64,000 nucleotides of DNA, from contig CAUYUJ010019091.1 in the NCBI GenBank assembly GCA_963575745.1, forward strand, positions 62,001 to 126,000, read 5' to 3'. The DNA comes from Prorocentrum cordatum. Lineage: Eukaryota; Sar; Dinophyceae; Prorocentrales; Prorocentraceae. The position numbers and the translations under genes were made by a program. The notes under the pieces are model-generated. The model did not search any database and was not told where the DNA came from. It saw nothing but the letters and a program-made list of their open reading frames with translations. Positions 1 to 64,000 of the stretch are shown piece by piece (within the stretch, counting starts at the first letter, position 1; each line of letters starts with the position of its first letter).

Positions 1-967
1 CAACGTTTCCCAAATTCAAAAGCTGCCCGCTTGGTTTTATCAAACTCGACATGATTTCTTCGCAGAAGCACCACCCCCGATTAGCGTATGCAACAACATT
101 TTGACCCTCAAAGAATGCGGGTGCAGCAGTGACCTGGATGACATAGGTGAAGTAACCGCCATAGAGCATGTTAATTGCCTTCAATCCAGCTTTGAATGTA
201 ACTGTCTCTTCCGGAGTTCTAGGCTCCTGTGGAAGCGACGCAAAATCCCAAAACAATCCCACATCATCAAACTTCGAAAAATAGTCCATGTGCTTCCTCA
301 AATAACGCTTCACCGTACCGAGATGAAACCCATGTGGATCTGGATGCTGTTTGGTCAACCATCCGTAGCTGATGATGACAAGCCCACCGGTCTGGCGATA
401 CAACGCTGCTGCCTTTATTGGGATAAGGAATGCTTCAGAAGGCAAATCCTGGCAGCGTCCAATGATCCACTGATCCGATTGTGCCAGTAGCCACTTTGCA
501 CTTAGGAGCTTTACAACACCAGTCTGGAGAATGTGAAATCCCTGCTGGAAAATGTAACGGGGACCTGCAAGCTCGTGATCAAGAGCAAGTGACACGAGGC
601 AGCCAACAAATTCGTCGAAACTCAGAACGCTATCGCAGTCAACATCAGCAGCCTCAAACATGGTGAGTTGGTGCTCGCGGGGCACACTCTCACCAACATC
701 CTTGAGCACCATTCTGAACTCATCAAAATCTATGAATTCGTCGCCATTCATGTCGTAATTCTTGAAGAAGGGCGCAAGAATTCTGTGCATGGATGTGGCA
801 GGCACAGACTCATTCTTGAATCTCGTAAGAACTGCGCGCAATGTAAGATCTTCCCTCACGCAGCCTGTAGCAAATTGTTCCTCAACTTGGCACGCCAAGC
901 GCTCTTCTGGCGATTGGGCTTCGCATGCCGTGATGCACTTGGATGCACAACTGCAAAACGAACCCAT
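1..967 (-). CDS. EF-hand calcium-binding protein with HPDP-type region (3' end outside window)
   Basis: An uninterrupted frame runs from an ATG at 967-965 to the window edge, giving 322 residues with no stop and no intron. Two canonical EF-hand loops are visible: residues 72-83 (D72, N74, D76, D80, E83) and 108-119 (D108, D110, D112, S116, E119), so paired calcium binding is likely. Residues about 199-215 read IISYGWLTKQHPDPHG, followed by GLFWDFASLPQ near 237; I know this block from uncharacterised proteins of dinoflagellates and other microalgae, with no assigned function. The N-terminus MGSFCSC has Gly2 and nearby cysteines, so N-myristoylation plus palmitoylation is possible (inference). 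The start was chosen as the first ATG in frame downstream of the relic spliced leader. Complete codons and the lack of introns argue for a functional retroposed gene. The call of EF-hand protein is firm; its role is unknown. Confidence 0.9.
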   Translation of the reverse strand, partial: MGSFCSCASKCITACEAQSPEERLACQVEEQFATGCVREDLTLRAVLTRFKNESVPATSMHRILAPFFKNYDMNGDEFIDFDEFRMVLKDVGESVPREHQLTMFEAADVDCDSVLSFDEFVGCLVSLALDHELAGPRYIFQQGFHILQTGVVKLLSAKWLLAQSDQWIIGRCQDLPSEAFLIPIKAAALYRQTGGLVIISYGWLTKQHPDPHGFHLGTVKRYLRKHMDYFSKFDDVGLFWDFASLPQEPRTPEETVTFKAGLKAINMLYGGYFTYVIQVTAAPAFFEGQNVVAYANRGWCFCEEIMSSLIKPSGQLLNLGNV

Positions 968-986
968 TGCGCAAGCAACGCCAGAG

Positions 987-1008
987 CTTGAGCCATGATG
1001 GCTATGGC
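987..1008 (-). other. Relic dinoflagellate spliced-leader sequence
   Basis: Read on the minus strand, this 22-base block ends in CATGGCTCAAG and matches the dinoflagellate spliced leader consensus (DCCGTAGCC..TTTTGGCTCAAG) at 19 of 22 positions; the differences are at positions 4, 12 and 13. It lies 19 bases before the ATG of the EF-hand gene on the same strand. Spliced-leader relics in genomic DNA are established marks of recycled, reverse-transcribed mRNAs in dinoflagellates. The mutated relic now contains an ATG that is out of frame with the gene. Confidence 0.8.
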
Positions 1009-1018
1009 CTGAAGCAAA
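1009..1018 (-). promoter_or_regulatory. Candidate trans-splice acceptor upstream of the relic leader
   Basis: On the minus strand the bases TTTGCTTCAG come directly before the relic leader, ending in an AG after a pyrimidine-rich stretch. A fresh spliced leader could be joined here, or at the AG that ends the relic itself. This is inferred from sequence only. Confidence 0.4.
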
Positions 1019-2095
1019 CACGCGTGCTACTAAACAGAAATGAACAACGCGCGCTCGATATTTGCTCAAACAAAGCGCTTCTTGAGAGCACGTTTTTATT
1101 TTCAGGGCCATAATGCTGATTACCGTGCCCCAGACCCCCCCTCCCCCTATAACATAAGGTAATATAAGAGAAACTTGAGCAAACTAGAACGAGTTATAGC
1201 CGTGCCCGGCTTCTGCACCCCCCTCCCCCTTGAGTAATTAGCAGTATGCAAAATGAAGTAAAGCATGTGCTCTGAACTTCTACTTACAGAGCTGCCTATT
1301 TCACATTTCCAAACATCTAAAACATATAGAACATAACACATATAAGCGTATATGTCAGGGGATGTTTAGATGTTCGAAATTGTGGCTTTGTGGTAAAATC
1401 GGCCGCTCTGACTTAGTAACCTCACAAGTGCTGTGCACTTGTTATCATTTCTTCCCGAACAAGTGCACTGCAAGCCTGCAAGTACACGTTCTGCATTAGC
1501 TATCACGCCACTACTTATCACTATGATAGTTATTTTGCGGGTAACTATTGTTTCTAAACTGTGTGTCTGAAATCAACTAAACCAAGTTTCTAATGCTATA
1601 GTTGATTATCATACAATTATCAATCTTGACAACTAATATAAATACACCCCAATAAAATAATAAGAAACTTGTTGGTAAGAAATTGAGGTGCTCAAACGGC
1701 ATTTCTTGTTTCATTTGTTTGAGACCCTAGCTCGTGGAAAAACATTTCTTAGTGCATGCCATAGCATACATGTATCACTTCACATTGGTGTCGACACTCC
1801 TAGCGATTTCATGATTTAACGAAGCAGAATAACGATCAATGTTTAAAGATCCGTCCCCTCGCCCTCAGTGCTCCAACCAGGGGGTACACCAAACATGTAG
1901 CTGCTACATTTAGTCCAAATTCCAATGCTGTTTTGTTCATGAATCCTGTCCAAGTAAGCAGTTACATTAGCACATTTTGAGCGTCTATGCGAAAAGCTAC
2001 ATTTCAACTGATTTGCGAACATGTAGCTAAAACATGGGGGTGGGGAGAAAATGTAGCCAGGGGGGGTACGTAAATGGGCTTTGAACATCTACATT
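1019..2095. other. AT-rich intergenic region without recognisable gene
   Basis: No frame here is convincing on either strand. Two C-rich tracts of similar wording lie at about 1127-1146 and 1208-1230. The phrase CCAGGGGG..TAC occurs near 1876 and again near 2056, bracketing about 180 bases with several ACATGTAGCT-like words; this could be a small degraded insertion. Nothing else was recognised. Confidence 0.6.
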
Positions 2096-2430
2096 TGTTT
2101 AGGCATGTTCGAAGGAATGTAAAATCATGTTCGAAGGCATGTAAACTCATGCAAACCATATCATTTCATCTCATGCAATATCCATGTCATTCCATATCAT
2201 AGCATACAATTGCAATGAATTGCATATCAGTGCAATCATCAATGCATGTCATCAATGCATATCAATGCGTATCGATGCATATCAATGATTAATTTAGGCA
2301 TGTTCGAACGAATATGAAAGCATGTAATCTCATGTAAATCATATCATTTCATCTCATACAATATCCATATCATTCCAGATCATAGCATATAATTGCAATT
2401 AATTGCAGATCAATGCAATCATCAATGCAT
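2096..2430. repeat. Two-copy imperfect tandem repeat, ATG/CAT-rich
   Basis: The block beginning AGGCATGTTCGAAGGAATGT at about 2100 recurs at about 2296 with scattered changes, each copy running through a TCATTTCATCTCAT word to AATCATCAATGCAT. Short ATCAATGCAT words are expanded between the copies (about 2255-2290). No coding potential is visible. Confidence 0.7.
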
Positions 2431-2493
2431 TACACTAACCATGCCTGCAGATATTCATAGCTATACTGTGTTGTAGTATTGCGTTAAGCCGGT

Positions 2494-3815
2494 TGTCAAG
2501 CTTGTGGCAGCAAGAGCAGGCTGGTTGCTCAAGACAGACTCTTGACTCAGCCTCAGCCTCAGCCTGCCTCAGCCGCAGCTTGCCTCAGCCTCAGCCACAG
2601 CCTCAGCCTCAGCCTCAGCCTCAGCCTCAGCCTCAGCTTCAGCCTCAGCCTCAGCCTCAGCCTCAGCCTGCCTCGGCTTGCCTCAGCCTCAGCCTCAGCC
2701 TGCCTCAGCTTCAGCGTCAGCCTCTCAGCCTCAGCCTGCATCAGCCTCAGCCTCAGCCTGCCTCAGCCTCAGCCTCAGCCTCAGCCGCAGCTTGCCTCAG
2801 CCTCAGCCACAGCCTCAGCCTCAGCCTCAGCCTGCCTCAGCTTCAGCCTCAACCTCTGCCTCAGCCTCAGCCTGCTTCAGCCTCAGCCTCAGTCTGCCGT
2901 CGGCCTCGGCCTCAGTCTCAGCCTGCCTCTGCCTCAGCCTCAGCCTGCCTCAGCCTCAGCCTGCATCAGCCTCAGCCTCAGCCAGCCTCAGCCGCAGCTT
3001 GCCTCAGCCTCAGCCACAGCCTCAGCCTCAGCCTCAGCCTGCCTCAGCTTCAGTCTCAGCCTCAGCCTGCCTCGGCTTGCCTCAGCCTCAGCCTTAGCCT
3101 GCCTCGGCCTCAGCTTCAGCCTCAGCCTGCCTCAGGCTCAGCGTCAGCCTCTCAGCCTCAGCCTGCATCAGCCTCTGCCTCAGCCTCAGCCTGCCCCAGG
3201 CTCAGTCTCAGCCTGCCTCAGCCTCAGCCTGCCTCAGCCTCAGCCTCACAGTTGGCTCCAAGCAATCAAAATATGATACGGGAATGGTGTTCTGGGAACA
3301 CGAAGAACACGAAGTGGCCCACAGTTGGCTCCGGGCATTCATACTGTTGCCTGGGAATTGTGTTCTGGGAACACGAAGAACACGAAGTGACCTACAGTTG
3401 GCTCCGGGCATTCAAAATGTGGCCTGGGAATGGCGTTCTGGGAACACGAAGAACACGAAGTGACCTACCGCTGGCTCTGGGCATTCAAAATGTGGACTGG
3501 GAATGGTGTTCTGGGAACACGAAGAACACGAAGTGGCCTACAGTTGGCTCGGGGCATTCAAAATGTGGCCTGGGAATGGTGCTCTGGGAACACGAAGAAC
3601 ACGAAGTGGCCTACAGTCAGCTCGGGGCATTCAAAATGTGGCCTGGGAATGGTGTTCTGGGAATGGATTCCTGAGGATTCCTAAGAATTCCTAAGGATTC
3701 CTAAGGATTCCTGGGGCTGCTGGTTTTGCCCGGATCCCGCCCAGACCCCCCTGGGGCGTCAAGATGCTCCCTTGTGACCCACTAGAAACATATCACTCTT
3801 CGCTGTTAGGTAAAA
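2494..3815 (+). repeat. Repeat cassette 1: CAGCCT hexamers, 73-bp repeats, tail (leader absent)
   Basis: Degenerate CTCAGC/CAGCCT hexamers fill about 2533-3250. About five 73-bp tandem units follow (3275-3665), each with the words TTCTGGGAACACGAAG and GGGCATTCAAAAT. The tail with GGATCCCGCCCAGACC.. and CGCTGTTAGGT ends near 3812. The usual leader is missing, so this copy is truncated on the left. Several frames are open through the hexamers because the repeat contains no stop; this is not evidence of a gene. Confidence 0.85.
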
Positions 3816-3980
3816 TATTAGAGCTCTAACGAATGCTCAGATTCAGAGAAATCGAATTTAAACCGAACACAACGATGCAAAACTTCTGAGTTTTTTTGCT
3901 AACTGGCCCCCCAGCGCGCTGGAATTACTCTTTAGCTCCGCCACTATCGCTCTGAGAGAAGCTCTACGAGTCACTGGGAG
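3816..3980 (+). repeat. Terminal satellite module, degraded copy
   Basis: Contains the ATATTAGAGCTCTAACGAAT and CGCGCTGGAATTACTCTTTA words that close the 175-bp satellite arrays further right, ending in AGAAGCTCTACGAGT. Confidence 0.6.
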
Positions 3981-4014
3981 CCGGCGGTAAACCGTCAACC
4001 TTGGTGACCGCCGG
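3981..4014 (+). repeat. Hairpin element, empty copy 1
   Basis: Arms CCGGCGGTAA and GACCGCCGG flank the loop ACCGTCAACCTTGG. Flanks are ACTGGGAG on the left and GAACTCGTAGAGCTTCC on the right, as at other copies. One arm mismatch. Confidence 0.8.
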
Positions 4015-4254
4015 GAACTCGTAGAGCTTCCTCGTGCAATGCGGGCGCGGCAATCTCGGATTCCGCGCGCGCGAGGATGCGGTTTCATGGAGGAAGCCTG
4101 GAGAAGAAGAAGGAGTGACGAGACAGGAGATGGAGGAGGCTGAGGAAGAGAAGGAGGGGAAGGAGAAGGAGCAGGAGAAGCAAGAGGAGGGGCAGGATCA
4201 AGAAAGGCATCGTCATCTCTGAAAGAATTAGTTAAGTACGAACAGTTTGTTGGT
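4015..4254. other. GA-rich segment without gene
   Basis: After the hairpin the plus strand becomes purine-rich (about 4085-4210, GGAGGAGG and GAGAAGGAG words). Open frames on both strands reflect the low complexity. No function recognised. Confidence 0.5.
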
Positions 4255-4399
4255 TCCAACTCTGGAAGCAGACCGAGTTCGGGCATCTAGATACATGAGA
4301 CTAGCACGTCTCATTATGTCATTCACATTGCTGTGCCAAACAGCTATGTAGCTCATCTGCAACTCGGATTATCTCAACAAAAAATATCCCAGTAAAGCA
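4255..4399 (+). repeat. Divergent 175-bp satellite unit
   Basis: Carries CTGGAAGCAGACCGAGTTC and CCAAACAGCTATGTAGCTC, a version of the satellite found in the right half of the window, with the extra word GGGCATCTAGATAC. Confidence 0.65.
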
Positions 4400-6212
4400 A
4401 CCTAACTGCGATGTGTAGGAGCATATCTGGAAGCATTCCCCTTAAGATTCAGACGACAATCGAATTGTAAAACTTTGCTGTTCTCGCAGTCGTAGTCGCA
4501 TTCGCGATGACAGTCGCAATGGCGACGGCAGTCGCAGTCACAGCCTCAGCCTCAGCCTGCCTCAGCCTCAGCCTCAGCCTGCCTCAGCCTCAGCCTGCCT
4601 CAGCCTCAGCCTCAGCCTGCTTCAGCCTCAGCATCTCTGCCTTCACCCTCGGCCTCAGCCTCAGCCTGCCTCAGCCTCACCCTGCATCAGCCTCAGCCTC
4701 AGCCTCAGCCTGCCTCAGCATCAGCCTGCCTCAGCCTCAGCCTCAGCCTGCCTCTGCCTCAGCCTCAGCCTGCTTCAGCCTCAGCCTCAGTCTGCCGTCG
4801 GCCTCGGCCTCAGCCTCAGCCTGCCTCAGCCTCAGCCTGCATCAGCCTCAGCCTCAGCCTCAGCCTGCCTCAGCATCAGCCTGCCTCAGCCTCAGCCTCA
4901 GCCTGCCTCAGCCTCAGCCTCAGCCTGCTTCAGCCTCAGCCTCAGTCTGCCTTCAGCCTCGGCCTCAGCCTCAGCCTGCCTCAGCCTCAGCCTCAGCCTC
5001 AGCCAGCCTCAGCCTCAGCCTCAGCCTCAGCCTCAGCCTCAGCCTCAGCCTCAGCCTTGCAGCCTCAGCATCAGTCTGCCTTCAGCCTCGGCCTCAGCCT
5101 CCAGCCTCAGCCTCAGCCTGCAGCCTCAGCCTCAGCCTCAGCCTGCCTCAGCATCAGCCTGCCTCAGCCTCAGCCTCAGCCTGCCTCAGCCTCAGCCTCA
5201 GCCTGCTTCAGCCTCAGCATCAGTCTGTCTTCAGCCTCGGCCTCAGCCTCAGCCTGCCTCAGCCTCAGCCTGCATCAGCCTCAGCCTCAGCCTCAGCCTG
5301 CCTCAGCATCAGCCTGCCTCAGCCTCAGCCAGCCTGCCTCAGCCTCAGCCTCAGCCTGCTTCAGCCTCAGCCTCAGCCTCAGCCTGGCCTCAGCCTCAGC
5401 CTGCCTCAGCCTGCTTCAGCCTCAGCCTCAGCCCTTCAGCATCCCTCAGCTGCTCAGCCTGCCTCAGCTCAGCCTGCCTCAAGCCTCAGCCTGCCTCAGC
5501 CTCAGCCTGCATCAGCCTCAGCCTCAGCCTCAGCCTGCCTCAGCATCAGCCTGCCTCAGCCTCAGGCTCAGCCTGCCTCAGCCTCAGCCTCAGCCTGCCT
5601 CAGCCTCAGCCTCAGCCTGCCTCAGCCTCAGCCTCAGCCTGCTTCAGCCTCAGCCTCAGCCTGACTTCAGCCTCGGCCTCAGCCTCACCCTGCCTCAGCC
5701 TCGGCCTGCCTCAGCCTCATCATCAGCCTGCCTCAGCATTCAAAATGTCGCCCGGGAATGGAATTCTGGGATCTCGAAAAACACGAAGTGGCCCACATTT
5801 GGCCCCGGGCATTCAAAATCATCCCCAGGAATGGAGTTCTGGGAGCTCGAAAACCTCGAAGTGGCCTACAGTTGGCTCCGGGCATTCAAAATCATGCCCA
5901 GGAATGGAGGTCTGGGAACTCAAAGCCCACGAAGTGGCCTACAATTGGCTCCGGGCATTCAAAATCATGCCCAGGAATGGAGGTCTGGGAACTCGAAGAA
6001 CACGAAGTGGCCTATAGTTGGCTCCGGGCATTAAAAATCATGCCCGGGAACGGAGTTCTGGGAACTCGAAGACCACGAAGTGCGGTACTGTTTGTTAAAA
6101 AAGGAATCCCCAGTTTTCCCCGGCACCCGTCCAGCATCTGCCCAGACCCCCAGGGAAGTCAAGATGCTCTCGTTCTAACCCACTAGAAACCTATCAGTCT
6201 TCGCTGTTAGGT
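4400..6212 (+). repeat. Repeat cassette 2 (complete, about 1.8 kb)
   Basis: Begins with ACCTAACTGCGA and ends with TCGCTGTTAGGT, which are inverse complements apart from one base. The leader (4400-4540) holds GTGTAGGAGCATATCTGGAA and GCAGTCG-type words. Hexamer repeats run 4541-5735 with the marker words TCTGCCTTCAGCCTCGGCC spaced about 155 bp. Five 73-bp units lie at 5740-6080, then the tail with CCCAGACCC and CTATCAGTCTTCG. Confidence 0.85.
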
Positions 6213-6249
6213 AAATACCATTACCTTTCTAAATTATCCCGGTAAAGCA

Positions 6250-7866
6250 ACCTAACAGCGACGTGTAGGAGCATATATGGAAACATTCCCCTTAAGATTC
6301 ACATGAGAATCCAGTTGTAGATGTCTGCTGTTCTCGCAGTCGTAGTCGCATTCGCGATGACAGTCGCAGTGGCAACGGCAGTCGCAGTCACAGCCTCAGC
6401 CTCAGCCTGCCTCAGCCTCAGCCTCAGCCTGCCTCAGCCTCAGCCTGCCTCAGCCTCAGCCTCAGCCTGCTTCAGCCTCAGCCTCAGTCTGCCTTCAGCC
6501 TCGGCCTCAGCCTCAGCCTGCCTCAGCCTCAGCCTGCATCAGCCTCAGCCTCAGCCTCAGCCTGCCTCAGCATCAGCCTGCCTCAGCCTCAGCCTCAGCC
6601 TGCCTCAGCCTCAGCCTCAGCCTGCTTCAGCCTCAGCCTCAGTCTGCCTTCAGCCTCGGCCTCAGCCTCAGCCTGCCTCAGCCTCAGCCTGCCTCAGCCT
6701 CAGCATCAGCCTCAGCTCAGCCTTCTGCTGCCTCGCATCAGCCTGCTCAGCCTCAGCCTCAGCCTCAGCCTGCTTCAGCCTCCAGCGCCTCAGCCTGCTT
6801 TCAGCCTCGCCTCAGTCCTGCTGCCTGACAGCTTCGGCGCTCAGCCTCAGCCTGCCTCAGCCTGAGCCTGCCTCAGCCTCAGCCTCGCCTCAGCCTGCCT
6901 CAGCCTCAGCCTGCCTCAGCCTCGCCTCAGCCTGCCGTCAGCCTCAGCCTCAGCCTGCTTCAGCATCAGCCTCAGTTCTGCCTTCAGCCTCGGCCTTCAG
7001 CTCATCCCGGCCTGCATCAGCCTCAGCCTCAGCCTCAGCCTCAGCCTCAGCCTGCCTCAGCATCAGCCTGCCTCAGCGTCTGCCTCAGCCTGCCTCAGCC
7101 TCAGTCTGCCGTCAGCCTCAGCCTCAGCCTCAGCCTGCCTCAGCATCAGCCTGCCTCAGCCTCAGCCTCAGCCTGCCTCAGCCTCAGCCTCAGCCTGCTT
7201 CAGCCTCAGCATCCAGCCTGCCTCAGCATCCGCCTGCCTCAGCCTCAGCCTCAGCCTGCCTCAGCCTCAAGGCCTCAGCCTGCATCAAGCCTCAGCCTGC
7301 ATCCCGCCTCACCTCAGGCCTCACCTGCTCAGCATCACCTGGCATCAGCTCAGCCTCGACCTTGCCTCTGCCTCATGCCTCAGCCTGCTTCAGCCTCAGC
7401 CTCAATCGGCCTTCAGCCTCGGCCTCAGCCTCAGCCTGCCTCAGCCTCTGCCTCAGCCTGCCTCAGCCTCAGCCTCAGCCTGCTTCAGCCTCAGCCTCAG
7501 CCTGCCTCAGCCTCAGCCTCAGCCTGCCTCCGCCTCAGCCTCAGCCTGCTTCAGCCTCAGCCTCAGTATGCCTTCAGCCTCGGCCTCAGCCTCAGCTTGC
7601 CTCAGCCTCAGCCTGCTTCAGCTTCAGCCTCAGCCTCAGCCTGCCTCAGCCTCAGCCTCAGCCTGCCTCAGCCTCAGCCTCAGCCTGCTTCAGCCTCAGC
7701 CTCAGCCTGCCTGCAGCCTCGGCCTTCAGCCCGAGCCTGCCTCAGCCTCCCGCCTCCGCCTGCTTCAGCCTCAGCCTCAATCTGCCTTCAGCCTCGGCTT
7801 CACTCAGCCTGCTCAGCCTCAGCCTGCTCAGCTTCAGCTCAGCCTGCCTCAGCAGTCCAAAATTAA
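6250..7866 (+). repeat. Repeat cassette 3 (no 73-bp block, no tail)
   Basis: Starts with ACCTAACAGCGA and a leader nearly identical to cassette 2. The hexamer array (about 6390-7855) is more degraded in its middle (6700-7380). It stops abruptly before cassette 4 without 73-bp units or tail. Confidence 0.8.
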
Positions 7867-7880
7867 GTCCTCGCACAAAA

Positions 7881-9866
7881 AACGACAGCGATGTGTAGGA
7901 GCATATCTGGAAGCATTCCCCTTAAGATTCAGATGAGAATCCAGTTGTAGAATTCTGCTGTTCTCGCAGTCGTAGTCGCATTCGCGATGACATTCGCAGT
8001 GGCAACGGCAGTCGCAGTCACAGCCTCAGCCTCAGCCTGCCTCAGCCTCAGCCTCAGCCAGCCTCAGCCTCAGCCTGCCTCAGCCTCAGCCTCAGCCTGC
8101 TTCAGCCTCAGCACAGTCTGCCTTCACCTCGGCCTCATCTCAGCGCTGCCTCAGCCTCAGCCTGCATCAGCCTCAGCCTCAGACTCAGCCTGCCTCAGCA
8201 TCAGCCTGCCTCAGCCTCAGCCTCAGCCTGCCTCAGCCTCAGCCTCAGCCTGCTTCAGCCTCAGCCTCAGTCTGCCGTCGGCCTCGGCCTCAGCCTGCAT
8301 CAGCCTCAGCCTCAGCCTGCCTCAGTCTCAGCCTCAGCCTCAGCCTGCCTCAGCCTCAGCCTGCCTCAGCCTCAGCCTCAGCCTCAGCCTGCTTCAGCCT
8401 CGAACTCAGTCTGCCTGCAGCCTCGGCCTCAGCCTCAGCCTGCCTCGGCCTGAGCCTGCCTCAGCCTCAGCCTCAGCCCTAACCTGCATCAGCCTCAGCC
8501 TCAGCCTGCTTCAGTCTCAGCCTCAGTCTGCCTTCAGCCTCGGCCTCAGCCTCAGCCTGCCTCAGCCTCAGCCTGCATCAGCCTCAGCCTCAGGCTCAGC
8601 CTGCCTCAGCATCAGCCTGCCTCAGCCTCAGCCTCAGCCTGCCTCAGCCTCAGCCTCAGCCTGCTTCAGCCTCAGCCTCAGTCTGCCTTCAGCCTCGGCC
8701 TCAGCCTCAGCCTGCCTCAGCCTCAGCCTGCATCAGCCTCAGCCTCAGCCTCAGCCTGCCTCAGCATCAGCCTGCCTCAGCCTCAGCCTCAGCCTGCCTC
8801 AGCCTCAGCCTCAGCCTGCTTCAGCCCCAGCCTCAGTCTGCCTTCAGCCTCGGCCTCAGCCTCAGCCTGCCTCCAGCCTCAGCCTGCATCATTCCTCAGC
8901 CGTCACAGCCTGCCTCAGCTCGTCAGCCTGCCTCAGCTCAGCCTCAGTCTGAGTCTGTGCCTCTGCCTCAGCCTCAACTGTCACTCCGTCTCAGCCTCAT
9001 CTGCTCCAGCCTCCAGCCTCGGCCTCACCTCAGCCTCAATCTGCCTTCAGCTCGGCATCAGCCTCAGCCTGCCTCACTCATCCTGCATCACCTCAGCCTC
9101 AGCCTCAGCCTGCCTCAGCATCAGCCTGTCTCAGCCTCAGCCCTCCAGCCTGCCTCAGCCTCAGCCTCCTGCTGCGTCATCAGCCTCAGCCTCAGTCTGC
9201 CTTCAGCCTCGGCCTCAGCCTCAGCCTGCCTCAGCCTCACCCTGCATCAGCCTCAGCCTCAGCCTCAGCCTGCCTCAGCATCAGCCTGCCTCAGCCTCAG
9301 CCTCAGCCTGCCTCTGCCTCAGCCTCAGCCTGCTTCAGCCTCAGCCTCAGTCGCCTTCAGCCTCGGCCTCAGCCTCAGCCTGCCTCAGCCTCAGCCTGCA
9401 TCAGCCTCAGCATCAGCCTCAGCCTGCCTCAGCATCAGCCTGCCTCAGCCTCAGCCACCGCCTGCCTCAGCCTCAGCCTGCATCAGCCTCGGCCTCAGCC
9501 TCAGCCTGCCTCAGCCTCAGCCTGCCTCAGCCTCAGCATCAGCCTCCCTCAGCATTCAAAATGTGGCCCGGGAATGGAGTTCTGGGAACTCGAAGACCAC
9601 GAAGTGGCCTACAGTTGGCTCCGGGCATTCAAAAGCATGCCCAGGAATGGAGTTCTGGGAACTCGAAGAACACGAAGTGGCCTACAGTTGGCACCGGGCA
9701 TTCAAAATCATGCCCAGGAATGGAGTTCTGGGAACTCGAAGACCACGACGTGCGTTACTGTTGGCTTTAAAAAAATCCCCGGCAACCTCCCCCGGATCGC
9801 GCCCAGACACTCCTGGGGCGTCAAGATGCTCTCTTTTGAGAAACCTATCAGTCTTCGCTGTTAGGT
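7881..9866 (+). repeat. Repeat cassette 4 (complete, about 2 kb)
   Basis: Leader from ACAGCGATGTGTAGGAGC at 7885, hexamers 8020-9555, three 73-bp units 9556-9765, then the tail ending TCGCTGTTAGGT at 9866. The left inverted repeat is damaged. Confidence 0.85.
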
Positions 9867-10251
9867 AATGTGGCCCGGGAATGAAATTCTGGTAACTCGA
9901 AGAACACGAAATGGCCACAGTTGGCTCCGGGCATTCAAAATGTTGCCCGGGAATGGAGTTCTGGGAACTCGAAGAACACGAAGTGGCCTATAGTTGGCTC
10001 CGGGCATTCAAAATCATGCCCGGGAACGGAGTTCTGGGAACTCGAAGACCACGAAGTGGCCTACAGTTGGCACCGGGCATTCAAAATCATGCCCAGGAAT
10101 AGAGTTCTGGGAACTCGAAGACCACGATGTGGCCTACAGTTGGCTCCGGGCATTCAGAAGTATCCCGGCAAAGCAACCTAACAGCGATATGTAGGAGCAT
10201 ATCTGGAAGCATTCCCCTCAAGATTCAGATGAGAATCCTGTTGTAGAATCC
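9867..10251 (+). repeat. Repeat cassette 5, remnant: 73-bp units then a leader
   Basis: Four 73-bp units at 9868-10165 run into TATCCCGGCAAAGCAACC and a leader (10176-10251) that is cut off by CCAAGA-rich sequence. Confidence 0.75.
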
Positions 10252-11195
10252 CACCAGCCCTCTGGGCGTAGGTGGTCTAGAGCAGATCCTCCTCCACCCC
10301 TCCCTCTTCCCCCTTGGGGAGGGGTTTACCCCTCCCCCTACCCCCTCCCCTGGACCTGGACGGGGGGGGCCGCGGGTAGTTAGAGCGTCCCAGATGGCCC
10401 AAGACGGCTCCAAGAGCGCCTCAGAGAACCCAAGTTGAGCTCCAAGATGGCTCAAGATAGCGCAAGATCGCTCGAGATGGCTCCTAAGATGGTTCCAAGA
10501 AGCCCAAAGACGGCCCCAAGATAACTCCAAGTGCCAAACAGCTCCCCAAGGAGGCCCCGAAGAGGCCAAAATCGTCCCAAAACCTAAGGAAAATCAATGA
10601 TTTTTGCTTTCTCGCCTTTTCGCTTCCGATGGCCATCCGAGGCCTGAGATGGTTCCAAGATGGCCCAAGAGGGCCCCAAGAGAGCCCCAAAAGAGCCCCA
10701 AGACGGCCCCAAGAGCGCCCAAGAGCACTCCAAGAGCGTTCCAAGAGGGGTCCAAGAGGCGATTTTAGGGGCTTCCGAGGGGGGACGCTAATTAAACCCC
10801 CCCTCTTGTTTGATCGATCTCCTCCAAGATGGCCCCAAGAAGCGCCCAGGAAGCCCCAAGAGGTCCCAAGATGGCCCCAAAATGGCCCCAAGAGGCCCCC
10901 AAGAGGCCCCCCGGAGGCCCCCAAGAGACCCCCAAGAGGCCCCAAGAGCCCCCCCAGATGCACCCAAGATGCTCCAAGAGGCCTCGGCGAGAATGCCTAA
11001 TCATTGATTCTACACAGGTTTTAGCCACATGGAGGCCTCTTGGGGGGGGGCACGGATTAAGATGACTCCAAGAGCGTCTGGGAGAGCCCAAAATGACCTC
11101 CAAGATGGCTCAAGATATCCCAAGATGTCTCATAATGGCTTCCTCTGTGTGCTGCCCACTTCTCTGATCGAGGCAATTCCTCTGGGCATCGTTTC
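10252..11195. repeat. CCAAGA-rich low-complexity region
   Basis: Degenerate CCAAGATGGCCC, CCAAGAGGCCCC and similar words with a spacing near 11-12 bases. Minus-strand frames give LGGLLGPLG-like strings and plus-strand frames PQEAPRGP-like strings, as expected of a repeat without stops. A C/T-rich start (10265-10370) and a G-run at 11041-11050 are included. It interrupts the cassette series. Confidence 0.7.
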
Positions 11196-11227
11196 TGGAT
11201 GGGCTGGTGGGGATTCGCGAAGCGACA

Positions 11228-12848
11228 ACAATTCTGCTGTTCTCGCAGCCGTGATCGCATTCGCGATGACAGTCGCAGCGGCAACGGCAGTCGCAGTCAC
11301 AGCCTCAGCCTCAGCCTGCCTCAGCACCAGCCTCAGCCAGCCTCAGCCTCAGCCTGCCTCAGCCTCAGCCTCAGCCTGCTTCAGCCTCAGCCTCAGTCTG
11401 CCTTCAGCCTCTGCCTCAGCCTCAGCCTGCCTCAGCCTCAGCCTGCCTCAGCCTCAGCCTCAGCCTGCTTAGCATCAGCCTCAATCTGCCTTCAGCCATC
11501 AGCCTGCCTCTGCCTCAGCCTGCGAGCTCAGCTGCCTCAGCCTCAGTCTGCCGTCGCCTCGGCCTCAGCCCAGCCTGCCTCAGCCTCAGCCTGCATCAGT
11601 CCTCAGCTTCAGCCTCAGCCTACCTCAGCTCAACCTCCTCAGCCTCAGCTCAGCCTCATCCTGCCTCAGCCTCGCTCACCTGCCTCAGCCTCAGCCTCAG
11701 TCGCGTTGCAGCTCGGCCTCAGCCTCAGCCTGCCTCAGCCTCACCATCCTCAGCCTCAGCCTCAGCCTCAGCCTTCCTCAGCCTCAGCCTCAGCCTCAGC
11801 CTGCTTCAGCCATCAGCCTCAGTCTGCTCCACCTCGCTTCAGCTCATCCTGGCCGCAGCAGCCTCAGCCTGCATCAGCCTCAGCCTCAGCTCTAGCCTCA
11901 CCTGCCTCACATAAGCCTGCCAGGAAGTACCTTCAAAGCTGCCTCCACCTCAGACTCAAGCCTGCTTCAGCCTCAGCCTCAGTCTGCTTTCAGCCTCGGC
12001 CTCAGCCTCAGCCTGCCTCAGCCTCAGCCTGCATCAGCCTCAGCCTCAGCCTCAGCCTGCCTCAGCATCAGCTGCCTCAGCCTCAGCCTGCTTCAGCCTC
12101 AGCCTCAGTCTGCCTTTAGCCTCGGCCTCAGCCTCAGCCTGCCTCAGCCTCAGTCTGCCTCTGCCTCAGCCTCAGCCTCAGCCTGCCTCAGCATCAGCCT
12201 GCCTCAGCCTCAGCCTCAGCCTGCCTCAGCCTCAGCCTCAGCCTCAGCCTCAGCCTGCTTCAGCCTCCGTTTCAGTCTGCCTTCAGCCTCGGCCTCAGCC
12301 TCAGCCTGCCTCAGCCTCAGCCTGCATCAGCCTCAGCCTCAGCCTCAGCCTGCCTCAGCATCAGCCTGTCTCAGCCTCAGCCTCAGCCTGCCTCAGCCTC
12401 AGCCTCAGCCTGCCTCAGCCTCAGCCTCAGCCTGCTTCAGCCTGAGCCTCAGTCTGCCTTCAGCCTCGGCCTCAGCCTCAGCCTGCCTCAGCCTCAGCCT
12501 GCCTCAGCCTCAGCATCAGCCTGCCTCAGCATTCAAAATGTGGCCCGGGAATGGAGTTCTGGGAACTCGAAGAACACGAAGTGGCCTACAATTGGCTCCG
12601 GGCATTCAAAATTATACCCAGGAATGGAGTTCTGAGAACTCGAAGACCACGAAGTGGCCTACAATTGGCTCCAGGCATTCAAAATGTGGCCCGGGAATGG
12701 AGTTCTGGGAATTCGAAGACCACGAAGTGTGTAACTATTGGCTAAAAAAAATCCCCGGCATCTCCCCGGATCGCGCCCGGACCCCCCTGGGGCGTCATGA
12801 TGCTCTCTTTTGACCCTACTAGAAACCTATCAGTCTTCGCTGTTAGGT
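11228..12848 (+). repeat. Repeat cassette 6 (left-truncated leader)
   Basis: Only the second half of the leader is present, from TTCTGCTGTTCTCGCAGCC at 11231. Hexamers 11298-12530 are strongly degraded at 11460-11950. Three 73-bp units at 12530-12735, then the tail ending TTAGGT at 12848. Confidence 0.8.
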
Positions 12849-13018
12849 AATCATGCCCAGGAATGGAGTTCTGGGAACTCGAAGACCACGAAGCGCGTTA
12901 CTGTTTGCCAAAAAAGGAGTCCCCGGCATCCTCCCCCGGATCGCGCCCAGACCCCCATGGGGCGTCATGATGCTCTCTTTTGACCCTACTAGAAACCTAT
13001 CACTCTTCGCTGTTAAGT
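12849..13018 (+). repeat. Partial cassette: one 73-bp unit plus tail
   Basis: Repeats the end of cassette 6 directly: one 73-bp unit at 12850-12900 and a second tail ending TCGCTGTTAAGT. This is a tandem duplication of the cassette end. Confidence 0.75.
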
Positions 13019-13038
13019 AAAATGATCGCGGCAAAGCA

Positions 13039-15036
13039 ACCGAACAGCGATGTGTAGGAGCATATCTGGAAGCATTCCCCTTAAGATTCAAATGAGAATC
13101 CAGTTGTAGAATTCTGCTGTTCTCGCAGTCGTGGTCGCATTCGCGATGACAGTCGCAGTGGCAACGGCAGTCGCAGTCACAGCCTCAGCCTCAGCCTGCC
13201 TCAGCCTCAGCCTCAGCCTGCCTCAGCCTCAGCCTGCCTCAGCCTCAGCCTCAGCCTGCTTCAGCCTCAGCCTCAGTCTGTCTTCAGCCTCGGCCTCAGC
13301 CTCAGCCTGCCTCAGCCTCAGCCTGCATCAGCCTCAGCCTCAGCCTCAGCCTGCCTCAGCCTCAGCCTGCCTCAGCCTCAGCCTCAGCCTGCCTCAGCCT
13401 CCGCCTCAGCCTGATTCAGCCTCAGCTCCAGTCTGCCTTCAGCCTCGGCCTCAGCCTCAGCCTGCCTCAGCCTCAGCCTGCATCAGCCTCAGCCGGTCTC
13501 AGCCTGCTCAGCATCAGCCTCAGCCTGCCTCAGCCTCACCCTGCATCAGCCTCAGCCTCAGCCTCAGCCTGCCTCAGCTCAGCCTCAGCCTGCCTCAGCC
13601 TCAGCCTCAGCCTGCCTCAGCCGCAGCCTCAGGCTGCTTCGGCCTCAGCCTCAGTCTGCCTTCAGCCTCGGCCTCAGCCTCAGCCTGCCTCAGCCTCAGC
13701 CTGCATCAGCCTCAGCCTCAGCCTCAGCCTGCCTCAGCCTCAGCCTGCCTCAGCCTCAGCCGCAGCCTGCTTCAGCCTCAGCCTCAGCCTGCTTCAGCCT
13801 CAGCCTCAGTCTGCCTTCAGCCTCGGCCTCAGCCTCAGCCTGCCTCAGCCTCAGCCTGCATCAGCCTCAGCCTCAGCCTGCCTCAGCATCAGCCTGCCTC
13901 AGCCTCAGCCTCAGCCTGCCTCAGCCTCAGCCTCAGCCTGCTGCAGCCTCAGCCTCAGCCTGCCTTCAGCCTCGGCCTCCGCCTCAGCCTGCCTCAGCCT
14001 CAGCCTGCATCAGCCTCAGCCTCAGCCTCAGCCTCAGCCTCAGCCTCAGCCTGCCTTCAGTAAGCCTCGTGCTTCAGCCTCAGCCTGCCTGCATCCTCAA
14101 CTGCATCGCTTCAGCCTCAGCCCTCAGCCTGCCTCAGCATCAGCCTGCCTCAGCCTCAGCCTCACCTGCCTCACCTCAGCTGCTTCAGCCTCAGCCTCAA
14201 TCTGCCTTCAGCCTCGGCCTCAGCCTCAGCCTGCCTCAGCCTCAGCCTGCATCAGCCTCAGCCTCAGCCTCAGCCTGCATCAGAATCAGCCTGCCTCAGC
14301 CTCAGCCTCAGCCTGCCTCAGCCTCAGCCTCAGCCTGTCTGCCTTCAGCCTTGGCCTCAGCCTCAGCCTGCCTCAGCCTCAGCCTGCATCAGCCTCAGCC
14401 TCAGCCTCAGCCTCAGCCTCAGCATCAGCCTGCCTCAGCCTAAGCCTAGCCTGCCATCAGCCTCAGCCTCGGCCTGCTTCAGCCTCAGCCTCAGTTGCCT
14501 TCAGCCTCTGCACAGCTCAGTCTGCTTCAGCCTTCAGCCTGCCTATGCCTCAGCAGCAGCCCTGCCTCAGATCAAAATGTGGCCCGGGAATGGAGTTCTG
14601 GAACTCGAAGACCACGAAGTGGCCTACAGTTGGCTCCGGGCATTCAAAATGTGGCCCAGGAATGGAGTTCTGGGAACTCGAAGACCACGAAGTGGCCTAC
14701 AGTTGGCTCCGGGCAATCAAAATCATGCCCAGGAATGGAGTTCTGGGAACTCGAAGACCACGAAGTGGCCTACAGTTGGCTCCGGGCATTCAAAATCATG
14801 CCCAGGAATGGAGTTCTGGGAACTCGAAGACCACGAAGTGGCCTACAGTTGGCTCCGAGCATTCAAAATCATGCCCAGGAACGGAGTTCTGGGAACTCGA
14901 AGGCCAAGAGGTGCGTTACTGTTGGCTTTAAAAAAAAGCCGGCATCCTCCCCGGGATCGCGCCCAGACACCCCCCTGGGGCGTCATGATGCTCTCTTTTG
15001 ACCCTGTTAGAAACCTATGAGTCTTCGCTGTTAAGT
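13039..15036 (+). repeat. Repeat cassette 7 (complete, about 2 kb)
   Basis: Left end ACCGAACAGCGA, right end TCGCTGTTAAGT. Leader 13039-13180, hexamers 13181-14565, five 73-bp units 14573-14925 (spacing measured at 73 bp from the GGGCATTCAAAAT word), tail 14930-15036. Confidence 0.85.
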
Positions 15037-15040
15037 AAAA

Positions 15041-15175
15041 ATAACAAGATAAAAATATGTTTTCGGATCCAGCTCTGGTTACAGACCGACTTCGGGCATC
15101 TAGATACTTTAGACGAGCGCGTCTGATGATACTAGAAACATATCAGTCTTCGCTGTTTGGTAAAAAATAGCAGAG
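15041..15175 (+). repeat. Divergent 175-bp satellite unit
   Basis: TTCGGATCCAGCTCTGGTTA, GACCGACTTCGGGCATCTAG, then a jump at 15130 into a cassette-tail fragment (AGAAACATATCAGTCTTCGC). Confidence 0.6.
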
Positions 15176-15540
15176 TACAAATTCGCCGGCCCAACGGGCC
15201 AGAGGCGTGCTAAGATCTCCGGTAACTTGTTAACAATATTTCTAGTTCGCGCGCGCGGAGCGGCCCCTGGGGGCCCCCGGACGAAAAGTACCCCGGCAAG
15301 GTCCCGAGAGAAGCCCGGGAGAAGCCACCAGACCACTCCAGGGGAGGGTATTTTTCGACACCCCTCACGAGGATCGTGGCCTCCGAGGGGGGAGCCGCAA
15401 TCGACTACCCCCAAGAGCCCCCCAAGAGGCCCTGGGGGCCTCCAAAACGCCGCGAAGGAGCCCCAAGAGACTCCCAAGAGGTCCCCAAGAGGCCCCCAAG
15501 AGGCCCTAAAGAGGGCTCCAGGGCCGGCGGCATGAGCGAA
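15176..15540. repeat. Second CCAAGA/CCCCAAGAGG-rich region
   Basis: About 15400-15525 repeats CCCCAAGAGGCCC words as in 10252-11195. The part before it (15176-15400) is GC-rich with no recognised gene. Confidence 0.6.
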
Positions 15541-15723
15541 GCGATTAAATAATTGTTCGGATGCAGCTCTGGTAGCAGACCGACTTCGGGCATCTAGATA
15601 CGTTCGACTGGCGCTTCTCACAATTTCCTTTCGATTGCTGTGACAAACAGCTCTGTAGCGCATCTTCAGCTCAAGTTAAGTCAAGAAAACCATCACCATC
15701 TCTAGAATTATCCCAGCAAATCA
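15541..15723 (+). repeat. Divergent 175-bp satellite unit
   Basis: GATGCAGCTCTGGTAGCAGA, then CAAACAGCTCTGTAGCGCAT and AAGTTAAGTCAAGAAAACC; the usual approach sequence ATTATCCCAGCAAA leads into the next cassette. Confidence 0.65.
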
Positions 15724-17640
15724 ACCGAACAGCGATGTGTAGGAGCATGTCTGGAAGCATTCCCCTTAAGATTCAGATGAGCATCAAGTTGTAGAATTCT
15801 GCTGTTCTCGCAGTCGTAGTCGCACTCGCGATGACAGTCGCAGTGGCAACGGCAGTCGCAGTCACAGCCTCAGCCTCAGCCTGCCTCAGCCTCAGCCTCA
15901 GCCTGCCTCAGCCTCAGCCTGCCTCAGCCTCAGCCTCAGCCTGCTTCAGCCTCAGCATCAGTCTGCCTTCAGCCTCGGCCTCAGCCTGCCTCAGCCTCAC
16001 CCTGAATCAGCCTCAGCCTCAGCCTGCCTCAGCATCAGCCTGCATCAGCCTCAGCCCAGCCTGCTCAGCCCTCAGCCCAGCCTTAGCCGCTTCAGCTCAG
16101 CCTCAGTCTGGCCGTCGGCCTCGGCCTCAGCCTCAGACTGACTCAGCTCAACTGATAAGCCTTCAGTCAGCTCAGCCTGCATCCAGGTCAGCATGCCCAG
16201 CTCAGCCTCAGCCTCAGCTGCCTCAAGCCTCAGCCTCCGCGTGCTGAGCCTCAGCTTCCCCCCAGTCTGCCGGCGCCTCGGACTGAGCCTCAGAAGCATC
16301 AGGTGAGCTGCCTCAATGCATCAGATCAGCCTCCAGCCTCAGCCTCAGCCTCAGGCTCAGCGCCTCAGCCGCAGCCTTCAGCCGCATTCAGCCTAGCCTC
16401 AAGCTGCTTCAGCCCAGCCAGTTGCCTTCAGCATCGCCTCAGCCTCAGCCTGCTTCAGCCTCAGCCTCAGTCTGCCTTCAGCCTCGGCCTCAGCCTCAGC
16501 CTGCCTCAGATCAGCCTGCATCAGCCTCAGCCTCAGCCTCAGCCTGCCTCAGCATCAGCCTGCTTCAGCCGAGGCACAGCTGCATCAGCCTCGCGACCTC
16601 GGCCTCAGGCTCCAACCGCTTGATGCATTCTTGAGCTGCACAGCCTCAGCTCAACGGAGAAGCCGACGGCATCAGCCTGCCTCAGCATCAACACAGCCTG
16701 CCTCAGCCTCAGCCTCAGCCTTGTTCAGCCGCAGGCATCAGTGCGACTTTTCAGCCTCGGCCTCGCCTCAGCGTGCCTCAGCCTCAGCCTGCATCAGCTC
16801 AGCCTCAGCCTCAGCCTGCCTCAGCATTAGCCTGCCTCAGCCTCAGCCTCAGCCTGCCTCAGCCTCAGCCTCAGCCTGCTTCAGCCTCAGCCTCAGTCTG
16901 CCTTCAGCCTCGGCCTAAGCCTCAGCCTGCCTCAGCCTCAGCCTGCATCAGCCTCAGCCTCAGCCTCAGCCTGCCTCAGCATCAGCCTGCCTCAGCCTCA
17001 GCCTCAGCCTGCCTCAGCCTCAGCATCAGCCTGTCTGCCTTCAGCCTCGGCCTCAGCCTCAGCCTGCCTCAGCCTCAGCCTGCATCAGCCTCAGCCTCAG
17101 CCTCAGCCTGCCTCAGCATCAGCCTGCCTCAGCCTCAGCCTCAGCCTGCCTCAGCCTCAGCCTCAGCCTGCTTCAGCCTCAGCCTCAATCTGCCTTCAGC
17201 GTCGGCCTCAGCCTCAGCCTGCTTCAGCATCAGCCTGCCTCAGCCTCAGCATCAGCCTGCCTCAGCTTTCAAAAAATGGCCCGGGAATGGAGTTCTGGGA
17301 ACTCGAAGAACACGAAGTGGCCTACTGTTGGCTCTGGGCATTCAAAATCATACCCAGGAATGGAGTTCTGGGAACTTGAAGACCACGAAGTGGCCTACAG
17401 TTGGCTCCGGGCATTCAAAATCATGCCCAGGGAGTCCTGGGAACTCGAAGAAAACGAAGTGGCCTACTGTTGGCTCCGGGCATTCAAAATCATGCCCAGG
17501 AATGGAGTTCTGGGAACTCGAAGACCACGAAGTCTAAAAAAAATCCCCGGCATCCTCCCCCGGATCGCGCCCAGACCCCCCTGGGGCGTCATGATGCTCT
17601 CTTTTGACCCTACTAGAAACCTATCAGTCTTCGCTGTTCA
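15724..17640 (+). repeat. Repeat cassette 8 (complete, about 1.9 kb)
   Basis: Left end ACCGAACAGCGA; the right end TCGCTGTTCAG is mutated. Hexamers 15868-17265 with a scrambled centre (16050-16760), 73-bp units 17270-17530 (one shortened near 17430), tail 17540-17640. Confidence 0.8.
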
Positions 17641-17645
17641 GAAAA

Positions 17646-18110
17646 AATAGCAGGATAGAAATAGTTGTTCGGATCCACCTCTGGTTACAGACCGACTTCG
17701 GGCATCTAGATACTTGAGACGAGCTTAGACGAGCGCGTCTGATGATTCTCTTCCGATTGCTGTGCCAAACAGCTCTGTAGCGCATCTGCAGACCGAGTTA
17801 AGTGAAGAAAACCAATAGTTTTTTCTGACCCAGCTCTGGTAGCAGACCGAGTTCAGACATCTAGACACTTGAGACGGACGCGCCTGATGATTCTAGATCG
17901 ATTAGGTGTGCCTACCAGCTCTGTAGCTGTTCTAAAGCTCGAGTTAAGTTAAGAAAACCGGCAGCACCTGCCAAGATGACACTAAACAGCCGATCCCGCC
18001 CACATGCTTTTTGGCACTAATATGTACCCGATCGACCTGAGACTAAGATGGCGAGCGGGAATAAAATCGAACATGGGGGGAAAAATACTAGAGCTCTAAC
18101 GAGTGGTTGA
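17646..18110 (+). repeat. 175-bp satellite array: two divergent units and a terminal module
   Basis: Units start near 17663 and 17826. The terminal module holds GATCCCGCC, CCGATCGACCTGAGA, AAGATGGCGAGCGGGAATAA and ACTAGAGCTCTAACGA. Confidence 0.7.
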
Positions 18111-18280
18111 ATCTCGAGAAATCGAACTTAAACCTAGCAAAATGATGCAAAATGTCCGTCGATATTTCCCAACCATCCTGTGGTGTTGGGTCCTCGTTGT
18201 GAAGAGACGTCGCCCCGCGTTCCTTCCTCCTCCTCCTTCCTCCTCCTCCCCTTCCTCCCCCTTCCTCCCCCTCCCACACC
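18111..18280. other. Linker with TCC-rich tract
   Basis: A T/C-rich run of TCCTCC and TTCCTCC words lies at 18222-18275. No gene seen. Confidence 0.5.
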
Positions 18281-19300
18281 CATTCTGGCACACCCCTCAC
18301 ACGTTTCGCTTCGCCCATAGGAGCGCCGCGAATGCCCCAGTGGCTGCGCCCTGGGCATGCGGTTCACCCCATTCAGGGCACACCCTCACACGTTCGTGGC
18401 CCCATAGGGAGCTCCACCGAAGGCCCAGTGGCATGCGCCCGCAGGCGGTTTCCACCCCCCCCCCCCCCACCCCACAATCAAGAACACCCCTAACACGTTC
18501 GTGGCCACATAGAGCTCCACCGAAGGCCCCAGTGGCTGCGCCCGCATGCGCTTCCACACCCCATTCTGGCACACCCCTCACACGTTTCGTGGCCCCATAG
18601 GGAGCTCCACCGAAGGCCCCAGTGGCTGCGCCCGCATGCGGTTCCACACCCCATTCTGGCACACACCGCACACGCTTCGTGGCCCCATAGGGAGCTCCAC
18701 CGAAGGCCCCAGTGGCTGCGCCCGCATGCGGTTCCACACCCCATTCTGGCACACCCCTCACACGTTTCGTGGCTCCATAGGGAGCTCCACCGAGCGCCCC
18801 AGTGGCTGCGCTCGCATGCGGTTCCACCCCCCCATTTCGGCACACCCCTCACACGTTTCGTGGCCCCATAGGGAGCTCCACCGAAGGCCCCAGTGGCTGC
18901 GCCCGCATGCGGTACCACCCACCATTCTGGCACACCCCTCACACGTTTCGTGGCCCCATAGGGAGCTCCACCGAAGGCCCCAGTGGCTGCGCCCGCATGC
19001 GGTTCCACCCCCATTCTGGCACACCCCTCACACGTTTCGTGGCCCCATAGGGAGCTCCACCGAAGGCCCCAGTGGCTGCGCCCGCATGCGGTTCCACCCC
19101 CCATTCTGGCACACCCCTCACACGTTTCGTGGCCCCATAGGGAGCTCCACCGAAGGCCCCAGTGGCTGCGCCCGCATGCGGTTCCACCCCCCGTTCTGGC
19201 ACACCCCTCACACGTTTCGTGGCCCCACAGGGAGCTCCACCGAAGGCCCCAGTGGCTGCGCCCGCATGCGGTTCCACCCCCAATTCTGGCACACAACGTG
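18281..19300 (+). repeat. 90-bp tandem repeat array, about 11 copies
   Basis: The word CATTCTGGCACACCCCTCAC recurs at exactly 90-base intervals (18562, 18652, 18742 and so on); each unit ends in CGCATGCGGTTCCACC. Copies are nearly identical except for the first ones, one of which has a 14-base C run near 18460. 90 is a multiple of three and the unit lacks stops, so frames stay open on both strands for about 290 residues; this is a consequence of the repeat. Confidence 0.9.
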
Positions 19301-19555
19301 GAGCAACCCTCAGCCGTCGGGGTGCATTTTCGAAATGATAGACACAGTTCTAGTATTTTCAGCACGTGTAGTAGGTTATGGCGCGTCGGCCTCTTGACTC
19401 ATGAGGTCTGTAGCTGTAATATAAGTATAACAACTTGGCTGAATAATTTGGTGTTATAGTGTAAATATTTGTTCTTACTTTTTAAGCTAATATTTGTCTT
19501 GTGCTTTCTCGTCGGAATCCGAGCACTGTTTCGTGATTCCAGAGCTCTGCGAGGG
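19301..19555. other. Unique AT-rich stretch, no gene recognised
   Basis: Does not resemble the neighbouring repeats. It ends at the GAGCTCTGCGAGGGTCC flank of an occupied hairpin. Confidence 0.5.
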
Positions 19556-19576
19556 TCCCGGCGGTAACCTGGTTGC
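19556..19576 (-). repeat. Hairpin half-site at the 5' junction of element F
   Basis: GGTCCCGGCGGTAACCTGG is the inverse complement of the right hairpin arm and its flank, and is followed directly by retroelement leader sequence. The other arm is missing. Confidence 0.75.
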
Positions 19577-20245
19577 GTGGCACAAGCGGCATTGTGCCGT
19601 GCCTGCTGTTGAAGGGTTCTCTTTACCATACACGGTGCTTCAGTGTCTGTGTTGGCTGAGTAACGTACACATTCATTGGTTTCGGTCATTCATTTTGGTC
19701 ACTGAAGAAGGAGTGCACATTGACCTTGTGGATTGTGCTGGTTTTGACATACGGTACACTGACCCCCTTGGATATCTGATTCGAGTGAGCGGTCTCAGGA
19801 AAGTCACGACTAGCAGTTTTCATACCATCCTCATGCTTCTCATAATCAGTTTCCCGTTTCAGCTCGGCGTCTCTTTGACTTCGGGCGTCGAGAGTCAGCG
19901 CGCTTCTCTACAATCTATCTGTCTGGTTCCCTCAGAGAGCCTTTGCAGAGACAGGAGGAGGAGGTTTGCAGCAAAATCAAGCTTCTTCACACTATGATGT
20001 ATCCGATTGAAAGGTTCCCGCTATATCCGTTTCGCATGTGTCATTGTTGTCAGGGTGCGATGAAGGTGGAGGATGAGGACTATTTGCAGCGCAATGAAGC
20101 ACCCGATGCAATTGTTATTGTTGATTTGCAGCGCAATCAAGCACACGATTGCGACATTTCGGCGAATGTGAGTTCGTCTCAATTGCAGTTGCTCTTGCCA
20201 GAGGATCACAGTATTCGAGTGAATCCTGTGGTTACGACTGGGATG
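19577..20245 (+). mobile_element. Element F: 5' part of an E-type non-autonomous retroelement
   Basis: The first 130 bases match the 5' leader of elements D and E read in sense (shared words include GCATTGTGC, ACACGGTGCTTCAGTGTCTG and GTACACATTCATTG). The element is truncated on the right at the first satellite unit, with no 3' tail. It is the only plus-strand copy in the window, but has the same orientation relative to its hairpin as the others. Confidence 0.65.
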
Positions 20246-20257
20246 CGGCGGACCTAG
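19814..20257 (+). pseudogene. ORF remnant inside element F
   Basis: The frame is open from a TAG at 19811 to past the end of the element; the first ATG in frame is at about 19994. It contains a duplicated peptide (LQRNEAPDA / LQRNQAHDC) and SSSQLQLLLPEDHS..VNPVV. That last block is conserved, in frame, in the fragment at 28750-28840 (SSSHLQLPLPENHS..VNPVV), which argues that it was once coding. No known domain recognised. Confidence 0.45.
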
Positions 20258-20800
20258 CTCGAGTGTCAGACCGAGTTCAGACCTCTCGATGCGAGAAAAA
20301 CACGCTGGGTGATACTGGATCGTTTTATATGCGCACCAGCTCTGTAGCTATTCTGAATCTTCAGTTAAGGGAAACCGACAGCAACTGTCAAGATCTTTCG
20401 TACAATATAAATAGTTTCGCGGCTCTAGCTCGAGTAGCAGACCGAGTTCAGACCTCTCGATGGAACAGACGAACGCTCCTTGATTCTGAATCGGTTTCCG
20501 TAAGTATTAGCTCTGTAGTTGTCCTAGATCTCGAGTGAAGTACAGAAAACCGTCAACGAATGTCAAGATGACTCGAAACGGCCGACGGTTCCAGCAAGTG
20601 TTTTGATGGAAAAAATTGCAGCAACGCACCTGAGAATTTGACTGGCAGACGCGGCATAACCCACTAGATGTGCGAAAAATACCCCTTCTCAAAACGAATT
20701 TGAAATTTTGCACAAAGATAGAAAAACCCACTCCAAGTCACCACACTGTCTCTTTAGGTCGGGTCGGCCAACCAGCTCAGCCTGCGCCCGAATTATGGAA
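20246..20800 (+). repeat. 175-bp satellite array with type-2 terminal module
   Basis: Units begin near 20252 and 20425 (CTAGCTCGAGTGTCAGACC / CTAGCTCGAGTAGCAGACC). The type-2 end (20570-20800) has GGCCGACGGTTCC, GACGCGGCATAACCCACTAG and GGTCGGGTCGGCCAACCAGC. Confidence 0.75.
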
Positions 20801-20833
20801 CCGGCGGTAAACCGTCAACCTAGTTACCGCCAG
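20801..20833 (+). repeat. Hairpin element, empty copy 2
   Basis: Arms CCGGCGGTAA / TTACCGCCAGG; loop ACCGTCAACCTAG. Right flank AACCTCGTAGAGCTC. Confidence 0.8.
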
Positions 20834-21001
20834 GAACCTCGTAGAGCTCTTTTCTTGCACAGCAATCCTCGGAACACATGAAGGAACCTTCTAGAGCGAG
20901 AAACGAAAACTCGAAAAAATACGTTTTTCTGTTTTTATCCAACGTCGATTACTCCAAATGTTTTTACTGTAAAACTGCACCTACGGACCTGAGACTGGGC
21001 G
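20834..21001 (+). repeat. Post-hairpin flank module
   Basis: Starts CTCGTAGAGCTCTTTTCTTG, then CCTCGGAACACATGA. The same module follows the hairpins at 21034, 21860, 22596, 26789 and 27606. Confidence 0.6.
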
Positions 21002-21034
21002 CCAGCGGTAAACCGTCAACCTGGCTACCGCTGG
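21002..21034 (+). repeat. Hairpin element, empty copy 3 (compensated arm change)
   Basis: Arms CCAGCGGTA / TACCGCTGG: both arms differ from the common form at the paired position, so the stem stays perfect. Confidence 0.85.
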
Positions 21035-21115
21035 GGACCTCGTAGAGCTCTTTTCTTGCCCAGCTCCGCGGAACACGTGAAGCAAGCTTAAGCGAGAGCC
21101 AAACAACTCTAAAAA

Positions 21116-21827
21116 ATCAGTCGCATACAAATAGTTGTACGCACTTAGCTCGAGAATCAGACTCTGTTCAGAGCTCTAGGTGCTTCAGCCAAACGCCCAT
21201 GATGATTATGTATCGGTTTCTGTGCGTACCAGCTCTGTAGCTGTGCTACAACTTGAGTTAAGTGCAGAATACCGACAGCGCCTCTAAAGAGAACTTGAGA
21301 AATACGAATAGTGTTGTGCACCTAGCTCGAGTGGCAGAACGAGTTCAGGCCTCCCGATGCAACAGACGCACGCGTCTGGTGATACTGCATCGGTTTATGT
21401 GCGTATCAGTTCTGTAGCTCCTCTGAATCTTGAGTTCAGTACAGAAAACCGGCATCACTGGTCAAGACGACTGGAATAACACAATAGTTTGACGGTCCTA
21501 GCTCGAGTAGCAGACCGGGGTCAGGCCTCTGGATGCAACAGACGAACGCGCCTGATGATTCTGAATCGGTTTCTGTAAGTATCACCTCTGTAGCTGTCCT
21601 TAATCTCGACTTGAGTACAGAAAAACCGTCAACGCGTGTCAAGATTACTCGAAACGGCCGACGGTTCCCCCCAGTCTGTTGATAGCAATATTGTAGCTAC
21701 GGACCTGAGAATTTAACTGGCAGACGCGGCATAACCCACTACACGTGGGAAAAATACACGCTCTCCAAATAAATTGTCAAATATCTTTCAAATATTAGCA
21801 AAACCGATCCAAAGTTGTCACTGGGAA
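21116..21827 (+). repeat. 175-bp satellite array with type-2 terminal module
   Basis: Three units (near 21130, 21310, 21490), each with AGCTCTGTAGCTG.. and a CAGAAAACCG word, then GGCCGACGGTTCC and GACGCGGCATAACCCACTAC. Confidence 0.75.
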
Positions 21828-21860
21828 CCGGCGGTAAACCGTCAACCTGGTAACCGCCGG
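21828..21860 (+). repeat. Hairpin element, empty copy 4
   Basis: Arms CCGGCGGTAA / TAACCGCCGG with loop ACCGTCAACCTGG; one mismatch next to the loop. Confidence 0.8.
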
Positions 21861-22106
21861 GGACCTCGTAGAGCTCTTTTCTTGCACGGCTATCCTCGGA
21901 ACACATGAGAAAAGGTTCTGGGGCGAGATACGAAAAACTCGAAAAATACCTCGTAGAGCTCTTCGGCATCGATGAGCAAGAGGAATTCCGGCGCGGGGTG
22001 GAGCTAGTTGGTCGACCCGGCGAGAAGAGACAATGTGACGACTTTGGGTCAGTTTTCCGGAGATTTGGAAGATATTTGACAATTCATTTTAAGAAACCAG
22101 ATTTTT
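21861..22106 (+). repeat. Post-hairpin flank module plus inverted 60-bp module
   Basis: CTCGTAGAGCTCTTTTCTTG at 21866, then CTCGTAGAGCTCTTCGGCAT at 21952 leading to GAGGAATTCCGGCGCGGGGT, the inverse of the 60-bp module at 28400-28600. Confidence 0.55.
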
Positions 22107-22303
22107 CGCACCTGTAGACGTCTGTGAGGGCCACTGCGTCTTAATATGGGCTCTGCAGGCGCACTTTTACTATCAAAACACTTGGCGGAACCAACTTTAT
22201 GTCGACATGAAAAATGAATGTTCCATTTTTGGAGAAATGCCTCCAGAAGCTCTCTTCTTTGGCTCTGAGCATTCTCACGCGTTTAAGGAGCTCTACGATG
22301 TTC
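22107..22303 (-). repeat. Inverted copy of the flank module seen at 56430-56640
   Basis: Read on the minus strand it has the order CATGTCGACATAAAGTTGGT, AGTGTTTTGATAGTAAAAGT and ATTAAGACGC, as at 56515-56600 and 63750-63820. Confidence 0.65.
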
Positions 22304-22336
22304 CCGGCGGTGACCAGGTTGACGGTTCACCGCCGG
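22304..22336 (-). repeat. Hairpin element, empty copy 5, inverted orientation
   Basis: The plus strand reads CCCGGCGGTGACC then AGGTTGACGG then TTCACCGCCGG. This is the same hairpin on the other strand, with the paired TGA/TCA variant in its arms, and GAGCTCTACGA on its plus-strand left. Confidence 0.8.
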
Positions 22337-22563
22337 TGCCAGTCACGTTTTCCTGTTTTTATCCAACGTCGGTTCCCCCAAGTGTTTTGATAGTAATACT
22401 GCACCTATGGGCCTAAGAATTTCACTGGCGGGCGCGGCATAACCCACTACAGGTGCGAAAAAATTGCTTCCTCAAAATGAATTGCCAAATATCTTTCAAA
22501 TCTGAGCAAAACCGACCGAAAGTTAACACATCTTCTTTTCTGGAAGGGTCGACCAACTGGGAT

Positions 22564-22596
22564 CCGGCGGTAAACCGTCAACCAGGTAACCGCCGG
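22564..22596 (+). repeat. Hairpin element, empty copy 6
   Basis: Arms CCGGCGGTAA / TAACCGCCGG, loop ACCGTCAACCAGG. The stretch before it (22337-22563) is a type-2 satellite end. Confidence 0.8.
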
Positions 22597-22699
22597 GAAC
22601 CTCGCAGAGCTCTTTTCTCGTGCGGCGCTGCTCGAAACACAGAGAGAAAGCTTTCTCAAGCGTGAAGACAAAGTTCGAAAAATACGTTTTTGGGGGTTT

Positions 22700-22877
22700 C
22701 CATTACGAATTGTTTTCCGGACCTAGCTCGAGCAGCAGACCATCTTGAGCCCTCTCGATGTTACAAACAGACGCGCCTACTGATATTGGAATGTTTTAAG
22801 TGCGCACTAGCACTGTAGCTTTTCTAAATCGTGAGTTCAGTATGGAAAACCGACAGCACTTGTCGAAATACTGGGCG
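22700..22877 (+). repeat. Single 175-bp satellite unit
   Basis: TTTTCCGGACCTAGCTCGAG to GACAGCACTTGTCGAAATAC. Confidence 0.65.
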
Positions 22878-22911
22878 CCGGCGGTAAGCCATCAACCTTT
22901 CTTACCGCCGG
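22878..22911 (+). repeat. Hairpin element, empty copy 7
   Basis: Arms CCGGCGGTAA / CTTACCGCCGG, loop GCCATCAACCTTT. Right flank GGGACTCGTAGAGCTTCC. This is the empty form of the site occupied by element A. Confidence 0.8.
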
Positions 22912-23632
22912 GGGACTCGTAGAGCTTCCTGACCATATATAATGTCGAAAAAAATTGCAGAGAACGAATAGTTTTTCAGCCCGAGCGATTTCAGACCTCT
23001 CGATGCAACAGCCGAACGCCCGTGATAGCAGATTGACCTCAGGCATCTAGTGATATCCCATTGCTGTGCTGAACAGTTCTATCGCTCATCTCCTGCGTTT
23101 AGAAAATACCATTCGGGAGAAAATAGCGTCAAGATGACTCGAAGAATACAAATAGTTTTGCGGACCTAGCCCGAGTAGCAAACCCAGTTCGGACCTCTAG
23201 ATGCAACAGACGAACGCGCATTATAATTCCGAATCAGCGCGTATCGGCTCTGTAGCTGTCCTACAGCGAGTTACGTGCGAAAATCGACAGCACCTCTAAA
23301 GATGACTCGAACAATACGAATAGTTTCGCGGACCTCGCTCGAGTAGTAGACCGAGTTCAGACCTGCTGTATAATTGTCCTCAATCTCGAGTTAAGTTCAT
23401 AAAACCATCAACGCGTGTTAAGATGACTCGAAACGGCCGACGGTTTCCTCAAGTCTTTTGATAGTAATATTGCAGCTACGGACCTGAGAATTTAACTGAC
23501 AGACGCGGCATAACCAACTACACTTGAGAAAAATACCAGCTCTTAAAACGAATTTTCAAATTTTACACAAAGATTGAAAAACCGACCCCAAGTCATCACA
23601 TTGTCTCTTAAGGTCGGGTCGGCCAACTGGGA
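22912..23632 (+). repeat. 175-bp satellite array with type-2 terminal module
   Basis: GAGCTTCCTGACCATATATA opens the array. Units lie near 22975, 23165 and 23335, then GACGCGGCATAACC and GGTCGGGTCGGCCAACTGGG. Confidence 0.7.
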
Positions 23633-23656
23633 GCCGGCGGTAAACCGTCAACCAGG
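23633..23656 (+). repeat. Left half of the hairpin occupied by element E
   Basis: GAGCCGGCGGTAAACC with loop start GTCAACCAGG. CAACCAGG is repeated at 25616-25623 beyond element E, so it is the target-site duplication. Confidence 0.8.
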
Positions 23657-25615
23657 TTTTTTGCGGTTTGCGGTCCGACCACGGGGCCCTACAAGGGCGG
23701 TCGGGTTGGTGCAGCCATCCCCTGTGGGCTGGATGTACCCTGAAAAACGTGATACTCTTGAAGTACCTACTACGCCTCACGTCGCCGCTACAAATGAAGC
23801 GAAGAGCAACGAGAGAGAGCATCAATGCAGTTGAAATAAGACCTCATGCAATGAAATTAACAATTATCAAAGTAAGACCTCATGCAATGAATTATCAATT
23901 ATCAATCAATGAGTGTATGTTCCAATAGTCAATGAACCTCCAACAATCAATGAATGCATACTCCAACAGTCAATGAATGTGTACTCCGACAATCAATGAA
24001 TGCGTACTCCAACAGTCAACGGTAGTATCCTCCGACAGTCAATGAAAGTGTACTGTGCACCGACAATCAATGAATATGGCATCTATGCCGTTTCCGATGC
24101 TTCTTGCCGCTCTGCGTCAATGCAACCTTGGAAGTAGAACTCTGAGGACCCCCCTGTTGCGAATCATTATACTCGGAACTTCCAATTCCCATTTGCAGCC
24201 TGTATGCATTAAGAGCTTCAATCCTACGTTGAAACTCCTATCTAGGGAGCCGGCGTAGCTCACGCCAAAGAGCACTTACAACGACACCGACAAGGGCCCA
24301 GTCCCTGGCAGCTTGACACTCAGAGCGTGTCTCACTCGGTCGATCTGCAGAACTCCCATTCATGGAACTCCCTACTGCATCAGCTGAACTCCAAACCGCG
24401 GTACTCCCAACTGCAGAACTCCCAGCTGTTGAACTCCCACCTGCATCAACAACTGCATCAGCGGAACTCCGAACTGTGGAACTTCCTACTGCACTCCGAA
24501 CTGTTGAACTCCCGACTGCACTGGAACTCCCGACTGCATCAACTGAACTCCAAACAGCGGTACTCTCCACCGCACTCCCGTTGGTCGCATGCCATTCTGA
24601 AGTGCGCACCTTTGAACTCTCGATAGCCTCCGCTCGATTGAAACAATATCTCTTCATTCTGAGAGAAGCATCACCCCGATCAACGCGCACTCGATGACAC
24701 TCCTCCTTCTCCTCCTCACCAACAAAAAGAACACAACGATCAGTCTGAGTCCCACACGCAATGTGAACACAGGGATCTGTCTGAGTCCCACAATCGGAAC
24801 ACTGCGAACACAAAGAGTTGCCAGCCAATTCAACAGCATCCATATCAGTCTGTGTTCCACAAGTGTGCTCAACCCATTCCTCTTCCTCAGAATCGTCCGA
24901 GCAGAAATTCCAATAATATCTGGGCGCGCAAATACCCGCGCGAACAAGGCACGACGAATCTGGCCCCCGAGCCGTGGACCACAAACGATACCTGGTACAT
25001 TTCGCCCGCAGGCGGCGCAATTTCGATTGAGAAACGTTGTCATCATGCCCATACAGCTGGTCTCGCTCATGCAGGCGGGACTCACCTCCGTACGAAGGGC
25101 GAACACGGCAATATAGATCACTAACACACACTTCGAGCGTAGACAAACGAGCAGCGAGAAACTCGGAAGTAAACAACGCCGTATCTGTCCAATCTGAAGC
25201 AACAAAATCCGTGCCTGACAATTCAGATGAAACAAACTCCATATATAAAACGTGGATTCGCTCAACAAGAAGAAGGCAAATCACAGGCAATAACAAGATG
25301 GACAGTTGAGCACGATACTTGTAGAGCTCAATGAATGTAAACGGTACTCCGACGATCTAGACCGTCAATGTCTAATCCGACGACAAAGAATGTGCACAGG
25401 CCTTCGACACTCAATGAAAGCGTACGGTACTCCGACAATCGGAACAGTCAGTGTGCACTCCGACAATCAATGAACGTGTACGGTACTCAGGCAAAACAGA
25501 CACTGAAGCCCCGTGTACAGTATGAGGAACCAAAGACTCCTCACTGCACAATGCAGCTCGAGACGAGGGGGGCCCCAGCGGTGAGGCCTGGCTGAGCAGG
25601 AGGTAAACTCTGCTG
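23657..25615 (-). mobile_element. Element E: non-autonomous hairpin-targeted retroelement (about 1.96 kb)
   Basis: Flanked by CAACCAGG duplications inside a hairpin. The 3' end (left) reads in sense CCGCAAACCGCAAAAAA, the same tail type as elements A-D. The 5' leader (about 25490-25615) matches the leader of element D. It has no endonuclease, reverse transcriptase or RNase H, so it must be moved in trans (inference). Internal short tandem words around CAATCAATGAATG (23930-24075) and near 25390-25490 lie at both ends. It carries one ORF of its own. Confidence 0.75.
24238..25242 (-). CDS. Cys/Ser-rich passenger ORF of element E
   Basis: From the first ATG (25242) it encodes 334 residues; the frame stays open a further 100 bases upstream, without an ATG, to a TAG. 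The centre holds three CGTQTD repeats, two as CGTQTDMD.. and CGTQTDPC.., and an acidic run DDSEEEEW. The C-terminal third is built of degenerate AVGSSTVRSSADAV-like repeats rich in Ser, Ala and Val. I recognise no family. It lies between the shared 5' leader and the tail of a mobile element, so it is a candidate passenger protein, possibly an ORF1 substitute. Antisense frames here are shadows. Whether it is expressed is unknown. Confidence 0.5.
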   Translation of the reverse strand: MEFVSSELSGTDFVASDWTDTALFTSEFLAARLSTLEVCVSDLYCRVRPSYGGESRLHERDQLYGHDDNVSQSKLRRLRAKCTRYRLWSTARGPDSSCLVRAGICAPRYYWNFCSDDSEEEEWVEHTCGTQTDMDAVELAGNSLCSQCSDCGTQTDPCVHIACGTQTDRCVLFVGEEEKEECHRVRVDRGDASLRMKRYCFNRAEAIESSKVRTSEWHATNGSAVESTAVWSSVDAVGSSSAVGSSTVRSAVGSSTVRSSADAVVDAGGSSTAGSSAVGSTAVWSSADAVGSSMNGSSADRPSETRSECQAARDWALVGVVVSALWRELRRLPR

Positions 25616-25640
25616 CAACCAGGTTACCGCCGGGACCCTC
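25616..25640 (+). repeat. Right half of the hairpin occupied by element E
   Basis: CAACCAGG duplication followed by TTACCGCCGGGACCCTCG, the right arm and its usual flank. Confidence 0.8.
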
Positions 25641-25885
25641 GTAGAGCTCTCCAGTCACGTAATAGTGCTCAGATACAGCTCAAGTGAACAGTGCCTCACA
25701 ATAATTCAAAATAATATTTCAGTGTACTATAAAGATTTTCCATCAAGGTTTGTGTTTACATTAGAACTCGAGATCTCGATATTGAACAGCGCGTCGCAAC
25801 ATAGTACATGTTAAGAGAAATACTGAAATTATGTATATTGCTTGAAGCTGTTGTCAAATGCGCGAGATCATTATCATTTTGGGGG

Positions 25886-25956
<71 letters not shown>

Positions 25957-26096
25957 ATCCGACGGCCAACGGTTCCTCCACGTTTTTTGACAGTAATATT
26001 ACAGCTACGGACCTGAGGATTTAACAGGCGAACGCGGCACAACCCAATCCACGTTACAAAAATAATGATTCCCAAAACGAATTTTCAAACTGGGAG
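25641..26096 (+). repeat. Segmental duplication copy 1, with A70 run
   Basis: Matches 26130-26510 base for base over long stretches (CACGTAATAGTGCTCAGATA, CACAATAATTCAAAATAAT, GAAGCTGTTGTCAAATGC). An uninterrupted run of 70 A lies at 25886-25955; copy 2 has only AAAAA at the same place (26371). Confidence 0.8.
25886..25955 (+). repeat. Poly(A) tract, 70 bases
   Basis: Preceded by TTTTGGGGG and followed by CATCCGACGG. It expands an A5 site of the duplicated unit and is not next to a retroelement 3' end, so it is a mononucleotide expansion or an assembly artefact rather than a tail. Confidence 0.9.
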
Positions 26097-26129
26097 CCGG
26101 CGGTAAACCGTCAACCAGGTTACTGCCGG
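26097..26129 (+). repeat. Hairpin element, empty copy 8
   Basis: Arms CCGGCGGTAA / TTACTGCCGG (one G-T pair), loop ACCGTCAACCAGG. This is the empty counterpart of the element E site within the duplicated segment. Confidence 0.8.
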
Positions 26130-26520
26130 GACCCTCGTAGAGCTCTCGAGTCACGTAATAGTGCTCAGATATCGATCATAAAGCTCAAGTGAACTGTGGC
26201 CTCACAATAATTCAAAATAATTCAGTGGAGTATACAGATGCTCCATGAAGTTTTATGTTCGATATTGCACAGCACACCATAACCTACTACATGTGCAGAG
26301 AATTAATAATGTATCTTGATTGAAGCTGTTGTCAAATGCACGAGATCATCATGATTCTGGAAAAATATGAGGGTCAACGGTTCCTCCACGTTTTTTGACA
26401 ATAATATCACAGCTACGGACCTGAGGATTTAACAGGCGAACGCGGCACAACCCAATCACGTTACAAAAATATTGGTTCCCAAAACGAATTTTCAAATCTC
26501 TCATAATCTTCGAAAAACCG
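26130..26520 (+). repeat. Segmental duplication copy 2
   Basis: See copy 1; it also carries the TCCTCCACGTTTTTTGACA and GGCGAACGCGGCACAACCCA words of the type-2 satellite end. Confidence 0.75.
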
Positions 26521-26756
26521 ATGCCAGGTTGTCACATTGTCCGCCCGGGCCGGGTGGGCCAGCTAGCTCCACCCCGCGCCGGAATTCCTCTAGCTCATCG
26601 ACGCCGAAGAGCTCTACGAGGTATCTCTCATAATCTCCGAAAAACCGACGCCAGGTTGTCACATTGTCCGCCCGGGCCGGTGGGCCAGCTAGCTCCACCC
26701 CGCGCCGGAATTCCTCTAGCTCATCGTTGCCGAAGAGCTCTACGAGGTACTGGGAT
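26521..26756 (+). repeat. 60-bp module, two tandem copies
   Basis: Each copy runs from TTGTCACATTGTCCGCCCGG through GCTCCACCCCGCGCCGGAA to GAAGAGCTCTACGAGGTA; the two copies are about 125 bases apart. Confidence 0.7.
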
Positions 26757-26789
26757 CCGGCGGTAAACCCTCAACCAGGTAACCGCCGG
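26757..26789 (+). repeat. Hairpin element, empty copy 9
   Basis: Arms CCGGCGGTAA / TAACCGCCGG, loop ACCCTCAACCAGG. Confidence 0.8.
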
Positions 26790-27573
26790 GAGCCTCGTAG
26801 AGCTCTTTTCTCGCGCGGCGCTGCTCGGAACACACGGCAAAAGCTTTCGTAAGCGCGAAGAAGAAAGCTCGAAAAATACGTGTTTTCCAGTTTTCATCCA
26901 ACGTCGGTTCCCTTGATAATAAAATTGCATCTACGAACCTGAGAATTGGACTGGCAGACACATGTGAGAAAGAGATGTTTTCTTCTGATTTCTATGCGGG
27001 AGAGCTCTCAAGCTCATCTGCAGCTCGAGTTAATGACAAATTTCAAACCTCCCGATGCAACACACGAACGCGCCTGATGATACTGAATCAGTTTATGTGC
27101 GTACCAGCTCTGCAGCTGCTCTAAATCTTGAGTTGATTACAGAAAACCGACATCACTGATGAAAATGAGTCAAAGAATACTAACAGCTTTTCGGACTTAG
27201 CTCGAGTAGCAGACCCAGTTCAGACCTCTGGATGTAACAGACAAACGCGCCTGATGATTCTGAATCTGTCTCTATAATATCTGCGCTGTAACTTTTCAGA
27301 AATCTCGAGTTGAATACAGAAAACTGTGAACGCGTGTCAAGATGACTCGGCACACAGTCGGTTCCAGCAAGTGTTTTGATAATAATATTGCAGCTACGGA
27401 CCTCAGAATTTAACTGACAGACGCGGCATAACCCACTACACGTGAGGAAAGTACCAGTTCTTAAAACGAACTGTCAAATTTTACACAAAGATACAAAAAC
27501 CGACCCGAAGTTACCACATTGTCTCTCAACGTCGGGTCTGTCAACTAGCTCCACCCTGCGCCCGAACTGGGCG
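26790..27573 (+). repeat. Post-hairpin module and 175-bp satellite array
   Basis: CTCGTAGAGCTCTTTTCTCG starts the module. Satellite units lie near 27030 and 27195, followed by a type-2 end (GACGCGGCATAACCCACTAC at 27420). Confidence 0.65.
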
Positions 27574-27606
27574 CCGGCGGTAAACCGTCAACCTGGCTAC
27601 CGCCGG
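27574..27606 (+). repeat. Hairpin element, empty copy 10
   Basis: Arms CCGGCGGTAA / CTACCGCCGG, loop ACCGTCAACCTGG. Confidence 0.8.
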
Positions 27607-28384
27607 GAACCTCGTAGAGCTCTGTTCTTGCCCAGCTCCTCGGAAGTGAAGCAAGCTTAAGCCAGAGCCAAAAAACTATAAAAATCGGTCGCGTACAAAT
27701 ATTTTTGCGGACTTAGCTCGAGAAGCAGACTCTGCTCAGAGCTCTAGATGCTTCAGCCAAACGCCCTCGATGATTATGTATGGGTTTCTGTGCGCACCAG
27801 CTCTGTAGCTGTGCTACAGCTAGAGCAGAGTGCAAAATACCGACAGCGCCTCACAGAGAAATTGAGACAAATAGTGTTGTGGACTTAGCTCGAGTAGCAG
27901 AACGAGTTCAGGCCTCTCGATGCAACAGACGCACGCGCCTCGTGATACTGAATCAGTTCATGTGCACACCAGCTCTGTAGCTCATGTGAATCTGAAGTAC
28001 TGAAAACCGACAGCACTGGTCAAGATGACTCGAATAACACAAATACTTTGACGGACCTAGCTCGAGTAGCAGACCGAGTTGAGGCCTCTGGATGCAACAG
28101 ACAAACGCGCCTGATGATTCTGAATCGGTTTCTGTAAACATCAGCTCTGTAGCTTCGAAATCTCGAGTTAAGTACAGAAAACCGTCAACGCGTGTCAAGA
28201 TGACTCGGAACGCAGTTGGTTGCTGCAAGTCTTTTGATAGTAATATTGCAGCTACAGACCTGAGAATTTAACTGGCAGACGCGGCATACACGTGAGAAAA
28301 ATACCGGTTCTCCAAATGAAGTATCAAATATCTTTCAAATTTTAGCAAAACCCACCTTAAGTTACCACATTGCCTCTGTTGGTC
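27607..28384 (+). repeat. 175-bp satellite array with type-2 terminal module
   Basis: Units near 27710, 27885 and 28060; the end module has GACGCGGCATACACGTGAG and GCCTCTGTTGGTCGGC. Confidence 0.7.
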
Positions 28385-28715
28385 GGCTTCGGACAACTAG
28401 CTCCACCCCGCGCCGGAACTCTAGCATCGATAACGAAGAGCTCTACGAGGTACCAGCTCCACCCCGCGCCGGAATTCCTCTAGCTCATCGATAACGAAGA
28501 GCTCTACGAGGTACATTGTCTCTTCTGGTCGGGTCGGCCAACTAGCTCCACCCCGCGCCGGAATTCCTCTGGCTCATCGATGCCGAAGAGCTCTACGAGG
28601 AAATTTGACTGGCAGACTCGGCAGGTCGGCCAACCAGCTTAGCCTGCGACCGAATTCCTCTTAGCTCATTTTGCCGAAGCGCTCTACGAGGTATTTCTTT
28701 CAATTCGGCTTCGGA
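28385..28715 (+). repeat. 60-bp module, four tandem copies
   Basis: AGCTCCACCCCGCGCCGGAA to CGAAGAGCTCTACGAGGTA, ending at about 28450, 28515, 28600 and 28700, with irregular spacers. Confidence 0.75.
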
Positions 28716-29470
28716 TAGTGCGAGTTCTTTTAAGTGCAGGAATTAGTTACAGTTTCGAGTTCTTCTCACTTGCAGTTGCCCTTGCCAGAGAACCACAGTA
28801 GTCACGTAAATCCCGTGGTTCCGTCCTCTCGGAGAAGGCGAGGGTGAGTTCTCCTCAGGTGCAGGAGGTAGGTTGTGATGTTCTTTCACAGGAGGGTTGG
28901 TCTGACATTTCGCAAGCGCTCCACGAGGGTCTCTAAGAAGCGAAGAAGATCATGATGCATCAGATTCCAGCAACGGTCAATTCCAAGTTCGATGGCGTGC
29001 GGAAGACTCCCACTACAGATCATAACACGTTAACAGCGATTGCCCAGCGGCATCGGCAGAACACACAGCGGCTGTCGGACCTCGGGCAGAAGGTGCTGAA
29101 TCTTTCAGCCTCAAAGAAAAAGAGAACTTCCAGGACACTCATCGCGGCCGGTGGGTCGCACGGCGGGGGAGTTTCCTCTTTCGGTGGTGCTGGAGGGTGA
29201 AGAGTGTGATTCAGGTTTCGACGTGAACGATGGGTGAACTTTTTTGACTTGGTGTTCTCTCACGTTTGCACTTCGCTGTAAGTGTAGCGGTGCCTTGTGG
29301 TGTGTTTTGAGGTCTAGTGTGAATCTTTGACTTGTGATGCTTTCTCTTTTGATACTTGTTGGTGCTCAGCTTGATTTCTGATTTGTAAAGCTCCCTCCCG
29401 TTGCTCTTCGCTTCACTTGTAGCGGCGACGGGAGGTGTGTATTGCGGCCTGGTGTGAATGAATCATTGAC
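28716..29470 (+). mobile_element. Element G: 3' part of an E-type retroelement
   Basis: The right end (29395-29445, TTGCTCTTCGCTTCACTTGTAG and GGCGACGGGAGGTG) matches the 3' region of element E in sense (near 23770-23820). The left part (28750-28840) matches the end of element F. No hairpin arms remain at either end. Confidence 0.55.
28952..29200 (+). CDS. Small ORF in element G, 82 residues
   Basis: ATG-initiated, with a basic centre (KKKRTSR near residue 56) and a Gly/Ser-rich end (GGSHGGGVSSFGGAGG). The N-terminal half looks helical (RHRQNTQRLSDLGQKVL). No family recognised. An upstream frame in the same element (about 28735-28850) carries the conserved SSSHLQLPLPENHS block and ends in a TGA. 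May be a fragment of an ORF1-like protein. Confidence 0.35.
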   Translation: MMHQIPATVNSKFDGVRKTPTTDHNTLTAIAQRHRQNTQRLSDLGQKVLNLSASKKKRTSRTLIAAGGSHGGGVSSFGGAGG

Positions 29471-29735
29471 ATACCTCGCACAGCTCTTCGGCATCGATGA
29501 GCTAGAGGAATTCCGGTGCGGGATGGAGTTAGTCCGCCGACCCGACCAAAAGAGACAATGTGGTCACTTTGGGTCGGTTTTGCTAAGATTTGAAGATATT
29601 CGACCATTCATTTTGATAAACCAGTTTTTTTCGCACCTGTAGTGGGTTATTCCCGGGAGCTCTCAGAGAGCTAGAGGGTTTAAGATTACTGGTAGCGTCG
29701 AAAACCCGGAGAGCAAAGAGAACACACACTGGGCG
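29471..29735 (-). repeat. Inverted 60-bp module and mini-element joint
   Basis: CACAGCTCTTCGGCATCGAT to GGTGCGGGATGGAGTTAGTC is the 60-bp module in reverse. At 29652-29730, ends of the GC-rich insert of 53990-54340 are joined (GAGAGCTAGAGGGTTT next to AAAACCCGGAGAGCAA). Confidence 0.55.
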
Positions 29736-29769
29736 CCGGCGGTAAACCGTCAACCTGTCTTACCGCCGG
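29736..29769 (+). repeat. Hairpin element, empty copy 11
   Basis: Arms CCGGCGGTAA / CTTACCGCCGG, loop ACCGTCAACCTGT. Confidence 0.8.
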
Positions 29770-30600
29770 AGACTCGTAAAGCTTCCTGACCATATGTAAT
29801 GTGAATCAACATTGTAAAGAACAAATAGTTTTTCAGCCCGAGCGATTTCAGACCTCTCGATGCAACAGCCAAACGCCCCTGATACTTCTGAATCGTTTTC
29901 TCTGCGTACCAGCTCGTAGCTCTCCTGCATCAATATAGAAAAGGGACAAGATCCGCCAAGGTGACTTGAAGAATAGCTTTCCGGACCTAGCCCGAGTAGC
30001 AAAGCCAGTTCAGACCTCCGGATGCAAGAGACCAACGCGCACAATAATTTCGAATCCGTTTCTCTGCCTATCAGCTCTGCAGCCGTCCTACAGCCCGGCT
30101 CACGTGCGAGAATCGACAGCACCTCTCAAGATGACTCGAACAATACGAATGGTTTTGCAAGCTAGCTCGAGTAGCAGACCGAGTTCACACCTCTGAATGC
30201 GACAGACGACGCGCCTGATGTCTTCGAATCGATTTCTGTGATTATCAGCCCTCTAGCCTCCCTACAGCCCGAGTTCAGTGCAGAAAACCAACAGCACCTC
30301 TCAAGATAACTCGAACAATACGAATAATTTCGCGAACCTAGCTCCAGTAGCAGACCGAGTTCCGAAGTCTGCATGCGACAGGCGGACGCGCCTGATGTCT
30401 CCGAATCGATTCGTGTGATTATCAGCTCTGCAGCCCCCCTGCAGCCCGAAAACCGACAGCACTTCTCCAGATGACTCTAACAGTACAAATAGTTTCGCGG
30501 GCCTAGCTCGGGTAGCAGAGCCTCATTATTATGAATCGGTTTCTGTGAGTATCAGCTCTGTAGCTGTTCTATAGCTCGAGTTAAGTACAAAAAACTGACA
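29770..30600 (+). repeat. 175-bp satellite array
   Basis: AGCTTCCTGACCATATGTAA opens the array, then five units (near 29840, 29985, 30160, 30335, 30505). Confidence 0.75.
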
Positions 30601-30869
30601 ACGGCGGATCCCGTACCTCGTAAAGCTCTTCGTGGAATTCAGGCGCAGGCTGGAGCTAGCTAGCCGGCCCGACCAAAAGGGACAATGTGCTAACCTAGGG
30701 TCGGTGGTTTGTTTTTCAAGCTTGTTTTTAGAAGTGAGATTTTTACTCTCTGTAGTAAGCTATGGCGCACCTGCTAGTATTTTTTTATGTCTCTGGGTCC
30801 ATTATTACTAGCTCATCGATGCCGAAGAGCTCTACGAGTGTATATCCGAAATCTCGAGTTTACTAGGCG
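30601..30869 (-). repeat. Inverted 60-bp module remnants
   Basis: GTACCTCGTAAAGCTCTTCG to GGCTGGAGCTAGC near 30611-30655, and a forward fragment at 30810-30840. No gene seen. Confidence 0.5.
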
Positions 30870-30903
30870 CCGGCGGTAAACCGTCAACCTTTCTTACCGC
30901 CGG
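30870..30903 (+). repeat. Hairpin element, empty copy 12
   Basis: Arms CCGGCGGTAA / CTTACCGCCGG, loop ACCGTCAACCTTT. Its loop and flanks are those of the site occupied by element A. Confidence 0.85.
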
Positions 30904-32151
30904 GGGACTCGTAGAGCTTCCTGACAATATATAATGTGGAAAAATGCAGAGAACGAATAGTTTTTCAGCCCAAGCGATTTCAGACCTCTCGATGCAACAG
31001 CCGAACGCCCCCGATGCTCCTGGATTGTCTTCTTTACGAGCTCTGTAGCTCTCCTACAGCCCGAGTTACGTGCGCAAATCGACAGCACCTCTCAAGATGA
31101 CTCTAACAAAACGAATAGTTTGGCAACCCAGCTCGAGTATCAAACCGAGTTTAGACCTCTCAATGCGACAGGCGGACGCGTCTGATGTCTGCGAATCGAC
31201 CCCTGTGATTACCAGCCCTGCCTACAGCCCGAGTTAAGTGCAGAAAACCGACAGCACCTCTCAGGATGACTCGAACAATATAATAGCTTCGCGGACCTAG
31301 TTCGGGCAGCAGACCGAGTTCCGAGCTCTGGACTCGACAGGCGGACGCGCCGATGTCTTCGAATCGATTCCTGTGACCACCAGCACTGTAGCCCCCCCCC
31401 CCCAGCCCGAGTTGAGTGCAGAAAACCGAGAGTACTTCTCAAGATGACTCGAACAATACGAATAGTTTTGCGATTCTAGATCGGGCAGCAGACCGAGTTC
31501 AGAGCTCTGGATTCAACAGACAAATGCGACTGATGATTCTGAATCAGTCTCTGTAAGAATCAGCTCTGAAGCTGTCCTATAGCTCGAGTTAAGTACAGAA
31601 ATCCGAGAGCGTCTGTCAAGATGACTCGAATAATACGAATAGGTTTGCGGACCCAGCTCGGCTAGCAGACCGATTTCAGACCTCTAGATTCAACAGACGA
31701 ACGCGCCTGATCATTCTGAATTGATTAGCTGTGCTTACCAGCTCTGTAGCTGCCCTAAAGCTCGAGTTATGTTCAGAAAACCGTCATCGCGTGTCAAGAT
31801 GACTTGAAACGGCCGATCCCGCCTGCCTGCTTTTTGGCAGTAAAAGGTACCCGATCGAGCTGAGATCAAGATGGCGAGTGGGAATAAGATCGAATATCAT
31901 GGGAAAAAATACTAGAGCTCAAACGAATTTCTGAATTTCGAGAACCAAATTTTCAACCGACCAAAAGTCAGCAAAAGGTCCGACGAGATTTTTCTTGCCA
32001 ACTAGCTCTCCAGCGCCCCGGAATTACTCTTAAGCTGCCAGCAATAACTTGCTAAGGGAAGCTCTACGACTTACAGAAAACCATCCACGCATGTCAAGAT
32101 GACTCGGAACATAGTAAGTTGTTCCGAGTGTTTTGATATCAAAACTGGGAG
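30904..32151 (+). repeat. 175-bp satellite array with type-1 terminal module
   Basis: About five units (near 30970, 31125, 31300, 31475, 31650). The end module (31815-32070) has CCCGCCTGCCTGCTTTTTGG, AAGATGGCGAGTGGGAATAA and CTCTCCAGCGCCCCGGAATT. Confidence 0.8.
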
Positions 32152-32175
32152 CCAGCGGTAAACCGTCAACCTTTC
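32152..32175 (+). repeat. Left half of the hairpin occupied by element A
   Basis: CCAGCGGTAAACC and GTCAACCTTTC; the right arm TTACCGCCGG resumes at 37483. Confidence 0.8.
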
Positions 32176-32242
32176 TTTTGCGTATTGCGTGCCGCCACAG
32201 CAGGGTCGGGTCACCGCCCAGGCGATAGCCACACAAGGAGGC

Positions 32243-35200
32243 CTAGTATCCTGCCAAATGCAGGCATTCCTCCACTCCCAAAAGGAGTTGTCGGGCAGAC
32301 TCTAACTCAGCTGCAGTGATAGTGCTCGAGGGGGGAAGGAGGAAAGAGGAAGAGGCCACGTTGGGCTCCCACACGCCACTCGGAAGAGTGACTGGATACT
32401 CAGCAACAGAAGAGGAGCACAAATGAAAATCAATCTGCCAGCCACAGCCTACACCCAGATAGGATCTTCCACCATCGAAGCTTCCCCGAATGGCGTCGAT
32501 CAGAATAGCGTTAGCTTTAACATGGGATAGTAAATCATGCCTAAAACGTGTTCTACAAATGCCCTGCCTAGCTCTGTGTGTTAACTCATCCGCAGCAGTG
32601 TTGTCCTCTCTGTATACCCACTTGAAGATATGTCTCCCAAGACAGGCCGCCTGCACACCACATCTCTTAGCTAGAATGTCTAACTTATTCTGAATGCCGC
32701 CCACAATCTTGTCATAATGCACATTGGCAGTAAAGTACAAGCCTTGGATCCACCGCACAACGCATTGAGAGTCTCCCTTCAGTTCAATGGCAATCCTCCC
32801 CACCTGGAACTCCCACTCCGTGTAATCCTCCAATATCTTAGCATACCGTTTGGACAACACCTCCTCCTTCTTCCTGCTGAGCTCCTCCGAAAGTACCTCC
32901 TCCTCCCTCTCTTCCATAGGCTTCCAAGGAATAGGATCTTTAAGAACCAGGAAATCAGAAACACCAGGAACCTGTAGAAGCGTAAAAACTTCACGAGCAA
33001 ACTTGACCCAGGCCTCCTCGGTCCATTCCAGAACATGGTACCAGTACTTCCCTCCCACGAGCTCAAAAGGTGTTCTCCACGGGCGCATGCCGATAGGAGC
33101 TCCGCCAGTCCTCACACGAGTTCCAGCACGTCCAGCCTGGCTTCCTAAAGATAATATCAGATCATCTCGCCTGGATTCCCACTCCCCTCCTCCGTGCAAC
33201 ATGGACAGTCGTGCCTGCAGGTAGCCGTTGACAGCAGTGCCCGTGTCCACCACCGTGGGCTGATTGTAATAGCGGGTTGGGTCCTCGAACCTGTCTCTGA
33301 GTCTCGCCGTGTTCTGGGAAAGTTGGGTCCTCTGACGTTTGGCCTCATTCATGCACATCGTTTTTCTTTTCCGTCGGTTCGTGGGCTCGGAGGGCGTCGT
33401 ATCATCAACAGGAGCCCCAGGAGCATGCGAGGGAGGCGGCACCAATTGTGAGCCACCCACCACAGAGATCTCACCCACGCCTCCTCCGTCCCTGCCAAAA
33501 CAAGACAATGCAATATCCTTCGCCCATTTCCACTGCCGATATAGGAAGACCTGTGCGAGTGGAGGTCTGCCAGCTTCATAAAAAGCTTGCCTCCCTCTTT
33601 TGTACATGCGCGACATGAATACAGCCCACCCCTCCTCCTCCCTCTTTGCTCTCCACGTCATCCTGCTCAACATCTTCCCCTCCTCCTTGTGTATAAATGC
33701 AATCGTAGAACTGTCAACTGTGGCTCCTTCCAAGCCGAAAAGAAACTTAGATCTCACTCTAGACTCATATCGTGCAAATTTATTCTTCCAAGCAATCCTC
33801 CTGGAGGTGTAAAACGCTCGATCATTCCAGAAAGCACGAATAGCTTTTGCCATACGGTATCGCACATCATCGTGATCCTTGAACTTCCTCGCAATCTTAG
33901 TCCCCAGCACAATAATCTCATCCACCTGCGGAATGGTGATGTTCTCGGGGAGAGACACATTGGGCCCCCTGGACATACCTGGCGGGAACAACGTCACCAT
34001 GAGAGGCTCCGTCACACCGGTGGTAGAGCCCACGTCCATGAACTCAAGACTGCTCTGCTTCCAACGAAAGCCGTGGTCGTGGAGAGCCCACGTCAACTGT
34101 AAGATCATTTTAGCCAGTGTGGGGCGATCAGGAGCTGTGAGAAGCACGTTGTCCGCCCATATGAAGTGACTCACAACAATACCTCCTGCTTCACCCGAGA
34201 GTACAACACCGACAGCATCTCTCGCCCAAGCAGACGTAATGTCACCAAACATGACCAGAGATTGAGCAGTCCACAGATCAGGTCCTTCCTTGGAACCTGT
34301 CTTCACACACGTTGTCCAAGGGAGCGTATCAGCGCAGACACCCTCAAACTGGAAGACCGCCTCATTACCAACAGAGTTCTCAATAAGACCATACCGAAGC
34401 TCCACATCAACACACAAACGCTCAAGTGTAGAAGAAGCAACTTGGACAGTGAGAGAGTCAAATGCAGTGGCAACATCCAGGGAAGCAAAAACAATATTCT
34501 CCTCCTTCCCCCACAGTCTGGCATGTCTGCACATCGCCTTCAATCCCGACGTTACCTCATGTGTCTTACGACCTTGCTGGAAACCATACAAACACAGAGA
34601 CGGAGCACAACAGGAGCAATAGACACCAAATGCGAATTGAGTAGAATACACAAGCAGCCCATGTACCATGTGTTAACGACAGAATTCACAGCAAGAGTAC
34701 GACTGTCATCAAACCTCTTATTCTTGCCGTTCTTCAACATAATGGATGCACGAATGAACTTCCAAGACTCAGGTGCCTCTGCCATTCGCCAGAAGCGGCG
34801 CTGGAAGCAGTCAAGCACCACACGGAGTGCTTCCCAGGACAAAGAACGTAACATGCGTGCACTGATACCGTCAGCGCCTACCGCCTTGCCTTCACGAAGC
34901 CTGGAACGAGCACGACAGAGAACATGCATGGTAATAGGAGAAGAAGTGTGAGTGCTGCGCGCACGTGCCTCATCAGCTTGAACCCGAAGCTGCTCCAGAG
35001 TCGCCAAGTTCATAGCAAGACGTTCCGACTTAGAGTACTTAGCCCTGACCACCCTCGTCATATCCTCCTTCCACTTACTGCGGTCTTCACACCATTCCCC
35101 GTCGATCATCATAGAGTTAGTAACCGTCTTAGTCTTGACCCCATCCCGATAACGATAAAGAAGTAGACGTTTCATGAACTGCCTTCGAACACGATTCCAA

Positions 35201-36479
35201 CGACGACGACTATCCTTGAACGTAGCCTCATCGATCTGACCAGATTTCCAGAGTTTGTGAACTCTGTAGTGGGCCTCTTTCACCTGAGCTTCCTCCTGGG
35301 TCAACTTCGGGACGAGTGAAGCCGATTTAAAGTCATAACAGCGTTTGTCGGCAATAGCCCCCTCCTTCAATCGTGATTCCAGGTCAGCTAGAGAAATGGA
35401 TCTCCACCTAGTATGCCAGATCACCCTTCCCTCAGACTCCTCCGTACAGTACTGATTTTTGCGTTTTTTGTTTTGGCCGCTACCCCCACCAGACTTCCAC
35501 CCAGCAACCTGTGTAACGGCCATATCAAACTCTCTGCACTGTTTCACCTCCTTACCCTCCAGCACAAACCACGAGGCGAACGATCGACTGCCAGTGGCCT
35601 TCGTCCTACCAGAGGACTTCCCCCGCAGCAAACATGGGAGATCAAAACATATCATCTTGTGGTCACTCCATTCGGTGTCCCGAGACCCAGGAGGGTGCGC
35701 ATACATAACGTGCAACTTAGAACACATAACATGAGTCTCCCAGGTCACAGGACACGCAACATAGTCGATGACGTGTTTTGTCCTAGCACCTCCACCACAC
35801 CAGGTAAACTCACGGTCAATGAATGTGTTGATCAGCTTCAGACGTAGCTGGGCCATACAAACACACCAGGCACGCGCACATGCACCCTGCAACACATTCC
35901 TCTGCCTCTCCTCCCTCACAGTACGCTCGTTTACACCACCACCAGAGATACGAAGTCGATCGATCTCAACATGAGGCTGCACTTCAACATTGGCGTCGGC
36001 ACAAACAACAACATCATGAATACTGTACTTTTGACGCAAACGCACACAGCACTCGATAATTCAAGAAGAACGTTCTGGTACAGCTGGAACGTGGCCTGGT
36101 ACCCCTCAGACGTTGTCCCAAAGAATCCTTGCTGAGGAAGATACACGCTAGCATAGATGAATGCGCCCACTTCTGGCCCACGGAAGGCACAGACCGCAAA
36201 TCTTCTACCAGCAGCGTGTCCCAAGAAACAGGAGTTGAGAGTAGACGAGAATAGTACACCTGCTTGGCCCTCAATCGAGCCACTGTCAAGCTTTACTTCA
36301 GCCGAGCTGCGATAGTGAAAACCAGACTCATTCAACGTATCACGTCTGAGAAACTGGCACTCCTGGAGCCCGACAAGTTGCACTCCCAGCTCACGCAGGT
36401 AAGGAAGAGCAGATAGGGAAGTAGCATCACTCATCATTCTGATGTTCCAACAGGCCGCCCTCAACGGGCGGGTACGTCG
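32243..36479 (-). pseudogene. Element A ORF2: APE endonuclease, reverse transcriptase, permuted RNase H (two frameshifts)
   Basis: The frame starts directly after the ORF1 TGA without an ATG and gives CWNIR and LVGLQECQ of the APE endonuclease. It shifts near 36050 into a second frame with VVCADANVEV, IDYVACP and WSDH. It shifts again near 34665 into a third frame with LYGFQQGRKTHEV, ASLDVATAFDSL (RT motif A), SHFIWADN (motif C, 34148-34159) and, at the C-terminus, the RNase H motifs in the order KGDSQCVV (D633), EDNTAADELTH (D694), FDGG (D732), TAAELESA (E788; numbering of the 808-residue third frame). Motif B is degraded (GSKEGPDLWT). Both shifts are one-base-type indels; neither site looks like a programmed signal. 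No longer able to encode a full protein. Confidence 0.85.
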
Positions 36480-37481
36480 TCACACGGAATCTCCATTCAG
36501 CAGCGTCTGCCAGGGCCCAGGGAGGATCTTGTCATCGAACTCAATCACCGATTCAGGCCTCAGAGTCCAACCATGCCTGGGATCCCAGGTTCCCAAACAG
36601 ATCTGCCCACCGGTTTCAGGATAGCCCCAAGCCCAAGACATCACAGGAGACCCATACTGAATTTTGACACGATTGTTTTTCTTCAGCGGGTTCCTCACAC
36701 GAAAGTATGCAGCTGTAAGTTTACTGCCAGCACTCACCTGTCCCTCACGCCAAGGCTCACACTGCACACGAATGCCGATGTACGACTGAGTAGCTGCAAG
36801 AAGAGAATCATCTTTCCAAAGGGGACCCGTGCGCGAAGAGATAACTTTCCAGAACTCCTCCCTGACCTTCCAGACAGTCTCCTTACTCGTGCCATGAACG
36901 AAGAAAATACGCAGCCTAAAGACACCGAACGGCTTGCCCTGGTATTCTCTCTTAATGGCCTCACGATCAAAGATCTTCACATCAACCTCAAACTGCGAGC
37001 CAACTTCATCTAGGAGAATCTGGATAACTCTGGTGGCCCTGGTCTCTGACATGATGTTGCTCGTGCGCGCCTGGACATCACGAGGGTCACCCGAAGTCCA
37101 GCCCGAGAGCGTCAAGTATCCAGGGACAAAGGGGGGTGTGCTCCTGGGTCCTGCATTGCCTCCAAGACTCACCCGAGTAGATACAGAGGCAGCCTCACTG
37201 GCCGCACCATCATTTCCTACCGTCGCTAACTGCTTCTGAAACTGAGCATTCACCGCCTCCTGCTGCTGCTTCTGTTGCTTCACCTCCTCCCTAAGTTGTT
37301 CAAGGTCCGACTTCAAGGGTGCAACCTCCTGCTGGATCTCCTTCCTCACCTCCTCCTTATGTTCCGTCAGAGTACATTTGAGCATATCTGCCAAGTTCTG
37401 AAACTCATTACGCAGTAGACCAATAGTGACAGGTTCTTTGTCATCCGAAGCGCCCCTACCACCTATCCCAGCACGAGCCAT
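36480..37481 (-). CDS. Element A ORF1 (RNA-binding-type protein), 333 residues
   Basis: ATG at 37481-37479, immediately inside the element. A predicted coiled coil spans about residues 25-100 (HKEEVRKEIQQEV.., EQLREEVKQQKQQQ), followed by a globular part with YLTLSGWTS, FGVFRLRIFFVHGTSKETVW and CEPWREGQVSAGSKLTAAYF, which line up with the ELKGW..KVGF and WKRDHVKAV blocks of ORF1 in elements B, C and D. ORF1 proteins of LINEs bind element RNA; that role is inferred. It ends in TGA CGA, with ORF2 in the same frame. The frame is also open upstream through the hairpin flank. Confidence 0.75.
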   Translation of the reverse strand: MARAGIGGRGASDDKEPVTIGLLRNEFQNLADMLKCTLTEHKEEVRKEIQQEVAPLKSDLEQLREEVKQQKQQQEAVNAQFQKQLATVGNDGAASEAASVSTRVSLGGNAGPRSTPPFVPGYLTLSGWTSGDPRDVQARTSNIMSETRATRVIQILLDEVGSQFEVDVKIFDREAIKREYQGKPFGVFRLRIFFVHGTSKETVWKVREEFWKVISSRTGPLWKDDSLLAATQSYIGIRVQCEPWREGQVSAGSKLTAAYFRVRNPLKKNNRVKIQYGSPVMSWAWGYPETGGQICLGTWDPRHGWTLRPESVIEFDDKILPGPWQTLLNGDSV

Positions 37482-37482
37482 C

Positions 37483-37499
37483 TTACCGCCGGGGGACTC
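37483..37499 (+). repeat. Right half of the hairpin occupied by element A
   Basis: TTACCGCCGGGGGACTC, then the usual GTAGAGCTTCCTGAC flank. Confidence 0.8.
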
Positions 37500-38777
37500 G
37501 TAGAGCTTCCTGACAATATTCAATGTCGAAAAAAATTGCAGAGAACGAATAGTTTTTCAGCCCAAGCGATTTCAGATCTCTCGATGCAACAGCCGAACGC
37601 CCCCGATGCTTCTGGATTGCCTTCTGTACGAGCTCAGTAGCTCTCCTACAGCCCGAGTTACGCGCGTAAATCGACAGCATCTCTCAAGATGACTCGAACA
37701 ATACGAGAAGTTGGCAACCTAGCTCGAGTATCAGACCGAGTTCAGACCTCTGAATGCGACAGGCGGACGCGTCTGATGTCTCTGAATCGATTCCTGTGAT
37801 TACCAGCCCTGCAGCCCCCCTGCAGCCCGAGCTAAGTGCAGAAAACCGACAGCACCTCTCAGGATGACTCGAACAATACGAATAGTTTCGCGAACCTAGT
37901 TCGGGCAGCAGACCGAGTTCCGAGCTCTGGACTCGACAGGCGGACGCGCCTGATGTCTCAGAATCGATTCCTGTGACAACCAGCACTGTAGCCCCCCTAC
38001 AGCCCGAGTTAAGTGCAGAAAACCGACAGCACCTCTCAAGATGACTCGAAGAATACAAATAATTCCGCGATTCTAGATCGGGCAGCAGACCGAGTTCAGA
38101 GCTCTGGCTCAACAGACGAACGCGACTGATGATTCTGAATCGGTTTCTGTAATAATCAGCTTTGTAGCTGTTATATAGCTCGAGCTGAGTACAGAAAACC
38201 GAGAGCGCCTGTCAAGATCACTCGAATAATACGAATAGGTTTGCGGACCTAGCTCGGTTAGCAGACCGAGTTCAGACCTCTGGATGCAACAGACGAACGC
38301 GCCTGATTATTCTGAATCGATAAGCTGTGCTTGCCAGCTCTGTAGCTGTCCTGTATCTCGAGTTGAGTCCAATATACCGAGAGCGCGTGTCAAGATGACT
38401 CGAAACGGCCGATCCCGCCAGTGTGCTTTTTGGCAATGAGAGATACCCGATCGAGCTGAGATCAACAAGGCAAGCGGGAATGAGATCGAATATCACGGGA
38501 AAAAATACTAGAGCTCAAACGAATTGAGGAATTTCGAGATACAATTTTCAACCGACCAAAAGTCACCAGAAGGTCCGTCGAGATTTTTCTTGCCAACTAG
38601 CTCTCCAGCGCCCCGGAATTACTCTTAAGCTCAACTTGCTGAGGGAAGCTCTACGAGTTACTAGCTCTACTCTGCGCCAGATTTTCTCTTAGCTCTTTGC
38701 TGAATAGCTCTACGAGGTAAGGTCCGTCGAGATTTTCCTTGCCAACTAGCTCTCCAGCGCCCCGGAATTACTGGGCG
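37500..38777 (+). repeat. 175-bp satellite array with type-1 terminal module
   Basis: Best array for measuring the unit: GATGACTCGAA-type words start at 37689, 37863, 38040, 38216 and 38394, giving spacings of 174, 177, 176 and 178. The end module runs 38405-38665, followed by a repeated CTCTCCAGCGCCCCGGAATT at 38747. Confidence 0.85.
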
Positions 38778-38800
38778 CCGGCGGTAAACCGTCAACCTTC
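38778..38800 (+). repeat. Left half of the hairpin occupied by element B
   Basis: CCGGCGGTAAACC and GTCAACCTTC. Confidence 0.8.
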
Positions 38801-38997
38801 GTTTTTGCGGACTTTGCGGTCGACTGTGCAGGCTTTCCAGCCTAGTCGGAAGCAAGGAGCGGGCGCATCGGGAGTAGGCGGAAGCCTCACCGATCAAAAC
38901 GATCAGAGGCGAAAGCCAACTCTTATTAGGAGGATGAGAGGTCAAGCACACACACACACGACAAACGAAGGCATGGCGTGAGTGAGCACAATCAATA

Positions 38998-41900
38998 TCA
39001 CATCATATCCTGTCCGAAATACGCTTGTACAACCCGCGGCAAGATCATAATCGTATGCTCAACGGCCGAGACCTCGGCATCAGTCACTGTTGAAGTTGGA
39101 TCAATCGAGAGTGCCGCACTCTACACCTCCGTCCAAATGATCTCATGGCTGAGTGGCTGCCTTGAGAGTCTCGATACCCTTCCAACATCTATCCAGCACC
39201 CGACTCCCACGCCGTCGCAAGAGACACCACCATCGAATCCAGCTCTGATGGCACAAACGCGAAACACCTGTTGTAACTGAGGGGCGTGAATCCCTATCCT
39301 ATCTCGAATCACTGGTGGCCCGACGCGGGCCGTATGAGTGAGTACATCTGCACGTGTGTTCCATTCCCTATATGTGTGGTCAATAATTTCCCTCCCGTGA
39401 CAGGCGGGCCTAATTCCATATCTTTGACACATGTTGTCGAGTTGGTTTATCATTCTGTTGATCCTATCTTGATACGTACGATCTATCACCCTCCAGACAC
39501 CCTGCAGCCAAGACACCACCAGAAGACTGTCCCCAGAAATATACACAGGGATCCCAAATGAGTCGAGGTCGTACTCAACCTCCTTCATATTTTGTAACGC
39601 AATACGTTTGGCCAGTTTGTCGTTGAAAGCCGCAGTGCCCTCTTGGGCCCCATAGGTGTGTAGGTCGTTTTGTGTGATGGTAAGTACCTCGTGCAGGGCC
39701 CCACCTGTTGTACCGTACCCTTTTCTTTTCTGAAAATAACTCAGCATCGTCCGTGTACACATGTGTTCGCAGAACTGAACATACGCAGCATCTGTCGGCA
39801 CAAAGGACTCCCACCATTTGAGTCCGTAAAATTCGCAGAAAGAAAATAGCCAGCATCTCTGGCCGACAGCTCGACCTGAACTAACATGTCTCCTTTTTAG
39901 CTGCGAAGCCTCTTGGAAGTGAAACATACCCCGCAAGCACTCAGACGCATCCGTCCTGAGTCTGTCCCACAATGGGCCATACGCAACCGTAGTCATGTGA
40001 TGATCTCTCCACGTACGTTGCGTCGAAGATATATCCTCATGAGAAGCAGCACACATCATAGAAATGAAATCTGCAGCATCCTTCGCGGAGTTCCACACCA
40101 TACGAAGAAATCTCTACACCAAACTCGCAAATCCATAAGATCGGAATTGCTCTCTGGCCTCGTGGTACCGTCGTCGGTTCCAGTCCGCCATAGTCTCCTC
40201 CTCTCTCCTCGGCCGTCGAAACATACGGCACAAACACCATCCCTCGAAGGCATTGAGCATGTGTAGCGAGGAAGCATCCGCAGTACATGTCTCTAGACAA
40301 TACAACGCCATACTCTGCACCTTGTCTTGATAACGGCAAAACTTATCACGAACAGAAACCGCTCTGTTACGAAAGAAATTCGATTGTCCAATGAAACAAA
40401 CTCGAGCCTCCTTGATGCGATATTCAACATCAGGATGAGCAGGCACTAGGTATGTGGAGAAAATCTCATGACCCAATACTTTCATACTGCCAACACGTCG
40501 AAGTCTAAAGCCCTGATATCTCGAGCACGCAGGTATACACAAATCCTCGCTGGTAAGTATATGTCCGTCACCGTCCACTTTAGCATTCTCCCCACATGTC
40601 ATGTACAACAGGCTGCTATCCTTCCATCTCATCCCCCAGTCATGTAGTGGTAGTGTTAGGTCGTGCATCATCTGAGCCAACATAGTTGAGGAGGCAGAGA
40701 CAAGGTAGCAGTTGTCCGCCCACACAAAGTGGTTCACAGTTGTCCGTCGTTCATACTCACCACAGACGCCCTCCAGCACATACCCCACACCTCTACTGTC
40801 CCAATCCCGAAATATAGGTCCCCACATGGCACATATGATAAGATTAAATAGAAGAGGCCCCTCAGGGCCGCCCGTCCGTATGCAGACGTCCCAGTTGATG
40901 TCGTGAATGGCCATACCCTCGACGACTAACGACCCCGTAGTGCAAACCAGCGGTGATAGCAAAGCATACTGGAGATAGGCAGGAATATTGGCATGGCACA
41001 TAGCACGTTTGGCGTTTAGAAGGCTGCAGTGGTCGAACGCTTGTTTGATATCGGCGTTAGCGATATGGACCGTCTGATCTTTTCCCCCGATGTCCCCGTG
41101 TTGAGCCAGAGCCTTGAGGGCCCCCACAATTTCCACCGTCTTACGTCCCTCCTGGAAGCCGTAGATGCCCAGGGGTCCCATGAGGCCAGCCCGAGACACA
41201 AATTGTTCGACCAAGATCACCACGCAAGCAGAGTACCAACGGCTGAGACTGTTTTGCAGACAGAGGTACCGCGCATCTGTCAGCGATGTCAAGCTCGGCA
41301 GCTTGGGCATGAAGGCAATCAAAATCTGCCTCCAATCCTGCGGATACTGCCGTGCCAAGCGAAATATCTCATCAAACATCCGAGCAACGCCACGCAAAGT
41401 CGCCCACGGCAATGCCTTGAGTATTTCACAAGGCAGCCTGTCGGGGCCGGTGGCACGCTTGGACTTGAGACGTGACCGTGCCTGGCATACCACCGCCATT
41501 GTCAGTCCCTCAGTGCAGTACCCGTCACATAGGTTCTGTTGTGCATCCCTCCTCAACTCCTCCAACATCGCCATATCCCGTCCTCTGACCTCCTCCGAAG
41601 TATACTTCTGTCTGGTATGTGCTCTGATCTCCTCCACCCGCTCCTCCCTGTCCTCAGATATCCGTCCCTGCACAATGAGGTGCTTGATACCATGACGCTC
41701 TTTGCGCCTGGAGGCAGGAGAGGTCCACGCGGCCAACGCCGCACGATACTCCCTCCGCAGTCCGTTGGCACGTCTGCGCAAACTGGGCACATCCACTGAC
41801 GCTGGCAGAGGCTTCCGTCGCAAAATCTCCTGGCAGGCCGTGAGTCCTGCAGGCCTAATTGGCGGTAGTCCCCGTCCCGTGGTGGCAGTCGTGAATTTGA

Positions 41901-42969
41901 TATCCTCCTGCTCAGTACAGGCCCGAATAGTGGTCGACACAAGGTCCCCTGGAGAACAAATAGTATTGGCATCTCCCAAGACCCGATCGATTCCCTTTCG
42001 CGCCATATTGAGGCCCCCCCAATTCACCGTCTTATAACCAACCAAACTCTTTTCACGAGCTGCCGTCGGGATACTACGTTTGACCAGCTCAGCGCCTGTG
42101 TCACTAAAAGTCCCCTGAAGCAGGCCATGGTCGCTGAGACGACTACGATTTGTCTTCCCCCCATTACTCATGATCGTTTCAACCTTCATCTCATCGATCA
42201 CCCACGTCCTGGGAACAAAAATGTAATCAAGAACCTTCTTACACGTCCCCCACCGAGATACTCCGTAGCTCTCCCATGTGTGTAGTCGTCGCGGCAAGAA
42301 CGAATTGGCAGCCTTCATCCCCAGGCGCCCTAGAAAGCAAAGAACACGCTCGCGCAACTGTTGTCGTACGTCCCTCCTCACCCGCTGTGCACCTCCCTCC
42401 TCGCAAGTCCTCCTCTCCTCCTTGGTAGCACTTCCCACCGCCTCATAGACAGTCCCAGTGCGTGAGCACTGCAGCTGAGTTGATGGGGATAGCTCGACGT
42501 TGGCATCGAGCAGCACAGAGACAGTCGCCCCCTTCCAGCGGCTGCGCAGAGTGAGAATGACTGACTCGAGCGTGTCCAACACCCCGCACTGCACATCTAC
42601 GGCGTTCTCGACGCCGGGGTCGGGAAGATACGCAGAGGCAACTATCACAGGGGCACTTCCACTACCAAAGACCACCACACAGAACCGTTCATATTGACAT
42701 ATTGATTCACGCACACACGTACTCCACTCTTTGTTAAATAATAACCCACACTTACCGTCACAACTCACACGATATGATAGACCACACCGTCTGATATATG
42801 CATCGAATTTGCCTCCAAAAAGATTCTGGCATTCCTGGACACCCCAGATGCAATCTCGCATTGAAAGGCACCTCAGAATCTCATTCCCCTTGAAATTGGC
42901 CGACCCCGCCCGATTGAGGTTCCAGCTACCCAGCCGGATCCCCTTGAACGGTGTTCGGCGTCGTCGTCG
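38998..42969 (-). pseudogene. Element B ORF2: APE endonuclease, reverse transcriptase, permuted RNase H (two in-frame TAG)
   Basis: The frame opens right after the ORF1 TGA with RRRRRTPFKGIRLGSWNLN; the first ATG (42861) comes only after this endonuclease strand. Endonuclease: WNLN, VQECQ, SAYLPDP, LLDANVEL, LDYIFVP, LSDHGLL. RT: GPDRLPCEILKALPW, NADIKQAFDH, RTGGPEGPLLFN, HFVWADNCYL (WADN at 40711-40722), WGMRWKDSSLLYM. RNase H in permuted order: GDSLLVVSWL, RADVLTH, GFDGG, TDAEVSAVE. In-frame TAGs lie at 40114-40116 (Q in element C) and 39121-39123 (Y in element C), the second just before the last RNase H motif. The true end is the TGA at 38998-39000. Confidence 0.85.
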
Positions 42970-44079
42970 TCACACCCTCCTGTTGACTTCCGTCTCGATA
43001 TCGGCCTTCGTCTTAGTAAATGCAGGTATGAGTTGATGCAACCTGTCGACAGTCTCACTCGATACCTCCCATGTCGCCCGCGTCGTGGTAAACTCGGCCA
43101 GAAGCATCGGCCTCGGAGAGGCCGTCGTGGGCACTGTCCATATAGTCGATTTGGGCGGTCCCATTTCCCCACGCACAGCAATAACCTCGATACCAATCTG
43201 TGTACACATGCTCCGAATAGTGCCGCAGAATTTCCCCACCGCCTTCACGTGGTCCCTCTTCCACTCTGGGCATTCGACACTGACTTTGATCGACTCAGGG
43301 TTGATAACCTGCTTCATATTCTCAATGAGGCACTGTGGTGCAGCGATCTGGATTCCTGGAGGAGGCGCGGGGCGTTTAGCAGGGGGTACCGTCACAAGGT
43401 CGATGCACCGTTTGACCCTCCAAATAATATCCCTGTCGGTCCCTGGCTTGAATTTGATTTTTGCCGATCCGAACATGTAACGGCCAGCGTTAATGCGCTC
43501 AGTACCGTCAACACACACGTGCACACGATCATCCTCCGAAAGACAATGATTTGTAATGTTATCTATGAGCACCTTCACATCCTCCCACATGAGCATTTCC
43601 TGAGACCTCCTATCCCTGTCACTCCAGTTGGTGACCCATCCCTTGAGTTCAACATACGTTGGAGAGAAGTAGGTGGTTCCAGGAACCTGGTATCTTCCCG
43701 TCCTGGTATTGTCGGGCCTCGTCGAAGCGTCACTGGCAACTGAACCCGCACGAACCTGTCCCTGGAGCCCCTGGACGATCGTCTCGAGTCGATTATGTTT
43801 AGTCTCAAGCCCCTGAACGCTCGTCTCCAGCTTAGAAATCGTAACACCCTGCTTCTGGACCTGGGCCTGAACGTTGTCGATTTTGGTCCCCTGAACTCCT
43901 ATGGCATCCTGGATCCTTTCAGTGTTATCATCCATCTTGTGCATCATCTGCAATAGTAAACTCTGCATACCATCCTTCCCCTCCAAGGCGGCCTTCCTTT
44001 CAGCAAGAACCTCCTCACGACTACGCTTCACAGAGGGGGCTCCGCCATCCACCGTCATGTTATCTGCATGCTCGGGCAT
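42970..44079 (-). CDS. Element B ORF1, 369 residues from first ATG
   Basis: The first ATG is at 44079; the frame is open back to a TAG near 44425 but offers only a GTG at 44388 (472 residues). A heptad-rich coiled coil (MMHKMDDNTERIQDAIGV.. to LETIVQGLQGQV) precedes the conserved core: FSPTYVELKGWVTNWSD, RINAGRYMFGSAKIKFKPGT, ECPEWKRDHVKAVGKFCGT and GPPKSTIWT. This core is shared with elements C and D and defines their ORF1. Probable RNA-binding, nucleoprotein-type role by analogy with LINE ORF1. It ends EVNRRV then TGA CGA, in frame with ORF2. Confidence 0.75.
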   Translation of the reverse strand: MPEHADNMTVDGGAPSVKRSREEVLAERKAALEGKDGMQSLLLQMMHKMDDNTERIQDAIGVQGTKIDNVQAQVQKQGVTISKLETSVQGLETKHNRLETIVQGLQGQVRAGSVASDASTRPDNTRTGRYQVPGTTYFSPTYVELKGWVTNWSDRDRRSQEMLMWEDVKVLIDNITNHCLSEDDRVHVCVDGTERINAGRYMFGSAKIKFKPGTDRDIIWRVKRCIDLVTVPPAKRPAPPPGIQIAAPQCLIENMKQVINPESIKVSVECPEWKRDHVKAVGKFCGTIRSMCTQIGIEVIAVRGEMGPPKSTIWTVPTTASPRPMLLAEFTTTRATWEVSSETVDRLHQLIPAFTKTKADIETEVNRRV

Positions 44080-44558
44080 TGTGTCGATACACTGAGGTCC
44101 GTATCCCCACGAGTGCAACCACTGTCGTGTCACCGTCCGTTCACTGAGAGGTACAGCAGACTCACTATCTGGAGTAGAATCGGCAGTATTCAATATTCCG
44201 TCCAATGGGTAGTCACCTGGGGTCTTCTCGATATCCTGAAGTTGTCTTTTACGAGAAGCTCGCTCGACAGCAGTATCTGGCTTTTGACCGTAATCCTGTG
44301 AGTACTGTAAATATGGCACTGTCGGTGATATATCCTCCAGCTGAAACCTTCTCGCGAGAACCGAAAAGTCGTATCCGTCCGTCGTCACGCACGTACAACA
44401 AGGATAACAAGCGCAGCAAACAAAGAAAGCAGCCTAGCTGACCTCGAAGATGCCGTACCCGTCGATGGCAGCGATGGCTGCCGCGCCGTCTCCCCGCGAC
44501 GCCGACACCCCCTGAGCCCCAGTGGGATCCTGGAGCCCTGGAGCCGAGATATCCTTGA

Positions 44559-44575
44559 GCCGGGGGACTCGTAGG
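44559..44575 (+). repeat. Right half of the hairpin occupied by element B (shortened arm)
   Basis: GCCGGGGGACTCGTAGG; the TTACC of the arm is missing. Confidence 0.7.
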
Positions 44576-45642
44576 GCTTCCTGACAACATGTAATGTCGA
44601 AAAAAAATACACTGAAAAACTAATTTTTCAGCCCAAGCAATTTCAGACCTCTCCGATGTAACAGCCGAACGCCCCCCGATGCTTCTGGATTGTCTTCTGT
44701 ACGAGCTCTGTAGCTCTCCTACAGCCCGAGTTACGTGCGCAAATCGACAGCACCTCTCAATATGACTCGAACAATACGAATAGTTTGGCAAACCTAGCTC
44801 GAGTATCAGACCGAGTTCAGACCTCTCCATGCGACAGGCGGACGCGTCTGATGTCTCTGAATCGATTCCTGTGATTACCAGCCCTGCAGCCCCCCTACAG
44901 CCCGAGTTAAGTGCAGGAAACCGACAACACCTCAGGATGGCTCGAACAATAATAGTTTCGCGGACTCGGCAGCAGACAGAGTTCCGAGCTCTGGATTCGA
45001 AAGGCGGACGCACCTGCTGTCTCCGAATCGATTCCAGTGATTACCAGTCATGCAGCCCCCCCACAGCCAGAGTTGAGTGCAGAGAACCGACAGCATCTCT
45101 CAAGATGACTCGAACAATACGAAAAGTTTCGCGATTCTAGATCGGGCAGCAGACCGAGTTCAGAGCTCTGGATTCAACAGACAACGGACACTGATGATTC
45201 TGAATCAGATTCTGTACGCATCAGCTCTGTAGCTGTCCTGTAGCTCGAGTCAAGTACAGAAAACCAAGAGCGTCTGTCAAGATGATTCGAATAATACGCG
45301 GACCTAGCTCGGCTAGCAGACCGAGTTCAGACCTCTGGGTTCAACAGGTGAACGCGGCTGATCATTCTGAATCGATTAGCTGTGCTTACCAGCTCTGTAG
45401 CTGTCCTAAAGCTCGAGTTATCTTGAGAAAACAGACAGCGCGTGACAAGATGACCCGAAACGACCGAGCCCGCCTGGACGCTTTTTGACAGTAGTACCCG
45501 ATCGAGCTGAGCTCAAGATGGCGATTGGGAATAAGATCGAATATCACGGGAAACAATACTAGAGCTCTAACGAATGGTTGAATTTCGAGAACAAAATGTT
45601 CAACCGAGCAAAATTCGTCAAACCGTCTGTCGAGACTGGGCG
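44576..45642 (+). repeat. 175-bp satellite array with type-1 terminal module
   Basis: Five to six units from GACAACATGTAATGTCG at 44582; terminal module from 45470 (CGCTTTTTGACAGTAGTACC, AAGATGGCGATTGGGAATAA). Confidence 0.75.
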
Positions 45643-45676
45643 CCGGCGGTAAACCGTCAACCTTCCTTGCCGCCGG
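45643..45676 (+). repeat. Hairpin element, empty copy 13
   Basis: Arms CCGGCGGTAA / CTTGCCGCCGG; loop ACCGTCAACCTTC. Closest empty match to the site of element B. Confidence 0.8.
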
Positions 45677-46742
45677 AGGACTCGTAGAGCTTCCTGACAA
45701 TATATAATGTTTTCACACCTCCGATGCAACAGCCGAACGCCCCCGATGCTTCTGGATTCTCTTCTTTGCGAGCTCTGTAGCTCTCCTACAGCCCGAGTTA
45801 CGTGCGTAAATCGACAGCACCTCTCAAGATGACTCTAACAAAACGAATAGCTTGGCAACCCAGCTCGAGTATCAAACCGAGTTCAGACCTCTGAATGCGA
45901 CAGGCGGACGCGTCTGATGCCAGCGATCGACTCCTGTGATTACCAGCCCTGCAGCCCCCTTACAGCCCGAGTCAAGTGCAGAAAACCGACAGCACCTCTC
46001 AGGATGACTCGAACAATACAATAGTTTCGCGAACCTAGTTCGGGCAGCAGACCGAGTTCCGAGCTCTCCATTCGACGGGCGGACGTGCCTGATGTCTTAA
46101 AATCGATTCCTGTAACCACAGCACTGTAGCCGCCACCCAGCCCGAGTTCAGTGCAGAACACCGAGAGCACTTTAAAGATCACTCGAAAAATACGAATAGT
46201 TTCGCGATTCTAGATCGGGCAGCAGACCGAGTTCGGAGCTCTGCATTCAACAGACAAATGCGACTGATGATTCTGAATCGGTCTCTGTAAGTATCAGCTC
46301 TGTAGCTGTCCTATAGCTCGAGTTAAGTACAGAAAACCGAGGGTGTCTGTCAAGATGGCTCGAATAATACGAATAGGTTTGCAGACCTAGCTCGGCTAGC
46401 ACACTGAGTTCAGACCTCTAGAATCAACAGGCGAACGCGCCTGATCATTCTGAATCGATTAGCTCTGCTTACCAGCTCTGTAGCTGTCCTAAAGCTCGAG
46501 TTATGTTCAGAAAACAATCATCGCGTGTCAAGATGACTCGAAACGGCCGATCCCGCCACAGTGCTTTTCGATAGTAATATTCACCCGATCGAGCTGAGAT
46601 CAAGATGGCGAGCGGGAATAAGATCGAATATCACGAGAAAAAATACTAGAGCTCTAACGAATGTTCAAATTTTGAGAACATAATTTTCAACTGAGCAAAA
46701 GTCATCAAAAGTTCCGTCGAGATTTTTCGAGCCAACTGGGCG
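45677..46742 (+). repeat. 175-bp satellite array with type-1 terminal module
   Basis: Units near 45850, 46025, 46200 and 46375; terminal module 46545-46735. Confidence 0.75.
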
Positions 46743-46766
46743 CCGGCGGTAAACCGTCAACCTTGG
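46743..46766 (+). repeat. Left half of the hairpin occupied by element C, with duplication
   Basis: CCGGCGGTAAACCG then TCAACCTTGG (46757-46766), repeated at 51975-51984. Confidence 0.85.
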
Positions 46767-47025
46767 TTTTTTGCGTCTTTGCTGGGACCATCTTGGCCAC
46801 TAAGGCCAGGTCCAACAAAGTATCAGGCGAAACAGAGCCTCTTATTTATCACGCAAGCAGTCAGCTCTTATACCACACAGCGAAGCTGTTGGAATAAAGA
46901 GAATCACATGCCGCAATGACACAAACAAACACAAAGCACACAAAAGACAAACGAATGAGTCAATGAACAGCGAAGCTGTTGGAATAGACAAGAACACAGA
47001 TAAAGATGAAACAATGTGTGACTTA

Positions 47026-50000
47026 TCACTGCGAATGATCAAAGAAGGTCTGCACAACCTGTGGGAGCACATCGCATATGCGCTCCGCCGCTGATAGTTC
47101 CGTATCTGTAACAGTGGCGCTTGGTGGCAGACACCAAGCCGCAAGATACACATCCTTGAAAATGAAGTCGGTCCGCGAGAATATATATTTGCTTCGCAGA
47201 CCAATCTGTATCCACACACCACAGGCACTTCCGCGGCTACAAACGCCCCCATCAAAGCCGGCTTTGACAAGGCAAGGAATATAACACTGAGATTCAAAAT
47301 CGCTGAGGTAAATGAAATCGGCGTACATGTGGCCCTGACGGGCCTGATGGGTCAGTAAGTCAGCTCTCTGGATCCATTCCCGAAAAGAATGAGAGAAGAA
47401 GTCACGGCCAGCCTCTGGAGGCCTCACCGAGTATGTTTCCTGCATCTCGTCCAACTTATGAATCAGAGTATCCACCCTTGTCTGATATACCTGAGCTAAT
47501 ACTTTCCATTTCCCACAGAGCCAGTTAATCACAAGCAGTGAGTCCCCCTGGATATCCAGTGGTATCCCATCCGTTTCGAGGTCCCACTGTGTGCAACGCA
47601 TGTTATGCAACGCAATATGTTTGCTGAGACGATCCCTATATGCTGGTGTATCCTCCCGATCCTGACCAATATGAACCCCTCCATCCTCATCCAAGTTCAA
47701 GAACACAGGCACCCCTGAGGACGCCAAGCCTTTGCATTTCTTTTGGAAATACTTCAACACAGTACTAGAACAAACATGTGCAGCGAAATCCATGAAATGT
47801 TCAAAACTTCCAGCAAAGAACTCCCACCAGGATAACCCATAAAACGATTCCAATGAATAGTACCACGGACGAAGTCCTACACTCTCCTGTCCCCCCCGAT
47901 GTCGTTTCATTGAGCTGGCCTCCTTCCATTTCCCCCAACATCTGAGAGCCTCGCTTGAATCTGTCCTCATTCTATCCCACAGTCGGCCAAACGCCAGGCA
48001 TGAGAAACGAGAATCTCTCCAAGCTCTTGTCGAGTTTGCCTCCAGCGCCTCCCGATATGTGATCAACCTATGGGCAAAATCATGGATGTCGATTGCCCAC
48101 ATCCAGTGCACTCTGAGAAACTTCTGTACGATCCCCGCATAGTGTGCATCATGAATTTTTTGTCTCGCACGTTCATACCTCCTCGTATTCCATTCCTGAT
48201 TACTTTCCCCTCCCCTCCGTATACAACGAGACATTACAGCCAGGCACTTACCCTCAAAGATATGAAGGGCACTCAATGAACTAGAATCGACCGTACATCC
48301 TTCCGCCGCGTAGAGAACAATACTCTGAACCCTCTGTGCATACCTCTCATACTTATCTTTCAACGGGATGGCCGTGGAGCGGAAGAAGGACGCCTGCCCC
48401 CAGAAAGCCCTGCGAGCAGAGTCAATACTAGCATCCGAATCTGGATGCTCATTCACATGTAGTTCAGAACAAATATGAGCCCCAAGCACCTCCATCTCCG
48501 TCACTCTTCTAAATCGATACACTCCCGAATCCTCCGACCCCATCGAGAGAGAAAGATCAGCAGTACGTAATATTTCCCCTTCCGCATCTCGCGGAGGATC
48601 AACCCCGAACACCATGTACAATAGACTGGACTCTTTCCATTTCATGCCATAGTCGTGTAACTGTCTAGTTAGACCATATAACATGCGCGTGGGTCCCTCC
48701 CGACTCCGAGCCAGAACATAACAGTTGTCCGCCCAAAGGAAGTGATTAATAATCGAAACACAGCTAGTCGAGCCAGTCACAAACTCCATACGATAACCTA
48801 GTCCTAGCACATCCCATTCTCGAACCGTGGAGCTCCACATAGCAGCAACAATAAGGTTGAAAACCAATGGGCCCTCAGGCCCTCCCGTCCGAATACATTT
48901 ATCCCACCTTACCTCCAAAACCTCAATCCCATCATTATAGACAGTGCCTACACAATCACACAAGGGGTTAAGTAGAGCATACTGTAGGTACAGGGGCACG
49001 CTAGCATGATCCATCCCGCGCCTGACATTGGCCACCGTGCAGTGATCGAACGCCTGGAGGACATCAGCGTTCGCCAAGTGCGCCGTTTTCCCTTTTCCCC
49101 ATTGTGCAGCATGTTGACCTATATGTTTGATGCTAGCCGTGATTTCGTGTGTACGACGATGTTCCTGGAAACCATACAACCCAATATGACGGAACCCTCC
49201 GTTTGTTTCAATATGGCCCTCAACCAGGAGAACAATACAAGAACTGAACCATCTCGAAACAGCATTCTGCATACACAGCAAACGACCGTCTTTTAACTTA
49301 GTAATCCCTGGAATTTTGGGCATAAAAGAAACGAGGATCTCACGCCACGACTGAGGATACGGAGTCGTGAGCTTGATGATTTTATCGAACAACTTCTGGA
49401 TCGCTCTGAGAGCACACCACGGCAAGCCCCTAAGAATCTCGCACGGTATCCCATCTGGCCCAGTAGCCCTCTGGGTCTTCAGCCGAGCCCGTGCTCTGAG
49501 AAGCAGCGCCATACTAATTCCCACAACTGATGTGGATCGTACCTCATGCACAGCCCTCATCCTGATCTCCTCCATCATACTGTTGGTGGAATTGCGTACC
49601 TCCTCGGACGACACCTTGAAACGAACGAACTTGTCGAGCTCCTCCTTCCACTCCTCACGGTCCTCCGTCTCCCTCCCATCCACCACTAAACGTTTGATAA
49701 TATATCTGACCTTACGCTTTGTTGGGGGACATCTGCACATAATCATATCACGTCGATAACTTCTGCGTAGACGATTGGCCTCATTCTTTAAACTCCTCAA
49801 CCTCTCCACCTCCTCCTTCGGACACATCTTAAACTCCTCCTCAGCCCTCGTGAGCTGCACCGGCCTGGACGGCTCTCTTGGTCTTCTCGCACCCGTGGTG
49901 GAGTAGTCCACTGTCGGTGACAAGTACGCCGCCAGCATAGTACTCTGCAAACACTGTGGACAGGTCACAGACGGACACCTCGAGAAGGCCGCACCGCCTA

Positions 50001-50977
50001 AATTCAAATCCACATGCTGCCGAGCCTGATGCTCATCAGCCCAAGTCGAACATTTGTATCCGACCAAGGACGGCCTAGACTTCTGACCAGGCTGGGGGTC
50101 AGGGCGACGAACAATCACATTCCCAGGGTCCGTGAAACTCGCCGTGATGATAGCGTGATCGGATAATTTACTGAACTGCTTCTTACCACCCCTCTTGAAA
50201 CACCACTTCACCTCCAGATCCGAGAACTCCCAACGATGAGGGACCAGTAGGTAATCCAGGACCCTCTTCGAAGTCAGAAACTTGTTCTCCCCCCACGACA
50301 CCCAGGTATGCTTCCTAGTATTGAAAGTGTTGGCGGCCTTCAGTCCATGTGATTCCATGAACTCTAAGAGCAGCTCCTTCAGCCCCCTCCTCCGATTCCT
50401 CCTCTCAATCTGCTGTGCACCGTCTCCTCCTCTCTCCCACCTCCTGTCCGTACGAGTACCTTCCTCTCCAGTAGCTCCATACTCCTCCCCATTATACGTA
50501 AACTTGCATCCAGGCGGAATCTCCACATTTGCATCGAGCAGAACACAAAAGCTGGCCTGAGGAAACTTAGTGCGGAGTACATTACGAGCACGACTGATCT
50601 GCTCATAGAGCCGCAGCTATCTCTACACAATCCTCCACATGAGGGTCTGGCAAATACGCTGACACAATAATAAGTGGTGACTTTTCTGACCCAAAGACGC
50701 CGATAACGAACATCGTGAAACACGTAAAGAACATGCGGACGGCAGCCGCCCAAGATCTGTCGAAGATGAGAGCTGCCTTGCTACATGAACTAGTTTTGAT
50801 GCGCCACCCCAAGCGTTCAAATTCACCATGCACAAGGTATTGAGTTTCCTGACATGCAAAGAGCCAACCACATGCCCTCATATGATGGAGAATCTCAGCA
50901 CATTTAAAATGAGCCTCACCTGCTTTGTTCAGGTTCCAGCTCGCCAAACGTATGCCTCGGACGAGGCGCCGCAAACG
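47026..50977 (-). pseudogene. Element C ORF2: APE endonuclease, reverse transcriptase, permuted RNase H (one frameshift)
   Basis: Starts in frame after the ORF1 TGA with RLRRLVRGIRLASWNLN and no ATG before the endonuclease. Endonuclease: WNLN, ACQETQY, SAYLPDP; then a one-base indel near 50600 (EIAAAL / YEQIS), after which the frame is open for 1166 residues (from 50526): LLDANVEI, LDYLLVP, LSDHAII. RT: GPDGIPCEILRGLPW, NADVLQAFDH, RTGGPEGPLVFN, HFLWADNCYV (residues 598-601; 48724-48735), YGMKWKESSLLYM. RNase H in permuted order: GDSLLVINWL (D995), RADLLTH (D1056), GFDGG (D1092), TDTELSAAE (E1143). Terminates at TGA TAA. Repair of a single base would restore it, so the insertion is young or the indel is a sequencing error. 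Confidence 0.88.
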
Positions 50978-51931
50978 TCACTGCCTACGATTTACTTCCT
51001 GAAGTATCTCATTCATGGGGACCGTCAGCGCAGGATAGATACTTACAATACGAGCCCATGCATCAGCATGAAGAACCCAAGCCCCTGTGGGGTTCGTATA
51101 CGTCGCAAAACAGACGGGTCGGAGATTCGGAACAGCTTGAGTCCAAATCTGACTCCTCGGTGGCCCCACCTCCCCACGGATCTCGATTTGAACGTGAGCC
51201 GATGTCATACTTCGCCAAGTCCCACAGAAACGAGCAACCGCTTTCACATGATCACGCTTCCAGGGTGCACACTCCACAAGCGTTCGAATCTTTCTGGGAT
51301 CGATAGGCATGTCCATTTCTTGAATGAGAACATCGGCATTTGGATATGTATAACCTGGAGGCGGAGCAATACGATCGGCTGGTTCCTTACAGACCATATC
51401 CATCCATTTCTTTATTGTCCAATGGGTGTCCCGTGCTGTCCCTTCTTTGAAACCAACCTTCACGCTTCCGTACATATATATTCCTCCGTTTACTCGTTCA
51501 GTTTTATCTTTGTCGTAAGCATTCCTTTCCTCCCCCTGAAGTGTTCCGATCATATTCGATATAAGCTGTGACGCATCCGCCCAGGGTATCATTTGATTTC
51601 CCCGATTAACTTGATTTGACCAATATGTAACCCACCCTTTGAGTTCAAGATAAGTTGGCGTAAACTGGCTCGATCGCCCTTGTTGCACGTGAGGGGCCGA
51701 ACCTACACCTCCACCAGAGGACCCGCCAGGGCCCACACTAGTCGAAACCGATGCCAAAATGTGCTCAACCTGTTTCTCCAGAATATCTGTCCGTGCATCT
51801 GATTTGTCCATGCGCTCCGTATGCAACTTTAGTGTGTCATCAACTCTTTTGATGTCCGTCTTCGTCGATTGAACAACATGGATGAGATCCTCATGTGCAT
51901 CCTCCGTTTTCCAAACATGCTTCATCATCAT
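50978..51931 (-). CDS. Element C ORF1, 317 residues
   Basis: First ATG of three in tandem at 51931 (MMMKHVWKTED). The frame is also open upstream across the junction into the satellite flank, to 52168, but that part is target sequence. A short coiled coil (residues about 15-65) precedes the core FTPTYLELKGWVTYWSN, RVNGGIYMYGSVKVGFKEGT, ECAPWKRDHVKAVARFCGT, GPPRSQIWT. It ends EVNRRQ then TGA CGT, in frame with ORF2. The function is inferred as the RNA-binding ORF1 partner. Confidence 0.78.
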   Translation of the reverse strand: MMMKHVWKTEDAHEDLIHVVQSTKTDIKRVDDTLKLHTERMDKSDARTDILEKQVEHILASVSTSVGPGGSSGGGVGSAPHVQQGRSSQFTPTYLELKGWVTYWSNQVNRGNQMIPWADASQLISNMIGTLQGEERNAYDKDKTERVNGGIYMYGSVKVGFKEGTARDTHWTIKKWMDMVCKEPADRIAPPPGYTYPNADVLIQEMDMPIDPRKIRTLVECAPWKRDHVKAVARFCGTWRSMTSAHVQIEIRGEVGPPRSQIWTQAVPNLRPVCFATYTNPTGAWVLHADAWARIVSIYPALTVPMNEILQEVNRRQ

Positions 51932-51974
51932 CTGTTTGAAAGGATCCTTCTCCTGCGCTAGACTCGTAGAGTCA

Positions 51975-51999
51975 TCAACCTTGGTTACCGCCGGGGGAC
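51975..51999 (+). repeat. Right half of the hairpin occupied by element C
   Basis: TCAACCTTGG duplication then TTACCGCCGGGGGAC. Confidence 0.85.
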
Positions 52000-53300
52000 T
52001 CGTAGAGCTTCCTGACCATATATAATATCGAAAAAATTGCAGAGAACGAATAGTTTTTTTCAGCCCAAGCGATTTCAGACCTCTCAATGCAACAGCCAAA
52101 CGTTCCTCATGCTTCTGGAACGTTGTCTGTGCGCACGAGCTGCGTGGCTCACCTCCAGCCCGACTCACATGCGAAAATCGACAGCACCTCTCAAGATCAC
52201 TCGAACATTACAAATAGCTTCGCGAATCTAGCTCGAGTATTAGACCGAGTTCAGACCTCTGAATGCAACAGGCGGGCGCGCCTGATGTCTCCGAACCGAT
52301 TCCTGTGATCACCAGCCCTGCAGCCCCCTTACAGCCCGAGTTAAGTGCACAAAACCGACAGCACCTCTGAAGACGACTCGAACAATACGAATGGTTTTGC
52401 GGACCTAGCTCAGGCAGCAAACCGAGTTCAGAGCTCTGAATGCGACAGGCTGAGGCGAATGATGTCTCCGAATCGATTTCTGTGATTACCAGCCCTGCAG
52501 CTCCCTTACAGCCCGAGTTAAGTGCAGAGAACCGACAGCACCTCTCAAGATGACTCGAAGAATACGAATAGTTCGCGGACCTAGCTCGGGCAGCACACCG
52601 AGTTCTGAGCATTGGATTTGCAAGACGGACGCGCCTGATGTCTCCGAATCGATTCCTGTGAGTACGAGCCCTGTAGCCCCCCCACAGCCCGAGTTAGTCC
52701 AGAAAACTGACAGCACCTCTCAAGATGGCTCGAACAATACGAATAGTTTCGCGAGGCTAGCTCGGCCAGCAGACGGAGTTCAGACCTCTGGATGGGACAG
52801 CCGAACGCGCCTGATGATTTGCAATCGATTTCTGTGATAATGAGCTCTGTAGCTGCCCTACAGCTCGAGTTAAGTAGAAAATACCGACAACGCGTATTAA
52901 GATGACTCGAAACAGCCGATCCCGCCGCGACGCTTTTTTGCAGAAATATTTACCCGACCGAGCTGAGATCAAGATGGCAAGCGGGAATAAGATCGGAAAT
53001 GTTCCGAAAAAAATACTAGAGCTCAAACGAATGGTTGAATTTCGAAAACAAAATTTTTAACCGACCAAAAGTCAGCAAAGGTCCGTCGAGATTTTCTTGC
53101 CAACTAGCTCTCCAGCGCCCCGGAATTACTCTTAAGCTTCCAGCAACTAGCTAAGGGAACCTCTACGAGTTACTAGCAAGCCAGTGCGTCCAAATTACTC
53201 TTAAGCTTCCAGCTGCTAGCTTGGGGAAGCTCTACGAGTCATTTTTCTTGCCAACTAGCTCTCCAGCGCCCCGGAATCTTCGCAGCGTCCACCCGGGGAC
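52000..53300 (+). repeat. 175-bp satellite array with type-1 terminal module
   Basis: Five units (52060-52900). The terminal module (52910-53180) ends with the CTCTCCAGCGCCCCGGAATT / AAGCTTCCAGCAACTAGCTA piece, of which partial tandem copies follow to 53280. Confidence 0.75.
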
Positions 53301-53985
53301 TCGTAGAGCTCCCTGACAACATATAATGTCGAACAAAATTACATAGAAGATCAGCCCAAGCAATTTTAGAATACGATAGTTGCGCGGACCTTTCGGGCAG
53401 ACAGAGTTCGAAGCTCTGGATTCGAAAGGCGGACGTGCCTGATGTCTCCGAATCGATTCCAGTGAATACCAGCCATGCAGCCCCCCTGCACCCCAAGTTA
53501 AGTGCAGAGAATCGACAGAATCTCTCAAGATGTATGTATGAGCTCTGTAGCTGTCTTGTAGCTCGACTTGAGTACAGAAAACCAAGAGCGTCTGTTAAGA
53601 TGACTCGAATAATATGAATAGGTTTGCGGACCTAGCTCGGCTAGCAGACCGAGTTCAGACCTCTGGATTGAACAGGCGAACGCGCCTGATCGTTCTGGAT
53701 CGATTAGCTGTGCTAACCAGCTCAGTAGCTATCCTAGAGCTCGAGTCATCTTGAGAAAACCGACAGCGCGTGACAAGATGACCCGAAACGGCCGATCCCG
53801 CCTGGACGCTTTTTGGCAGTAAAAGTTACCCAATCGAGCTGAGATCAAGATGGCGAGCGCAAATAAGATCGAATATCACGGGGGAAAAAAAAAAGCTCAA
53901 ACGAATTAAGGAATTTCGAGAACAAAATGTTCAACCGACCAAAAGTCATCAAAAGGTTCGTCGAGATTTTTGTGGCCAACTAGCT
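53301..53985 (+). repeat. 175-bp satellite array with type-1 terminal module
   Basis: Shortened units from GACTCGTAGAGCTCCCTGAC at 53298; terminal module 53795-53985. Confidence 0.7.
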
Positions 53986-54684
53986 CTCCAGCTCCCGGAA
54001 ACCTGTTCTCGTTCATTGGTAGCGTCCAAAACCCGGAGAGCAAGCGCACACACCGAAAAGCCTTCCTGGCAAGCCCACAAAAGCTCTCGGGAAACTCTTC
54101 TCGGGCTCTGGGGGTTCATCTGCAGTGCTTCTGAAGTGCCGCCGGGAACGCTTCCACGCGTGCCTGTACGCGCGCAGGCACGCGTGGACGCGTGCCCGAA
54201 GCGCTCCCGGACCGCTGCCGGCTCAGGCGAGTTGCTGCGAGGATCGTGGAGCGGCGAAGATGGGCTGCTGGCAGGCACCACCACCGTTCAGCTTCTAATC
54301 TAAAACCCTCTAGCTTTCAGAGAGCTCTCCGGGAAAAACTCATAGCCAAACGCAACGACGCGCGCGGGGACGCGTCTCGTCGCGCAAGCGCCCCCCTGGC
54401 GCCGCGCGTGCCCCTGCGCTCGTCTGGGACGAGTCTGTATGAAGTAGCCTCAAGCACGCTTCACAGGTGCGTGGTGGTGCTGGAGGGCTTGCCTGGCGCG
54501 CTCCTGAAGGGCTGTAACGGTGCGTGGTGGCGCTGGCAAGCTTGCCTGGCACGCATCCGAGGGGCTGAGGGCGACGCTTCCACGCGTGCCTGCACGCGTG
54601 GGAGCTCGCTGCCCAGGAGCTTCGCGCGGCCTCTGGAGCACGTTCCACGGGAACGTTTTGGAACAGACGCTCCGGGACTGGGCG
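53986..54684. other. GC-rich insert with palindromes, no gene recognised
   Basis: Interrupts the CTCTCCAGC|CCGGAATTAC piece of the satellite end module. It contains a 12-base-arm palindrome CACGCGTGCCTG / CAGGCACGCGTG at about 54157-54188, a second CACGCGTG cluster near 54580-54600, and a direct repeat of about 51 bases starting GGTGCGTGGTGG (54467 and 54520). Its outer words AAAACCCGGAGAGCAAG and CTCTAGCTTTCAGAGAGCTC recur joined together at 29652-29690. Frames here are by-products of high GC. Confidence 0.55.
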
Positions 54685-54718
54685 CCGGCGGTAAACCCTC
54701 AACCTTTGTTACCGCCGG
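54685..54718 (+). repeat. Hairpin element, empty copy 14
   Basis: Arms CCGGCGGTAA / GTTACCGCCGG; loop ACCCTCAACCTTT. Confidence 0.8.
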
Positions 54719-55790
54719 GGGACTCGTAGAGCTTCCTGACAGTAAATAATGTGGAAAAAATTGCAGAGAACGACTAGTTTTTCAGCCCAGGCGATTTCAG
54801 ACCTCTCAAGATGACTCTAACAAAAAAACAAACAGTTTGGGAACCCAGCTCGAGTATGAAGCGAGTTCAGACCTCTCAATGCGACAGGCGACGCGTCTGA
54901 TGTCTCTGAATCGATTCCTGTGGTTACCAGCCCTGCAGCCCCCCTACAGCCCGAGTTAAGTGCAGAAAACCGACAGCAGCTCTGAGGATAACTCGAATAA
55001 TACAATAGTTTTGCGGACCTAGTTCGATCAGCAGACCGAGTCCCGAGCTCTGGGCTCGAAAGAATGACGCGCCTGATGTCTCCAAATGGATGTCTGTGAC
55101 CAGCAGCACTATAGCTCTCCCCGAGCACGAGTTAAGTGCAGAAAACCGAGAGCACTTCTCAAGATGTCGCGAACAACAAATAGTTTCCCGACCCTAGCTC
55201 GGGCAGCAGGCCGAGTTGAGAGCTCTCGATTGAACAGACGAATGCTTCTGATAATTTCCAATCGATTTCTGTGAGTATGAGCTCAATAGCCGCCATACAG
55301 CTCGAGTTAAGTACATAAAACCGAAAGTGTCTGCTACGATGACTCGACTAATACGAATAGATTTGCTAACCTACCTCGGCTAGCAGACCGAGTTCAGACT
55401 TCTCGATTCAAGAGGCGAACGCGCCTAATCATTCTGAATCGATTAGCTGTGCTTACAAGCTCTCTAGCTGTCCTAAAGCTCGAGTTATGTTTAGAAGACA
55501 TCGCGTGTCAAGATGACTCGAAACGGCCGATCCCGCCTGCCTGCCAGTAAAAGGTACCCGATCGAGCTGAGATCAAGATGGCGAGCGGGAATAAGATCGA
55601 ACATCATGGGAAAAAATACTAGAGCTCAAACGAATGTTCAAATTTTGAGAACAAAATTTTCAACCGACCAAAAGTCACCAAAAGGTCCGTCGAGATTTTT
55701 CTTGCCAACTAGCTCTCCAGTGCGCGGAATTACTCAAGCTTTCAGCAACTAGCTAAGGGAAGCTCTATGAGTTACACGCTGCAGAACCCG
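54719..55790 (+). repeat. 175-bp satellite array with type-1 terminal module
   Basis: Units near 54845, 55015, 55190 and 55370; terminal module 55525-55770. Confidence 0.75.
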
Positions 55791-55932
55791 AGAGACCACG
55801 GAAGGGCACGTGGAGCGGTGGGCGGAAGGGTGCGGCGGCGTACGCGCACCCGCCGGCTTCTTCTCTAACAACCCTACGTAGCCCAAGAGGCTATCCGGAA
55901 ATTACTCTTAAGCTTCCAGCAAGAACTGGGAG
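55791..55932. other. Short GC-rich insert related to 53986-54340
   Basis: Begins CAGAACCCGAGAGACCACGG and ends CTCTAACAACCCTACGTAGC..GGCTATCCGG, resembling the two ends of the larger insert; it lies in the same satellite module, upstream of AATTACTCTTAAGC. Candidate miniature mobile element. Confidence 0.45.
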
Positions 55933-55965
55933 CCGGCGGTAAACCGTCAACCAGGTTACCGCCGG
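55933..55965 (+). repeat. Hairpin element, empty copy 15
   Basis: Arms CCGGCGGTAA / TTACCGCCGG, perfect; loop ACCGTCAACCAGG. Confidence 0.85.
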
Positions 55966-56385
55966 GAGCCTCGTAGAGCTCTCCTCTGCACGACGCTGCT
56001 TGGAACACATGGGGGGAGCTATCTTGCGCGTGAGCTGAAAGCTTTGAAAATTACGTGTTCCTCTCAGAGCACTCGTGTAATACGAATAGTTTCGCGGATC
56101 TAGCTGAAGTAGCAGACCGAGTTTAGACCTCTCGATGGAACAGACAGACGCGCCCGATGATTCTGAATCGATGTCTGTAAGTAGCAGCTCTGTACCTTTC
56201 CTAATTCTTGAGAAGTATAGAAAATCGTCAACGCGCGTCGAGATGCTCAAAACGGCCCACGGTTCCCTCAAGTCTTTCGATAGTAATATTGCAGCTACGG
56301 ACCTGAGAATTTTACTGGCAGACGCGGCACAACCCACTAGAGGTGAGAAAAATACCGGTTTCCAAAACGAACTCTAAAACTGGCG
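55966..56385 (+). repeat. Post-hairpin module and one 175-bp satellite unit with type-2 end
   Basis: AGCCTCGTAGAGCTCTC.., unit near 56090, then GACGCGGCACAACCCACTAG at 56325. Confidence 0.65.
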
Positions 56386-56418
56386 CCGGCGGTGAACCGT
56401 CAACCTGATCACCGCCGG
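56386..56418 (+). repeat. Hairpin element, empty copy 16 (compensated TGA/TCA arms)
   Basis: Arms CCGGCGGTGA / TCACCGCCGG: both arms are changed at the paired position. Loop ACCGTCAACCTGA. This is the closest empty relative of the site of element D. Confidence 0.85.
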
Positions 56419-56689
56419 GAACCTCGTAGAGCTCCTAGCACGCGTAAGAGTGCTCAGCATGAAAAGAGAGGGCTTCTAGAAGCATTCTCGAAAAAGAGAA
56501 AACATGATTTTCTTCATGTCGACATAAAGTTGGTTGCGCCAAGTGTTTTGATAGTAAAAGGGCATCTAGAGAGCTGATATTAAGACGCGGAGGCCCTCAT
56601 AGTCGTCTACAGGTGCGAAAAATCTGCTTTCTCAAAATAAATGGTCAAATGTCAACCTTTGTTACCGCCGGGGGACTCGTAGAGCTTCC
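56419..56689 (+). repeat. Flank module shared with the right flank of element D, then a hairpin half-site
   Basis: 56419-56648 matches 63645-63885 over most bases (AGAGAAAACATGATTTT, GTGTTTTGATAGTAAAA, TCTGCTTTCTCAAAATAAAT). At 56650 it switches abruptly to GTCAACCTTTGTTACCGCC, a hairpin lacking its left arm. Confidence 0.65.
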
Positions 56690-57672
56690 TGACAGTATAT
56701 AATGTGGAAAAGAATTCCAGAGAATTTCAGCCCAAGCCAGACCTCTCAAGATGACTTTAGCAAAAAAACGAACAGTTTGGAACCCAGCTCGAGTGTCAAA
56801 CCGAGTTCAGACCTCTGAATGCGACAGGCGGACGCGTCTGATGTCTGTGAATCGACTCCTGTCATTACCAGCCCTGCAGCCGCACTACAGCCCGAGTTAA
56901 GTGCAGAAACCGACAGCCGATCTCAGGATGACTTGAATAATACAACAGTTTTCTGTACTTAACTCGAGCTCTAGGGCAGTTACAGAGCTCAGTTTCACAG
57001 AAATCGATTGTGAATCATCATTCGCGCTCGTCTGTTCAATAGAGAGCTCTGAACTCGGTCTGCTGCCCGAGCTAGGTCCGGGAAACTATTCGTATTGTTC
57101 GAGTGATCTTGAGAAGTGCTCTCGGTTTTCTACACTTAACTCGTGCTGGGGGACGGCTACAGTGCTCTTGGTCACAGAAATCGATTTGAAGACATCAGGC
57201 GCGTCCGTCTGTCGAACCAAGAGCTCGGAACTCGGTCTGCTGCTCGAACTAGCTCCGCGAAACCGAGAGCGTCTGATACGATGACTCGAATAATACGAAT
57301 AGGTTTGCGCACCTAGCTCGGCTAGCAGTCCGAGTTCAGACCTCTGGATTCAACAGACGAACGCGCCTAATCATTCTAGATCGATTAGTTGTGCTAACCA
57401 GCTCTGTAGCTGTCCTGAAGCTCGAGTTATCTTGAGAAAACCGTCACCGCGTAACCGCGCATCAAGATGACTCGAAACGGCCGATCCCGCCGGAGTGCTT
57501 TTTCGAAGTAAAAGGTACCCGATCGAGCTGAGATCGAGATGGCGAGCGGAAATAAGATCGAACATCATGGGAAAAAATAGAGCTCAAACGAATTGTTAAA
57601 TTTTGAGAACAAAATTTTCAACCGACTAAAAGTCAGCAAAAGGTCCGTCGAGATTTTTCTTGCCAACTGGCG
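56690..57672 (+). repeat. 175-bp satellite array containing an inverted block
   Basis: Forward units at 56740-56945. 56948-57262 reads as the inverse complement of the satellite (TACTTAACTCGAGCTC, GAACTCGGTCTGCTGCCCGA, TATTCGTATTGTTCGAGT), then the forward orientation resumes with a type-1 end (57475-57665). Confidence 0.75.
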
Positions 57673-57695
57673 CCGGGGGTGAACCGTCAACCTGG
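57673..57695 (+). repeat. Left half of the hairpin occupied by element D, with duplication
   Basis: CCGGGGGTGAACCG then TCAACCTGG (57687-57695), repeated at 63630-63638. Confidence 0.85.
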
Positions 57696-57729
57696 TTTTT
57701 TGGGTTTTCGGACCGATGCTCCAGCTGGG

Positions 57730-60700
57730 TCAACTGGCGGCCAGAATCTGTTGCGCCAAATGCACAACAGCGCTAGTAAGCGCCTCAGCAGCACTAAGTT
57801 CGGCGTCGGTTATCGTAGCACCCTCCAGGCACCACGCGGCTTCGCACACATCCCTCCAAACGAGAGGCATATTAGAGGACACGGAATAGGGGGAGGAGGA
57901 GGGGAGAGGAGAACACGAGACACACTTATTACAATCATATCTGTGATTGATGAAACCCACTTGAAGCCAAAAGCCGCACCCCGTTCCTTTGCTGCAAACT
58001 CCCCCATCGTATCCACCACGACAGGCGATAGGTTGTAGAAAGTCCTCAAAGCTAAACATGTACTCATATTGGTTGTAGAAGCAGTGGCCCTCGCGGGCCA
58101 AATGTGTAAGTTCATCAGCCCGTGTGTTATCTTCCCTGAATTCATGCCTATATAAGTCTTTCCCCAATCCAGAACTTCGAATGCCCAGATCCCCCGCAGC
58201 TCGATCTAGAACGTTAATACATCGGTCCACCCGTCTCTGGTATTGTTTGTTGTCGCATCGCCATCGTCCCGTCAGCCAGTTATTCACAAGTAAACTATCC
58301 CCTTTGATTTCTACCCCGAATCCTGGACTTACAATGTCCCACACCGTCTGCCTCTCGTAGATGATCGCCAATCTCTTAGCAAGTTTTTGTGTATCTTTCT
58401 CACTCGGTATACGCTCAGTATCCCCCACCATCTCGGGAGGTGTATAGTACGCCGCTGTGCCCTTCCAGTTCTGAACAAAGTACAGGAATACCTTTGGTTT
58501 ATCGTACATACACAAAAGATTCTGCCACATCTCCAGGAAAGAACTATAACTCGTCTCGACACTCGACCACCAGCAACTGCCATATGTAAGAATGTATGGA
58601 TACTGCCAGCTACGCTGGCCCACTCTCTCTGGACCAGCTCTCAACCTCTTGATCGTGGATGCCTGAGTACGGTTCCCGTGTAGACGGCAACATTCTGCCA
58701 TAATGTCCCTGCGCGTTGTCCACTCAACATTGTACATGAGCAATCCCCTTCTGCTGTCCACGAAAGCTCTGTTATCAGGACTGCAGTGATCAATATCATG
58801 ACCTGGCAGGGAGAGTGTGGGCAGTAGAGCCGCCGACCCACTCCCTGAATCAATATTCTCAGAAGCCAAAGAGTCACCGCCAAACCCTTGTCGTAGTCCC
58901 TGCAGTCGTCGTCTTTTCAAGTTCTGCCTGTTGAAGCTGGCGTCCTGGGTCGCAATGTGTCTGGCGAGCTCCTGTGAGACATCCTCCAGCCTATCACTCA
59001 ATGCAATACTCTCAGCAACAACTTGTGAGATGGCTCCCGCGAAAGATTGCGAGGGTGTATCAGCAAAGCGTACTCTCTTCTGGGAAGGCTCAGGATCAGC
59101 ACCAAACGTGGCGACGTGTGCCTGGGGTGTTCCCTCGCATTCGGGGCTTCCCCAGGACTTGCGTCCTGACGCCTCCTGCAAAACTTGGCGACGTTGCCTG
59201 AGGTGTTCCCACGCACTCGGGGCTTCCTCAGGACTTGCGCTCTGACGCCGTTGAACATGTCGACGGTGACAATCTGACAAGATATACTCCTTGATACTTC
59301 TCATCATCGTCCAGCTCTTCCAAGCAATCATCTGTACAGCTGATGGGAAATTGGCCTCAGCGAAATGCTGTCGCACCTTGTGGAGCATCTCAGGGCGCCA
59401 GACACCCCATGTTAGCGAAGACGGCTTGCGGCGGCACCACATACGCAGCAGGCACATGCCCTCAAAAGCATGTATGGTTCGCACCGCCTCAGCATCAAGC
59501 GTGAACATCTCTCCCGCATATAGCAGACGCGATTGGACCTGAGCTTGATAACGGCGATATTTATGTTTCAGCGGTACCGATCTGCACCCAAAATATGATA
59601 TCTGAGCGAAAAAGGATCCCCTGGCGCATTTAAGTCGATGCGCTAGGTCCTCGTGTCCCTCGAGAAAGCTTTTGCAGACAACGCAGCCCAGAATAGAAAG
59701 CGACTCCACCGGCGTGAAGGCAACTCGTTGGTCTCCGACTTGGGCCAGAATCGGCGTAGGGTCCTGGGTCCCGCATACGAGTATCTGCAAGGATGATGAC
59801 TTCCAACTCATTCCCCAGTCTGCTAAAGCAATGGTGAAAACATCAACGATCTTCTGGATTTCCTTAGCATTCCTCCCCACAAGGTACAGGTTATCAGCCC
59901 AAAGCGCATGGTTGTACGTGTGGTAGGTAGCGGGGTTGTGGGGGTCGGGGATCTCGTATCCTATGTTCTGAGCGTCCAGAGAGGCAACTACAGAGGCCCA
60001 CATGGCGATAACCACGATGTTGAAAGCTAGCGGGCTCTCAGTCCCACCCGTCCTCAAGCTCTTATCCCAAGAAACCCCATCCAGTTGGATCCCTTCGAAG
60101 ACGATGGTGCAATTTGTAACAGCGAGCGGCTCAATAAGTGCATATTGTAAGCGTGCTGGGATCTCAAGTTTATCCATTGCGCGTGCAAGCATACTGAGCG
60201 TGACATTGTCGAATGCTCGTGCAATATCTGCCGATGCAATATGTGCGCTCTGATCTTTGCCCCATATAGAAGCGTGCTGTGCAATACCTTTAAGTGCGGC
60301 CGCAATCTCCCATGTGTGCCGTCCCCCTGCGAAGCCGTAGATTCCCAACTTACTTTTCCACAAAGCCAGCCTGTCCTCAATAAGAATAGTGACCGCCGTG
60401 AGGTACCACTTGCCTAGAGTGTTGGAAATTATCAAATTCCTGGTGTCATCCAGGGACTCCATGTTGGACATCTTCGGCATGAGATTCAAATACACGCCAC
60501 ACCATGAGCTGGGAGTGCGCCGACGACCTGAATATATCTCCTGAAACACAGCAATGATCCTGCGCATCGAGCGCCATGGCAGAGCCTTGAGTAACTCAAT
60601 GCTAACACCATCGGGTCCACAAGCTTTGCCGCTACGAAGGCGAGCGCGGGCTCGATATATGACGGAAGGCGTGAGTGTGGGGCCAACTGCTTGGCTGTCA

Positions 60701-62067
60701 AGTGCTGCGCGACGGAGACGTGTAACAAGTTGTGCATTACGCTCACGCTCAGCAGAACATGTCATGGTACGTACAGCATGTGCCTGCACCTCCTCCTCCC
60801 AGGCCTCCCTGTCCTCCGTGACAATACCATCCACCTTCAATTTACGAACTCTCGTCCTCTTCCCCCTCCTAGTCGGTGCTACTGAATATTCAGCTTTCTG
60901 TCGATTGTATTCGTCTTGCAATGGTCGGAGTTGCCGTCTAAGTTCACGCTGTGCTTGCCGATTGCCTTTATGTTCACGAACTTGCTTTTCAAGTAGGGCA
61001 TGCTGTGGGGTCCTCGCAGGGGGTGACCTCTGGTGTCCAGGAGCACTCAGCAGGGGCAGGGCGTGATCACGAATTGTTCTTGCCATCTCCTCTGGGCCTA
61101 CTACAGGCACCTGGATATCCACCAAAGCTCGAAACATATCCTCCTCCCTATGGCTCTCGAACTGCTTATGGGCACTATGATGCCTAGGTGCAGGACGGTA
61201 ACGTGATGTAGGCTTCGCTGCAACATTCATCTCAACACGAACGAGAGCATGGTCGCTGAATCGGCTGTCGTGAGCCTCATACAACATGTCCACTCTACCG
61301 TCTACAATCATGTCAGACCAACTGGTGGGCACCATGATGTAATCAAGCACACGGGGAGCCGTCTGCCTGCCTAAAGGTTCAAAAGTAGGCACCCTCCGAG
61401 TCCCTAGTGTATTTGTCGCGCAGAGCCGCATCCGCTGCATGAAGCCCTCCATCTCCTCCCTCATGTGATCTTCCCTCCACCTCCTCTGTTCATGATCCCC
61501 CTTCACACCATACCCTCTATGCATAGCAATGGACAGAGCTTGGCCTGTGTGGATCCCGAACCTGGTCTCCAGTCCAGGCGTCAACTCCACTTGGCAGTCC
61601 CCCGCCAGCACAAGTCTGTAGTCGGACCCATTCTTCGAACAAAAGTGTGCAAACGTCTGCCTTATATAACTAAGCATATTCTTCTGAACATCAAGTGCAT
61701 CATCACGATCGCAGTGCGGGAAATACGCCGATACCAAGAAAACACACGGACGCCTAAACGCAAGTATTGAAATACGGTCTGTTGAAAAACTGGCTTTGAT
61801 ATTATGACGTTGTTGCCCTCTGATCACAACGCCAGCCTGCTTGCAAGTAGAGAGATAAGATTCCCATCCCAACTTTCTAAAACTGATCGAATTATGTGAG
61901 AGGTTCTGGCACTCCTGCAGACACACGATATTTACCCCCAGTGTCGACAGCAGGCGCATGCAACTAAATCCCCTGTCCTGACTCTTGCCGATCTTGTTCA
62001 CATTCAAAGTCCCAAGCTGCATGAGTAGGGAGTCAGGCAACCCACTCTTAGGACCCGTTGAGCCCCG
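57730..62067 (-). CDS. Element D ORF2: APE endonuclease, reverse transcriptase, permuted RNase H (intact)
   Basis: Open for 1445 codons from the ORF1 TGA; the first ATG is at 62022 (1430 residues). Numbering from residue 1 at 62040: APE endonuclease 7-275 with TLNVN (N13), LQECQ (E43), SAYFPH (Y106), AGDCQ (D148), LDYI (D233) and SDH 262-264. RT about 460-760 with GPDG 475, SADIARAFD 603-611 (motif A aspartate D605), GGTESPLAFN 665, HALWADNLYL (WADN 714-717) and WGMSWKSSS 742. RNase H 1242-1436 in permuted order: GDSLLV (D1248), RADELTH (D1309), YDGG (D1345), TDAELSAAE (E1414). Between RT and RNase H, a 77-bp duplicated DNA segment encodes unrelated peptides. It nicks target DNA, copies element RNA and removes RNA (family knowledge). 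This is the only uninterrupted ORF2 here. Confidence 0.92.
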   Translation of the reverse strand, partial: RGSTGPKSGLPDSLLMQLGTLNVNKIGKSQDRGFSCMRLLSTLGVNIVCLQECQNLSHNSISFRKLGWESYLSTCKQAGVVIRGQQRHNIKASFSTDRISILAFRRPCVFLVSAYFPHCDRDDALDVQKNMLSYIRQTFAHFCSKNGSDYRLVLAGDCQVELTPGLETRFGIHTGQALSIAMHRGYGVKGDHEQRRWREDHMREEMEGFMQRMRLCATNTLGTRRVPTFEPLGRQTAPRVLDYIMVPTSWSDMIVDGRVDMLYEAHDSRFSDHALVRVEMNVAAKPTSRYRPAPRHHSAHKQFESHREEDMFRALVDIQVPVVGPEEMARTIRDHALPLLSAPGHQRSPPARTPQHALLEKQVREHKGNRQAQRELRRQLRPLQDEYNRQKAEYSVAPTRRGKRTRVRKLKVDGIVTEDREAWEEEVQAHAVRTMTCSAERERNAQLVTRLRRAALDSQAVGPTLTPSVIYRARARLRSGKACGPDGVSIELLKALPWRSMRRIIAVFQEIYSGRRRTPSSWCGVYLNLMPKMSNMESLDDTRNLIISNTLGKWYLTAVTILIEDRLALWKSKLGIYGFAGGRHTWEIAAALKGIAQHASIWGKDQSAHIASADIARAFDNVTLSMLARAMDKLEIPARLQYALIEPLAVTNCTIVFEGIQLDGVSWDKSLRTGGTESPLAFNIVVIAMWASVVASLDAQNIGYEIPDPHNPATYHTYNHALWADNLYLVGRNAKEIQKIVDVFTIALADWGMSWKSSSLQILVCGTQDPTPILAQVGDQRVAFTPVESLSILGCVVCKSFLEGHEDLAHRLKCARGSFFAQISYFGCRSVPLKHKYRRYQAQVQSRLLYAGEMFTLDAEAVRTIHAFEGMCLLRMWCRRKPSSLTWGVWRPEMLHKVRQHFAEANFPSAVQMIAWKSWTMMRSIKEYILSDCHRRHVQRRQSASPEEAPSAWEHLRQRRQVLQEASGRKSWGSPECEGTPQAHVATFGADPEPSQKRVRFADTPSQSFAGAISQVVAESIALSDRLEDVSQELARHIATQDASFNRQNLKRRRLQGLRQGFGGDSLASENIDSGSGSAALLPTLSLPGHDIDHCSPDNRAFVDSRRGLLMYNVEWTTRRDIMAECCRLHGNRTQASTIKRLRAGPERVGQRSWQYPYILTYGSCWWSSVETSYSSFLEMWQNLLCMYDKPKVFLYFVQNWKGTAAYYTPPEMVGDTERIPSEKDTQKLAKRLAIIYERQTVWDIVSPGFGVEIKGDSLLVNNWLTGRWRCDNKQYQRRVDRCINVLDRAAGDLGIRSSGLGKDLYRHEFREDNTRADELTHLAREGHCFYNQYEYMFSFEDFLQPIACRGGYDGGVCSKGTGCGFWLQVGFINHRYDCNKCVSCSPLPSSSPYSVSSNMPLVWRDVCEAAWCLEGATITDAELSAAEALTSAVVHLAQQILAAS

Positions 62068-63210
62068 TCAACGACTTGAATTGAGAGCGGCCGTGAAATC
62101 ATCATACGTGCATGTGATATTTGTGTTGTGTTTAATCGTGCCATCCCATATGTCACGATGTACTTCCCAGTTGCCCGTCGCCACCTTGAATACAGCAACC
62201 TCAACCGGTCTGCGGCTCGCATCGGTAGGCTTCGTCCAGATCGTACTCGTACCATTGCCCGACCCCGTCTCGGCCTTGATATCCATCGCTGGGTTATTGC
62301 CTATCTTCTCACGCCATGTGCCGTAGAATCTCCCGCATGCCGAGATGTGATCCTTCTTCCATGGAGGTGCTTCCAAGCGGACTCTGACTGTTGCTGGGGT
62401 GGCTGTCATATTTGCGAACATGCTGGCACGTGTGGGTGGGCTACGTGCCGTCTGCTGTGGCGTGCGGGTGTTGTCAGGCGTGAAGGCATCTTCGAGAAGT
62501 TGCTTGATCTCCCAGAAAACTGAATCTTCTGTGCCCGCAGTGAACTTCATCTTCACCGAGCTCAGCATCATGCGGCTGCCGTTCAAGCGTAGGGTTCCCA
62601 TCGCATCGAATCGACTATCGATCTCGTTGGGAAGTATTGACCTGATATTAGTAATGAGCTGAGCAGCATCCGAATCCCTCATCATCGACTGTGAACGCTG
62701 AAGTGTTGACCCATTCCATTGTGTCCATCCAGTGAGCTCGACAAAGCTACGATGCCAAGAGAGCCTCTGTCCTCCCCCACCTCCCAGAGGATTGGCACCA
62801 GGGCCGGTACCGAAACCTCCAGAGGTGGATGCGCTGGCAGTGCTTGGTGGATTCGAACGGAGATCCCTCATCTGACGCTCTAGGTCACTCATGCGTTTGT
62901 CCTGCACCTCCTGATGGGTAGAAATGCGTGCGATATCAGCTTTCATCATTCCCTGCTCGGCTGCTGCTACCGCCTGACCTGCCATGATTTCTTTGTGAAA
63001 GTTTTGCATCCATCCAGGCGCCTCGCTCGCTGTGGACAAGCTGGCCGCCGCCTCAAGAGACTGGCGTGCCTGAGCAAGTGCATCCTGATATGCTCGTCCC
63101 TCCCCATCACGTCCCTCTGCCCCGCAATGACGAACCTGCCTCTGAAAATCCTCTCCTGCCCCCATGGCTGCATCCCTTCCTCCAGGCATGTTGGCAGCAA
63201 TATTGGCCAT
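62068..63210 (-). CDS. Element D ORF1, 380 residues from first ATG
   Basis: ATG at 63210 (MANIAANMPGG). The frame continues upstream without an ATG to a TGA near 63480 (a GTG at 63465 would give 465 residues). A helical region (residues about 15-130, ending DLERQMRDLRS) and a Gly-rich linker (GTGPGANPLGGGGGQ) precede the core SFVELTGWTQWNG, RLNGSRMMLSSVKMKFTAGT, EAPPWKKDHISACGRFYGTWR and STIWTKPT. Same architecture as ORF1 of B and C; presumed RNA-binding partner of ORF2. It ends NSSR then TGA CGG, with ORF2 in the same frame. Confidence 0.8.
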   Translation of the reverse strand: MANIAANMPGGRDAAMGAGEDFQRQVRHCGAEGRDGEGRAYQDALAQARQSLEAAASLSTASEAPGWMQNFHKEIMAGQAVAAAEQGMMKADIARISTHQEVQDKRMSDLERQMRDLRSNPPSTASASTSGGFGTGPGANPLGGGGGQRLSWHRSFVELTGWTQWNGSTLQRSQSMMRDSDAAQLITNIRSILPNEIDSRFDAMGTLRLNGSRMMLSSVKMKFTAGTEDSVFWEIKQLLEDAFTPDNTRTPQQTARSPPTRASMFANMTATPATVRVRLEAPPWKKDHISACGRFYGTWREKIGNNPAMDIKAETGSGNGTSTIWTKPTDASRRPVEVAVFKVATGNWEVHRDIWDGTIKHNTNITCTYDDFTAALNSSR

Positions 63211-63629
63211 ATCTTCAGAGTCTGGGAACCCCCACCTTTGAAGAAAAGCACGATCTTGTAACACTTCACTTGCACGTTTGAAGCTGTGGCGTGAAGTCCC
63301 GAAATATTGATCCAAATCAACAGAAGGTATGTCCAAGGAAGGACCCTGTCTACGGCACCACTGTGATGTTGTCTCTCCCCAATGTTCGAGACCACACTGC
63401 CGACGAAAGACAACTTGTGAATCCCAGGAGTCTTCCGTCCTGAGTCTTCCAGATCGTACTCTCACGATAACAATGAATCAATTATGCAAAGATATACGGT
63501 ACTCAGGCAAAAACGACTCTGAGGCACCGTGTACAGTAAGTGGAACAAAGAACGCCTTACTGCACAATGCAGCTCGAGACGAGGGGGACCCCAGCGGTGA
63601 GACCAAGCCAAGCGGGAGGTAAGCTCCGC

Positions 63630-63656
63630 TCAACCTGGTCACCGCCGGGAACCTCG
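63630..63656 (+). repeat. Right half of the hairpin occupied by element D
   Basis: TCAACCTGG duplication then TCACCGCCGGGAACCTCG; TCACC pairs with the GGTGA of the left half at 57679. Confidence 0.85.
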
Positions 63657-64000
63657 TAGAACTCCTAACACGCGTAAGAGTGCTCAGTATCAAAAGAGAG
63701 GGCTTCGGGAAGCATTTCTCGGAAAAGAGAAAACATGATTTTTTTCATGTCGACACAGAATTGGTTTCGCGAAGTGTTTTGATTGTAAAAGTGCATGTAG
63801 AGAGCTCATATTAAGACGCTGAGGCCCTCATAATCGTCTACAGGTGCGAAAAATCTGCTTTCTCAAAATAAATGGTTAAATATCTTGCAAAAAATCGCAA
63901 AACGACCCAAAAAATGACACATTGTCCGCCTCAGCCGGGTGGGCCAACTAGCTCCACCCCGCGCCGGAATTCCTCTAGCTCATCGATGCCGAAGAGCTCT
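63657..64000 (+). repeat. Flank module and start of a 60-bp module (runs off window)
   Basis: Matches 56425-56648, then continues with GACCCAAAAAATGACACATT and a 60-bp module (AGCTCCACCCCGCGCCGGAA) from about 63950 to the window end. Confidence 0.7.

Follow-up and report, generated by a model that had tools for sequence, protein, structure and literature searches.

A predicted circularly permuted archaeal-type RNase H at the C-terminus of ORF2 in four LINEs of Prorocentrum cordatum

Background

Few nucleic-acid enzyme folds have been studied as much as RNase H, which has a central place in the biology of retroelements. The LINE-1 protein ORF2p is not known to carry an RNase H, and motif C of its reverse transcriptase (RT) reads FADD.

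RNase H is known in several LINE clades (PMC4640811, accessible text). According to the accessible portions of PMC5348765 and PMC4640811, plant Ta11 L1 and oomycete L1 elements are LINEs in which the RT is accompanied by an RNase H with Arg replacing His, and Arg at the fifth active-site position is the criterion of an archaeal-type RNase H. Oomycete Utopia LINEs likewise combine an archaeal-type RNase H with site-specific insertion, the RNase H lying upstream of the RT and the target being the U2 snRNA gene (PMC4640811, accessible text). Archaeal-type RNases HI (3u3g from LC11, 3aly and 2ehg from Sulfolobus tokodaii, 4e19 from Halobacterium; RVT_3/PF13456) carry the active-site series D-E-D-R-D with their halves in linear order.

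Four LINEs (A to D) in the 64,000-nucleotide stretch of DNA analysed here (the window) share part of these features. Their C-terminal domain has the same D-E-D-R-D residues as archaeal-type RNase HI and a homologous first half, but differs in the linear order of the halves. They are similar to LINE-1 ORF2p over the RT side, but differ by WADN in motif C and by the predicted permuted RNase H. In contrast to Utopia, the RNase H candidate lies C-terminal to the RT, and the elements have an inverted repeat that recurs as their target. The likeness to Ta11 and oomycete L1 (a LINE with RT and Arg-type RNase H) is by description only, and the string 'permut' is absent from the accessible text of PMC5348765 and PMC4640811.

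RNase H in LINEs is already known; the permuted order is new among the literature searched. The preliminary description of this locus knew of no LINE clade with such an order, and a literature search, with subscription papers and Repbase outside its scope, likewise found, among the papers listed, no description of a permuted RNase H in any retroelement. The string 'permut' is absent from the main text of a review of the RNase H-like superfamily (PMC3985635) and from PMC5603734 and PMC5890265, and the permutation words in the accessible text of PMC5408684 and PMC7824862 concern a scaffold and methylases.

Four LINE families in the window

All four LINE copies lie on the minus strand of the window, and all coordinates below refer to that strand. 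LINE D (57693..63638) lies between the halves of the target repeat, its ends being approximate because the duplication ACCAGGTTGA straddles each of them. It encodes an ORF1 of 465 aa (62068..63465) without Pfam match at E 1 and an uninterrupted ORF2 of 1436 aa (57730..62040), in which RVT_1 (residues 568-753) was the sole Pfam match at E 1. By eye, QEC and SDH motifs suggestive of an AP-type endonuclease can be read in D, although Pfam gives no such match at E 1, and stretches similar to its ORF1 precede ORF2 of B and C. LINE C (46763..51984, approximate) also lies between target halves, with the duplication AACCAAGGTTGA; its ORF2 (47026..50526, 1166 aa) has the N-terminus in a different frame, with a frame shift near 50616. 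The ORF2 frame of LINE B (39001..42969) contains two in-frame TAGs (40114-40116 and 39121-39123), and the left half of the target repeat was not found for this copy. LINE A (32172..37482, approximate) lies between target halves without a clear duplication, and its ORF2 consists of a 3' part (32243..34669, 808 aa, within the frame 32243..34672) and a 5' part (34552..36060) frame-shifted relative to it.

Target-site duplications flank C and D and also element E, the target site common to the elements being hairpin-like, a repeated inverted repeat, and the 3' ends of A to D are A-rich. By sequence comparison the elements qualify as carrying a LINE-type RT: RVT_1 matched D above the cut-off (E 2.1e-9) and A, B and C below it (E 9.5e-6 to 1.5e-4), and among solved structures the ORF2 profile matched L1 ORF2p best (8sxt, E 1.6e-10), over the RT side. 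Motif C reads WADN in all four rather than F/YxDD, which is usual in RTs and was not treated as LINE-defining.

Pairwise residue identity among A to D (31-44% in the C-terminal domain, 30-51% in the RT) indicates that they are four different families. Between window pairs, pN was 0.41-0.52 and pS 0.76-0.88 (near saturation) in the C-terminal domain, compared with 0.34-0.53 and 0.71-0.85 in the RT, and the amino-acid constraint on the C-terminal domain resembles that on the RT.

Order of motifs in the C-terminal domain

The C-terminal motifs of ORF2 run GDS, AD, DGG, E in all four window copies, as the preliminary description had reported, and the residue numbers that it gave for D and C were correct. 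The domain of D (57733..58329, residues 1238-1436) carries D1248 (58297-58299), D1309 (58114-58116), D1345 (58006-58008) and E1414 (57799-57801), and that of C (47029..47574, residues 985-1166) carries D995 (47542-47544), D1056 (47359-47361), D1092 (47251-47253) and E1143 (47098-47100). In A (32246..32803, residues 623-808) the acids are D633 (32771-32773), D694 (32588-32590), D732 (32474-32476) and E788 (32306-32308). The same order had been described for A and B and was found in both, with a correction for B: its domain (39001..39561) lies partly past the second TAG, so that the GDS, AD and DGG blocks (aspartates at 39529-39531, 39346-39348 and 39232-39234) fall within the ORF 39121-40101 and the AEV block, with the glutamate (39073-39075), lies beyond it. 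The D-E-D-D acids, all four of which had been claimed as retained, are present in each window copy.

Canonical RNases H show the opposite arrangement. In 80/80 prokaryotic RNase H genes, a set fetched with a piece of 3u3g, DG[GASR] lies among the leading 40 residues of the excised stretch. Since canonical genes run DGG, E, DS, AD, the two halves of the signature are exchanged in the window domains; all 11 complete domains (window copies and relatives) have the order DS, AD, DG, E in place of the linear DG, E, DS, AD. The permuted order is not due to chance, because it is kept both in four ORF2s as divergent as those of the window and by 11 of the 12 relatives retrieved from databases. The absence of a DG strand or AEL helix ahead of GDS, also part of the preliminary description, agrees with a search of the region between RT and GDS, where neither hhalign (E 0.38) nor hmmsearch (6 upstream rows, none scoring positive) detected half of an RNase H. 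In copy D, about 330 residues separate GDS from the end of the RT-side stretch common to A (residue 916), and from GDS onward the series reads GDS - W - G - Y ... RE ... AD-x-LTH ... DGG-x4-G-x3-G ... T-x-T-x-x-E.

Our preferred reading, to which we assign a probability of roughly 85%, is that the last 180-200 residues of ORF2 are a single, circularly permuted RNase H of archaeal type, likely degrading template RNA after target-primed reverse transcription. In the predicted arrangement, b1-b2-b3 and aA come after aE, and the chain is opened at the aA/b4 loop.

Database relatives and conservation

Searching with a profile built from the window domains of A to D retrieved 12 further proteins (E 9e-75 to 1.4e-27). 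Ten of them have the source codes ena, lgn or jgi, and two EukProt entries bear the label Pyramimonas sp. AAC.1; the next matches below were eight RVT_3-annotated proteins (E 0.3 to 9.8). AD precedes DGG in 11 of the 12 relatives, and seven hold the entire permuted series. Fragments comprise P0014 (GDS, AD, DGG), P0016-P0018 (AD, DGG, E) and P0019 (DGG and E only; 95% identical to A over 97 residues), and these five of the 16 rows were omitted from the 11-row alignments. Both proteins with the Pyramimonas label are close to window copies, P0014 to A (81% over 158 residues) and P0017 to C (83% over 134 residues), which taken by itself might hint at a prasinophyte or related host. A piece of the dinoflagellate spliced leader gave a single match, with 3 mismatches.

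Other searches returned fewer relatives. With D residues 1100-1436 as query, none of 1985 candidates scored reached E 10; word sampling and candidate length likely restricted that search, as the domain-length alignment later gave the 12. The four-row ORF2 alignment retrieved one LINE, P0007 (EukProt, E 9e-7; 7994 candidates scored), in which no RNase H was seen, and no relative came from scans of viral contigs. A similar motif order may also exist in RT proteins of some dinoflagellates, in which case the family would extend beyond these relatives.

The active-site residues were conserved across the aligned rows. Among the 16 rows, the D10 equivalent was kept in 16/16, E48 in 15/15 rows with a letter, the Arg in 15/15, D134 in 14/15 (P0010 has N) and D70 in 12/13, the exception being P0019, whose N-terminus there is unlike the other rows. 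Complete domains retain D10, E48, D70 and Arg in 11/11 and D134 in 10/11. The spacing from GDS to AD is 61 in 11/11 complete domains, against a median of 50 between D70 and D134 in 78/86 canonical genes. The tail past the glutamate counts 20-26 residues in 9/11 complete copies (19 in P0009, 39 in P0015), close to the median of 24 residues from E48 to D70 in canonical genes, and an opening of the chain at aA/b4 fits such tails.

This conservation bears on whether the domain would be catalytic. It could instead have kept the RNase H fold as a non-catalytic structural tether, like the degenerate domain present in retroviruses and in some Ty3/Gypsy elements, whose original RNase H domains lost catalytic residues (PMC5348765, accessible text); P0010, without the fourth acid, would suit such a role. 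A tether would, however, have no need of the acids and the Arg, and almost every row retains them although the rows are highly divergent; we regard this possibility as unlikely, though more probable than the other alternatives.

Comparison of the two halves with canonical RNases H

The first half (GDS-AD block) is, by profile comparison, clearly homologous to RNase HI. It matched 86 canonical RNases H (the 80 fetched genes and six database proteins, with an Arg-type PREKN motif in the consensus) at hhalign E 7.8e-13, and scored 15.7-24.9 bits against them in each of 10 domains. In the PDB, the native four-row profile retrieved the RNases HI 3u3g, 3aly, 2ehg, 4h8k and 4e19 up to E 10, together with haemagglutinin chains at E 0.7-1.2.

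The second half (DGG-E block) had no significant match by sequence alone (hhalign E 0.11 against the canonical RNases H), and only a second, weak match of the joined profiles placed its DGG segment (18-19 columns) in the register expected of it. Its assignment as the first half of an RNase H rests on motifs, conservation, the AlphaFold2 model and the gain in PDB score when canonical order is restored. With four rows the score to 3u3g rose from 18.8 to 25.6 bits, one control whose second half had been shuffled reaching 19.7 bits; with 11 rows the rise was from 22.2 to 25.8 bits. Against this assignment, the aligned aA register is three residues off the motif reading, and single-sequence scores gained little: in 5/10 domains more than half of the shuffles reached the restored-order score, and in 9/10 the first half alone scored higher. 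A cut-point scan against the canonical profile, from which P0013 was omitted, placed the best cut 20-30 residues ahead of DGG in 10/10 domains, but is not decisive, as the gain over native order was only 0.2 to 2.6 bits and 128-165 cuts lay within 3 bits.

The lack of a significant match would also be expected if the GDS/AD half were a C-terminal RNase H fragment and the DGG/E half unrelated or separately folding, the pair then not being an RNase H. Sequential structure searches add to this view, as they show no whole-length RNase H among the matches listed. The conserved columns of the second half argue against it, since they agree with the signature that an RNase H first half carries (DGG and two glycines invariant in 16 rows, Cys and Glu in at least 90%), and D and E are both kept in 15/15 rows that reach the end. 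With the confident single-domain model of copy C also standing against it, we consider this reading quite improbable.

The permuted order would account for the failure of profile scans to pick up the domain: the Pfam RVT_3 gathering score of 21.6 was reached by 0/4 window domains (best 17.1 in native order, 19.4 with order restored). The domain was not filed as a canonical RNase H member, because it does not have the canonical order.

Predicted structure

AlphaFold2, run template-free and with four sequences as input, modelled copy C (residues 960-1166, 207 residues) as a single domain (pLDDT 83.4, pTM 0.81), with an N-terminal helix followed by b4, aB, aD, b5, aE, b1, b2, b3 and aA, the names of the elements being assigned by us. 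The four acids sit in or beside the expected elements in the models; in model numbering of copy C, D36 follows b4, D97 lies in aE, D133 in b1 and E184 near the start of aA. Copy D showed the same element order at a mean pLDDT of 60.9, most 10-residue blocks of the domain scoring 61-93 and the stretch 277-301 below 50. Structure-library searches gave, among the matches listed, only half-domain matches to RNase HI, and BFVD no whole-domain match among the 50 listed.

These models suggest that the C-terminal domain follows the RNase H element order in permuted form, opened at the aA/b4 loop, and thereby support the permuted RNase H proposed in the preliminary description. Neither of the results that it named as refuting was obtained: the DGG/AEL segment is modelled as part of one confident domain in copy C, and the region upstream gave no sign of a second RNase H. 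A domain-swapped dimer, with the halves completing each other between chains, is very improbable, given the confident monomer model of copy C and the 18 residues between aE (ending at 104) and b1 (starting at 123), which should suffice for closure.

Proposed function and origin

In the permuted RNase H that we favour, the four acids would meet and bind two metal ions, and the enzyme would strip template RNA off the first cDNA strand, removal of which would let second-strand synthesis proceed. We further consider it reasonably probable that the elements belong to a clade of site-specific algal LINEs with a permuted, catalytic archaeal-type RNase H coupled to a WADN RT, the first such RNase H in any retroelement. 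If so, a natural permutant maintained over deep divergence would show that chain termini can be moved next to the active-site helix without loss of the catalytic centre, and the permuted domain would mark out a LINE lineage of which little is known.

The permutation may go back to an RNase H that was duplicated in tandem, the first copy then losing its first half and the second copy its second half. The helix ahead of b4 (model residues 2-17, block pLDDT 57-67) may be what is left of aA after such a duplication; across the four window rows its invariant residues include L, K and A but no acid.

A shared insertion target

An inverted repeat that recurs in the window (CCGGCGGTAA ... TTTACCGCCGG) was interrupted at an identical position by three of the four minus-strand LINEs (A, C and D) and by a shorter element, E. 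Empty copies of this repeat lay at 27570-27621, 20797-20848 and 30866-30918, and occupied copies at 32148-32171, 46739-46762, 57669-57692 and 23630-23653. Duplications at C, D and E were 10-12 bp long, and the 3' junction of the fourth LINE, B (38774-38797), was the same as in the other four elements. This pattern looks like the product of site-specific insertion.

Element E (23654-25623; 1,970 bp) had its target and its 3' end (CGCAAAAAACC) in common with the LINEs, and encoded on the minus strand a 352-aa ORF (24238-25296) without match to the LINE ORF1 or ORF2 queries. This element may be non-autonomous.

Reverse transcriptase and the region before RNase H

Sequence comparison showed WADN at reverse transcriptase (RT) motif C in all four window LINEs (starting at residues 714 in D, 598 in C, 750 in B and 171 in A, in the numbering of that comparison), where the database LINE P0007 displayed YADD. 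The second aspartate was replaced by asparagine in four divergent families, and C and D were flanked by target-site duplications despite this change. Motif B read TG[GS]xE[SG]P.

Between RT and RNase H, ORF2 harbored a conserved region (about residues 1091-1237 in D) with the pattern VGxRxW ... YGxxWW in most copies. It matched no Pfam family at an E-value of 1, and its AlphaFold2 model in copy D had pLDDT mostly below 50. In RNase H itself, one database relative, P0010, carried AN instead of AD, i.e., asparagine for the fourth acid, with the remaining acids kept.

Tandem repeats and composition

Long CAGCCT arrays alternated with 73-bp tandem repeats at 2546-17533, and the CpG ratio was 0.43 in 1-20000 versus 0.89-1.06 across the rest of the window. 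Repeated 175-177-bp tandem arrays lay between the LINEs (21100-57400). A 90-bp tandem repeat in nine copies (18484-19294) contained long ORFs on both strands.
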